Assembly (NCBI RefSeq): GCF_947623445.1
Contig: NC_135247.1
Span: 2,110,501-2,174,500, forward strand
Source: Clavelina lepadiformis
Lineage: Eukaryota > Chordata > Ascidiacea > Aplousobranchia > Clavelinidae
Reading direction: 5' to 3'
Length of the DNA stretch: 64,000 nt
A model generated the notes under the pieces. The model had not been told where the DNA came from and searched no databases. It saw only the letters and a list, made by a program, of their open reading frames with translations. Below are positions 1 to 64,000 of the stretch, piece by piece (within the stretch, counting starts at the first letter, position 1; each line of letters starts with the position of its first letter). Made by a program: the position numbers and the translations under genes.

Positions 1-1393
1 TTTGTAATACTTTTACATAAGAGAGATTACATAACATTGGGGAACTGCAGAAACCGACCATATGTTTGCTTGTGATAATTTTACTTTCGCTTCGTCGTTT
101 TTAGTTGTGACCTATTTTAGTTCAACCATTGACACTGGACAGTGGTTACTTTGTGCGATTGTTATATCGTTTTATTAGCAAAACATTGTAAGCATTTGTG
201 TAAAACTTCGGACAATAAAAAGGTTACCACATTAGAAGCAAATTGGCCAGCTATCTAATGACGTGTATAAGGCGCGTGTTAGAAACCTATAATTACATGG
301 AATTTAAAAGTATTTAATAAATTCATCAACTCGTAACAATAGGTGTTTGAGAAATTGTAAGTTATAGTGGTAATTGATGTTTTTATCCATTAATTGCAAA
401 CAAATCAAAGTGTTATTCATATACGCTATTTTTTGTTGTTACTCGGACAATTTTATGTTATACAAAACATTTTCATCGCCTATTTAATGCACTTCAGTGT
501 ATAAAAATTTCCAGCGTTTTCAGTATTCAAAATTATTAAGTATTTGTTGAAAGATAAACAAAACATCCCAAGTCCTTTACAGTCTACACGACATTGCAGA
601 ACTTGTTAGTTGTTAAAGAAGACCAAGCACTTAGTTTAGTGAACAATTTTTCTAATTTCCAATCTATTAGACAAAGAATTGCAACCAAGAAGTTTGAAAT
701 ATATTCTATTACTGTACAAGCAACGACCATGACCATGACCAGGTTTTAGTGATTACGGCAAGGTATAATTATACAAAAAATGTTGCACTTTCAAAAGAAC
801 TTTTATTCGTTTAGTTTGAGCTTTACTTTAAACTGAAATTTATTGCACACAAAAAAAACTTATTTTAAAATTGACTCTACAGTATAAACCTCAATTTAAT
901 CCTAGAGCATTTAGTTGATCTTTTGTGTTTTCCCCTAACACCAACCACTTGTCTCTTTATCCACACACTTCGTTACCTACTGGGATAAATGTGGAATACT
1001 TTATAGTTTTTAAGAAACATTTACATTGACTTATAATCTTTAATTTGGACCAGTTTGGGTCGAAGTGAACAGATTTGTCATTGTGTATGTGGTGTGTGTA
1101 GCGCTTATGCTTTGTCTCATTATAAAGCTCAGCAATACACTCTTTGCATAGGTATACACAAGTCGCTTTTCTTATTTGTCTATAGCTTAAACCACACGGC
1201 CAGATTTGTAATCGCCTACTTATATACAACCCATTCCAACTACTGAAAAAATTAACAATATATTTTGGTCGTTAGCAACAATCGAATAAGTTGAATGAAA
1301 CTTGCAAGGAAGTACGATTTATAACTATTTCTGATTCTGGCTCGTTCGCCGACTCACATTAACTTAAAAAGAGTTTCTTCAGTGTTGCCAGCA

Positions 1394-1438
1394 AGAATAG
1401 AGAGAAATAGAGAGAGAAATAGAGGGAGACAGAGAGTG
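1394..1438 (+). repeat. AG-rich simple repeat upstream of A1
   Basis: A run of AATAGAGAG-type units about 160-200 bases before the A1 start codon. The same tract stands at about 9869-9913 before A2 and 19703-19747 before A3, but not before the B genes. Its fixed distance suggests it lies in or near the type A promoter; a role in transcription is inference. Confidence 0.6.
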
Positions 1439-1592
1439 AAGTGATAGCTTGCCTTGGCGAAACTTTTTTTACCACCGTGACGTGCTTTTTTCCTTCGACA
1501 ACATCTTTACCATCTTTCGGAAAAATATGACTTTTGAAATATTATAAACACAGTCCTAGCAAGCAAACAGAGCTACGCGTTACTATACGAAA

Positions 1593-2600
1593 ATGAGTGG
1601 TTATGGCCAGAGTGGCAAAATAGAACTAACAGACAGTCAGCAACCCATCACAGAGTTCCAACCACTTCAAGAAGTGACGTCACCCGCATCTCAGTGGATA
1701 AATGTTACAACAAATAAGCGTCCGTTGGTTCCAGGAATTCCAATCACAGAAGAGTCAATGACAGGAGTGTTGCTGGTGATTACCAGTTACCTTGTATTGG
1801 TTACGGTTTGGTACCAAGTAAAATTTGGACAAAGGAAATTGATGTTGCTGAATACGTTTTGTACTCTGACGGTTTTTACTCTGCTTATTCGAATCAGTTC
1901 TTTTGAGTTCGCTTTAAGATTTGGTACTTCAACAAGGATGTGTAAGATTTTTGGAAATTGGAACTTTTCAGTTTACGCAATCAACCTCTTTTTGCCTTAC
2001 CTGATACTTTGGATACGACAAAGAGGGTTTTATAATGCTCAGGGCCAAGAACGTTTAAACACTTTCAAGGTAAAAATTTTAAGCTGGATCGCTTTGACTG
2101 GCATAGTTGCGTCCCCAGTCGTACAGAATGCGTTTAGAATTGTTCACGGTGAAATGACTTTCACTTCAAAAGGTTGTCTACCAGCAAGAAAATCTTTTCT
2201 TGCCGTTTTTTTGACCTTGGCTAACGTGGGTTTCGGTTTATCGACATTTTTTCAGTTGGTTTTGTTGATGCTCGTTCTCTACCCAATCATAGATCACGTT
2301 TCGAGAACAAACTTGAGGCATTCTTCAAGAATGAAGAATATGATTTTTCGCCTGGCCGCTTGCACCGCCATCTGCATCACATCCGACCTTCTTTTCCTCA
2401 TCATGAGGCACGTACAACTTCCGCAAGATACTGGAATCTTCACAGGATTATGCGCCTGCTGTGATGTCACAATCAACCTCTGTACAGTCCTTTGTTCGTT
2501 TGTGGATTGGAGAAGAAGATTTTTCCCGATGATAACGTCCAAAGAGGACGCTATCTCGCTTTCATCATCCTCCAAAACGTCGACAAATACCAAGAACTAG
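1593..2600 (+). CDS. Orphan 7TM receptor A1 (rhodopsin-like)
   Basis: Single-exon gene for a 335-aa plasma-membrane receptor of unknown ligand. The N-terminus (1-56) lacks a signal peptide and has one glycosylation sequon, N37-V-T. Seven hydrophobic helices fall near residues 57-77, 84-108, 118-142, 160-182, 204-232, 250-272 and 284-305. C117 at the top of helix 3 and C195 in the second outer loop can form the usual class A disulfide. Helix 3 ends in WIRQR rather than DRY, and helix 7 is followed by a basic DWRRRFFP segment and a Ser/Thr-rich tail. The start is the first ATG after a purine stretch and is shared by all type A copies. An AATAAA follows at 2725. Subfamily not recognised; a chemosensory role would fit the tandem array but is inference. 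Confidence 0.85.
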   Translation: MSGYGQSGKIELTDSQQPITEFQPLQEVTSPASQWINVTTNKRPLVPGIPITEESMTGVLLVITSYLVLVTVWYQVKFGQRKLMLLNTFCTLTVFTLLIRISSFEFALRFGTSTRMCKIFGNWNFSVYAINLFLPYLILWIRQRGFYNAQGQERLNTFKVKILSWIALTGIVASPVVQNAFRIVHGEMTFTSKGCLPARKSFLAVFLTLANVGFGLSTFFQLVLLMLVLYPIIDHVSRTNLRHSSRMKNMIFRLAACTAICITSDLLFLIMRHVQLPQDTGIFTGLCACCDVTINLCTVLCSFVDWRRRFFPMITSKEDAISLSSSSKTSTNTKN

Positions 2601-2724
2601 GTCAATATATCGTCCAAATATGCTATCAATTGGTCATGGGGTTATGCAATACCTATAGCTGTGTAAACAAGATTGAAGAGAAATGCGGCTGCATTTTAAC
2701 TATATATAGCTGTCTTAGATAGAG

Positions 2725-2730
2725 AATAAA
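2725..2730 (+). promoter_or_regulatory. Poly(A) signal after A1
   Basis: Canonical AATAAA 125 bases after the A1 stop codon. The identical hexamer follows A2 at 11200-11205. Confidence 0.55.
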
Positions 2731-4370
2731 ATAATTTATTCCATATACAAATATTTATCACATCAAGATTCTAAATTATTGAAACATTTTCTGTGCACTT
2801 GGGTATTTGTACAAATGACGTTGTAATTGGAATTTTGATGCGCATTTTATTACTTTGTCACTTGTCGTTGGTTTCGTGAACGTTCTTGCTGCTCATTAGC
2901 AAACAATACGTTAAATATGAGTACACGGTAATACATAATTAATGCTTCATGTTGTTTTGCTGGACTCGTTGAAAATATCAAAATATCTATTTCATCTGAA
3001 AATCCAATTATCAGATTTGAAGAATGTTGCCACCAACAAATCAATGGTGCCCAAGTTCTAGCAGTGAGATAACACAAGCATGCACACGATATTGTAGTGT
3101 AGCGGCCTTGGTGGCATTTTTAGTATCATTGCATAATTTCTTGGAAAACTGTTTCCAGTTATTGATTGAAGTTTATAAACTTGTTTTTTGGTAAAATTCC
3201 TACTGTCGTTTGATATTTGGAAACCTATTCTGAATAACTTCGTGTGAACACTCCGTTTATAACGTTCCCAGGTTGTTTCCAGCACCTGTGCTGATAAGAA
3301 ATCGTAATTGGAAATGCCCGCTTCTTAACTTTATACTGATTAATTATTTAATTATTTATCTACGCGTCAGCTTTAACTCCATGTATCTCCCATAACCAAC
3401 ACATTGTTTTTCTCGCTGCACATGTTCTGAAATGCTGCATTTTTCTTGTCGAACATTTTCACTCCCATCGCGTTGCGTTTTATAAGCTCGCGCTTATAAC
3501 TGCATAACTTACATCGCTTATAGCTTATCGTTTCCTTCCACTTGTAGCGGTTGTAGATATCATATAGTTAAGTGTCACTGTGTGTGTTTGTGTCAAAACT
3601 GTTTCTGGGATTCTTTATTGTATATCGTGTTTTCATTAGGTGTATGTAATATGTATTTTAAATTGTAACAAACAAAAAACGTGCATAAGGCGTGTATCTA
3701 TGATATATATATACAGTTCTACACGCAAATTCCATCTCATAAAAGAGTATTTAGTCTAGAATTATCGGCCCAGGGTAGTCGTTACATTAGTAAAAGTCAG
3801 GTTGTGGTTGAGGTTAATTATATGTACCAGTAGTTCAAGTATTAATCATGGTTCCACTTACAACAGTTTCGGTTCTTGGCCACTAGCAATAAATGTGGGT
3901 GAGGATTTGCACCCTAAGTCCCACATCTTTTAGAAAAGTTTTGGGATTTTTTGCTTTCCAGATTTTGTTGGCAACACTGTCTTCATCGCTTCGTGTTGTT
4001 CATCATGCCGATGACCCACGCATTTTGCTCTAAGTTCTGGTCTAATTGTTTATAAACAACGTACCGGAATAAATAGCTTATTGTCTGACTGGCGATACGT
4101 TTGGCGACGCAACAGAATGTTAGAGATTGTTGTCAACCAATAAATTAGCCAAAATATCATGAAATTCCCATTCTGTATTTCGCAATAATGTTGCTTAGAA
4201 TCTAAGCCTAGGATCAATAAGCCTTATAGATACATTGAATGATATTACTAAAAGTGCCTTTGAATTTTCTAGACATTTTAAGTTTTTCTCTTTAAAAGTT
4301 TTGCTGCGTGGGGCACTTGCTTTTCGATACCTTTATGGCTCTTCGCAGGCTGATGTAGAGGAATGTCAGG

Positions 4371-4386
4371 CGGGCCAATTGGCCCG
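4371..4386. repeat. Perfect 16-bp palindrome
   Basis: CGGGCCAATTGGCCCG is self-complementary over all 16 bases and stands out as GC-rich in AT-rich DNA. It recurs at 12846-12861 in unit 2. No gene is nearby; it may be the core of an old mobile element or a binding site. Confidence 0.6.
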
Positions 4387-5780
4387 AGTCTTCGACTTTT
4401 AATGGAGCCTTTTTATTTGTAAATCACATTCATTGTCAAGCCCTCATAAAGGAAGCATGTATAGCAATAACAATAAATTTGACATGTATTGTGCAAAAAA
4501 TACAAATTTTGGTATTATTATCGCCTACATTGCCTACAAATTAAACTAAAAACTAAAACTTATATTTGATCGAATTTTTATTTATACACCACATTATTAA
4601 TGTTAAATGTTATAAAAACGTTCTTAAAATAAACTTTTTGAAACATTTACAGTAAAGCGAAAGCTATGAAACATATGGCCAAAGAAGTCGAGCCAAAGAT
4701 ATGTAGCCTGTGACCTTTCGACTTTTTGCCTGATTTTAACTTAGTTTAAAATGGTGGCAACCGGCCCTTTATGAATCATGTATTCACTGTGGAATTTACG
4801 ACTTTACATAAATTTTGCAGGAGCTGAAATTTACTTTCTGGTACGGGCCCATAATGCACTCTACACAGCTCTGTCTCTTTGTATACGTGGGAGCTTTCCA
4901 ATTGCATGTGCCCTGTGTTTCTTACGCCAAAGTTAGCGAAGTTACTAATTGTCGTGCCGGCGTCCGAATCGGCTGCACCACTATGGACAAAAGTGTTACG
5001 TAAATTTGAAATTTGCCATTAAAATAATTGCAGATTATGAAGTGGCCGTTAATAGCCGTTATCAGTGTGCGATTAAACTCCAAAGGTCGCTTTATGTCAT
5101 GGAAAAGTCTACAAATTCAAGATTATTTAATCCGCAGGACGAAGCTATTTAGTACATAATTTTCCAATTTACGACAAATGTCCACTTAAATAACATCGTC
5201 GGTTGGCGTTTGAAAGTACAAATGCTTTTCCTCTGGCAGTTAAATTGTGGGAACGTTTTAAACTTATTTGCACCAAAAATGGATCAAAAAAGTTAATTCA
5301 ATATATCTCCTATAGACCGAACTTATGAATTAAGACATTAGTTTAATTTGCGAGTCTTAGGAACGCAACCTTATGAATAATGAACTTCTTTTCTTAAATA
5401 TCAATAGGCCTATATGTACCTGCATCTAGAACAAGATTGCGTAGAATGCCATAGTTATGGGTTTCATTGTAAATGTGACTGATGATCCGTGAAAAGCAAC
5501 TTGTAAATATGCAGGAGTGTCTTATGAAAGACTGGCAAAAGTAGGAGTAGTAGTCCAACAAACAAAAAATTCATATTAGAAATTCTCATTGTTGTGAGGT
5601 ACAAAGTCCCAAATAAGTCACCCAATGCGTTTTAATGTTACGAGTTCGAATGAAACAGATAGCATTCTTTGTTGGGGTCAAATTAGCGAAAATAACTGAT
5701 AAGACACCGATCGAACACTTAGAACCATAAACCACCGCCGATTTTGTCTTTAGTTTTCAATTTGCAAGGAGCTGTGTCAG

Positions 5781-5895
5781 CTCAAGGACTCACTTCAGCA
5801 AACATTTCACGATCTCTTTCGAAGTCCACATCGTCATTCTATGAACGTATTGCATGCTCCTGTTGGCCTGGAAATCTATTTCTTCTTCAGTGGAT
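5781..5895 (-). pseudogene. Stray copy of LOXL-A exon 3 in unit 1
   Basis: The reverse complement matches exon 3 of LOXL-A (29139-29260) and the first bases of its following intron, including the exon's AA|GTGAGT donor. Only a few bases differ over about 115. It codes for the EEEIDFQANRSMQ to KCLLK segment. No other exon of the gene is nearby, so this is a dispersed fragment, not a gene. It was captured before unit 1 and unit 2 separated, since both carry it. Confidence 0.85.
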
Positions 5896-6662
5896 ATTCC
5901 ATTAGTCTTATACAAAAATCACTAAACACACAGTTTTAAAAAAGCATATTTTCTGACTCTTCTGATAGGTGGAGGCGTTGAATCCTACCGTATACTGTTT
6001 TGGGAAGACTAAAGTCAAAAGCATAATTTTGGATGAAAATTTAAAAATTATTCTGTAATATCAACCCGTACAAACTATAAACCTTTCCCAATACTAGAGA
6101 ACTAAATCTAATTGAGAGTCTTAATCTTAAACCGCCAGCAAACTTTTAAAAATGCGCTTTCTTTTCAACATTTTGTTTATACAGTGATTTAATTTCCTGC
6201 TGCAATTATAGATTACTTTTGCAAAAATCTGTGAGACACCAACAATCATTATTAGTCAATATCTAGTAATTATAATAATTATACGAAGCGTGATAATGTG
6301 AAAACGACAACAGACTTCATTATAAAGAAACGTTTCCTGGAGCCGATATTTCCATGATATAGACATGTTATTAGCGTTGACGTACTATTAGCTGTAAGAG
6401 CGTAAGTAGACGGTTCATTCGTCTATTTACGATGCTCGACTTTGGCCATTTTATTTAACAGCAACTAGTCTCTCATTTCGTTCTGGTGACAAGGTGAAGA
6501 AGCATTTTTGTATAGAAAACAATTCGTGCATCCAAATATTTTTGCTAAGTGGCTGTATCCATGTATCCTTGAAAAAAAACTTAATTCACGCATTTCTTGC
6601 AGATTTATCCTATAACGTTTATGAGGTAGTTCTATCAAGTAAAGAAAGTTGCAGTTTAGTGC

Positions 6663-7679
6663 ATGAAAATGAGTGGTTATGGGCAGATTGACTTGATGGA
6701 AATCACAGGAAGTCAGCAACAAGCCACAGAGTTCCAAACACTTCCAGAAGTGACTTCCAGCTCATCTGAATTGACAAATTCTACCAAACATTTGCGTCCG
6801 GCTGCTCAAGAAATTCCAATCACAGAAGAGTCGATGGCAGGAGTGTTGCTGGTGATTACCAGTTACCTTGTATTGGTCACGGTTTGGTATCAAGTAAAAG
6901 TTGGACAAAAGAAATTGGTGCTATCAGACACTCTTTGTACTCTGGCAGTTTTTACTCTGCTTATTCGAATCAGTGCTTTTGAGTTCGCTTTAAGGGTCCG
7001 TGGTTCAACAAGCATGTGTAAGATTTTTGGAAATTGGAACTTTTCAGTTTACGTATTCAACCTCTTTTTGCCTTACCTGATACTTTGGATACGACAAAGA
7101 GGGTTTTATAATGCTCAGGGCCAAGAACGTTTAAACACTTTGAAAGTGAAAATAATCAGCTGGATCACTCTGATTGGCATAGTTGCGTCCCCAGTCATAC
7201 AGAACGCGTTTAGAATCGTTCACGGTAAAATGGTTTCCACACCTATGGGTTGTCGGCCTTCCACTGGTACATACGGTCGTCTGGTGTTCAATATCCTAGC
7301 AAATGTGGGAGTTGGTTTATCGACATTTTTTCAGCTGGTTTTGTTGATGCTCGTTCTCTACCCAATCATAGATCACGTTTCGAGAACAAAGTTGAGGCAT
7401 TCTTCAAGACAAAGGAAAACGATTTTTCGCCTGGCCGCTTGTACCGCCATCTGCATCATATCCGACCTTCTTTTCCTTATAACGGTACATGTAAAACCTG
7501 CAGGAGCTTCTAGATTCTTCACCGGACTATGTTCTTGCTATAATATGACAATAAACGCCTGTATGGTTGTTTGTTCGTTTGCGGATTGGAGAAAAAGATT
7601 TTTCCCGATGATAACGCCCAAGAGAGACGCCATCTTGTCTGCGCCATCTCCCAGAACTTCTGCGAATAGCGGGAGCTAG
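6663..7679 (+). CDS. Orphan 7TM receptor B1
   Basis: Intronless 338-aa receptor, paralogue of A1. Helices 1-4 and 6-7 are almost the same as in type A, but the outer loops differ: the second loop reads MVSTPMGCRPSTG against MTFTSKGCLPARK in A1, and the third loop is also changed. N39-S-T is the N-terminal sequon; C119 and C197 are the likely disulfide pair. Two ATGs are possible: 6663 gives MKMSGYGQ, 6669 gives MSGYGQ as in type A; conservation favours 6669 but both are open. A pyrimidine-poor AG lies just upstream, so a spliced or trans-spliced leader cannot be excluded. It sits 4.1 kb after A1 on the same strand. Confidence 0.84.
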   Translation: MKMSGYGQIDLMEITGSQQQATEFQTLPEVTSSSSELTNSTKHLRPAAQEIPITEESMAGVLLVITSYLVLVTVWYQVKVGQKKLVLSDTLCTLAVFTLLIRISAFEFALRVRGSTSMCKIFGNWNFSVYVFNLFLPYLILWIRQRGFYNAQGQERLNTLKVKIISWITLIGIVASPVIQNAFRIVHGKMVSTPMGCRPSTGTYGRLVFNILANVGVGLSTFFQLVLLMLVLYPIIDHVSRTKLRHSSRQRKTIFRLAACTAICIISDLLFLITVHVKPAGASRFFTGLCSCYNMTINACMVVCSFADWRKRFFPMITPKRDAILSAPSPRTSANSGS

Positions 7680-10067
7680 AGCGACGTGTGTTAGGAATGC
7701 AGTAGAAGAACAAGTGATGTGAAAATCGTAAGAGGAGGTATTGTCAACTCGGAGAAACTACAAAATGAACGGAGATAATGCTGTAATTCTAAAGCTCCCT
7801 TTGATTAAAATAATGATCTCGGACATATAAATCGACATCATATACACTTACATCAAAAATTAGTGACGTTACATTAACCTCTATGTTATTATTTTCCACC
7901 CATTGCTTTCATTTTTGTGAATTTTTTTTTAGATATATTTCAAAAATTTATTTTCAGCCCTGAATATTCCTCTGTTTAGTTCTATCGTGGCGTGATGAAG
8001 ACTTAGCATGTACGACTGGACGTACTTCCAGTAGCATCGTTTTTAGCTGCGGAGAGTGTCTTTCTTATATGTGCAATTAGAATTGTTTTGTTCTTATACC
8101 GGTGTGATTACATTAACATTTAAAGAGAAAGGAACATGTGGTCGCTTGAATACCTAAATACCTAAAGTGTTAGTAAAGCAAAGTATTGAAATACCTAAAG
8201 TAAAGTATTAAAGTATTAAATACTGCAAGAATCTTGACAAATTACAAAAATAGAAATTCAATTTTTTTTTAAAAACAGCTCTTGCTAAGTTACCGACAAA
8301 ATACCACCAACAACAACCTGTATGGTTTACGGATCATCAATTGCTTTGTTAAGTGAAATACGCTGCAAAAAGTGCAATGCCCTACGGCAGACCATCATTT
8401 GATCTTGTCTAAGAAACGACAAACATACCTTCATTTTGCCATTGGTCAAGGATATTAGCTGCATGAAATTCAAACTTTGTAATACTTTTACATAAGAGAG
8501 ATTACATAACATTGGGGAACTGCAGAAACCGACCATATGTTTGCTTGTGATAATTTTACTTTCGCTTCGTCGTTTTTAGTTGTGACCTATTTTAGTTCAA
8601 CCATTGACACTGGACAGTGGTTACTTTGTGCGATTGTTATATCGTTTTATTAGCAAAACATTGTAAGCATTTGTGTAAAACTTCGGACAATAAAAAGGTT
8701 ACCACATTAGAAGCAAATTGGCCAGCTATCTAATGACGTGTATAGGGCGCGTGTTAGAAACCCATAATTACATGGAATTTAAAAGTATTTAATAAATTCA
8801 TCAACTCGTAATAATAGGTGTTTGAGAAAGTGTAAGTTATAGTGGTAATTGATGTTTTTATCCATTAATTGCAAACGAATCAAAGTGTTATTCATATACG
8901 CTATTTTTTGTTGTTACTCGGACAATTTTATGTTATACAAAGCATTTTCATCGCCTATTTAATGCACTTCAGTGTATAAAAATTTCCAGCGTTTTCAGTA
9001 TTCAAAATTATTAAGTATTTGTTGAAAGATAAACAAAACATCCCAAGTCCTTTACAGTCTACACGACATTGCAGAACGTGTTAGTTGTTAAAGAAGACCA
9101 AGCACTTAGTTTAGTGAACAATTTTTCTAATTTCCAATCTATTAGACAAAGAATTGCAACCAAGAAGTTTGAAATATATTCTATTACTGTACAAGCAACG
9201 ACCATGACCATGACCAGGTTTTAGTGATTACGGCAAGGTATAATTATACAAAAAATGTTGCACTTTCAAAAGAACTTTTATTCGTTTAGTTTGAGCTTTA
9301 CTTTAAACTGAAATTTATTGCACACAAAAAAAACTTATTTTAAAATTGACTCTACAGTATAAACCTCAATTTAATCCTAGAGCATTTAGTTGATCTTTTG
9401 TGTTTTCCCCTAACACCAACCACTTGTCTCTTTATCCACACACTTCGTTACCTACTAGGATAAATGTGGAATACTTTATAGTTTTTAAGAAACATTTACA
9501 TTGACTTATAATCTTTAATTTGGACCAGTTTGGGTCGAAGTGAACAGATTTGTCATTGTGTATGTGGTGTGTGTAGCGCTTATGCTTTGTCTCATTATAA
9601 AGCTCAGCAATACACTCTTTGCATAGGTATACACAAGTCGCTTTTCTTATTTATCTATAGCTTAAACCACACGGCCAGATTTGTAATCGCCTACTTATAT
9701 ACAACCCATTCCAACTACTGAAAAAATTAACAATATATTTCGGTCGTTAGCAACAATCGAATAAGTTGAATGAAACTTGCAAGGAAGTACGATTTATAAC
9801 TATTTCTGATTCTGGCTTGTTCGCCGACTCACATTAACTTAAAAAGAGTTTCTTCAGTGTTGCCAGCAAGAATAGAGAGAAATAGAGAGAGAAATAGAGG
9901 GAGACAGAGAGTGAAGTGATAGCTTGCCTTGGCGAAACTTTTTTTACCACCGTGACGTGCTTTTTTCCTTCGACAACATCTTTACCATCTTTCGGAAAAA
10001 TATGACTTTTGAAATATTATAAACACAGTCCTAGCAAGCAAACAGAGCTACGCGTTACTATACGAAA
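7680..10067. other. Intergenic DNA B1-A2
   Basis: No gene seen. Around 8150-8225 a low-complexity stretch repeats AATACCTAAA and AAGTATTAAA motifs; its twin is near 16660-16735. The unit 1/unit 2 junction, as defined by the window start, is at 8475/8476. Confidence 0.6.
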
Positions 10068-11075
10068 ATGAGTGGTTATGGCCAGAGTGGCAAAATAGAA
10101 CTAACAGACAGTCAGCAACCCATCACAGAGTTCCAACCACTTCAAGAAGTGACGTCACCCGCATCTCAGTGGATAAATGTTACAACAAATAAGCGTCCGT
10201 TGGTTCCAGGAATTCCAATCACAGAAGAGTCAATGACAGGAGTGTTGCTGGTGATTACCAGTTACCTTGTATTGGTTACGGTTTGGTACCAAGTAAAATT
10301 TGGACAAAGGAAATTGATGTTGCTGAATACGTTTTGTACTCTGACGGTTTTTACTCTGCTTATTCGAATCAGTTCTTTTGAGTTCGCTTTAAGATTTGGT
10401 ACTTCAACAAGGATGTGTAAGATTTTTGGAAATTGGAACTTTTCAGTTTACGTATTCAACCTCTTTTTGCCTTACTTGATACTTTGGATACGACAAAGAA
10501 GGTTTTATAATGCTCAGGGCCAAGAACGTTTAAACACTTTGAAGGTAAAAATTTTAAGCTGGATCGCTTTGACTGGCATAGTTGCGTCCCCAGTCGTACA
10601 GAATGCGTTTAGAATTGTTCACGGTGAAATGACTTTCACTTCAAAAGGTTGTCTACCAGCAAGAAAATCTTTTCTTGCCGTTTTTTTGACCTTGGCTAAC
10701 GTGGGTTTCGGTTTATCGACATTTTTTCAGTTGGTTTTGTTGATGCTCGTTCTCTACCCAATCATAGATCACGTTTCGAGAACAAACTTGAGGCATTCTT
10801 CAAGAATGAAGAATATGATTTTTCGCCTGGCCGCTTGCACCGCCATCTGCATCACATCCGACCTTCTTTTCCTCATCATGAGGCACGTACTACTTCCGCA
10901 GGATACTGGAATCTTCACAGGATTATGCGCCTGCTGTGATGTCACAATCAACCTCTGTACAGTCCTTTGTTCGTTTGTGGATTGGAGAAGAAGATTTTTC
11001 CCGATGATAACGTCCAAAGAGGACGCTATCTCGCTTTCATCATCCTCCAAAACGTCGACAAATACCAAGAACTAG
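10068..11075 (+). CDS. Orphan 7TM receptor A2
   Basis: Near-identical copy of A1 (335 aa, intronless). The few amino-acid differences cluster in helix 3 and the second inner loop: A2 has YVFN and RQRRFYN where A1 has YAIN and RQRGFYN, and LNTLKVK where A1 has LNTFKVK. The YVFN form is shared with B1, suggesting gene conversion between types. One further change lies in the third outer loop (RHVL for RHVQ). The AATAAA at 11200 and the 5' flank are conserved with A1, so both copies probably share regulation. Confidence 0.85.
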   Translation: MSGYGQSGKIELTDSQQPITEFQPLQEVTSPASQWINVTTNKRPLVPGIPITEESMTGVLLVITSYLVLVTVWYQVKFGQRKLMLLNTFCTLTVFTLLIRISSFEFALRFGTSTRMCKIFGNWNFSVYVFNLFLPYLILWIRQRRFYNAQGQERLNTLKVKILSWIALTGIVASPVVQNAFRIVHGEMTFTSKGCLPARKSFLAVFLTLANVGFGLSTFFQLVLLMLVLYPIIDHVSRTNLRHSSRMKNMIFRLAACTAICITSDLLFLIMRHVLLPQDTGIFTGLCACCDVTINLCTVLCSFVDWRRRFFPMITSKEDAISLSSSSKTSTNTKN

Positions 11076-11199
11076 GTCAATATATCGTCCAAATATGCTA
11101 TCAATTGGTCATGGGGTTATGCAATACCTATAGCTGTGTAAACAAGATTGAAGAGAAATGCGGCTGCATTTTAACTATATATAGCTGTCTTAGATAGAG

Positions 11200-11205
11200 A
11201 ATAAA
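11200..11205 (+). promoter_or_regulatory. Poly(A) signal after A2
   Basis: Canonical AATAAA 125 bases after the A2 stop codon, the exact counterpart of the one after A1. Confidence 0.55.
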
Positions 11206-14200
11206 ATAATTTATTCCATATACAAATATTTATCACATCAAGATTCTAAATTATTGAAACATTTTCTGTGCACTTGGGTATTTGTACAAATGACGTTGTA
11301 ATTGGAATTTTGATGCGCATTTTATTACTTTGTCACTTGTCGTTGGTTTCGTGAACGTTCTTGCTGCTCATTAGCAAACAATACGTTAAATATGAGTACA
11401 CGGTAATACATAATTAATGCTTCATGTTGTTTTGCTGGACTCGTTGAAAATATCAAAATATCTATTTCATCTGAAAATCCAATTATCAGATTTGAAGAAT
11501 GTTGCCACCAACAAATCAATGGTGCCCAAGTTCTAGCAGTGAGATAACACAAGCATGCACACAATATTGTAGTGTAGCGGCCTTGGTGGCATTTTTAATA
11601 TCATTGCATAATTTCTTGGAAAACTGTTTCCAGTTATTGATTGAAGTTTATAAACTTGTTTTTTGGTAAAATTCCTACTGTCGTTTGATATTTGGAAACC
11701 TATTCTGAATAACTTCGTGTGAACACTCCGTTTATAACGTTCCCAGGTTGTTTCCAGCACCTGTGCTGATAAGAAATCGTAATTGGAAATGCCCGCTTCT
11801 TAACTTTATACTGATTAATTATTTAATTATTTATCTACGCGTCAGCTTTAACTCCATGTATCTCCCATAACCAACACATTGTTTTTCTCGCTGCACATGT
11901 TCTGAAATGCTGCATTTTTCTTGTCGAACATTTTCACTCCCATCGCGTTGCGTTTTATAAGCTCGCGCTTATAACTGCATAACTTACATCGCTTATAGCT
12001 TATCGTTTCCTTCCACTTGTAGCGGTTGTAGATATCATATAGTTAAGTGTCACTGTGTGTGTTTGTGTCAAAACTGTTTCTGGGATTCTTTATTGTATAT
12101 CGTGTTTTCATTAGGTGTATGTAATATGTATTTTAAATTGTAACAAACAAAAAACGTGCATAAGGCGTGTATCTATGATATATATATACAGTTCTACACG
12201 CAAATTCCATCTCATAAAAGAGTATTTAGTCTAGAATTATCGGCCCAGGGTAGTCGTTACATTAGTAAAAGTCAGGTTGTGGTTGAGGTTAATTATATGT
12301 ACCAGTAGTTCAAGTATTAATCATGGTTCCACTTACAACAGTTTCGGTTCTTGGCCACTAGCAATAAATGTGGGTGAGGATTTGCACCCTAAGTCCCACA
12401 TCTTTTAGAAAAGTTTTGGGATTTTTTGCTTTCCAGATTTTGTTGGCAACACTGTCTTCATCGCTTCGTGTTGTTCATCATGCCGATGACCCACGCATTT
12501 TGCTCTAAGTTCTGGTCTAATTGTTTATAAACAACGTACCGGAATAAATAGCTTATTGTCTGACTGGCGATACGTTTGGCGACGCAACAGAATGTTAGAG
12601 ATTGTTGTCAACCAATAAATTAGCCAAAATATCATGAAATTCCCATTCTGTATTTCGCAATAATGTTGCTTAGAATCTAAGCCTAGGATCAATAAGCCTT
12701 ATAGATACATTGAATGATATTACTAAAAGTGCCTTTGAATTTTCTAGACATTTTAAGTTTTTCTCTTTAAAAGTTTTGCTGCGTGGGGCACTTGCTTTTC
12801 GATACCTTTATGGCTCTTCGCAGGCTGATGTAGAGGAATGTCAGGCGGGCCAATTGGCCCGAGTCTTCGACTTTTAATGGAGCCTTTTTATTTGTAAATC
12901 ACATTCATTGTCAAGCCCTCATAAAGGAAGCATGTATAGCAATAACAATAAATTTGACATGTATTGTACAAAAAATACAAATTTTGGTATTATTATCGCC
13001 TACATTGCCTACAAATTAAACTAAAAACTAAAACTTATATTTGATCGAATTTTTATTTATACACCACATTATTAATGTTAAATGTTATAAAAACGTTCTT
13101 AAAATAAACTTTTTGAAACATTTACAGTAAAGCGAAAGCTATGAAACATATGGCCAAAGACGTCGAGCCAAAGATATGTAGCCTGTGACCTTTCGACTTT
13201 TTGCCTGATTTTAACTTAGTTTAAAATGGTGGCAACCGGTCCTTTATGAATCATGTATTCACTGTGGAATTTACGACTTTACATAAATTTTGCAGGAGCT
13301 GAAATTTACTTTCTGGTACGGGCCCATAATGCACTCTACACAGCTCTGTCTCTTTGTATACGTGGGAGCTTTCCAATTGCATGTGCCCTGTGTTTCTTAC
13401 GCCAAAGTTAGCGAAGTTACTAATTGTCGTGCCGGCGTCCGAATCGGCTGCACCACTATGGACAAAAGTGTTACGTAAATTTGAAATTTGCCATTAAAAT
13501 AATTGCAGATTATGAAGTGGCCGTTAATAGCCATTATCAGTGTGCGAATAAACTCCAAAGGTCGCTTTATGTCATGGAAAAGTCTACAAATTCAAGATTA
13601 TTTAATCCGCAGGACGAAGCTATTTAGTACATAATTTTCCAATTTACGACAAATGTCCACTTAAATAACATCGTCGGTTGGCGTTTGAAAATTCAAATGC
13701 CTATCCTCTGGCAGTTAAATTGTGGGAACGTTTTAAACTTATTTGCACCAAAAATGGATCAAAAAATTTAATTCAATATATCTCCTATAGACCGAACTTA
13801 TGAATTAAGACATTAGTTTAATTTGCGAGTCTTAGGAACGCAACCTTATGAATAATGAACTTCTTTTCTTAAATATCAATAGGCCTATATGTACCTGCAC
13901 CTAGAACAAGATTGCGTAGAATGCATAGTTATGGGTTTCATTGTAATTAAAATGTGACTGATGATCCGTGAAAAGCAACTTGTAAATATGCAGGAGTGTC
14001 TTATGAAAGACTGGCAAAAGTAGGAGTAGTAGTCCAACAAACAAAAAATTCATATTAGAAATTCTTATTGTTGTGAAGTACAAAGTCCCAAATAAGTCAC
14101 CCAATGCGTTTTAATGTTACGAGTTCGAATGAAACAGATAGCATTCTTTGTTGGGGTCAAATTAGCGAAAATAACTGATAAGACACCGATCGAACACTTA

Positions 14201-14300
14201 GAACCATAAACCACCGCCGATTTTGTCTTTTGCTTTGTCGTAGTTGTTCATAATATTTTGGTACAAACTTTAGTTTTCAATTTGCAAGGAGCTGTGTCAG

Positions 14301-14415
14301 CTCATGGACTCACTTCAGCAAACATTTCACGATCTCTTTCGGAGTCCACATCGTCATTCTATGAACGTATTGCATGCTCCTGTTGGCCTGGAAATCTATT
14401 TCTTCTTCAGTGGAT
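14301..14415 (-). pseudogene. Stray copy of LOXL-A exon 3 in unit 2
   Basis: Second copy of the exon 3 fragment, antisense to the receptor genes. At one position where unit 1 differs from LOXL-A (TTCGAAAGAG for TCCGAAAGAG) this copy keeps the LOXL-A base, and it has its own difference in the intron part, so the two fragments are slightly different derivatives of one capture. Confidence 0.85.
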
Positions 14416-15183
14416 ATTCCATTAGTCTTATACAAAAATCACTAAACACACAGTTTTAAAAAAGCATATTTTCTGACTCTTCTGATAGGTGGAGGCGTTG
14501 AATCCTACCGTATACTGTTTTGGGAAGACTAAAGTCAAAAGCATAATTTTGGATGAAAATTTAAAAATTATTCTGTAATATCAACCCGTACAAACTATAA
14601 ACCTTTCCCAATACTAGAGAACTAAATCTAATTGAAAGTCTTAATCTTAAACCGCCAGCAAACTTTTAAAAATGCGCTTTCTTTTCAACATTTTGTTTAT
14701 ACAGTGATTTAATTTCCTGCTGCAATTATAGATTACTTTTGCAAAAATCTGTGAGACACCATGCAACAATCATTATTAGTCAATATCTAGTAATTATAAT
14801 AATTATACGAAGCGTGATAATGTGAAAACGACAACAGACTTCATTATAAAGAAACGTTTCCTGGAGCCGATATTTCCATGATATAGACATGTTATTAGCG
14901 TTGACGTACTATTAGCTGTAAGAGCGTAAGTAGACGGTTCATTCGTCTATTTACGATGCTCGACTTTGGCCATTTTATTTAACAGCAACTAGTCTCTCAT
15001 TTCGTTCTGGTGACAAGGTGAAGAAGCGTTTTTGTATAGAAAACAATTCGTGCATCCAAATATTTTTGCTAAGTGGCTGTCATGTATCCTTGAAAAAAAA
15101 CTTAATTCACGCATTTCTTGCAGATTTATCCTATAACGTTTATGAGGTAGTTCTATCAAGTAAAGAAAGTTGCAGTTTAGTGC

Positions 15184-16200
15184 ATGAAAATGAGTGGTTA
15201 TGGGCAGATTGACTTGATGGAAATCACAGGAAGTCAGCAACAAGCCACACAGTTCCAAACACTTCCAGAAGTGACTTCCAGCTCATCTGAATGGACAAAT
15301 TCTACCAAACATTTGCGTCCGGCTGCTCAAGAAATTCCAATCACAGAAGAGTCGATGGCAGGAGTGTTGCTGGTGATTACCAGTTACCTTGTATTGGTCA
15401 CGGTTTGGTATCAAGTAAAAGTTGGACAAAAGAAATTGGTGCTATCAGACACTCTTTGTACTCTGGCAGTTTTTACTCTGCTTATTCGAATCAGTGCTTT
15501 TGAGTTTGCTTTAAGGGTCCGTGGTTCAACCAACATGTGTAAGATTTTTGGAAATTGGAACTTTTCAATTTACGCAATCAACCTCTTTTTGCCTTACCTG
15601 ATACTTTGGATACGACAAAGAAAGTTTTATAATGCTCAGGGCCAAGAACGTTTAAACACTTTGAAGGTGAAGGTAATAAGTTGGATCACTCTGATTGGCA
15701 TAGTTGCGTCCCCAGTCGTGCAGAACGCGTTTAGAATCGTTCACGGTAAAATGGTTTCCACTCCTATGGGTTGTCGGCCTTCCACTGGTAGATACGGTCG
15801 TCTGGTGTTCAATATCCTAGCAAATGTTGGAGTTGGTTTATCGACATTTTTTCAGCTGGTTTTGTTGATGCTTGTTCTCTACCCAATCATAGATCACGTT
15901 TCGAGAACAAACTTGAGACATTCTTCAAGACAAAGGAAAACGATTTTTCGCCTGGCCGCTTGCACCGCCATCTGCATCACATCCGACCTTCTTTTCCTTA
16001 TAACGGTACATGTAAAACCTGCAGGAGCTTCTAGATTCTTCACCGGACTATGTTCTTGCTATAATATGACAATAAACGCCTGTATGGTTGTTTGTTCGTT
16101 TGCGGATTGGAGAAAAAGATTTTTCCCGATGATAACACCCAAGAGAGACGCCATCTTGTCTGCGCCATCTCCCAGAACTTCTGCGAATAGCGGGAGCTAG
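15184..16200 (+). CDS. Orphan 7TM receptor B2
   Basis: 338-aa intronless copy of B1. It carries YAIN in helix 3 (as in A1 and A3) instead of the YVFN of B1, has RQRKFYN after that helix, and NLRHSS in the third inner loop as in type A, where B1 has KLRHSS. These shared blocks make it a mosaic of the A and B forms. Sequon, paired cysteines and the basic DWRKRFFP segment after helix 7 are intact, so the gene looks functional. The same two-ATG ambiguity as in B1 applies (15184 or 15190). Confidence 0.84.
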   Translation: MKMSGYGQIDLMEITGSQQQATQFQTLPEVTSSSSEWTNSTKHLRPAAQEIPITEESMAGVLLVITSYLVLVTVWYQVKVGQKKLVLSDTLCTLAVFTLLIRISAFEFALRVRGSTNMCKIFGNWNFSIYAINLFLPYLILWIRQRKFYNAQGQERLNTLKVKVISWITLIGIVASPVVQNAFRIVHGKMVSTPMGCRPSTGRYGRLVFNILANVGVGLSTFFQLVLLMLVLYPIIDHVSRTNLRHSSRQRKTIFRLAACTAICITSDLLFLITVHVKPAGASRFFTGLCSCYNMTINACMVVCSFADWRKRFFPMITPKRDAILSAPSPRTSANSGS

Positions 16201-17301
16201 AGCGACGTGTGTGAGGAATGCAGTAGAAGAACAAGTGATGTGAAAATCGTAAGAGGAGGTATTGTCAACTCGGAGAAACTACAAAATGAACGGAGATAAT
16301 GCTGTAATTCTAAAGCTCCCTTTGATTAAAATAATGATCTCGGACATATAAATCGACATCATATACACTTACATCAAAAATTAGTGACGTTACATCAACC
16401 TCTATGTTATTATATTCCACCCATTGCTTTCATTTTTTTTAGATATATTTCAAAAATTTATTTTCAGCCCTGAATATTCCTCTGTTTAGTTCTATCGTGG
16501 CGTGATGAAGACTTAGCATGTACGACTGGACGTACTTCCAGTAGCATCGTTTTTAGCTGCGGAGAGTGTCTTTCTTACATGTGCAATTAGAATTGTTTTG
16601 TTCTTATACCGGTGTGATTACATTAACATTTAAAGAGAAAGGAACATGTGGTCGCTTGAATACCTAAATACCTAAAGTGTTAGTAAAGCAAAGTATTGAA
16701 ATACCTAAAGTAAAGTATTAAAGTGTTAAATACTGCAAGAATCTTGACAAATTACAAAAATAGAAATTCAATTTTTTTTTAAAAACAGCTCTTGCTAAGT
16801 TACCGACAAAATACCACCAACAACAACCTGTATGGTTACGGATCATCAATTGCTTTGTTAAGTGAAATACGCTGCAAAAAGTGCAATGCCCTACGGCAGA
16901 CCATCATTTGATCTTGTCTAAGAAACGACAAACATACCTTCATTTTGCCATTGGTCAAGGATATTAGCTGCATGAAATTCAAACTTTGTAACGCTTTTAC
17001 ATAAGAGAGATTACATAACATTGGGGAACTGCAGAAACGGACCATATGTTTGCTTGTGATAATTTTACTTTCGCTTCGTCGTTTTTAGTTGTGACCTATT
17101 TTATTTCAACCATTGACACTGGACAGTGGTTACTTTGTGCGATTGTTATATCGTTTTATTAGCAAAACATTGTAAGCATTTGTGTAAAACTTCGGACAAT
17201 AAAAAGGTTACCACATTAGAAGCAAATTGGCCAGCTATCTAATGACGTATATAAGGCGCGTGTTAGAAACCCATAATTACATGGAATTTAGAAGTATTTA
17301 A

Positions 17302-18619
17302 CACTAGAAGGACGGGGCGCGTCAATTGACGCATTTTCAACCTAAGCGCATCTATAACTTTTAAGTGGGGCATCGCACAACCTTGATATTTCCTGACTTT
17401 TCCTACATTAGTGTTAGGTAACTAACCCATGAATATGAAGTTTTTATTTTACCGGTAGAGATAATTAACGTGGTCACTACCTAGAAGGACGGGGCGCGTC
17501 AATTGACGCATTGTTACTTCACACTACAAAAACCAGTTCTCGCAATAGAGAGCAATGTTTTGTTTCTGCTGATAATTACAGGTTTATCGAATTAGGTCAC
17601 AGCTGCCAGCACAGGGGTGTAACAAACGTGTTGACAAACTATGCAAGTCGACATTTCCGCAAAACAGAGTAGTTTCGTCACAAGCGCAGCCTAATATCGG
17701 AATTTTTGAAGTTTATCGAAGCGTAAGTGTAGTAAGAGTTTCTTAGTTAGATAAATTAGATGAATTAGAGAAATTCGTCACGTCGGTGGTTGCTCGTGGC
17801 GTGACAGGAGGGCGCAATTTCCCTGTGAAGAGTTTGTGGGTGAATTCGGTGGATGTCCGATGTTTTCCCAAACCATGGCAAGAGACAGGTTTTGGAGCTC
17901 ATACGATTCCTTCGCTTCGATCTGAAGACGGAAAGGCGTAGGAATCTATTGCATAATAAATTTGCACTCGCTTCACAACTTTGGAACAGTTTTATATCAA
18001 TCTGCCAAAAAGCACTCATTCCACAGTGGAAGATAACTGTGGATGAGCAACTATTGCTGTGTAAGGCACGCTGCAAGTTCATCCAATATATGGCCAATAA
18101 ACCAGACAAGTTTGGTCTAAAGTTCTGGCTGACAGTTGACGTCGAAAACAAATATTTATTCAACGGTTTTCCTTACGTTGGAAAAGATGACGCAAGGAGC
18201 CCCCAAGGGAGTGTGCCCACCGACGTTGTACTAAAACTCATGGCTCCGCTTTTTCAAGGAGGTTACAACGTCACTTGCGATAATTTTTTCACCTCACTTG
18301 ACCTGGCGTTGCGACTTGCGGAAAAGAAGTGCAGCCTCGTAGGAAAAATGCGCCAGAACAGGAGAGAAGTCCCGAAAGAGTGCAAGAAGAACAAGGAGTT
18401 ACGTGAAACAGAAGTGTTTAGGCACGACGGCTTGTATTTTCAATGCGATTGCTTTTGTTAATTAAAATGAACATAGCGGACATGTGATAAAAGTAGTTTT
18501 TTCGGAGCAACAGCACAGTTTTCTCAACAAAAAACGTTAGATTTGCGCCGTTTTGACCTTTTGCGTCAATTGACGCACTCCGTCCTTCTAGGTATACGAA
18601 AATTGCCGTCCTTCTAGTG
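17302..18619 (+). mobile_element. piggyBac-type DNA transposon, internally deleted
   Basis: A 1318-bp element flanked by the diagnostic TTAA duplication (17298-17301 and 18620-18623). The inverted ends begin CACTAGAAGGACG. Inside each end a second copy of the end motif lies beside the palindrome GCGTCAATTGACGC (left copies near 17320 and 17496, right copy near 18564), giving a layered end structure. Units 1 and 2 keep the uninterrupted site as one TTAA at 314-317 and 8789-8792, which fixes the borders exactly. The coding part is too short for a working transposase, so the copy is non-autonomous. Confidence 0.92.
17853..18461 (+). pseudogene. Truncated piggyBac transposase (202 aa)
   Basis: Open frame matching the middle of DDE_Tnp_1_7 transposases. 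ITVDEQL carries the first catalytic aspartate and VTCDNFFTS the second; KPDKFGLKFW is the usual conserved stretch between them. Family members are 500-600 aa, so the N-terminal region and the part with the third aspartate and the C-terminal zinc-binding domain are absent. The frame ends shortly after LVGKMRQNRREVP, beyond which the element runs into its right end. The product could not cut or paste DNA by itself. Confidence 0.88.
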
Positions 18620-19899
18620 TTAATAAATTCATCAATCCATAATAATAGATGTTTGAGAAATTGTAAGTTATAGTAGTAATTGATGTTTTTATCCATTAAT
18701 TGCAAACAAATCAAAGTGTTATTCATATACGCTATTTTTTGTTGTTACTCGGACAATTTTATGTTATACAAAACATTTTCATCGCCTATTTAATGTACTT
18801 CAGCAGTGTTTAAAAATTTCCAGCGTTTTCAGTATTCAAAATTATTAAGCATTTGTCGAAACATAAACAAAACATCCCAAGTTCTTTACAGTCTACACGA
18901 CATTGCAGAACTGGTCAGTTGTTAAAGAAGAGCAAGCACTAAGTTTAGTGAACAATTTTTTTTAATTTCCAATCTATTAGACAAAGAATTGCAACCAAGA
19001 AGTTTGAAATATATTCTATTACTGTACAAGCAACGACCATGACCATGACCAGGATTTTGTGATTACGGCAAGGTATAATTATACAAAAAATGTTGCACTT
19101 TCAAAAGAACTTTTATTCGTTCAGTTTGAGTTTTACTTTAAACTGAAATTAATTGCACACAAAAAAAACTTATTTTAAAATTGACTCTACAGTATAAACC
19201 TCAATTTAATCCTAGAGCATTTAGTTAATCTTTTGTGTTTTCCCCTAACAACAACCACCTGTCTCTTTATCCACACACTTCGTTACCTACTGGGATAATG
19301 TGGTATAGTTTATAGTTTTTAAGAAACATTTACATTGACTTATAATCTTTAATTTGGACCAGTTTGGGTCGAAGTGTATAGATTTGTCCTTGTGTATGTG
19401 GTGTGTGTAGCGCATATACTTTTTCTCATTATAAAGCTCAACAATACACTCTTTGCATAGGTATACACAAGTCGCTTTTCTTATTTGTCTATAGCTTAAA
19501 CCACACGGCCAGATTTGTAATCGCCTACTCATATACAATCCATTCAAACTACTGAAAAAATTAACAATATATTTCGGTCGTTAGCAACAATCGAATATGT
19601 TGAATAAAACTTGCAAGAAAGTATGATTTATAACTATTTCTGATTCTGGCTCGTTCGCCGACTCACATTAACTTAAAAAGAGTTTCTTCAGTGTTGCCAG
19701 CAAGAATAGAGAGAAATAGAGAGAGAAATAGCGGGAGACAGAGAGCGAGGTGAGAGCTTGCCTTGGCGAAACTTTTTTACCACTGTGACGTGCTTTTTTT
19801 CCTTCGACAACATCTTCACCATTTTTCGGAAAAATGACTTTTGAAATATTATAAACACAGTCCTAGCAAGCAAACAGAGCTACGCGTTAATATACGAAA

Positions 19900-20904
19900 A
19901 TGAGTGGTTATGGGCAAAGTAACTTAGAACTAACAGGAAGTCAGCAACCCATCACAGAGTTCCAACCACTTCCAGAAGTGACGTCACCCGCATCTCAGTG
20001 GATAAATGTCACAAAAAATAAGCGTCCATTAGTTTCAGGAATTCCAATCACAGAAGAGTCGATGGCAGGAGTGTTGCTGGTGATTACCAGTTACTTTTTG
20101 TTGGTTACGATTTGGTATCAAGTAAAATTTGGACAAAGGAAATTGATGTTGCTGAATACGCTTTGTACTCTGGCAGTTTTTACTCTGCTTATTCGAACCA
20201 GTTCCTTTGAGTTCGCTTTAAGAGTTGGTACTTCAACAAAGATGTGTAAAATTTTTGGAAATTGGAACTTTTCAGTTTACGCAATCAACCTCTTTCTGCC
20301 TTACCTGATACTTTGGATACGACAAAGAGGGTTTTATAATGCTCAGGGCCAAGAACGTTTAAACACTTTGAAGGTGAAAATATTCAGCTGGATCACTCTG
20401 ACTGGCATAGTTGCGTCCCCAGTCGTGCAGAACGCATTTAGAATCGTTCACGGGGAAATGATTTCCACTTCAAAAGGTTGTGTACCAGGAGGAAAAACTT
20501 ATCTTGGCGTTTTTATGACCTTGGCTAACGTAGGTTTCGGTTTATCGACATTTTTTCAGTTGGTTTTGTTGATGCTCGTTCTCTACCCAATCATTGATCA
20601 CGTTTCGAGAACAAACTTGAAGCATTCTTCAAGAATGAAAAATACGATTTTTCGCCTGGCCGCTTGCACCGCCATCTGCATCACATCCGACCTTCTTTTC
20701 CTCATCACGAGGCACGTACAACCTCCAGAACATATTGGAATCTTCACCGGATTATGCTCCTGTTATGATGTCACAATCAACGTCTGTACAGTCGTTTGTT
20801 CGTTTGCGGATTGGAGAAAAAGATTTTTCCCAATGATAACGTCCAAAGAGGACGCTATCTCGCTTTCATCGTCCTCCAAAACGTCGACAAATACCACGAA
20901 CTAG
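19900..20904 (+). CDS. Orphan 7TM receptor A3
   Basis: 334-aa intronless type A receptor, the most diverged of the three. It has SNLELTG near the N-terminus, YFLLVTIWY in helix 1, MISTSKGCVPGGKTY in the second outer loop and QPPEHIG in the third, so changes concentrate where ligand would bind. N36-V-T and the cysteines C116 and C194 are kept. Reading frame, start and stop positions match the other A genes, giving no sign of decay. Downstream a GATAAA replaces the AATAAA seen after A1 and A2. It is the last receptor in the array; a piggyBac element lies about 1.3 kb upstream. Confidence 0.84.
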   Translation: MSGYGQSNLELTGSQQPITEFQPLPEVTSPASQWINVTKNKRPLVSGIPITEESMAGVLLVITSYFLLVTIWYQVKFGQRKLMLLNTLCTLAVFTLLIRTSSFEFALRVGTSTKMCKIFGNWNFSVYAINLFLPYLILWIRQRGFYNAQGQERLNTLKVKIFSWITLTGIVASPVVQNAFRIVHGEMISTSKGCVPGGKTYLGVFMTLANVGFGLSTFFQLVLLMLVLYPIIDHVSRTNLKHSSRMKNTIFRLAACTAICITSDLLFLITRHVQPPEHIGIFTGLCSCYDVTINVCTVVCSFADWRKRFFPMITSKEDAISLSSSSKTSTNTTN

Positions 20905-21894
20905 GGCGAGATTTCGTCCAAATATGCTATCAATTGGTCATGCGGTTATGTAATAGTTATAGCTGTGTAAACAAGATTGAAGAAAAATGCGGCTGCATTT
21001 TAATTAAATTGCTGTCTTGGATAGAAGATAAAATAATTTATACCATATACAAATATTTATCACTTCAAGATTCTAAATTATTGAAACATTATTTGTGCGC
21101 TTGGGTATTTTTACAAATAACGTAAGTTGTAATTGGAATTTTGATGCACATTTTATTACTTTGTCACTTGTCGTTGGTTTCGTGAACGTGCTTGCTGCTC
21201 ATTAGCAAACAATACGTTAAATATGAGCACAAGGTAATACATAATGCTTCATGTTGTTTTGCTGGACTCCTTGAAAATATCAAAATATCTATTTCATCTG
21301 AAAATACAATTATCAGAATTGAAGAATCTGGTCAGCAACAAATCAATGGTGCCCAAGTTCTAGCAGTGAGATAATTCACACGATATTGTAGTACGGAGAC
21401 AAGCAAGTAAAACTGCAGCTGTCCTGAGGCCAAAGATCGTTAGATCTTACGCGAGAAGTGACAAACAAGATTTTTTCTCGTCATTCACCGAGAACACGAG
21501 TTGCATAAACTTTTGAACTCTTTTACAAATTAATCCCTAGATTATATAACTTGAAGAGACTGTATATGTGCCAGCTTAAGTCCACTTTATGTCTGTCTCA
21601 TATTAACTTTTGTGGCGGATTTTAGTGAAGATTTTTGTGTGTCTGTTTTGCCTTTTTTGATTGATTTTATGCAACATAACAATTCGCTATATTACGATCG
21701 CTAGATGATGATAATGAGCAAAAAGAGAAAAAACCAGACGAGTTATCGAAAGGTGTAGGGGCGTACCAGCCCGCATGCAAATTGCAATGGATTTGAAAAC
21801 ATTTTGTGAGGAAATTCCGATCTAGTATAACGATAGTAGCTCAGTTACGAGTCCTGGGATTAGTTTTGGTTAAATATGAAATACACATCGACTC

Positions 21895-22260
21895 TTAAAT
21901 GTTGGAATGTCGGTAACTTGTGTGAAAGATTGTACCACATTCCTCATTAAACCAGGAATATTTGGGGCTGTGCGCGTTAATATACGTATTTAACTTTGTC
22001 AAATTTTCGCTTCTCTTTATCAAATCATCCTGTTCCCCAACAGGTTTTTTGCTGTAGAATCTTGGATCCCTCTGGTAGGTTGATTGATTGGGCAAAAATG
22101 GCTTGAATGACACAAGAGCCTTCTCATCGGTGCTGATGACCTTTGAATTGCGCGTCTGCAAAGTTCTTGCTCAATCCTCATCTTATCCATGATTACATTG
22201 AAATTAAAACTTTTCTCTCCATTTCATCAGATACAAACAAATCTTCACCGTTTACTGTGG
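21895..22260 (-). pseudogene. Coding-like remnant of unknown family
   Basis: The minus strand has a protein-like stretch including QRDPRFYSKKPVGEQ and NAHSPKYSWFNEECG, with charged, low-bias composition unlike a random frame, ending at a stop by 21895. Protein-like sequence seems to continue upstream in more than one frame. This suggests a decayed gene, retrocopy or transposon piece. I do not recognise the family. Confidence 0.3.
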
Positions 22261-22458
22261 TTAATTGCTTTTATGTTTAACATTGGAATTTGGCAGGGAA
22301 AATGCAGAATTCCATAAATGCTACAATATATACAACATAAGGATATTAATAGATTTATTGATGAAACAAAGCGTGCAATCAAAAGTATGCTGAAACCATT
22401 CCTGTGTCATTTTTTGCTTCTGTGACGTAGAAATAAGACAAACAGTTTCACAATAAAG

Positions 22459-22620
22459 GTGATGAACTATTTGAAATTAATTTTAGAATGGATGAATTTT
22501 TTTATAAACACAAAATGCTTCATCTTTATTTTAGTTTTATATAGCCTTATCATTTTACCGATGTTTTTGTTAGGACAAATTCTCTTTACTTACAAGTTTC
22601 CTTTCAAGAATATCCGGTCA
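22459..22620 (+). pseudogene. Possible orphan membrane-anchor exon (LOXL exon 2-like)
   Basis: Frame with a hydrophobic stretch (FIFILVLYSLIILPMFLLGQ) followed by basic residues and AMTPICLKFR. The layout resembles LOXL exon 2, especially LOXL-C, where PLYLLGSALIK is followed by VMTPLSSKCK. The likeness is weak and no further exons follow before LOXL-A, so it may be a decayed fourth family member or chance. Confidence 0.25.
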
Positions 22621-25600
22621 CGTGCAATGACACCCATTTGTCTAAAATTCAGGTTTTTAGTTCATATTCGTTCTTAGATAAAGGATGAAAGTTCTGCAAG
22701 GGAAACGCATCTTAACAGATTTGTTAGTGTTTTGAACATTAATTATAACTGAGGCTGCTGAGAAGCAAAGGGGTTATACTTATGCGGGTTTATATTGGTA
22801 AAAAAGCTTATTTCTTAATCTACTGTAATTAAACCTACTTCAAACAACAACATTACCGAACTAACGATGACGAATTAGTTTTCATGTCACGCAAATACCC
22901 GTACGTGTTATAAGAGGACTCAACGATATCATCTAGCTATAAATATTTCGCATTGGCCGGTAATTTTGCCCGGGGTAATTCGGTGTTTCTTTTCTTAGCT
23001 TCCAACCATGTTAATAGAGGTTAATAATTCAGTAGCATTGTACATATTTTAAAGTAGCTGTTAGCGTTTTGTTGTCTGACTTAACAAACAGTTTATGGCT
23101 TTAGTATGAAAACTATGGCATTGGAAAACTAAGCAATTGATAAAAGTTAACCCAGTCCACTTAAGAAAGTATTACCATAAATAAGTACGAAAATAAAACA
23201 AAAAATCTATGCAGGCAGAATAAAGTTAGAATTTATAGTGGCTAACGCAAAGTTAGCAATAAACTGTACGAAAGTAGTCGTACACATTCATCCTTACTAT
23301 AACTACAGCATCAAGGCAAATGCGGAGTCTACACGTAATCGAAGGCTTTCCGGCAAACTCTGTTCAGCAAGCGGTACAGTAAGGCAGTAAGTCGGCCTCT
23401 GATAGCTTAGCTGAGATAAGAGCAGATATTTCCGTTTTCGCATTGCTTTCTAAGTCTTGTGCTCACGATATGAGCAGTGTTAATTTCCTTTAAGACTGTA
23501 GCGTAGTGTTTATTTCACAATTGGAACCAGTGGCTCGCGGTAAGGATTTTTAGAGTTCTACGAAAGCAGATGTTTTAAGTCGTAGAATTCTTTCTATAGC
23601 ACAAACTTTAAAGTGAAGGCTAGTCCAAAACAAGCTGAATGAAGGAATAGTTGTCATTAAGTATGAAGAAGAATAAATTTTTAAATAATATGCTGTGGTT
23701 AAGCAGTTATTGCCGAAAATATATGGTAAATTTCTTACTAATTATGTCGCCAGTGACGAAGATAATGACTTCACAATGTGAAATCAACATGTTGGATGGT
23801 TGGCGTATGAATCAAATATGGTAGCATGACTAAACTAAACTAAACGTACTGTAGAGGTAATATGACCAAACATTTTGGATGAAAAACGACTACGCGGGTA
23901 GATATAGGCGATTAGTTGCAGTTGATGTTTATTTTTAGCAGCATAGTGATGTCACAGATGACAATACACCGTGCGCCAATGAAGCTTTCTTGTGTTTATG
24001 GCAAGTACCTGTACCGGATTAAGTTATAGCCAACAGCCAAGAATGAACTCAGCACTTACTAACTATCTTACACTCAGCTCTAACTAAGCACTTACTTTCA
24101 GCAGTATACCCCAACTATAGCATAAGTTAGGCTTAAGTGACGCAACATATTCCTTTTACTTCCTTTAATGAGCTTTAACCATACTGGTAACTAGTTCTTG
24201 TTGCCTAAATGAAACGTTCTTTTCATACTTGATCGAAAAACCAGCGTCTTGCTCATCGTTTTAACATTGTGACGTCATAATTAAACCGACATACATGATA
24301 AATAACACCAAATTAGTGTGTTTTTGCTGCACAGTTTCAGAAAAAAATCGCGTAAGCACTACGTATTATTGAAAAATTCTGTCTCCAGCATACTTACTAA
24401 CAACTTTTGTTAAACTTCAACTTGTTTTTGGACTTGTACTTCTTTTTTAGGAAAGAAAAATGTAAAATGTGTACTTTCGACTTGCAGAAAAGTAAAATAT
24501 CTTTCAGAGAGACATCACTGTAGAACGGGCTACGTGCACGCTTAAATTTGAATCGTTAAATCAGTTTACCTTAGCCAGGCAAAGAGTGTAGAACCGTACT
24601 TTATTTAGCATTTCTATTACAATCGTGAAAAGGTTTATGAGTGAGAGGCTAGTAAAACATTGACACTGTACTGTTATTATAGTTCTACTATAATGAACAC
24701 AGAGTTTTAACAAGAAACCTGGTAAAGATTACGAACTCATTTTCCTTAAATACAGGATGCAAATATGCTTATACGCTGGTTTGATTGCACGCATTCACTG
24801 ATGGAGTGGGTTTCCGTATCACACACCACGGTTTAAGTGTCTTAGTTTTCTGCTGGTAGTTTTACGGTCGGAGACTATTGTTTTGCCTTTGTCCTACCGA
24901 TCGGAGATTTTTGTTTTTTAAAATGTATTTATGGACTTACTTTCATTTTCGTTGTAACGATAAGTCGAAAAAGTTTGACGTGATCGCTTGTTTAAAATGG
25001 GGTTATCACGGATGCGGCTAGTTTCGTTTTAACTGATATGTTAGAAGTTTCTATTGTGATTCGCATATGACATAATCATGGATTGGTGGTTTTCCATCTG
25101 ATGGTTTTATACTTATAGGCTTAGGCAATGATTCTCAATGTTTTTGGCCGTATGGCTCACTAATAAAACTAACATGTTTTCGCAACACACTTCACGTTTA
25201 GAAATGGTAAGTACAAAAGTTCGGTTTGAAATCAATTTGCACCGTATTTTCAATCTAGTGAAGTAGTCACTTCGAAACGAAAAAGCAGAAACTAACTTCA
25301 AACCCATTATCTTGTCACACTTTTACCAAACGCTTTTGTTGTCAAAATAGTCATATAAAGCATTGCTTTGCTTGCTTCATTGTTATTACCGCAGCGGGTA
25401 CAAGCTTTATAGCGCGGTATTATGTGAAATGGGTTTGAGTAGTTACCATTTTTGACAAGTAATATAAGAACAATATTGAAAAAGGTAGAAATTGGGCTTA
25501 TGAAAAGCTTCACAGCGCACCTGGAAAAGTCTCACGATACAGTAGTGTACCACAGCACATAGTTTGAGGGCCACGGGACTAAGGGTTGTTGTTTGCCCAC

Positions 25601-27998
25601 TTGACAGGATTCGAAGAAGGTTGCAAACTGCACAAAACACAGCAGTTGAAAAATACCGGGAAAAACGCAGCTCGTATAGATGAAACATAAGATCTTATTT
25701 CTCCCCAATTTCTAGGCCTGCTTATACTGATTAGAACGAAAATGATAGCTAACTGTATAAAATATAGAGAAAGGGGGCACTTTTCAGCTTGAATGGCTCC
25801 TTCAGATTTACCTAACTGAGGCAAAGACGTGTTAAATGCTCCTGCCATACTGGACGTTTATCGTTAGCACAGTACACAAATGTAAAACCCGGTATGCGTG
25901 AGAATGCGCAAAGCAAGATGGCTTTAAACAACAAGACAAAGCGTTTTGTTATGGCCTAGCTAGTTAGTTACGTTAGAACTCATAGAGCTGCTGCCTCCAC
26001 GAACCTTGCAAGAGAAAAAAGTGGGTTTCGAATAGAGAGAGAGTTATGGCTAAACTCCTTGTGCATGTTAGAAACTTAGTGTACAGCCAAACTCTATGTT
26101 TTATTTCCAAAGTAAAACGAGAATTACCGCCTTTACCAGCAGAGCAAAATATTGTTTGAAACTACAATTTTTGAACATGTGGTGTCAGTGACGTCATGTC
26201 ATCGGCGTGCAGTCAAGCATAACATCGTTCGAAGAACTTTCTTAGACTTTGAAGAAATCCACATGTTTTGATGGATCGTACAATCGGTAATACTGCCGCA
26301 AGTGCGATTACCAAGCATAACGAAACGACTGAATCTACACTCTACAAGAAATGTTCCATGAAACCAATTCTGAGTAAAGGTCACGGTCCACTGCAGGTTC
26401 TGAAACAAAGTTCAAATTTGTTTGTTCTCAGCTGATCCATTACGTAACGGTTTATTTCCTTTGGCTGTATCCTATCTAATGGAACGTTGTTATACAGACG
26501 AGTGTGTTATTAGATAGCTCACACAGGCAATTTAATGGCTTTAAGATGGTTACAGTGTACTCTCATAAACGCTGTAATAGTGTGTTTGTCGACAAACGTG
26601 TCCTTGCTACAGACTTCAGCCATGCTCTGCTGTAATAGTTTTGTGGCAATCCAATTGGAAAAGACCGAACAGCGAAAGTTTAGGTTTCAACCAGTTTACG
26701 AACAGTTAGCAGTGACTTGAAAGATGGTTTAAGGCGTTGTGTGAGTATTGCGGAGTATTTTCCACCTACAAAAAATATTCCATATACTGTATTGACTAAG
26801 GGGTAAATCTCGAAAAGGATAGTATGTACTAATCTGTTTGTCAGTTACCATTTAAAGTTTTAAACTATTGTACTTCACCGAATGGTGTTCTTTAGCTCTA
26901 TAAAGATTAATAGTCTGAAATGGAAGCGGTTTATACAGCAGTTACCAAATTCTGTTGACGTATTCTTCGCTTTTTTTAAGAGCTTGGTATATATTTTCTC
27001 AGCTTGTCAGGACTCGACTAGATCTACAGTTTGGTCAAGTGTCCGTGACTAAGATTGAGTTGATTCCTTTAACGTAGGAAAACGTTTCTGACTTTTTGCC
27101 GTTGTTGTTCAAATATTTACACTGGTGACAGCGTGTCGCAAGTTGTATTTGACAAGACGGCGTATTTGCCTGTGAACACTTGTCTATTTAGTATAAAGCG
27201 TTAGTTTGTATCGGCGGAATCGGAAACTTCCTTCACTTCTTTCGCGGGGATTTTTGTGTAAATTGAAATAAAAGGAATGTAAAAAATTTAAGCTGCTATA
27301 GCCCCATGCAGAAAAACGCTTCAGCCAATAAGTCTAACCACCTATATCTGCATCGTATTATGGAAGTAGTATCTTCTGCTACAGCTCAAATGTATGATGT
27401 AAGTAATTCACAAGGGATGAAAAATGTTTGTTGATTTAGTCGACTGAAAACGTTTCCAGTCCAAGTTTTTGTGTTTGTTTAAAGTTTACATGACGCACGA
27501 GGCGTGAAGCAATGCTCATTTTTCACATGGCTCTTATGTATATTCAAAACAAACTTTCTAATCTCAAAGAGTAAAATCTGACAATTATTCCGATATTTTT
27601 GGAATAGCTTTAAAAATATTCACCAAACGTAATGAGTGAAATGCACGCATGCTCCTATGCCGTTATATAGTAAATGACTGCCACGTAAAAATCGTATTTT
27701 CGAAGCAGACAATAACATTTTTACTTGCATTAAAATTACTTTGTGTAAATCACCTTTAATCCAAACGTAATAACATCTTAAACACATCACCTTACATCCT
27801 GCTTGTACAATCCCTAAATTAACCCTTAGTTAATTTTTGCATGGTGTGAATCCCCTGTCGTGGTCGCATACGTCTTGTTCTGGTAATGTCGTGAAGCTGT
27901 TCATTTTCAGTATGTTTCCAGGCTACTAATATAAAGAATTTTATACTAATTTATTTGAATTATCGTTCCAGGAAGTTAGGTGTGAAAATAATTTCGTG

Positions 27999-30900
27999 AT
28001 GTCAAGCAACATTCAAGAAATGGTCAGCAGAATGCCCGGATTACTCATGGTGAGTTCTCTTAAATTATTAAAAGCAAGCAGCATGTCTGGACAATAATGG
28101 CTACACTGTACCTGGCATAGGATCCAATTCTGTGCTTATATAAAACCACACATTTATTACATATACGCTATGTCCAGTTGTTCATAGCTTTTGAAGTATA
28201 AAGATTTGATGCGCTTAAAAGTTCGTACCCACTAAGTGCGCGAAAGGTAAAACCAGCTCCTTACGTCATATTGAAAACTAGGCTCTTTGAGCGCTTGTTA
28301 TTTCGGGCTGGTTTATTCGAAGTGGCTCAATTGACGTCATAATATTTATTTACAGATATTCGACATAATCGGTTGGGTTGTGTACGCGTGGCTTCTTGCG
28401 ATTTATTTCCCCATCTACGTGCTCGGCTATCTCGTTATTCAAAAGAACTTGCTCTTCTTGAGATTACGTAAACTCGTTGGTTTTACGTCAAAATCCAAGT
28501 TGGGACTTGTGAGTCGTAAATTTAAGGTGAGTTTAAACGTATCCTGTTCATCAACATATAACCGACTGTACTGAGAAGTTCAGTTGCAAGGGTAACTCTC
28601 TTGCGTCCCCTTTTGGAACATATACTTTTCAAATTTCCCGCCCTTCCTCTTCTGGCCTCATTTCCATTACACAGCTCTTATTTTACCATACCTTGACATT
28701 GGTTTATCATTTGGTGGGGGAATTTATCGATCACTCAGTTTGTAAGGTAGAGTAACGTGGAATACTGTATCGTTGTCAAGTCTACGATTGGTTTCTTTTC
28801 ACCCCAAAATTTTTTTCGTTATTGCGTATTGCGTTATCATGAAGATTTTTTCCAAATGTATTTTTAGCTTTTTGAAATAAAACAATTACAAATATAGATA
28901 TAAACAAGCCAAAAGAAAATAATATCTATAAAACTAAACCCTGTATGGCCAAGGAAATAAATATTGATCCCACATATAGCAATATTCTTTAAGACTAAGT
29001 TAATAAAGAATATTAGTAAAATAAGTAAAACCTGACACAACATGCTAATCCTAAAAATGTACTTGAACGCAAAGCAAAGCCGTTGTAGGGTTTTCTGCCT
29101 AAAAAACAGTATTTTAAGTTGCTCATGTGACTTCGTAGGTTAAAGATGTAAGTCAGGTATCCACTGAAGAAGAAATAGATTTCCAGGCTAACAGGAGCAT
29201 GCAATACGTTCATAGAATGACGATGTGGACTCCGAAAGAGATCGTGAAATGTTTGCTGAAGTGAGTCCTTGAGCTGGTTCAGCACCTTGCAAAAAAAACA
29301 AAGTATTTTGACAAAACGTATAAGTTATGCAACTTTCCAGACAACAAACAATTCAGCTGATAAGCGACCAACAGCTTGCTTACGTCATCTTGTGCACGGT
29401 ATTTGCGCATTCAGTGAGATGGGACGCGAAACGAAAAATGTATCGCTTCGATTTAGAAGGATTTGAAGATCTTTTTCTTTTCCAGGTAATCACTGATGTA
29501 ATCTATTCTATTGTTGGAAGCCCGAGATTAAATTATTATTATTAATCCTTGACTTTACCTAAAACTAGCGACTTAACCTTTTACTTGGCTTACTTTGGAT
29601 GCTTGTTTAGGGATTTTACTGGGATGCGAGGCTCGTTTGGATCAGTGCTACTGCAGATAAGCTCATAATCAAGATGGACGACGGTGAGGAATATTCTTCT
29701 GACTGTGATCCGGAGAACAGGGCCGATTACGACCTTGCCAAGCTTCATGTCCAGGTAGGTACAAAACCGCATGAGAGAAGGAACATCAAAAAACATCATA
29801 TTGACCATGCAGAAATCGATTTGTGTTGCTGGTGGATTACGCTGCCGTAAAAAAGGCTTGGCTTTTATGACGTTTAAAATGCATGTTTAATAAACGATGA
29901 ACGACGTCTGATGTCTGCTAACTCATACACTAAGCCTACTGTGTTGAAACAAAACTTTTATACTTTTAACATATGAGCAAGTATTGGCATTGAACTGAAA
30001 TACTATATACGTTCACTTAGTCCTGCGTAGAAAAGTTACAGTTTTTTTGTTCATCTTCCAGATTTGTCTTTCCTATTTCGCACCAGGCCTCGCACACAAT
30101 CACGTTCATTTCGTCTTCCCGAGTGCCGTCTGTGTTCTGAGCAAGCGATGTTTGAATCACAACTCCACTCTATACAAACTACTGGCTCCTCACTTTCGAT
30201 TCACAGAGAGGATTAACTATCAGGTGTAATATCTTCTCATTACATCACATCGGGTCCTTTATCTTATCTTAAGAAAGTCTTTTGTGAATGGAAATCTGGA
30301 ATTACACGTATTTTTTACCGGATTTTCATGTTTCATTTGCCTAAGTTATCCATTTATGTAGAACACTTCCCATATTTGTGGTGTATGTGAACAGAGCAGT
30401 AGAGTGAATTAAAGTTGTGCTCTTCATTTAGCTGACATTTATCATTTCTCTTTAGGCTTTGAGGGTCGGGAAAGCGACCAACAACAAGAGATCCATCTTG
30501 GATCGAATATTTTTCCTCTGGCAGCCCTTTCCCGTCACCAAGGAACAATTCATGGAAGGGGTGGCGAGAAAATGTCGGAAGTATTACTTTGATCGCGGCT
30601 CTGTGGATTACGGAAGCGAGGTATAAGCCATAGTCACTTGTCTGTAGCCAAGACCAACCGTATTTCGATATTTTGGTAGGCACTCTCATGAATGAATGTG
30701 CTTCATTTTGCATCAGTGTAAATTCAAAAAGTCACCGGTGTAGGTATGTTTAGAAATATTTTTGTTGAATAATCATCTTACATGCGCGATTTTGTAAAAC
30801 AGGCCGCACACCGCGTGAGAATGTCCCGGCTCCCGTCTGTGATTGAAGAGGAGGACCACACCGAAAGAAAACATTTCGTTTTTCCTCCCGATTACGTTTC

Positions 30901-32165
30901 GAACAAGACTTTGCAAAAAGTAAGTGGTAATCTCTTTTCATAACGAAAAACTCCAGTCGTTGATCGGTTGTAACAGGTGAATAATCATCCATGGAATTTT
31001 CAATTTTCAAAGATTCCCTATTTAGCTTTCTTGAACGATTATTACACCGTGGTTAGGCGATTTGTCAAGGCGATGGAACCTTTTATAGAAAAGTGAGTGA
31101 TTCTACTCTTCTGTTAGATCAGTTCCCGCGCATCGGTAATCCTCAGCGATTCGTTTGTGCAGAGTTCTTGCATATTTTTTTATTATTTTCACAGGGACCA
31201 ATGGGAGATCCTTTCCAAGGAGGTGGCGGAAGTCGTTCCTCTTTTCAACCAAGTCAATATGGTCGATGCTATCGCTACGTTTATCCATCAGGTTGAAAAT
31301 TCGCCAATAAATTAATGTTAGGAAAATAAGTAAAAGTAATCATGAAGAGAAAACATTTGGCACTTAAAACTGGTTTTGCCCAATTTGCAATCCGCTTTTT
31401 AGTGAGTTCACATCATTGCGCTTGTAGGTCGGGGTTGTGCATTTCTGCGACCACAACAGCTATCTTCGCTACTTTGCTTACAAGTACGGCAGTATGGCAA
31501 TTCGTACGCCGTTCGAGAGTTTCAAAAACACCGAACACTGGCTGGAACAGAGCCAAATATCGGGCTTTGACGTCAACGAAGTTAAAAAGAATCCCCTCTC
31601 GTTGATATGGCAACGTGACGTCATGAGAACGAGGTACATCTGGCTGTGCGAGGGTGCTTATCTGGATCTTTGTTTTTTGGATAAATCGGCGCTAGGTTCT
31701 ATGGAGCGATAGTTCTCATGCGTGTCGTTAAAATTGTGATAAAGTCGTTACGGGGGCATTTTTATAAAACCTTTCCGTTATATCTTGTCAAGGTGTTTTC
31801 TCAACATCTTTGTTGATTATATTCCGAACCCCGACTGCGACCTTCAGTTGGTTCACACCGACTACGAGTTCGAACCTGCCGGAGCGAAGGATGCGGCGCG
31901 GGATTTTATATCCCAGCTTCGTTCGTTGGACGGAAACCTGAAGGTTCGATGAAATTTACCAGGTTTTGACGAAACTTGTGTTTCCCTGAACCTCTAAAGA
32001 AAGTTTTACAAAATGAAAAGCAAGAAAATAAATTTTTCAATATTTGCTTCAAAATTTCAGAAAAGACCCTCCCCGATATACATTCCCCAGCTACGGGGCG
32101 AAAAACGAGCGGCCGGGTCACAGATTACCCGACTGGATGAAATCGTACGTTGCGTTTGTTACTGA
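27999..32165 (+). CDS. LOXL-A: membrane-anchored lipoxygenase-like protein
   Basis: Thirteen exons: 27999-28049, 28356-28526, 29139-29260, 29341-29485, 29611-29754, 30062-30223, 30456-30620, 30803-30919, 31013-31092, 31195-31291, 31428-31633, 31793-31943, 32061-32165; 571 aa. Residues 20-44 form a membrane helix followed by basic residues; no PLAT domain. The lipoxygenase likeness rests on YDLAKLHVQ, then HNHVH (223-227), LYKLLAPHFRFTERIN, a helical block, HFCDH (423-427) and a C-terminal IYIPQLRG. Lipoxygenases oxygenate polyunsaturated fatty acids using iron held by four side chains and the C-terminal isoleucine. Here the first histidine pair is H-x3-H instead of H-x4-H, the second is HxxxH as in ALOX15, and 12 residues follow the aligned isoleucine (I559). 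Activity is therefore uncertain. All exon joins are in phase. Confidence 0.82.
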
Positions 32166-34867
32166 TGACATCAAAGGGGCCTGTCCATCAAGTCTGCTGT
32201 GAACGACGCAAAGCTCCTATTTTGTGGGGAAGTTTGCAAGATTGCTTTGCACGTTGTTATATTAATGGTCTTAGTGGCCCTGCCAGTTATTATTTCTGAG
32301 GACGTTTTAAACTTTTTCAGCTTTGCCAATTTTTTTTTATTCATTAGCCCATGCTAATAACAACTGGCTTGATTTTTTCCTACCTACCGCGCCTTTGACG
32401 AAAAACAAGATGATTAATATTTTATACTATCATAGACGGTTTTGGTTGTAGCTAATTCCAAATATTACATGTTTCACATTCGCACTCTCTGACGTTGTTT
32501 TTTGCCATTTGCGCCCAAGCAATGCGTATCAAAGAAATTTGAAAAATATAAAAATACTCAACTTAGCCTTTAAGTGTTTTTCTTGCTGTGCGTAGACTAA
32601 ACGTTTGTGTGTATTTTTTTACAGCTGTGTACACTCAAACGCCATCTGTGTACTTGCTAAAATGTTATTGTTTGATGTTTGCTGGAACTGGCCAATAGTT
32701 TTGTCCTATGGTACATATATACATTACTGTCTCTACGAAATACATTCCAGAATTTCTTGTTGTTTAGTTATGGACAGAATCTTTGCAAACTATATGAAAA
32801 ATGCATCGTTTATAGAAGAACCTACTGGGCTATGTCAGGACGAACAACTACTAAGTTTAAAATGAGAAAAGCAATTTTTATTAAAAAGAACATATCAGTT
32901 CCCTCGGTTCGATATTGATTGCACTCAACGTAATTGCACACGTTCCGGTTTGGGGCTGCAAGCAACAAATGTTGTAATGCGAAAGGAAATACGTTACGTA
33001 CGTACCGTGGGTAACAGTTAAATGATTCAGAAAAACATATTTTGCATAACCGGTGGGTTACACGCATCAACATAATATAAACACTATATCATTTATAAAT
33101 CGTGTTTATGCTATATCTATGTTTACACGGCATCAAAATCGTTCTATATGGCGTTTCAAAATTGCACACCATAAATTGCCAGCCAACTACTATTGCATGA
33201 AATTCTTACTATGAATGAATGTTGAAATTGATTTCATAATTTGCGCTTCGCACTTTTTGCACTGGCGACGAGTTGATCAAATGTGGAAATTCCTTTATAG
33301 TTTGCTTCTTCAGTGTTCGTTTTTCCCATTTATTTGACAAGTGGGGGAGCAAATGTTGCCTCTGTACCCGGGCACTAAAGCCCTAGGTACCCCTCTGATT
33401 CCGTGTAGGTGCAATCTCATTTGGGTGTAATTTTGTATTGCTCTAATCCCTTGCGGATACAATGCCATGTGGATGCAATTCAGTGTAAGTGCAGTTTTGT
33501 TTATAAACGATACAGTGTTTATATTAAATCTTTGCGTGTAACCCACCTGTTAGGCTAAATATGTTTTCCTACATGTGTGCAACCTCGTGGGTGCAATGCC
33601 GGTTCCACCAGTTCACTCCGTAAAGGTTGATAGGGTGACATGTAAAATACGAGGCGCGCGGTAAATGATAAAAATGAACCAGGTTTTTCGAAGGTTTAAC
33701 TTGGGCAACCACTGAGGAATTTTAAGGACTAAGTGCTGTAATTGCAGAAGCAGAAATTTGAGAGACCGTTTCGGTGCCTAAAACTCTGAGCCTATGCTAG
33801 TCGAGGGTGCTTTTATTACAAGCTACAATCTATAAATTCATCAACAGCTTACTCACAGGGTGGTTTTTTTTAGTAAACTTGTAATAAATAATAGTCCAAA
33901 AATGTTTGTAGGCACTTCGTATCTTATGCAAGCCGAAATTACTTTTGAAGTATGCATGTCATGAGCGACATCCGGCGGATGAAATTTGGGAAAAGTTTTA
34001 ACACACGAGCACCAAAAGGGATGTGACCAATGGACCATTGCACCAAAGACACTATGATGCCAGAACCACACAATTACTTAAAATTAATTCTCAACTATTA
34101 CAATGGTAACAGAAACTCTAAAAACTATGCTAAAACATTGAGAATTGCAGATTCTACGATGCTATTTCTATGGAGGGATCTACTCAAATGAAAGTTTATG
34201 CAGTGTGATTGAGCATTTAATAATACTGTTTGTAGTTGCAGTGTGATCAGTGCTACATTTCCTTCATTGCAGCCTACAGATGCTCAGATGAAGCGTTTAA
34301 CTCTTTTTATACTGACGTTCAACTTTGACCTTTTCTTGCAGCACTGATTGTGCCGCGCTTATTTAAGATACCAGTGGTAGCAAACTCAATGCTATTAAAA
34401 CCCTAATCCAAATGGTGAAAATAACTCTCGTAGCAGGCAGATCAAATAAAAATAACACCTTCCAAATTATGATATGAAGCTTTAATGTTCGAATGTAAAA
34501 ATCGAACAAACAGCAAAACAGCTCACAAGTATTGAACAGGTTATAACTGCAAACATTCCACATGGCAGAATCAGAAGTTTCTACAACGGTAATTGTAATT
34601 GCTTTCAGAACAACATGCAAGTCACTTGAGAAACACATGTCAGTTGCTTATACAATGTGACAGTGAATCTTTAAAACAACCAGACCTTAAAACAGCAGCG
34701 TAATGACTATACAGTTGTCATAACTCAACAGCGAATAATAAGAGTGTCGAAACTGTCATGCTAAAATTGCAATCCATTTTTACAAACTCTTAACAAACAG
34801 TAAATTAGAAACGAGTCTTACTGCGTTAGATTTATATTGTACTTCACAAAACCTGCTTCACATGTGC
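32166..34867. other. Intergenic DNA LOXL-A to PIN1
   Basis: No gene seen. It includes the 3' flanks of LOXL-A and PIN1, which converge here, and a degenerate short repeat near 33400-33600. Confidence 0.5.
33400..33500 (+). repeat. Degenerate GTGTAxGTGCAAT repeat
   Basis: Imperfect repeats of a motif like GTGTAGGTGCAAT separated by about 20-30 bases, with another loose copy near 33587. Too diverged to define a unit; may be an old minisatellite. Confidence 0.3.
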
Positions 34868-36526
34868 TTATACAATGCGTAAAATGAGATGTATTCCTGA
34901 ATCAGTGTATATTGGACCACTGAGATCGCCAGGGTGCAATGCAAAAGAAGCATCTTCAAACGGCTTCTGCATTTGACCTGAAATTTAAGCAATAAGCAAA
35001 TTTGTTGGAAATGTATGAGTCCAACTTATGACAAGTGAAAAACATCCAAATACTGGATATCTAAAACATTCAGTTCTAAGCAAGTAGTCAGAAAAACATT
35101 GGGTTTATAGCTATCTGATGAATTTTAAGCACTGACAATAAGCACTTAACAGGGCTTACCTCGTGTGAAGCTGCCTAAATCTCCACCACGTTTTGCTGAA
35201 CTGCAGTCACTATATTGTCGAGCTAGATCCTCAAACTTGGCACTACCAGACACAATCCGTTGATGAAAACCTTGGATTATCTCCAAAGCTTCTTCCTTTG
35301 ATCGAGTGATGTTTTCTTCTCGCCAGGATGAAGGGCGACGAACATCTCTGTGTTTCACCAGAAGGTGGTAGCATTGAACACTCTGTCAAACAAATGAACC
35401 TATTTGAACTTCTGTACAACTAATTTCCTCTTAGGTTGGAAAAACCCATTACTAGACTAGACACCCTTACCTTACACTTTCATTTATGAGTTTTTTGACA
35501 ACTTGAAAAGGTTTAGAAGCTAAAAATTAAAAAGCACAATATCTTTACTGACTCTACTTAGTTTAGCATGGAAAAAAGCAAGATGAAAAATTGATTTTCC
35601 TACCTCAGCTTTTTCAGGCTTTGTAGCGGGTGCAGTAGGTCTATCCCATTGAGTCTTTTGTGTGTATTTATTCATGTAGTAAGCTCTTCCTACGGACAAA
35701 AATTAAACAGTTTTAGCATAATATCCCAACATGATTAAATAAATGTTTTGGTATTAAAAAGTTGTTTATGATAGCAAAATTTCCAATTGCATAACACCGT
35801 ATGTTATCGAAAAACAAAGAGTGCCCACAAAATACACAGGTTTGTGTGGTTCATTTAGACCACACCTGCAATTGCAGAAAATAACTAATATCACTTGGAT
35901 TATGCACTTTTGACTGCAAGAACAAGCTTACATTGATTGGTTTGTGGCCTTTATGCCTTTCCGAAAGTGGACGCCCCTTGACAAAAAACTAATTGACGAA
36001 ATGTTGGAAAGTGGGAAGGTATGAAATATCTTGAATTATCAATTATCATATAATCTTAGTAGTAGTCTACTAGTAGGCTATATAATTGACTTTGCACTTA
36101 CCTGGCAATATTTTGCATATACTAGTACAGGTATAATTTTAAATTGACGAAATTTTTTCACTGCGATTACAGTTTGCTATTAACATGTAATATTTAAAAC
36201 TCAATCCAAAGATAGCAAAGTTTGAATTTATGCTAAACAGAACTTATTATCATCATGACGAAGATGAAACTAAGGTATTCAACAATTCCTCACCTTTCAA
36301 CATTATATACATGAGTTAGCCAACTATCAAAGTAGTGCAAGTGAGCATAGGCTATGTAAATGTGGAATTACCCAAAGCAATACCTCAAATGACATATAAC
36401 TTAACTTTAAAAGAAAATTGCACATCAATGGATTTTTCTATGTTTAGCAAACTCTGTACCTGAACTTCTACTTTCCTTCTTCACCCATCCATCTGGAAGT
36501 GGGCTCATTGCGTCTCCATCTGACAT
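34868..36526 (-). CDS. PIN1: PIN1 peptidyl-prolyl cis-trans isomerase
   Basis: Four exons on minus: 36460-36526, 35604-35689, 35160-35382, 34868-34977; 161 aa against 163 in human. PIN1 binds phospho-Ser/Thr-Pro motifs and flips the proline bond in cell-cycle and transcription regulators. The WW domain (about 10-43) has W14 and W37, Y26-Y27 and the phosphate-binding S19-R20. The parvulin domain has H57, K61, R66-R67 for phosphate, C111 and H155, matching human H59, K63, R68-R69, C113 and H157. All active-site residues are present. It ends IHLILRIV instead of IHIILRTE. Splice sites are GT-AG and phases fit throughout. Confidence 0.97.
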
Positions 36527-37389
36527 GGTTTGATTTGTTTATCCCAGATTTATGTGAAATCCTTTAACAAGTAAGTCCTAGTCACTTCCAACAGCCTCTA
36601 TGATAAAAAACTGTTGCTTTGGTTATTTTTCACCTAACATTTCATGGTTTCCTTGGTTGGAAAGCAGTAAAACAAGTACCAATAAGTAAACTGTACAGGT
36701 CAGTTTAAAAGATATCTGTTACTTTTGCTTTTGTGTAAAACCGAAGAGGCTTTTACCCACTGATCAACATACAAAGAAGGGTATATGACTTTTAGAGTTC
36801 TTTGAATAAATTCCAAGAGACCCACAACACAAGAAAGTGCAAATGGACAAATTAGGCAGTAGGAAACAAACAGTTGAACAGCGTTGCTTCAAGCATGATA
36901 ATTGCACTCTTAAAACATTTTGTTTTGTGAAGTTGTACACAAAAATGGTGACACTTGAGTAAAGCAGCGCTGTTACACTCTTATGGATAGGCCTGAGGAG
37001 AAAGTGGGGCACCTGCGTGCAAGACTCATTAACGTACAAATCGAACTTCATCGTCCTAACTCCAGTTTACAAGAGACAAAGGAAATTAGTGGGTTTAATT
37101 AAATTAAATAGACGCTTTACGAGTTACTGTCTGAGTGGCATGATTTTTCGAGCGCCTATCTAGGCTATAAGCTAGGCCTACTTAACAATGGAAATTGTCG
37201 ACCAACTAGGCCTATGGTTCTTTTTTAAATTACAAACATTTTAAGCAAAGAACTAGGTTTGTAACGACCTCGCTCAGAAAAATAGCATATGAATTTCTTT
37301 ACACGATAAACAAAAAATATTCAAAATATATTTCCTAGTTCTTATTTTTACAACGGTTAGAACCCTACGTACTGGACTTGTACCATTAA

Positions 37390-37560
37390 TTATGGAACGT
37401 AAGATTTTTCTCCACCAGACAGCGAAATTTTCAAAGACTGGAGTGCACCAGTAGGCAACAAAAAGCGTGCAACAAATATCCTTTTCTTTCCATATGGGAC
37501 TTCCACGATGTGACGTCTAGGAACATAGTCAATGGAGCATGCGACGTAAACTAAAATGCG
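37390..37560 (-). CDS. Possible terminal exon, unknown protein
   Basis: Minus-strand frame with protein-like composition (CSIDYVPRRHIVEVPYGKKR, then FVARFLLPTGALQS) ending at a stop. A CATTTTAG acceptor-like site precedes it. It might be the last exon of an unmodelled minus-strand gene, but no upstream exon was found and I do not recognise a domain. Confidence 0.22.
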   Translation of the reverse strand, partial: RILVYVACSIDYVPRRHIVEVPYGKKRIFVARFLLPTGALQSLKISLSGGEKSYVP

Positions 37561-38170
37561 TAAGAATTTCCGTAGTATCAACAGTACGTGTAATAAAAGT
37601 AATTTAGTTTATACCTGAAGTTAGTATATTTTTAAACTTTGCTTCAAATGCAAGGCAAAATTACATGTGAAACGCGCCGCACATTCCGTGCATACTATGC
37701 GCATTTCCTGTCACATGCTACGCTGACCACGTAACTTGACCTCTTGTTAAACAAAACCAATGACTGGAATAAAATGATTGAATGTGTAGGATTCAAAGCA
37801 CTGTAAAATAAAAACTGGGCCACCTTTTGTCGATGTTTTTCGTTCACGTTGTAAAGAAATTTATTTGCTATCAATCTGAGCCAAAATTTTGCAAGCCGAA
37901 GCCGAGAATGTTTGCAATTAAAAAAAGAATCAATTTCTATTGTTAGGTAAAGTCGATCGAAAAAATTTTGCTACCCAAAACAAGATCGCAACTGTTACTG
38001 GGAAAGAGGCTATCAAGGAGAATTGTACGTTGATTATCTTATAGAGCTAAAACTCTCACGCCCTAGGCTTACTAGGTAAAAGTATTTTTTGCTTTAGTTT
38101 TTAATTAAGCCCTAAGTTAAAAAATTTTAAAATTAATTTGTCAGTTTGTATGCCACTAGGGCCACTAGGC

Positions 38171-38660
38171 CAGGGGTCAGCACCCTTTTCCTAACCGTGG
38201 GCCAAAACTAAATTCTGCAAGTTTTCGGTAGGCCGTACTAAATTCGTCTCTTTCACTTTTTAAGCTTATTAAGTTTGTCTTTCCTTGTCTGACCTATATG
38301 CTTGGAAAAATTAGTATGCTTCGTGTCATAATGGCGCTTTATGTGGAATTCCTTGTTTACGGAAAAAGAAACGTTGCAAATCAAACGCGTAGGCCTACCA
38401 ATATGGTAAATGAAAAAGTATTTGTTCTCCCATTCTTCATAAGCTCGGCACTCACCATCAATTCTTCTACGTTGCGTCGACATTGTCAGGTTGCAAGAAA
38501 ATCGGACAAATATATGTAGCCTATATATGCTGAAGTTTTCATGTATCAACCAACTTAGTATTGAAAAGGATAATGCACTTTTTTTTGCTAAAATTTTTCT
38601 GATAATAAAAATGTGACATTTTTTTCGTGGATGCCACATGCGCCTAATAAGGCCCATACA
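38171..38660 (-). mobile_element. hAT fragment with BED-type N-terminus
   Basis: The end CAGGGGTCAGCACCC at 38171 and the following CCGTGGGCC are hAT-type. A minus-strand peptide starting MSTQRRRIDGECRAYEEWEN at 38483 and including FHIKRHYDTKHTNF matches the N-terminus of ZBED/GTF2IRD2-like hAT transposases. It then runs almost directly into the element's end, so nearly the entire catalytic region is missing. The opposite end was not found. Confidence 0.75.
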
Positions 38661-39556
38661 AGATGCTTGGCTAATTGATTTCCAGACTTCAAGAGTGGTT
38701 CCAGTCAGCAGTTGGCAAGTTGTTGCAGTTACTTTGATGCGCCTAGTGGAATCTTTTTAAATGTTTGTACAACTTAAAATGTGATTTTTCTAATAACGTT
38801 TTGTATCTGTAAGCAGGGGTTAGTTGGGTGATACCGGTACTACCCGTAACCATTGCTGCCACCAAGGAATTTGAGTTGCTAGATTCGTAAATGGGTTTGA
38901 CGTTTAATTTAAACAAAATTTAGCATTTTTTGCATTACTTTCATGTAATTGCGGTGTTAAAGATTAGAGATGAACTTTACATTTTCCGAGGTCGCATATT
39001 TGTCACCGCGATGCCATGTTCGATCCTTTTCCAGGGACAGTGACTCACAGTCATCACTCATCAGTCATTCAATTTCCAGTGCAAAACCTTAGACCCATTG
39101 TGGCGGTTGGCGTCCTGCCACTGAAAAGAAACGAAAACTCTGGAAGCCACATACTCCACACGGGTGACCCTTATAACCACATACGCCACACCATTGTCCA
39201 TATATTTTCTTGTTTTTGTTTAGTTTAGCAGATAAGTTAAACTTATTAACATACAGATGTTTCGTGTGCAGTTTCGATAAAAACGAAATTGCATTCATAT
39301 TCGGTATAAAATATCCATTTTTTATAACAGTGATTAAGCCTACAATTTGCAGCCTTAGCTATGTCTGATGTCTGATGACATTCAAAAAATACTTGGTAAT
39401 TTCGGTCACAATCCCGTTTAGATTTTCCCTTTCTGGACCGCAATCCCCCGTTTGAGAACTACACTAATAAGTTAGAGATATTGAAAGGAATCGCAAGCAT
39501 ATGATCATAGATAATATTGCATTTCAAAAGTGATGATAACGACGACTGCAATATGC

Positions 39557-42500
39557 TCAAAAGCACACAGAACGTATCATATCATTTAAACGTGTGATTT
39601 GCGTCCCAACGGATCTAGGTTCGCCTCGATTAACTGGAATATTGATCGGGCACTTCTCTTTCTGTAAAGAAAAAGCGAGATAAGGATAACCACGTAGGCT
39701 ACATTTCTAACATTAAAGATATTTGTACTTGTAACTAACTGCTAACTCACCTTAAGCTTGGAGTCAAGAGCTTCTAGTTGTGCTAAGAAATCCATTGCGG
39801 CCTCTTGCGGCCCAACTTGATCAAAATTGTACTCGGTCGATGTCAGACGCAGGTCAAGATTGGGATTGGGGATGTAATCGACAAACAGATTGATGAAACA
39901 CCTGCGCGAGTGTTCAACTTAATAAAACTCATCCGCGAGAGAGCGCTAAAGTATCAATCGTGAAACCAAAGTTGCTGGAGACCAACCTGGCTCTCATGAT
40001 ATCAGTTTGAGAAAGAAGTAATAGGGGGTCCTTTTTCACCGCATTAAGTTCAAGACCCATCTGATGACAGACATTTTTCCAATGATCCTCCGACTCGAAA
40101 CTCTCGAAAGGTGCCCGTATGGTCATGCAGCCGTATTTATATGCGAAATAACGGACATAGCTGTCGTGGTCACAGAAGTGAACGACACCAACCTGCATGG
40201 ACATAGTTTAAAATGCTATTAATTCCATGAATATTAACCCTCGCTTGAGAACACTGTCTAGAAAAATATTAAGCTTTATGTTAAGCTTGTGGATGTAGTT
40301 CTTATGTTGTGTAACGAAGTGCAAGGATCTTTCGTAACGTACAATCAAAACGTCTCCTGTTTTCAATCAAAAATATTGTGAAAACGGTTGAAACCGTTTT
40401 CAAGTACCATGAGCTTACTAAATCCTAAACAAGCGACAATAAGATAAAGATTTTAAGACGGCAGGCTGGTTTCGTAGGCTTTACATACTTTGACCTTCAT
40501 GGAAGTAGCAACTAATGCACACCATGAAATTGTTCTTGTAACTACTTCTGTTCGAATCTTTATTTGAGTTACAGTATGTTCTTCCGATAATGTTTTATAT
40601 TTTGTTCGAACAAACGATGTTATGTCCGAAACTAAGCTAGCAGCAGCTCTCATAAAATCATCGGGTAAACAAGTTGTAAGATTATGCTTTTATGCTGACT
40701 TTGAAGAAAGAAGTTATTTATGCACCTGATGGATAAATGTTGCAATGGCATCCACCATGTTGACTTGATTGAATCTTGGAACATGAACCGAAATTTCCTC
40801 TGCTAGCATTTTCCATTCCGACCTTGAGAAATAAATACAACAAATGAGACATGTTGTTATTTCCTGACTCACATGGAACACATTAATTCTACCCGGCGCA
40901 ATATTAATACTTTTTGCCTTCCCAGAAGCAATGTTGCATTATTGCTCGATGAATGTTCACCGGTGTCACGTGCCTTGAACAACTTAAATTGCCGTGGCTG
41001 ACTCCTTGATGTCATACGCTGATGACGTCACTAACCCCATGAACTATGTTACAAACTATTGTCTTACTTGTCAATAAACGGTTCCATTGCTTTGACGAAT
41101 CTCCGCACAACAAAGTAATATTCAGCCAAGAACGCCATATATGGAAGCTGTAGAAATCGTTGCATGTTAATTCGATTAAGCTCACTAAACCGAAACCACA
41201 ACTCACTTTGCATCCTTAAATATTTTAATGGCTGCACTGAACCAATAGGTTTACACAATATTCGTGAAATTGCGGTTGGCAGAAGTTGTCGGCAATTTGA
41301 AAGAGTTCTAATTCGGTAATTCCTTTCAAATATGCTTCTTTTTACTCACTTTCTGCATGTCTTTTTTTGTGACGTACGCGGGCGGGAAGAGAAAGTGATT
41401 TCTCTCCGTGTTGTCTTCCTCAACTACAGACGGAAGTCGTGTCGCCGATCTTGTCCGCAGCTGAAACAAATCCTTCAAATATTATCTCCGCGTCAAGAAT
41501 AAGGATCGTAAATACGTTCATCACACTTCGATATGTTTTACTTCATAGAAATTTCAGTCCCACCAACCTCGGTACGGTAATCAGGCGACCCGCATTCGTG
41601 GTAATAATTCTTACACTTAACAGCAACATTCTCCACAAATTGCTCCCGTGTGATGGGAAATGGTTGCCAGAAGAAGAAAAACCGGTCAATCAAAGTCTGT
41701 CGGTTACTCGTCGCTTTCCCGACCTTTAAAGCCTTGATCCGGTATGAAACGCAAATGTTGGTTTAAACGTTTACAGACTTTTACTGCAAAGTAGCCCCAC
41801 TGCACTTTAGAATTGAAAATGCTGCACTTAAATCAGTGCGTCATGCACCACGAATTTTGTGTTAGACAAAGACAACAAGTCTCTTGCGTGTTTATCATGC
41901 TTAGCATATTTTTTGAAAATACCCTCATCCTGCTGTCGGATAAGGTTATCAAGAAACACGAAGCATAGCATCGCCCGGTCTTGCCAGTATGTAGTTACCG
42001 ATGTTTTCGTGTTTTCCGGCATAATCACGCGATTTATAAAGGATCAAATTTAAGTATAATCTCATGTAATAACCTAAAATTGTATCTAAGCCCCGTCACT
42101 CACCTGATAATTTATGCGCTCAGTGAAACGAAAGTGGGGGGAAAGAAGCTTGTAGAGGGTCGATTGATGGTTTAGTTTGTTTTTTGCCAAAACGCAAACC
42201 GCGCTCGGGAAGACAAAATGCACGTAATTATGGGATAAACCTGGGGCGAAATAGGACAGGCAGACCTGCAAAGAAAAAACCTTTGCTGACAACAAACAAC
42301 GGAGCATTGTTATCGGAAAGTAGGACACGGCAACTATTCTTACGTGAGTAACATACAAAGAATGCATGGACTACTTATATGCACGAGTATGTCTATTCGT
42401 ACAATTGCTCTCCCTGCTATTCTTTTTTAGCATACTGTTTATGTACAATTCTATTAAAAAGGAGCCAAAAACGTTCGTCTTTTATCAACCTGAGCATGAA

Positions 42501-43816
42501 GCTTAGCTAGCTTGTAGTCGGATCTTTGCGCAGGTTCACAGTCCGATGAGAACTCAGACCCGTCATCCATCTGGATTATTATCCTGCTTCCGTCAGCGTC
42601 CACGAAGATCTGTCTAGCGTCCCAGTAGAATCCCTTTCAAAAATATTTTATCTCATCTGACAGTTTTTTGCTTGCTTTTGCTCGTTTCTTTTTTGTGTTC
42701 GTTAAGTGTCGGTTGATTTTATTAAGAATTATTTAAAGGGGCACACCTGGAAAAGGAAATAATTCTGCAGTTCAAGCATCGACAGGCAGAACATTTTTCG
42801 TTTCTCGTCCCATTTCACTGCATGGGAAAAAGTTGTTGCTAATATGACGTAAGCGAGTTGTTCATCGCTGATCAAATTCAGTTTCTGACGTCTGTGTATA
42901 GAAACACAAGTTTGTAATTTGTACTTTTGTCAAAAATTTGCGTTCCAAATGCGTTTTATATATTTTTCTTTGAAATATTAATTAACGACGTACGTAAAGC
43001 GTAAAATTAATAACATACGTAAAACGTCTTACCCAAGGATTGCTTTGACAATTTCTTTAGGCGTCCACAACGTCATCCTATGAACATATCCGAGACTTCT
43101 GTGACTTTGGAAGTCGATCTCTTCCTCTGCTGACACTTCGCTTATATCGGTCACCTGAAACATTCAGTTCCTTGAAGTTAAGTAAAAGTAAAGTAAATTA
43201 AGTAAGTTAAGTACGTCAAGTAAAAACATCAAGTAAAAAAGTAACAGTAAGGGTAGTAAAAGTAAAACTACATTAACTTAACTAAAACTATACAACAAGT
43301 AAAAAATTAAGTTCATTCAATCGTAAAACAGTATCTACTATTTTATGATTAAATATTTATTTCTGGAAATTAAGAGATTTTTGACTATTGAATTAACTCA
43401 AACGGTTGAAAAAAAAACAAAATCTTCCAAACATGTTAATCGATAAAAGTATACGCAAGCGAGGAGTAGCCTAGTAGTGCACGTCATAAAATAGTTGTTG
43501 CTGATCCAATTTCAAGTACACAAAGCCTAATAATCTCACCCGGCTCCGGCGGCTAACTAAGCCAAGTTTCGCTTTGTTGCTTTTAAATCCCAAGAATTTA
43601 AGGAGCTTTAACTTAGCGATATTTTTTCGAATCGTCAGATATCCGAGAGCGTACATCGGAAGGTAGATAGTCATGAGCCCGCCGTATATCATCCAACCAA
43701 TAACATCAAACACCTGAAATTGAAAGTACAAATTATGGGACATCTATAAGACATGCCGTGCTGTAAGTACAAGTAAATGACATACAACGCACCCATTCCG
43801 GCAATATCCGCTTCAT
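39557..43816 (-). CDS. LOXL-B: membrane-anchored lipoxygenase-like protein
   Basis: Thirteen exons on minus: 43793-43816, 43540-43713, 43033-43154, 42747-42891, 42490-42633, 42104-42265, 41568-41732, 41350-41460, 41068-41147, 40726-40822, 39987-40192, 39751-39901, 39557-39661; 561 aa. The eight-residue first exon (MKRILPEW) is followed by a membrane helix encoded in exon 2. Key sites: HNYVH (215-219), so the central histidine of LOXL-A is Tyr and only the outer pair is conserved; LYKLLSPHFRFTERIN; HFCDH (413-417); final exon with GTQITRLNDMIRSVCF. Apart from exons 1, 2 and 8, every exon has the same length as in LOXL-A. Transcribed away from LOXL-C. Substrate unknown; endomembrane location inferred from the anchor. 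Confidence 0.82.
43171..43300. repeat. AAGTA-rich simple repeat in LOXL-B intron
   Basis: Irregular run of AAGTA and AAGTTA units within intron 2 of LOXL-B. Likely a decayed microsatellite. Confidence 0.6.
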
Positions 43817-44769
43817 TTTTACCCTGATAAAGGAAACCTTGTTATTTCTGAATCTTTTCCACCGATAGTAGTCAGTTTTCCGATAACTTTTGGCAAAAAA
43901 AGCCTTTCGAATGCGCTATACCGGTATAAATGTGCACTGCAAGGTACAAAATCTCTCACAAAAAAATAAAGGTTGTTGACGACTTATGAAAATGCAGACT
44001 AAGTCATAAGTTCAAACTTTGATAAGATTTGCAAAGCGCACATCTTTATATACCAGCATCGGTAGTGATCTTTCCGCTTGACCAACCATGCGTGTAACAG
44101 TGTTTTTCTAGTGAGCTGTAAGATCGTTGCTCGGTTGGTATTTTAAGTTTATGTCTGGCATTGGTTGAATTCTTGTACGCAGTGAGCACAAACAAGAAAC
44201 AAACATGTTGCTTTCTAAATTTACACACTTGCAAAGTACACTGTCCATAAAAATGCATGTAGTCTTATTAAGTATTTTCAATTATCTGTTTAATCAGGCA
44301 GCAATAAATAATTAACGTTAGCAAGAAAAACGTCTTTTTGTCGCCTCTTTGCATTGTTTTACAAGAAGTCGGTTTTAGTCATACACTTTACACGCTTTAA
44401 ACTGTGTCACGTTTTGTTGGAATTCATTTTTCTGGCACGAAACCTTGTTTAGCCTTTATGATTACGTGGCCAAGTTCTGATTCTCCTGTAACAGTGAAGA
44501 CCGCGTCTTGTGACGTACATTGCTACTTACGGTGTTGATTACGTCGTAACAAGGAAAGTGCCGTGATCTGAATCAAAGCGTCCAATCTAAAAAAGAGAAA
44601 ATCTAAGGGTGCGGTCTTATTTTAAAGTCACTTCCGTCGAAATGTTATTGTTTGGGAGAAATCCTTTACGGACACTCTCTTGTTTGAGATGGTTATTTCT
44701 AGCACAACATTCTTCTCGGTCCGTCGCTTTCTAGAAGATAAACGTGGAATACGTACATTTCCAGTTCGT

Positions 44770-44925
44770 ACATTCCCGCAGCATTTTCTTATAAATAACC
44801 TCTAAACGTGTCACCAATCGAGTTGAAACTTTGTGTACTGCGGAGAAAATCTCCACCACGTCCGTCTTAGTGAGGAACCCAACCGACAAACATGTCAGCT
44901 CGGTTATATATGTTGAAAATAGAAA
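44770..44925 (-). pseudogene. Possible RhoGEF-like orphan exon
   Basis: The minus-strand frame contains TELTCLSVGFLTKTDVVEIF and VHKVSTRLVTRLEVIYKKML. The spacing of hydrophobic residues is reminiscent of a DH (RhoGEF) helix pair, where a segment like this follows the loop. Splice sites are not convincing and no neighbouring exons were found, so this could be chance. Confidence 0.2.
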
Positions 44926-45023
44926 AAAATATTTATTTCCCATGCATTTCGATCTTTTGTCAGTTATTTTAAAGACGTTATGTTAAAGTTGCTAGAATTT
45001 CAGCATCTTTTTATACTGTAAAG

Positions 45024-45860
45024 CAGGGATCGGCAACCTTTTGCTAGTCACGGGCCAAATGTCGAGTGTACAACTCTTTGGCGGGCCGGAATTTTCATTA
45101 ATACTATAATTCACACTCACTTCAGTATATTACGCTATATTGCTCCAATCTGAATCATACCAATCACAAAAAGAGCAAAATACAGTATATGTATTCACAC
45201 TTCAACAACACAGTATTAATGTGACACTTGATGCTGCTTGCTTTGTGAAAGTTTTTCAACATCTGGTGACAAGTCAGATGAAGCAAGAACCAGAACATTT
45301 TCTAAATGGGCGTCCGAAACGCGTGATCTTAGCTTGCTCTTCGTGAATTTCATTTTTGAAAACATTTGTTCACATGTGTACGTGCTACCAAACATCGATG
45401 CCATTTCGTTTGCATTGTTGGTCAAGCTGGGATAAAGACCACTTGCAAGAACGTACTTTTTGTAAAAGTTAAGCAGCGATGTGCCTTTTGTATGAAATTT
45501 TGCCTTCAATTCGTCACTGCATTGCATTTCAAGAAAGTCCATTTGAAATTTTTCGGGAAAGGTATTGGCGTCCACGTACTCGCTAGTATCTCGTACTTAC
45601 TACTTAGTACTTAGTACTTAGTACGAGATACTAGTCTACAGCCTTCGCACCAGATTTATGGCGTAACAATAGACTACTACGACGTACTAATGGCGTAACA
45701 ATACCACAAACTTTTTAAACAGAGCTAACACTGCAGTTTGAAACTCAATAAGAAACGGCGGGCCGTATTCTTGTGATAACTAATTAATATGTCTCGGGCT
45801 GGACCTTTTCGCATGGCGGGCTGGATCCGGCCCGCGGGCCGTAGGTTGCCGACCCTTGCA
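45024..45860 (-). mobile_element. hAT element, deleted copy with transposase C-terminus
   Basis: Ends are inverted repeats: CAGGGATCGGCAACC on the left and GGTTGCCGACCCTTG on the right. The flanks TGTAAAG match on both sides. Between them, 45216-45575 (minus) codes for the hAT dimerisation region, with FGSTYTCEQMFSKMKFTKSK and LRSRVSDAHLENVL, but the rest of the transposase is gone. G+C-rich GGCGGGCC blocks near both ends are usual for this family. Confidence 0.85.
45583..45634. repeat. Inverted repeat with 15-bp perfect arms
   Basis: CTAGTATCTCGTACT at 45583-45597 is exactly reverse-complementary to 45620-45634. The 22-base loop is made of ACTTAGT repeats. It lies inside the hAT copy, just upstream of its coding remnant, and could be a small insertion or an extruding hairpin. 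Confidence 0.85.
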
Positions 45861-46969
45861 GTGTAAAGAATACTGCTACAGTTATCGACACATTGAAAGT
45901 TATTTCCCGACTGTGATAAGTGACATCATAAACAATGTTTCAAGACATGCCTGAGTAGATTATACGTATAACCAGTCCGGTAAAAACTTGTACAGCAGGT
46001 TACTTGTCGGATGGTAATGCAGAAACCACACAAAGTTTTACTTGTTTTTTGCTACTCTTTTAAGTGATTGATTTTTCCTTTTTTACTGGCTTACTCCACC
46101 TTCGAAATTGTTTCAAGTAAAATCGGCAAAGAGCAATATATTTTCGTCGCTAAGTAGCGTAGTCAACCTTCTAAAGATAATTTCAGTGCGTCTGGCATGA
46201 GTTAATGACGTGGTGTTGATGACACGACAAGAAAACAGACGTTGTTTCAATGATTTTTTGCGTTACTTGATCAAATTAAAGCATAGGCCAAAATATACAT
46301 AAATAAATACCCGGCTGCAATTTTGTAAACATGAATATTGCCAAGTTGTGGTAGTTTTACTGTAAAACTGTAGGCTACTGTTATATTTTATATCTCTTGT
46401 TTAGCCAAAGCCTTGTCTCTGCATCAAAACACTCGTCCACCCATTTTGTCGTGATTCTATTTCGTCGCATATCAATTGCATTCCCAACTAATTACAACAA
46501 GTTTCCCTTTTATGAGATATAGTTACAACGAACACAGTGTTTTATTTTCAAACGTCTCAAAACACACGATATGACAATACCTTGATAAAAAAAGAAAACG
46601 CCAACACCTTGCTGCAGAAATTAAAAAATATAAAACACCATCAAAACCGGGACAACACCTCAGATGGTGGTGTACAGAAACGTGTTTATCGTGATGGTTT
46701 ATAATGATTTCAACACGAAATAGAAATGTTATAGCCACTAGTTATCAAAATTCTTGGTCAATTTGGCTTCAGAGTGCAACTACAAATAACGGAGTCATTT
46801 AAAAGTTAAATATGTGGCACACGGTTGGACGCTGATGACTCTCTCATTTTCAAAAGAGTCAGTTCTCGTCACAGTTCAAACGCGCAGTTCACAAAAAAGC
46901 TGGGGAATCAGTCAGCAAGCAATTTCCCTCACAACGGTATAAAAGCTTTGACGTTGATTCATCGCAAAA

Positions 46970-49900
46970 TCAGTAACAATTCGACCTCACCAGGGTGTCC
47001 AGTTTGGCAATCTGTAAACCCGACGGCCTAAAATCGTTTTCGTTCCTCGTGAATTTTAACGGTGATTCTTGGATCTGTGAATAACAAAGGTTTTATAGTT
47101 TTTACGCAAAACGTCAACGAAAAACAACGTCTTACGTCATACTGAAAAACAAAGAACAGTAAATGACGCAAGAATTCACCGCTTTATGTACAGAAACCTC
47201 ACAGCTTGGGATGGACATGCGTCTATGACGTTTTCCTGTCGCAAAATCCCACAATTGACAATATTTCTCTCATGAGTCATGACATTAAACCCGAAAGCAT
47301 GGATGTCGAAAATTGTTCAAACAGAAGCAATTTTTATGGTCGGAAGTCGTAAAATGGGCAGAACTATAGGCTAATGCTGTTCAAAATTACGTCTCACGAA
47401 AAATATTAATCTGGCAAGGACCGAATCAGGACAGATTCAGAACTCTTACTTAAACCTTTTAATGAGAAAAACATTTACAGTGTAGACAACAAAAACTTTG
47501 ACAATGGAAGAGTTGGAATCTTCAAATTTTCGAAATACAACAAAATACGCATTTTATTACCTTTAAATTTCCATCTAGACAACGCAGCTTTGATATGAAA
47601 TTCCTGACCAGAATATCAGCTTCGTTGTTTTGAAAGTCGTAGTTGGTTTTCACCAAAGACAGGTCACAAGTAGGAGACGGAACGTAATCGACGAAAACGT
47701 TAAGAAAACATCTAGAAATACCGTAGAAGATGGTGTTAAAACGGGGCAATAACATGTACGCATTAGCACCTTGCACTACAAGGGGTTGCAAGGAACCCTT
47801 ATTTTAAAAACTTGTCACAAACCGAGTGAGAACTTTTCTAGCAAATTATATCACCAAATCCAAGATTTTTTCGTATAAAAATTTATACCAATGCGAGCTT
47901 TTTTTCGTAGTTCATTCAACAAACCTCATTCTCATGACGTCACGTTGACGTATAAGCCGAACTGGATTTTTCTTAATTGCATCAACTGGAGTTCCGGTTT
48001 CCGCCTGAAACGAGCTCCAAAATTCCTTGTTGGAAAACTTTTCAAACGGAGTCCTAATGCTCATGCATCCGTGACTCCGCGCAAAGAAGTCCGTGTAACT
48101 CGAATGATCCGCGGAATGAACAATAGCGACCTACGTCACAATTAATATTATCACATAGCACAGCTGAGTGCAGTTTGTTGCTACGTCACAATAACATTTA
48201 CATAAGGATGTTTATACCAATGTTTAACCCAAATTTAGATCATTTTGTACCAGATGAATAAACGTAGCGATTGCGTCAACTTTGTTCACTCGTTCAAAGC
48301 GTGGGACGTGACGAGAGATCGAAGTTTGCAACTGCGTCCACTCGTCTCTAAACACAGCAAAATAACCTCAGGTCCTTGAAGTTTAAACGTGCGCTGTGTT
48401 GTGACTTATTACTAAGAACAAAACCAGAACTCGCTGAGGCTTTGGCACGAAATGGCAACTTATTGGCTTCTTTTTCAATGAATATTCGTGCTTTGAATAT
48501 AAAATTACATTGCTAAAGATCTCTAGATAGTTTTAACCTTTGAGGTATAGACTGAACCCATGTTTCATACCGTTAAATAACACCTACGTGTCGATAAATG
48601 GCTCCATTTCGGCGATGAATTGCCTTATTACCGAGTAATACTGGCTCAAATAACTAAAGTAAGGAATCTGTAAAACAATAATAACTGATCCTATAAAAAT
48701 AGCACTCACTAAAATTAAGTGCAGCAAACAATCGAATTGTGATATGACAATGATGAAAGACATGAAGTCGATTTACCTTTTGCATGTCTTGGTTATCTAC
48801 AAATGTCGGTGGGAAAATGGAGTGTTCTCGCTTTTGGGGTTTCACCGATTTTGAAGCTCTGCTGGTCTCTTCCTACCAAAATAAGTTATAACTTAGTCAA
48901 TTTCGAAAACTTTATTGAAAATAAAGTAATTAAAAGAACTTTTGCAACTACTGTAACTTCACAATCTAACAGTATCCGTTCGCTAAAAGTATGATGGTTT
49001 AAACTACCGCGTTCTTAGAATTTTACACAATTTAAAATGACATTTCTACCAGAAACCTTCCCGAAATTAAATCGTTTTTTAAAACCAACCGGGGGCGATT
49101 CTTTTACTTCGGCCGAGTAATCTTTCGATCCCAGCTCAATGTAATATTTTTCCAACTGCGAGGCCATTTTGCTGGAAAATTGTTCCTTAGTTACAGGGAA
49201 TGGTTTCCAGAAGCAAAAGCCACGATCAAACAATGTCCTCGTGTTGGATGAAGCGTGGCAAATTCTCAAAGCCTTCGCAAAAAGAGACATAGAAGTAAAA
49301 AATTATTTACACAACTTTAACCGATGTTTAAACTTTCCAACATGACCATAGGTTCGCTCAATCAAAACACACATGGTACTTGTATTTTGTTTTTGTATTA
49401 TTACTATTTTGTTGCCACATTGTAGGCTACTTGTCTGTTACTTATCCAGTGAATAAACAATAAAAAACTAAACGAGTCATAGTTCTCTTGTATTTTACGA
49501 CGTAACGTAATTTTACCTGGTAGTTAAGTCGCTCCATGAAGCGAAAATGCGGTGCCAGCAGCTTGTAGAGAAAGCTCGACTCTGACAGATGTCGTTTCGC
49601 GTAGATGCAGACGGCGCTCGGGAAAACGAAATGCACGTAATTGTGTCCGAGTCCTGGTGCGTAGTAAGACATACAGACCTATAGCATGACATTATCACCG
49701 TCAGTCGTCGGGTACATAACCAAAATAACCAGCACAAGTATATTGCAAAACGCGTAGTGTCCACACGATTTCGCCAGCCAGACAACAAAAGAACTGTGTA
49801 TATTTAATAAGGCTTCCAAAACGGTCTAGAAACAAGACAGTTTTCACTGGGCTTCGTTTGTGGTCGATATCACCTGCAAATGAAGCTTAGCGAGGTCATA

Positions 49901-52900
49901 ATCCGGTCGATCGTGGCGTGCACAGTCCGAATGAAACTCCTCCTCACTCTCCATCTCGATGACGATCTTTTCCTTGTCTGGATCAACGTAAACGCGCCTC
50001 GCATCCCAGTAAAATCCCTGAAAGAACAAGAGAAGATGGAAGGTTACTGTGTTCTTTTGTAATTGCAACAACAGAATCCAAAAGTTTTTTTGTTATAAAC
50101 CCGAAACTTTTAAATCAGTATTAAAGCCTGTTAACAACGTGTTATTTTTCACACTTGTGTGGTCATAGTGTCTGTTGAAATTATGGAGAAAATTTCTACC
50201 TCAAATAGGGTAAATTGTTCCATCGTGGTCAGATCAAAGCAGTACATGCCCTTTTCCTCGCACCAGTTTAAAAAGTGCGCATAAACCGTGTTGAATAGGA
50301 CGTAGCAGAGCTGGCTGTCCGAAATCAATTCAATCTTTTGTCGTCTATTTTTAATTAAAAAGTAACATAACATCTAAATATAGAAGCAAGACATCACGCG
50401 ATGCACTTTCAGCTCGTTTAATGTGCACTTTAATATGCAAAATACTTCCGTAATTAACATCAAAATATGCAGATGCACTTTTACACCATTTAGCTAAAAA
50501 TTTGTTGATCGTGACTCTTAAAACACAATTAATTACGGGAAATAAACAATTATTTTGCAATAATTTATCAAAACTTGCCTTACTGCCAATTTCGAAAGCT
50601 CTTTCGCGGTCCACAACGTCATTCTTGTGACGTAAGATAGACTGCGGTGCGTGAGAAAATCGACTTCTTCATCCGTTGAGATTAAACCGACGTCACTGAC
50701 CTGCGCAAGGGCCGCAAAAAATAACGGTACCAGTTATTGATGCTGATTGGTCAAATAATTTGCAGAGAATGATAAGAACAGAAATCAGCGCCAAGACACG
50801 CGGTCGAAAAACTTCCCGCGAATGACATGAAATTTGTTCACATTTATATATTAAAGTGAGCCCTAACCTTGGTCACTGAAGCGAGTCGTGAAACCCGTAA
50901 AGAAAGCATTGTTGAAACAATAACAACCTTGCTACAGCAAGATGGATTTATGCTACTAACTTTGCAGCGTAGTTGCACACTGGATTCGATTCGCCCAAAA
51001 AATGTTACCTTGGACGACCTGCGGAAGCTTGCCTTGCAGTGAGATGCAATTTTTTTGTGCACTGAATGCGATCGTCCCACGTCAACGCACTCGCACACAA
51101 ACATGTTTGTTTTTTTCGCATCACCGCTTACAATTTAAGGTAGTCCTGTGACTGGTTATGTACCTGACATACCGGTACTGTACATTGGTCAAGCTTAGAT
51201 GGAAATTCTGAATACAACAAAGAAGTGAAAAGTATTGGATGAAGCGAATTAGGTTGAAATATGGCATTGTAACCGTTTCTTTGAGTTCAGTACCTCAATA
51301 GCTAAACAAAAGGATATTTGATTTGGTCACATAACCTACGTATATTTGCTGATGCAAAAAGCTCAGTAGCATAGAGTTAACGTGTTGCCATAACCGTAAA
51401 ATTTGCAAGTTGGCTAATTTATTGCAAATAGGCGACTCGAAATTTCGATTGTACCATCAGCTTTGTAGGCCATATCCTTGTATCACATTACACTGGTAGT
51501 GTCACCTGCAGATTCGATCCGTGACGTAATCAGTGTGCAGACTATGGCTTGCCATAGCAGACAAGTGCGAATGTGACGACTGAACACGATGACCGTCGCA
51601 TGCATTTCCTTGTGATTTCGTTTCCCGGCAACGCATCTGCGCTCTGTATGCACTGCGCAGGGATCTTTATTTTGCTAAACGTTGGCTGGTTAAATAATAC
51701 AAAGGTTTCGTTTATGTTCTGTACAGGATGTGTGCAAAGTCTATCGTTTTGTGTGTGGCTTAGGTTAACTTTGCTTGGTTTGCACACAAAGAGGTGACCA
51801 CTGAAGTTCACTGAAACTTGCTGACCCTTGAAATAAATGATCTTACAGAAGTGAAGTGTTTGGCGACTGGATTAAATCATCTTCAAGCGGACTCGCTTTT
51901 TCTAAAAACGAAAAGTTTCTGGGGTTTTGTTGCCGCCACAAAGCAAAAACAATCTCCCGCACTTCTGAAAATAGCGATCTCTGATTGGTGATGCGGGTTG
52001 CTGTTTTTAGTTACGTCAGAGTTAGTAGTTTCGAGCCATTTAGCTAAGCTTATGGCTGCTACTATTTCATCGGGAAAAAAATCGTGCGTTCAAAGTTATT
52101 TTTCACAGTTTCTTGTTAAACTAAACTAAATATTATAACATAGTAACCTAGATTTACCTTGTAATCTAAATTTAACTCCAATGGAACCCTAAATAGCTAA
52201 AATCAACTTTTTATATACCAATTATCCTAACCCAACCGCCTATCTTTAACAAAGGGCTACTTGACCTTCATACGGTGAAATAGTCACTTCGTTTAGCTTA
52301 CATCTCTCAGTAAAAATTAGGATATCAAGCTGCGCTTTGAACTGCACTACTTCAGCATTAGCCATGACGTCAACATTAGCCACGACGTCAACATTAACCT
52401 TGACGTCAACATTTTAAAGAGCGTACTTTCAAGTGGAACGTTTGATTAAGAAGAACGCAAATAGCCTTTAATTTGTCAATATTTTCTAACTATCAAATGG
52501 AATGAAACGGTTTAATAACCTGTTAAACGTTTCTAACGTAAATGATAAATAGTTTGATTCAGAGTGAAGATGATACACTCGCAAGTTGCTTAATTTCGTT
52601 TTGCCCTTGGAGCTGATGCGTTCGCATTGTGCACAAATGTCTAAGCACGGGATTAATGTCGACAGCATAATAAACTTCCTAACCACGTGAGCATTTATCG
52701 AATTTCATTCTATTGCCTTCTAACAACTAACCGAAAATCTCTAAAATATGGTCTGTCACAAACATTATTTTCAAAGTGTTGGTTTTTGTCTAGTTATCTG
52801 TTCTGTAGAGGGATTGTTTTGGTCTGAGTAAACCGCATACATCTTATGGGTTATAATAATGGGAGTTAATACGTAAACCATTTAAGGTTTTGTGTTGTTT

Positions 52901-53268
52901 GTAAGCAGTTTTTGCATATTTTCCAAAGTGTTATATTAAACACAACAGATTTGAAGAGGCGTAAACAACCACTGCGGACCAGAGATAATAAGAAAAATAT
53001 AACGCTATGTTGTTTTAATGAAACCATGTGCACATTAACTAAGTAAACCATATTGATAACCTACGCGTAAACCTTATTCGAAAACCACCTTGCATTTTGA
53101 AGACAGTGGAGTCATGACACCTTGATAAATGTATCGGAATCCGGAGATTTGCTTTACTCGATTAATCCATAGCTTCAGCTTGATAAGTGCTGAACCGAGC
53201 AGGTATAATGGATAGTAAATCCACAGCAAAAGTGCCAAATAGACAGCGTGTTCAACTAGGGTTAACAT
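46970..53268 (-). CDS. LOXL-C: membrane-anchored lipoxygenase-like protein
   Basis: Twelve exons on minus: 53089-53268, 50579-50700, 50200-50344, 49874-50017, 49517-49678, 49108-49272, 48777-48872, 48588-48667, 48251-48347, 47925-48130, 47561-47711, 46970-47074; 550 aa. The first exon encodes the anchor helix (LALLLWIYYPLYLLGSALIK). Its ATG follows TTTTTTTTAGAT directly, so the 5' end is either trans-spliced or joined to a non-coding exon. Key sites: HNYVH (209-213), LYKLLAPHFRFMERLN, HSADH (402-406), and a last exon ending VRSNCY. The donor after 50579 reads AG|GCAAGT, a GC-AG intron; using it restores both phase and the family's 122-base exon. Most diverged of the three, yet with intact frame. 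Confidence 0.8.
52356..52409. repeat. Three tandem 18-bp units with CRE-like cores
   Basis: Three consecutive copies of CATTAGCCATGACGTCAA with small changes. Copies 1 and 3 contain the palindrome TGACGTCA, the full CREB/ATF site; copy 2 has CGACGTCA. It lies in the first long intron of LOXL-C, about 680 bases inside it. Enhancer function is inference. Confidence 0.75.
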
Positions 53269-54706
53269 ATCTAAAAAAAACCGGAGTCAGTACACATTAT
53301 AAACGTCTTACTTAACAACCTAATCCTAATGCGTGACTGCTTGTCTTATTCCATTCTTAGTGCTTCCTTCTTTCTTACACAAACACGTTGAATCGACACA
53401 AGAGTTGTTACACAAGTATGACGTCACTGGTATTGACAGCTATTGCAGTTCCGCCTTGACTAAATCTTAAAATCACCGCACAAGCGTTACAGTTCTAATA
53501 AACCTACAGTTTCTGCCCAAGGAAATACCTGTGTCGAGAAGCCAACGACTATTTTTGACAGCGTTATAGCCTACCACGCTACCTTGTAACATGCAATTAG
53601 CTTCCTGTGAAACGCTCGCCTTTAAGTGCCGCGAACTGAACTTTAACCTTAGTTAAGCTGGGAACAACTAGCCGCGTTCCAGTTCGATTACAATCTGTCC
53701 ACACTGGAATACAGCAGTTCGCAATGAGAAAAAAAGGCTAAAAAACTTATACACTAGCTTCTAAGGCTTCTCGTGTAGGAAGACATGCTATTATATGTTA
53801 ATGTGCATCGTGTGACCTACGATAGCACTAAGCTTGAGAGAATTAGTCAACCATTCTATTCGATAGAATGCCTCAAGGAAAATTCAACGACACGTTTTAT
53901 ATCCCGGATTGTCGTCACCAATGTTTGACAATCATAACGTCGTTCCACCACCGACTACAGGCCACTTTCAAACTGTCATATTAAAATGGAACAGAACCAG
54001 ATTTGGAAATAAAATATTTTTTTAGTGACGTATGTACGGTCATAAATAGCCGACAACATGAAATCAACGCTGCAACGATGACGCAATCAGTTATTTTTAG
54101 CTGAGTCAGCGACTGTGGATGAGTTAGATGTTTTCTTGATAAGCACGTGCTTCTTTCTCAACCCTTAATATAAAACATGATAACATTGATACCATGTTTG
54201 CATTGATACAAGAAAATACAAGAAATCCATATCTGCATAAGTGTTTGTAAATAGCAACTGAGGTCAATTTTGACGACGAATTAACGGAATCATCCACTAT
54301 ATTTACAACATGTTCAGACAAACATTTACATTCTCTTTCCCGTTGTATTTCCTTTCTCGAACAAGCGTCCAATTAATGTTTAGACTCTCGAGTCCAGAGC
54401 AGTGGTTCGTTTACAGACACGTTCAATGCTACTTTACTCTTCAAGCATTTGTCGAACCATCGATTTGCTGCACGAAGGTAAACCAAAAGTATGATAAATT
54501 TAAAATTTAGCAAAAATGCAACAAGAAGACAAAGTTAATTTACTGAAACGAACTCAACCAACAACTTAATGATACATTATTTTGTCAAGAAACATTCTGT
54601 TGCAGTTTTTTTCGGAGACAATCTGGGAAATTCATGACTTTTTTTCACAAAGGGCTACCTCCAAGCTCGACCTTTATGCTATGCTTCATTGTGCTATCCC
54701 TTTAAC

Positions 54707-55005
54707 CATAGGCGTAGCCAGGGGGGGGGGGGGGGGGGTGGCGGCGAAAGGGGCCAGCCCCCCCTCCCCAAATTTTCAAAGTTTGGATTCCGAAGTTAAG
54801 CCTTTTGTTGAAAATATTTGAATTTGTAGAAAATTATGCAAAAGCTTGCAGCTTACTTTGCCTATTAATCAACCCTTATAAGTTTTTGTGTCTATGGAGT
54901 TCTACATTATGTGGCGGTGTTTTAAAACAATCACTTTGTAGTTCCCTTGAATCCATGAAATATTTGCCCCCCTCCCAAAAAATTTTTTTCCTGTTTACGC
55001 CACTG
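54707..55005. mobile_element. Short non-autonomous hAT element with G18 tract
   Basis: A 299-bp element with ends CATAGGCGTAGCCAGG and, inverted, CAGTGGCGTAAACAGG, flanked by a perfect 8-bp duplication CCTTTAAC at 54699-54706 and 55006-55013. An 18-base G run at 54721-54738 follows the left end, as is common in this widespread animal family. No coding capacity. Confidence 0.9.
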
Positions 55006-56105
55006 CCTTTAACCTATACATACAACGATTAGGCACGTGACACAATCTTAAGCAACGAAACCAGAAACAGATTTATTTTGACAACCTTATAGATAAGTTA
55101 GATACCACGGAAAACGTTCGCTAAATTTCTGTCATTCACCACCTTCGTCGAACACCTGAAACGACTCCGTTGAAGCCCAAGAGCTTCGCCGAACCTAGGT
55201 TAAAAACCAATGGTCTATAGAGCGAAATAAACTTCAAGCTAGTTTCAATAACTTATTTTCAAACTACGGAAATCTTTACATAGGCCTAAAGCTGAAGAGG
55301 TCTATTTTTGGAAAATTAAGAAACTTCAGCATCGGGTAGCCCACGCTAAACTTTACAAAAAACACTTCCCTATATAACTCCCACATTCTACTTGGGAGGT
55401 TTTAACTGCGACATACACATAAGAATTTAGAAGTGTGTGTAAACATTTCTTAATTCGCTTCAGTTTTTACTTCCCCTTTTAAACTAAAAACAGTTAGTTT
55501 GATCTCCTGTCTGCAGTCACCATTTGAACTTTCAGGCAAATGTTATAGTAACCTTGGTAAAAATCTTCCAATGTACTGACTGTGACATGCTTTAAAATTA
55601 TATTAAACTACAGCTTTAACTGGCAAGGAATATGATCATTGCATTTTACTATGTGCTAAAAACCTCTTCACGTATCGAGATACACTAACGCACAACTAAA
55701 CTTTGGATGTTTATTTCCGGTTTAAGTTTTGTGCAATTACTCACGACAACTGAAAACTTATTACGAGTAATGTGACACATCTTCTGCTCAAGTAGAATGT
55801 GATGGATTAAAACACTTTGCAGTGACAAACAGAGCTCCGATACAAAATCGGAATAAAGGAAATTACGGGTGTAATATGTTTGACAAGCGTTTACACGTGA
55901 GTGGAAATTACAACTACATGCGTCAATCCCTGTCATTTGCTCTTCATTGAAGCGAAACATTGCACAACTTTGATGAACATTAACCTCAGTTTGTTTCATT
56001 ATTGTGAACCAAAGTCTACGGGAGTTTCCATACCTGTCACCTGAATGATTGTTTAAGATAAGATCTGGTTTTTATTTTAAGCCCAACGGACACGTTATTA
56101 TATGC

Positions 56106-56427
56106 CAGGGGTGGGCAACCTTTTTGAACCCGAGAGCCGCTTTGGTTGTTAAATTTTTACTGACGAGCCAAGTCATAAGAACTTATGACGTCATAAATAG
56201 TTTATGTCGTTTAATTGTTTCATATCTGCATTCCTCAATCGAAAAATGTCATTAAATTTGGATAATTAACAACTTTTCATCAATGCTGGCCTAAATAAGG
56301 AAAAGAAAAAGAGAGAAACGTTCATAAACGGTACTCTTGGTAGCCTTTATAATTTTTTTGAAATTTTACGATTCGACTAGAAGAGCCACAAGAAACATGC
56401 CGGCGAGCCGCAGTTTGCCCACCCCTG
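56106..56427. mobile_element. Short non-autonomous hAT element (322 bp)
   Basis: Begins CAGGGGTGGGCAACC and ends with GTTTGCCCACCCCTG. Flanks TTATATGC and CTATATGC differ at one of eight bases, fitting a hAT target duplication. GAGAGCCGC and GCGAGCCGC near the two ends are also inverted. No coding sequence. Confidence 0.88.
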
Positions 56428-57741
56428 CTATATGCGGACTATTTATAGAACACTTGAACGCAACTAACCAGTTCCCAGTGAAATTATCACGTGCAACATC
56501 TTTACAAGTGTTTTGTTGTTGGTATGTAACCGAACACGGAAACTCAATGGTGCTCATCTTGTCATTGCAATTTGTCTTTTTATAACCGGCGTATGTTTCA
56601 TCACGTGTGTAGTCTGGTCAATAACCACATTTTGCTTTTAGGCTATTAGTGGTCAGCACTTTGCATTTAATAAACATCTTAAGAGAAAACTATGATTGTA
56701 TGAATCATTTGCAAGTGCTTATAATTGAAACTATCCCAATATGTTACCTCTATCGCAGTTTTCGTCTCATATTGCATAGCAGTCGATATGCACTTCACCT
56801 TCATTAAATAATATCTACTGACTTCCTACAACAAGACTTCCTCATCGCGGTTTTCCATGAAATTAAAATCCGATGGCAATGGCTTTCCAACGCTGTTTGG
56901 TTGATAGATGGTACCAGGGTAGAATTAATCGGCTTTCAATCGTCAACATTATCTTGGTAATTGAATGTTGTTCGAATAATTTCAAGATTCGTTTTTAGTC
57001 ATCGATTGGTGATTTGACTGTTCAGGTGTTTAAGTACCATTAAAGACAAAAATAAATTATCGATTCAATCGTAATAAAATTGCTGTTAAGGTGAAAATAA
57101 GGACATTTCTTAGAAAAAAGGACAAAAACATTTTCTAAGACACGGACCTTCAAAATAAGGATAAATCTTAGAATTAAGGACGGTATGGCAACCCTGCACA
57201 TAGGCCTCTACATACACTTGTTAATAGCCGGTTCGCGGAGGTCATTAAAATTCCATGAATCGGCTGCATCCCACCACTGTTTCATGGTTGTGCTGGTAAA
57301 GTATCACATAGTTAATCAAGCATCATTTATTGTTTGCAAAAGTATTACTGACGCATCATAATAGAAAAGGCAGAATTTCCAGTAGGGTAGCCCTCCGAGA
57401 ATTAACTTTTATTTATTCTACATCATATTCAAACCAAAACAACGTGCGATTTTTTACTATGAATTAAAACAGTAAAAGTGTTAGAAGAGATACAGTTTAA
57501 TATTTTTAATTTACTATGTCCGTTACGCAGTTTTTCTAGTTGAGATATATGCAAACTTTTGCATAACAATCACCTTACCCACCCCAGAAACCTAGCGTGC
57601 ATCAATACAAAGCATAATTGTACCTAGCGTATTTGGACAATAAGTGCGGATTAATGTTTGCAGGACAATGATATTAAGCAGCAGGCTGTTATCTAATGTG
57701 TTATGAGCTACATCAAGTAGGCCTCTGATTCGGTAACCGAC

Positions 57742-59722
57742 ATGAAAAATGAAACCTCTGCTGTGAAAAGAAAGCTAAGTGGCGAAAAGTAAGTAATTTA
57801 ATAATTGAAATAACACAAGCCTAACCTAGCTTAAGAGCAGAAAGCTATAGTGGAAACTGCAACAGCTGCACGAACGAGATTCATCAATGTGCACGCCGAA
57901 TTTTTTTATCTTTACGCCGATATATAATAAACAAAGAAAGAGAAACTGATTGTTTGAAAGCCAATTTATAAGCTAATAAAAAACTGCAGTACTTTCCAGT
58001 CGGGGCAGAAGGAAGGCTACAACTACCAGTACTACTGACTGTCTATAAGCATGGTATGGAATTAATTGACTTAGGCAGCTAGGCCTACTTCAACAACCGC
58101 AAATTATATTAATAACTTTTATTGTCTGGTTATAGAGTATGACAATTTTTATTCACGTTGACCAAACCAAGTTTACTTGTCAAACATTGCTTCGTTACAC
58201 TTGTAGTACCCATATGAAAGAAATGAAATAATAAGTGGTTCAATCTAAACCTATTATATGAACCTAGGCCTATTTTGTTCTTTAGCATGATAATTGATAA
58301 TAATTGATGTTTGACTAGATTGAAAAGTTGGCTGTTTTTGGAGAGAAATCCCAATTAACTCATGTGGGCCATAGCCGAAAGTGTGGCAGCGGCACACACT
58401 AGGTTCATTAATGTGCACGCTAAGTTTTTTATGTTCACGCCGATTTATAATAAACAAACAAAGAAAAGCCGGTTGTTGGAACGTTCACTGTCTCACTCTA
58501 AAGCAATTGAAACATCATTAAAAGTGTTTTAAGAGATTGTTTGTTTTGATGTCTTTAGATAGCTCTAGGCTAAGCTATATAATAAACAAAAAGTTCGCCA
58601 TTTTGTTGTTGAATGTTTTACAATTTGAAAGCATTTGCTGATAACATTTTTGGTGACATGATTCACCTTAAAGACTATGAAATGTTTTCAAGAATATTTG
58701 ATGCTTTTGTACAACAAAGAAGTCTGCCCTACTACTGCACGACGACGCAGTTTAAGGTTAAGCGTGATACCGTTGTTCGTCCGATTTAATGATTAAGCAC
58801 AATGAGAAATGTAGCCAAACTAATCTGGATCAACAACAATGTCAAAAACGGTAATTTGAAATCTCAACATCACCAGATCTTATTTTTCTGAATATGTTAC
58901 CAATTATTTATTCATTGCTGCAATTTTCTTCAAATGCAACTTTGCTCTATTTTTGCTGTGTATTAGGCCAACTATTAAAAGCCACCCCATGTTATGTTCC
59001 ACAGTGGTACTTGTTTTCTTTGACAATATTTGCAGGCTGCTTTTATATTTATACCTTTGTTGCATTTTAGTTATCACGCTCGATACAAACATTTAAAGTC
59101 AACAATAAAACAACTGACTTTCGAGAATGCTGCTTTAACTTCTGAAATCCATCGCACTGAAGAGAAAGCGGTCACTGCAAAGGCAGAAAGAAAGTATGAC
59201 AAAACGCTTAGGTTGATAAAATGTTTATTGAGTCATTTTGGAGAATAAACACTGCAAAATCTTCCGAACAAACTTCTGGCCTTAAGCTAAATTGCTTTTT
59301 TTCTGTAATTTTTCTCTTTTTTGTTATTGAATAATATTTTAAGAACATTTTTGCTTTTGTTGTTAAATTACAATGCATGTTAAGTTACTATAACTGCTCT
59401 AGATATTTGCTGAGAAAGCTTCTACAATTTGAGAAGCCGGAATGCAAAGTTACAAAGCAGAATCCAAAAAAGAAGGCTGTTGGTATGACCTGTAGCATTT
59501 TAAAGTTTTACTCTTACACCATTACAGTCATGTCAAATTTATTTTGCATTTTAATAAATTTTCAGGGATTAATTAGTATTTTTTCTGCATTGAATTTTAG
59601 CTCAAAAAACCAACATCAAAGAAGAAGTGCAAAGTGTAGTAAAAGTTAACGGCAATTTGGATGCTGTAGAAGAAGACATTGTTGGCCAACTTGCAGTGGA
59701 AGGTTCTATCAATGAAGCATAA
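57742..59722 (+). CDS. Coiled-coil protein of TBRG1/INO80E type (123 aa)
   Basis: Four exons: 57742-57788, 59071-59193, 59403-59482, 59601-59722, with matching phases 2, 2 and 1 and a final stop; 123 aa. After a basic start (MKNETSAVKRKLSGEN) comes YHARYKHLKSTIKQLTFENA and a coiled coil that ends ERKYLLRKLLQFE. TBRG1 has the same order (KYRLKYLRLRK, FENAA, ERRYLLKKLLQ), and INO80E has a shorter match ending LLDRLLQYE. No FYR domains follow, so full-length TBRG1 is unlikely; the size and single coiled coil suit an INO80-complex subunit E-like protein, acting in nuclear chromatin remodelling. The C-terminus is Lys-rich and then acidic. Confidence 0.72.
57851..57960 (+). repeat. Dispersed repeat fragment, copy 1
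   Basis: Contains CATCAATGTGCACGCCGA, CTTTACGCCGAT and ATAATAAACAAAG in order. The same order occurs at 58376-58480 and, reversed, at about 63840-63935. Likely a piece of a hAT-type element in intron 1 of the coiled-coil gene. Confidence 0.55.
58376..58480 (+). repeat. Dispersed repeat fragment, copy 2
   Basis: Second copy, about 520 bases after the first in the same intron, more diverged (CATTAATGTGCACGCTAA, GTTCACGCCGAT, ATAATAAACAAACAAAG). Confidence 0.55.
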
Positions 59723-61509
59723 TCCAACGACTCAGTGTGAGATTAGGTCCTATGCTGTCAAATTCATATCTCCAAAGTGTTTGCGATGTGTCACGGCACT
59801 ACTTACAGGGGATGAAAGTGGTGATGATGTGCACCAGTTTACACACGGTCTTCTAATGTTGACGGTGTTAAATCTAAAATAACCAAAAGTTGAAAAACCT
59901 TACCACAACACTTGCCAACATTGATTTTATGGTGCTTCTTGAGAGAGCTAGCACCACCTTGCAGTTAAATAATAATGTAAACTTGCCCACTAGAGTCGAT
60001 CTTTTATTACAATTGTGACAAGCTTGGCAAGCGTTACTACAAGCGTGGTTGCCGACGTAAAATCATCCTGACTGTATCGGTGTGCGGCACTGTTCCAAAA
60101 CAATTATCTTGATGCATAAGCAATTACTGTCACGGGTCTGGCATTGGCTCAATGAACGCCACAGGTGCTAAACAACGGTACACAGCCAAAATCATGGAAG
60201 TTTTGAAAGATGATTTGCAACGAGGATATAATAGTTTTTACATTGACATAATCTTTTCCCTTAATAATTTCAACAAACTCTAAATTGTAGTTGTTTAATT
60301 TTATTTTTTTTAAGAAACTTATATTTTTATTCTAAAAGCAGCTGAAATTAGGCTTATATTGATGCGCCGTATATGCGAAAAATTTGCGATTTCCATGAAA
60401 TTGTTGGATGTTCTATGTAAAGTTTAAGAAAGTCTGTTAGACCAATCAGAACCCAGCGTAGCCGGTGTTTATCAGTGCGGGGATTCCCCTAGCAAATGGG
60501 GCGATAAAAACTTCTAGGTGGCATATTTAGGTTAGCCTGAACTTGTATTGAAATTTGACTTTTTTGACCCAAAATTGCACTCTTGACTTTAACGTTCTAT
60601 TGCAAGAGTTATAAATATGTGATTTTATTAGGATTTCATAAATAATATCCTTAGGCATACTAAAGCGACATACAAAATTTTAGGTTGCTCCATGCGGGAT
60701 TTTTCGATTAATTGCATTTTAAGTAACTTTACTTTATAATAAAATAAACCAAAAAAGTAGGTCTTTTTACAAGCATATACAGGGCCTTAAGCGTCAGCGC
60801 TGTGATTTTTTCCACGTTAAAATTATCGGTACCGATTAAAACCAGTTTACGAAATGTAGTTCAATCCCGGCGATCAGCAATATCATGCTGTTTTCAATAC
60901 CAGGATCTCTACTTTCTTATCGGCTTTTTAAGGCGGATTTTCAGCAGATAGCGTGAGTCGGTAATACTACTCGGCCGCCACCGAACAAAGTTTTTTCGTC
61001 GTTTCAGCGCAAGTTTATTTTCGGAGTTTGGACTTCTGTTGACCTGTATACACAAATTAACTTGGCATTAGATTATACGATTAGGTAAATTCCTAAAAAT
61101 AAAAATATCATAAATTTAATATATCATAAAATATAAAAATATCATAAATTTCCTGAAAATAAAATACGTTTGAGGTTTCATAGAAGGTTTAACGCTACCA
61201 AACTTAGGACTTCTGTAAAGGTTATCATTATCTGCAGTTTCAGTAAATTTTGCATTTACAAATATTGTACTCCTACCTACATAATTTATGTTATTGTGAC
61301 GTGTTACTTACGTAATTCGGCAAAGGTTTGATTGTAAGTTTCTGCAAGTTAGAGTTATGTCGAAGGCTAAGTTTATTTTAAGTAGGCTGAGAAAATTAGC
61401 CTAGTCATAAATAGGCCAACAGTATACCTATGCTTCAAATCATGCAGCAGGTGCAACGACCTACTTTGAGAGAGGACATGTACCCCCACCTTTTGAACAA
61501 TTAATATAG
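59723..61509. other. Intergenic DNA after the coiled-coil gene
   Basis: No gene recognised. AT-rich with scattered moderately GC-rich patches near 60.45 and 60.95 kb. Confidence 0.5.
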
Positions 61510-61514
61510 TGTAT

Positions 61515-62010
61515 CTCAATTGGAACTGTATTCTGTAACTGCCGATCGTACAAAGTTTTCTAACGCTGGTGGGTCGCCTGGCGAGGCCAAGTGGGTGTGA
61601 CAAAGCCAAATTTTCCACCGGACGATGACGCTGGTGGGTTTGATTCACACGCCGAGGAATATCGTGACCATGAAACCATTCTAAAGAAAGGTGAAGGCTC
61701 CTGTGTCCTAGCTGTTGTCTTTGGCGCATGTGCTGCCTTATTCCTTTGCGTGGCACTGATTTTGGTTATAATAATTTTACATAAACATAAAATCATTCGG
61801 CGCTTAAAAACCAGCTTGCCAGAAACTAGGCATATTGATGGTCACCAAAAACCAAACAACAGCTGTCCACGAACTAAAACTATGTTATCAGTGTCTTCAC
61901 CTACTTCTGAAGTGTGGCGTGAAGAAGTGAAGGTGTTCTCGTTAAAGCAATATGTGCAATTTACTGTTGACGGTAGTTTGTTGAATTTGCTTAGGTTTGT
62001 GTTAAGTTGA
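61515..62010 (+). CDS. Partial gene: single-pass membrane protein
   Basis: From 61564 the frame is open to a stop at 62010. It encodes VTKPNFPPDDDAGGF, an acidic stretch, a strong membrane helix (VLAVVFGACAALFLCVALIL and following residues), then basic HKHKIIRRLK and a Ser/Thr-rich tail of about 60 residues. There is no ATG at its beginning. Just upstream (about 61515-61606) another frame reads protein-like text (TADRTKFSNAGGSPGEAKWV), which suggests a one-base discrepancy or an unresolved exon junction. An acceptor-like AATTAATATAG precedes. Family not recognised; a type I membrane protein is the simplest reading. Confidence 0.4.
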
Positions 62011-62257
62011 GTGAACCAAACAACTTCGCATCTATATCAGGTTGATTGAAATTCTTTAACAAAAACCCCGTAAACTAGGCACGTCAATTAACCAGGGACT
62101 CCCATTGCCTTAAAACCTAGCCTCTTCCTCATAGCAAGATTTATGACCTAACAAAGAATGGAACTTTTGAATAAGATATATTTCCAACACATCATAAGAG
62201 CCAATTGAAATATTGACTAAAAGCAATCCAACACATAAATATCAAGAAGTGATGAAA

Positions 62258-63275
62258 TCACTGGCCATCCGGTTTGGTGATTGGACGATTCCAATCTGCC
62301 GCAAATGGCTTAGGGAGTTCGTGTTTTTCAAAGTTGTATGGGTTTACTGGTTTTGGTCGGTCAGTTTGAATCTGCAAAATAATATACACTTTTTAATATA
62401 ACAAAATAACAACTCAATCTATGGTTAACTTTTTAAATGGTGTAATTGTATTGAATATTTCATACAATAGATTCTTATTTGTTATGAAATTAGACTGTTT
62501 CCAATGCAAAACGTAGGCAAATTTCACATAGGTACAGTTCCTATGAACTCACTTTCAAGTAACCTAACCTAAACAGTAAACACACATTGCTGCAAAAAAT
62601 GTTAACTAGTGACACTTGCACATTACATTTGCATCGTACTGCTGACTATATATCACAAAACTTCATAGCACAAAATCTAACCGTAGTGTCCCGTTCCAAC
62701 GGAAATTTAGCTTTGTCATATCCCAGTTTCTCATAAGCACACTTGTCAAACTTGAGCTGCTGGTCTCTGCAACTGAACAGATAAAATATTGCAATCAGAC
62801 ATCAAACCAATATTCTTTTGGTTTTATACATTTTCACTATTTTTTCTTTATCAAATAATCATCACCAATTAATCAGTCAATCAAGTGGGAATATAGCTGA
62901 ATAATATAAGAAATACTTACTAGGAAAAGCATCTTTCAGTGTTGTGCTCCAAGCACTGGGCAAATTTTAGGAAAGATTCTCCACAGACATCGGTAATCTT
63001 CCTACAAAACAAACCTCATTAATTTCAAAATATATAACCTAACAAATATCAATATGAACTGAAAAATTCCAAAAATATATAGTTAATAATTAAAATAGTA
63101 GGGTGTACTTGTAAAAGTTTTCGGCGCAATCTGCCACTTTTTCGTTGTATTTGAGACAACGACGTGGATCGTGGCCCTCCTCAGATTTACACAACATGAA
63201 CTCCTGATTGACGGGATTGCATTGTACCGCATACTGGAAAGCAGCTGCTTTTAAGGCATGAGAAGGTATGCCAAG
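62258..63275 (-). CDS. NDUFA8: NDUFA8, complex I 19-kDa subunit (5' partial)
   Basis: Four exons on minus: 63109-63275, 62921-63001, 62682-62772, 62258-62371, giving the last 150 residues. NDUFA8 is an accessory subunit of respiratory complex I in the mitochondrial intermembrane space, imported by the MIA40 disulfide relay. Twin CX9C cysteines are visible: CNPVNQEFMLC, CLKYNEKVADC, CGESFLKFAQC and CRDQQLKFDKC. LKAAAFQYAVQC and EFMLCKSEEGHDPRRCL match the human protein (LKAAAHHYGAQC, EFMLCRWEEKDPRRCL), as does IQTDRPKPVNPYN. The first listed exon begins in phase 0 after an ATGCAG acceptor. The N-terminal exon was not found before the window end and is probably beyond it. Confidence 0.93.
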
Positions 63276-64000
63276 CTGCATAAAAAGTAGTTGTTTTTAA
63301 TTGATAGACAATAAAGTATGTATGTAGTATGTCTGCCCATGGAACCTTATCTGTGACAAACTCAAAACTGTTCAGACAAAAACTATTACATAGAAAGCTA
63401 TATCAAATGATTACCTGCCATATATTGCTATACGGTGTGCAAGCATGCAAAAAACTAAAATTGCACAAGTGAGGAATGAAAATGAACAACACAAACTGTA
63501 GTCTAGGAATATAGGATATATGTTTTATGATGCCTTACTTCTTAAACTGAAAAAAAACCTACGCAAGGATGGAAAATTTGCAATTCGTGTGGTTAATATA
63601 AAATGTTCTGACTGCTCTAGCTCAGTGGTTCCCAACCTGCATGGGGTCTACGAAGGTGGCGCACAGAAAAGGAAATATTGCAGTTAGAGGTTATGGTCCG
63701 ACTGGCAGACTGGAAAGTATGGGAGTTTTTGACACGAAATCATACAAGCAAAGACCCAAGTTTTGGCATGATGGTCTGCACTGAAAACTTAACTTTTGTT
63801 TGTATATTTTAAATTGGCGTTCAAACAATCAACTTATCTTTGTTTGTTTACTATAATTTGACGTAAAGTTAAATAAGCTTGGTGTGCGCGTTCATCAATC
63901 TCGTGCGTGCTGGTGCTACGCTTTCCACCATGGGATGTTGGCCAAACTAGAAAGCATGGCACTTTTCAACGAGATCTTGGGGGTACAGTAAGCAAAATTC
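63276..64000. other. 5' side of NDUFA8 (intron) with mobile DNA
   Basis: Probably intron 1 of NDUFA8. From 63629 it contains the start of a hAT-like element, described separately; nothing else was recognised. Confidence 0.5.
63629..64000. mobile_element. hAT-like element, cut by window end
   Basis: Starts CAGTGGTTCCCAACCTG, a common hAT end, and includes a reversed copy (about 63840-63935) of the repeat found twice at 57.9-58.5 kb. The far end is not in the window, so size and target duplication cannot be checked. Confidence 0.5.

Follow-up and report, generated by a model that had tools for sequence, protein, structure and literature searches.

Distant lipoxygenase relatives with a predicted membrane segment and no PLAT match form a five-member family in Clavelina lepadiformis

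The window, i.e., the whole stretch of 64,000 nucleotides analysed here, carries three genes (A, B, and C) whose sequences support a distant relationship to lipoxygenases (LOXs); their proteins lack PLAT and carry a membrane segment of their own at the N-terminus. Two further paralogs, D and E, were located in the same genome, giving a family of five. The reading that we favor, with a probability of roughly 0.55, is that of a small family of integral-membrane, PLAT-less LOX-like proteins, which would be metal-binding enzymes acting on bilayer lipids. The family cannot be filed as canonical LOX. If this reading is true, a family that retains its own anchor and unvarying candidate metal ligands in five diverged copies would show that the LOX fold was adapted to work inside the membrane in an animal lineage too.

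The three genes were modelled by splicing the raw sequence, and the models agree in span, length, and strand with the genes of 550–571 aa that the original prediction had placed here:

27999–32165, plus strand: gene A, 13 exons, 571 aa, introns all GT-AG; exons 27999-28049, 28356-28526, 29139-29260, 29341-29485, 29611-29754, 30062-30223, 30456-30620, 30803-30919, 31013-31092, 31195-31291, 31428-31633, 31793-31943, 32061-32165
39557–43816, minus strand: gene B, 13 exons, 561 aa, introns all GT-AG; exons 43793-43816, 43540-43713, 43033-43154, 42747-42891, 42490-42633, 42104-42265, 41568-41732, 41350-41460, 41068-41147, 40726-40822, 39987-40192, 39751-39901, 39557-39661
46970–53268, minus strand: gene C, 12 exons, 550 aa, introns GT-AG save one; exons 53089-53268, 50579-50700, 50200-50344, 49874-50017, 49517-49678, 49108-49272, 48777-48872, 48588-48667, 48251-48347, 47925-48130, 47561-47711, 46970-47074

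The exception is a single GC-AG intron after exon 50579-50700 of gene C. Exon 1 of gene B (24 nt, 43793-43816) and the start codons of A, B, and C are the least certain parts of these predicted models. The announced landmarks were recovered as well, i.e., LAKLH in A, B, and C, LYKLL(A/S)PHFRF, and HNxVH. A, B, and C are old paralogs, with conserved protein (62% identity between A and B, 51% between A and C) and saturated synonymous change. We demonstrated that they are under purifying selection, pS reaching a saturated 0.76–0.86 versus a pN of 0.24–0.37 in the comparisons among the three. Paralog identity, pS against pN, and the ranking of window ORFs by a LOX profile (see below) place these three genes beyond chance.

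The LOX profile PF00305 is the best Pfam match for A, B, and C, but each protein taken singly stays under the gathering cut-off of 23.6 bits (A 12.8, B 14.2, D 20.1), C included, since the best E-value among A, B, and C is only 0.015. The matches of A (residues 201–267) and B (190–259) cover the same stretch of the model. All five paralogs fall under this cut-off; PF00305 matches four of them (best E 2.5e-4), and paralog E alone gave no LOX match in the Pfam search. NCBIfam returned no match. Because the family scores below the Pfam cut-off, other genomes may contain relatives that have gone unnamed. Apart from LOX, Pfam matched single members only, at chance level; those to ThaI and DUSP (E 0.087 and 0.16) were set aside for this reason.

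A LOX profile built from 17 bacterial and three PDB animal sequences was run against the 2182 six-frame ORFs of the window (at least 20 aa). The helix-9 exons of A, B, and C occupied ranks 1–3 (E 1.7e-5, 1.2e-3, and 1.6e-3), the next ORF being at E = 1. With the three animal chains alone, the same exons still came first, more weakly (E 4.1e-4, 0.065, and 0.27; next 0.63). These exons are the following:

30062–30223, plus strand: gene A exon 6, LOX helix-9/arched-helix region with H223 and H227, LYKLLAPHFRFTERIN
42104–42265, minus strand: gene B exon 6, LOX helix-9/arched-helix region
49517–49678, minus strand: gene C exon 5, LOX helix-9/arched-helix region

PDB searches carried to an E of 10 returned mostly LOXs, i.e., 7 of 8 matches with A alone, 13 of 14 with the A-B-C profile, and 31 of 41 with the five-paralog profile. 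This last profile reached three human ALOX15B sequences at E 0.0024–0.0025, the remainder standing at 0.087 or worse; its PHB depolymerase PhaZ7 matches, which are eight chains of a single protein with E-values no better than 0.2, were discarded. In hhalign, the three-sequence profile scored 49.6 against LOX (Prob 87.7), compared with 24.8 for the best of 50 shuffles. Adding D and E brought no gain (score 49.1, Prob 81.9; best of 100 shuffles 32.0), and the match to the three animal chains alone was weaker (36.8, Prob 43.7; best shuffle 30.7).

It could be argued that there is no LOX kinship at all, and that an unrelated helical membrane protein family carries a chance LYKLLxPHxRxTxxIN stretch. 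The single-sequence scores under cut-off would fit, as would the short length of the statistically significant match (about 67 residues) and the hhalign P of 3.4e-6, which becomes about 0.08 over some 25,000 families. We consider this quite improbable. Against it stand the LOX profile search over the window ORFs, the E of 0.0024 to ALOX15B with the five-paralog profile, and the alignment of the second His pair with ligand positions when the helix-9 region is removed. Statistically, the sequence comparisons show that the helix-9/arched-helix region of LOX is kept; the remainder of the catalytic fold is very probably kept too, as the same comparisons show more weakly. The lipoxygenase-like catalytic domain first proposed is supported as a distant kinship. 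That the proteins might oxidise lipids or transport oxylipins is a conjecture, given Pfam scores under cut-off and a C-terminus without the Ile/Val ligand.

A, B, and C share with ALOX15B and ALOX15 the motif order LAK..., His pair, L-x-KLL-x-PH-x-R-x-T-x-x-IN, HxxxH, and C-terminal helix. Unlike them, the family has a hydrophobic N-terminal segment, no PLAT match, HxxxH on helix 9, a C-terminal Phe or Tyr, and a sub-cut-off Pfam score.

In mammalian ALOX15, four His hold one metal ion, and LOXs use the carboxylate of a C-terminal Ile or Val as a further metal ligand. In the rabbit chain, we take the ligands to be the second and third His of the HxxxxHxxxxH run. The first His of that run (FHEALTH) was ruled out as a ligand by setting the rabbit chain indices against the known ligands, which also did away with an initial suspicion that the first ligand is missing. 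None of H223, H227, H423, D426, and H427 varies among the five paralogs. An alignment of the four His with the four LOX positions that supply side-chain ligands is possible, with the reservations that H223 and H227 stand one residue too close (HxxxH here versus HxxxxH in LOX) and that the match of the C-terminal half is weak. In hhalign, H223 and H227 come onto both LOX positions at the cost of one gap; when no gap is allowed, the second position is occupied by Phe228. The other end of the candidate site is carried by the following exons:

31428–31633, plus strand: gene A exon 11, H423xxDH427, aligned to the third and fourth LOX ligand positions
39987–40192, minus strand: gene B exon 11, HFCDH motif
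47925–48130, minus strand: gene C exon 10, HSADH motif
32061–32165, plus strand: gene A last exon, C-terminus RCVCY
39557–39661, minus strand: gene B last exon, C-terminus RSVCF
46970–47074, minus strand: gene C last exon, C-terminus RSNCY

When the C-terminal half was aligned without helix 9, all eight overlapping runs matched H423 and H427 to residues 540 and 544 of the rabbit chain, with weak scores; shuffled controls put His on both positions in 1 of 120 and 3 of 120 cases. With the three-sequence profile, the register of the HxxDH motif is unstable by four residues, and the match of this half alone to LOX is not significant. With five sequences it becomes borderline: depending on segment and target, between 0 and 14 of 60 shuffles score as high. 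Ungapped scans of the HxxDH helix gave nothing significant, several registers competing. The last residue of A to E is Y, F, Y, F, and F, so that the LOX C-terminal Ile (rarely Val) is absent in all five; the 17 bacterial LOXs of our set end in Ile (14), Val (2), or Phe (1, L007). Since the family differs both in the spacing on helix 9 and in its last residue, it would allow one to test directly what in the metal site is really required.

These two changes could mean that the proteins are pseudoenzymes, in which fold and anchor are kept, metal redox catalysis is blocked, and lipids or partner proteins are bound by what would be a lipid sensor, carrier, or scaffold. We regard this as rather doubtful: four candidate ligand His and D426 that are invariant in five diverged paralogs are more conserved than a dead site should be, and a C-terminal Phe also occurs in L007. 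The proteins could also be LOX-fold enzymes that process hydroperoxides, as does ALOXE3. A candidate metal site kept in altered surroundings would suit an isomerase, epoxyalcohol synthase, or lyase rather than a dioxygenase, and an anchored enzyme could act downstream of the LOXs encoded in the same genome. This proposal is a narrower form of our preferred reading and overlaps it; nothing positive separates it from a dioxygenase, and we consider it unlikely. In the reading that we prefer, the family probably binds metal.

The N-terminal PLAT/beta-sandwich domain is considered the main means by which animal LOXs reach the membrane. That a membrane segment takes its place here is supported. A, B, and C all have a hydrophobic N-terminal segment with a central Pro; its best KD19 window is 2.26 in A, a strong value, 1.86 in C, which is still clear, and a merely moderate 1.38 in B:

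28356–28526, plus strand: gene A exon 2, hydrophobic anchor IYFPIYVLG and basic flank
43540–43713, minus strand: gene B exon 2, hydrophobic anchor IYLPMYALG
53089–53268, minus strand: gene C exon 1, hydrophobic anchor IYYPLYLLG

The Pfam search gave no PLAT match in A to E, E being searched without its start, which was not located; among the 36 genome matches listed, no PLAT match lies on C8 or beside D and E. To call this a new architecture was too strong, since some prokaryotic LOXs are described as having an extra alpha-helix as anchor in place of the beta-sandwich (PMC10889196), and fungal LOXs as lacking the beta-barrel (PMC13059375). The former make membrane contact without an N-terminal barrel and the latter lack it, as here; these examples are canonical LOXs, whereas here the kinship is remote and the host genome intron-rich and animal-like. 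Among the titles and abstract openings listed by literature searches, no prior description of a PLAT-less membrane-anchored LOX-like family was found.

In the mechanism that we propose, the hydrophobic segment, whose conserved central proline may give a kinked helix or a hairpin, and the basic flank that follows would tether the protein to the membrane, and the positive-inside rule suggests that the catalytic domain faces the cytosol. One helix would supply H223 and H227, a second one H423 and H427, and the four would together hold one metal ion; the carboxylate of the C-terminal Phe/Tyr may serve as a fifth ligand. From its anchored position, the enzyme would draw polyunsaturated acyl chains, or hydroperoxides of these, directly from the bilayer, and would oxygenate or rearrange them. 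Only tentatively do we suggest, going further, an active integral-membrane clade of animal LOXs whose metal centre would be all-His (HxxxH plus HxxDH), with an aromatic ligand at the C-terminus. Such a clade would oxygenate acyl chains directly in the bilayer and would be distinct from the PLAT-bearing LOXs that this genome also encodes.

These ordinary LOX genes form clusters on C9 (13.64–13.70 Mb) and C4 (5.57–5.61 Mb), with another locus on C2 (2.40 Mb). They share the arched-helix motif with the family (e.g., HPVYKLLRPHLQTVSAINTDAR); unlike A to E, they are adjoined by PLAT matches. Those C9 and C4 genes that were read have HxxxxH and, for the most part, HAAVN, and their C-termini are NSIAI or NSISI; the C2 gene departs from this pattern. 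By eye, the intron positions of the family near helix 9 and helix 18 look unlike those of the canonical genes. Elsewhere, no relatives were confirmed among 212 candidate stretches in GTDB genomes or 36 in IMG/VR; both negatives are weak because each scan was limited to two short peptide patterns. For Ciona, F6PID9 and F6UJG6 are reported as "lipoxygenase domain-containing" proteins (PMC13225635), and an arachidonate 5-lipoxygenase gene is mentioned as well (PMC5402223).

The window also contains stray exon copies:

5761–5896, minus strand: stray copy of gene A exon 3 and the start of the following intron, 96% over 136 nt
14281–14416, minus strand: second stray copy of gene A exon 3, within the second tandem 8.5-kb unit

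Genes A, B and C, which encode the divergent lipoxygenase (LOX)-like proteins of the window, are genuine genes, complete as open models that were spliced by eye, guided by the splice sites and the reading frame, with both strands read:

27999-32165, plus strand: gene A, 13 exons, 571 aa
43816-39557, minus strand: gene B, 13 exons, 561 aa
53268-46970, minus strand: gene C, 12 exons, 550 aa

These models reproduce exactly the coordinates and protein lengths of the original prediction. A and B have a common exon plan, with equal lengths for exons 3-7 and 9-13, and the introns of the three genes are GT-AG throughout, except for one GC-AG intron in C. The A protein is 62% identical to B and 51% identical to C, and exon 6 is more conserved than any other of the 13 exons of gene A (69% of columns invariant across the three). 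Synonymous sites are saturated (pS 0.76-0.86) and pN is 0.24-0.37; A, B and C are thus old paralogs kept by selection.

Judged one protein at a time, LOX membership is below threshold. In the Pfam search, which was proposed as a check of the prediction, the LOX family PF00305 is the sole one matching A, B and C together (best E-value of the three, 0.015), but A (12.8 bits) and B (14.2 bits), which match the same stretch of the model, stay under the cut-off of 23.6 bits. In the PDB, LOXs represent seven of the eight matches of A alone (E-values 0.025 to 1.1; the eighth is PaxB, 0.17) and 13 of the 14 matches of an A-B-C profile (0.36 to 2). A less biased test consisted in searching the 2182 six-frame ORFs of the window (at least 20 aa) with a profile of 17 bacterial LOXs and three animal chains. 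The three best ORFs were exons of A (1.7e-5), C (1.2e-3) and B (1.6e-3), and the fourth had an E-value of 1. When LOX exons of the same genome were added, the same three exons were found (3.2e-5, 1.2e-3 and 4.6e-3; next 0.98), and with the animal chains alone they still led, if weakly, at 4.1e-4 for A, 0.065 for B and 0.27 for C, ahead of 0.63 for the next ORF. Profile-profile alignment over residues 204-571 scored 49.6 (Prob 87.7), the best of 50 column shuffles reaching 24.8; against the animal chains alone, it scored 36.8 (Prob 43.7; best shuffle 30.7). The full proteins scored 44.0 against bacterial LOXs, versus 27.0 for the best of 100 shuffles and 14.8 for the reversed alignment.

Searching the genome (209 Mb, 95 contigs) with A gave at least 42 matches at E-values of 0.01 or below, only the best candidates being scored. 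Among the matches listed, two genes lie beyond A, B, C and stray copies of exon 3:

contig C5, near 16.636 Mb: gene D, 36% identical to A
contig C9, near 10.024 Mb: gene E, 36% identical to A

Their sequences are approximate joins of open exon pieces, and within the parts read they have fewer introns than the window genes. D alone reaches 20.1 bits on PF00305 (E-value 2.5e-4), below the cut-off, and E alone has no match to this family. A five-member profile matched ALOX15B in the PDB at 0.0024 (three ALOX15B sequences), every other match being at 0.087 or worse. LOXs make up 31 of the 41 sequences listed, many of them soybean LOX-1 variants, and the remaining ten (eight chains of PHB depolymerase, CENP-T and KRR1) are at 0.2 or worse. 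The profile-profile score was not above that of the three-member profile (49.1, Prob 81.9; best of 100 shuffles 32.0).

Five residues, H223, H227, H423, D426 and H427 (gene A numbering), are invariant in all five members. We compared them with the ligand histidines of rabbit 15-LOX, which we take to be chain positions 360, 365, 540 and 544. At helix 9, hhalign places H223 on 360 and, by opening one gap, H227 on 365; the gap is needed since the family has HxxxH and not HxxxxH. When B and C were aligned to the LOX profile, HMMER also opened a gap at this pair; its alignment of A to ALOX15B is ungapped, so that Phe228 falls on the second ligand position. For the second His pair, using the five-member C-terminal half with the helix-9 region removed, all eight overlapping runs matched H423 to 540 and H427 to 544, and the C-terminal helix kept a single register in the six runs covering it. 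The scores of this half are weak: over ten runs, the shuffles reaching the score, out of 60, were 0, 0, 0, 1, 2, 2, 3, 8, 10 and 14. Shuffled segments placed His on both ligand positions (540 and 544) in 1/120 and 3/120 cases, and on one of the two in 15/120 and 19/120. With three sequences only, this half gave nothing significant and its register wavered by four residues. LOX metal ligands comprise three fixed His, one more His, Asn or Ser, and a terminal carboxyl, usually of Ile and very occasionally of Val (PMC13059375). LOXs terminate in Ile or Val, whereas the family ends in (C/S)(V/N)C(F/Y); yet one of the 17 bacterial LOXs (L007) terminates in Phe.

At the other end, residues about 18-46 of the A protein are hydrophobic; the best N-terminal KD19 window is 2.26 in A, 1.86 in C and only 1.38 in B. 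The N-terminus of D is hydrophobic too, and an aligned proline lies inside the segment in the four paralogs whose N-terminus is known (A, B, C and D); the start of gene E was not found. The 20 following residues contain 3-7 Lys/Arg and 0-2 Asp/Glu. The simplest reading is a transmembrane helix with a kink, or a hairpin, that would leave the catalytic domain in the cytosol. No PLAT match, the usual N-terminal beta-barrel of animal LOXs, was found by Pfam search in A-E, the model of E missing its start.

Only this anatomy and the distant LOX homology are established; location, metal and chemistry are inferred. The N-terminal segment would most likely hold the protein in an internal membrane. The LOX-like domain would face the cytosol, draw acyl chains out of the membrane and, with a single metal bound by the two His pairs, oxygenate them or rearrange their hydroperoxides. 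The main rival is a pseudoenzyme that binds lipid. If the family works as an enzyme, its mode of action would be like that of a lipoxygenase. We would not class it among the canonical lipoxygenases, because it lacks a PF00305 score over the cut-off, a C-terminal Ile or Val, and a PLAT match. The anchor idea, predicted as a new architecture, is not new, since prokaryotic LOXs with a helix anchor (PMC10889196) and fungal LOXs without the barrel (PMC13059375) are already known. For a remote LOX-like family that carries an anchor and belongs to an animal-like genome, no description appeared in the part of the open-licence literature that was covered.

Ordinary LOXs are present in the same genome. 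Among the matches listed, 24 exceed the PF00305 cut-off. They are clustered on C9 (13.64-13.70 Mb) and on C4 (5.57-5.61 Mb), with single ones on C2, C3 and C5, and C8, the contig that carries the window, has none of them. PLAT matches adjoin the LOX genes on C9, C4 and C2; among the 36 listed, none is on C8, adjoins D or E, or adjoins the single C3 and C5 matches. The anchored family thus coexists with PLAT-bearing LOXs. By eye, introns near helices 9 and 18 are seemingly placed differently in the canonical genes and in this family, which would fit an old split. One divergent LOX gene (L024 and L028, C2 about 2.40 Mb) has a helix-18 exon reading FTASCRQAAVS, versus TSSAQHAAVN in the genome's other LOXs, and may have lost a metal ligand; one of its exons finishes in IPLASSL before a stop. 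Two isolated LOX-like exons with weaker matches (L026, C5 21.87 Mb; L027, C3 25.48 Mb) apparently belong to degenerate or divergent LOX genes.

Elsewhere, the window contains:

1-21374: tandem 8.5-kb duplication (units 1-8475 and 8476-16984, partial unit 16985-21374)
5761-5896 and 14281-14416: two stray copies of exon 3 of gene A, inverted, within the tandem units (96% over 136 nt)
17844-18458, plus strand: transposase fragment DDE_Tnp_1_7, presumably piggyBac-like (E-value 1.8e-34)
35149-35385, minus strand: parvulin-type prolyl isomerase exon, between A and B (PF00639, 1.2e-11)
38256-38756, minus strand: ORF matching the Spin-doc zinc finger just under threshold (PF18658, 26.1 bits versus 27.3)
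45219-45596, minus strand: transposase fragment, hAT dimerisation region (1.9e-5)

The first two tandem units are 98-99% identical and the partial third 94-98%. Five ORFs lie in these units, each without introns and about 335 aa long (starts near 1560, 6660, 10035, 15181 and 19891). The one profiled shows five hydrophobic peaks, giving the impression of a 7TM-like protein; the three scanned against Pfam matched no family over its cut-off, and the one searched against the PDB had no match. Farther upstream, the contig has three more exon-3 copies (C8:2107779, 2099332 and 2082096), of which the first two are separated by about the length of one unit. The window is 37% GC with a CpG observed/expected ratio of 0.96, and its genes are intron-rich; together with a strong excess of TGACGTCA, these traits would fit a Ciona-like ascidian. 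No count of TGACGTCA for the Ciona genome was found in the available part of PMC1796609. In the window, this sequence occurs 14 times against an expectation of 0.65 (100 shuffles gave 3 at most), including in coding exons, twice in gene A exon 11 (31568 and 31616) and once in gene C exon 10 (47935).
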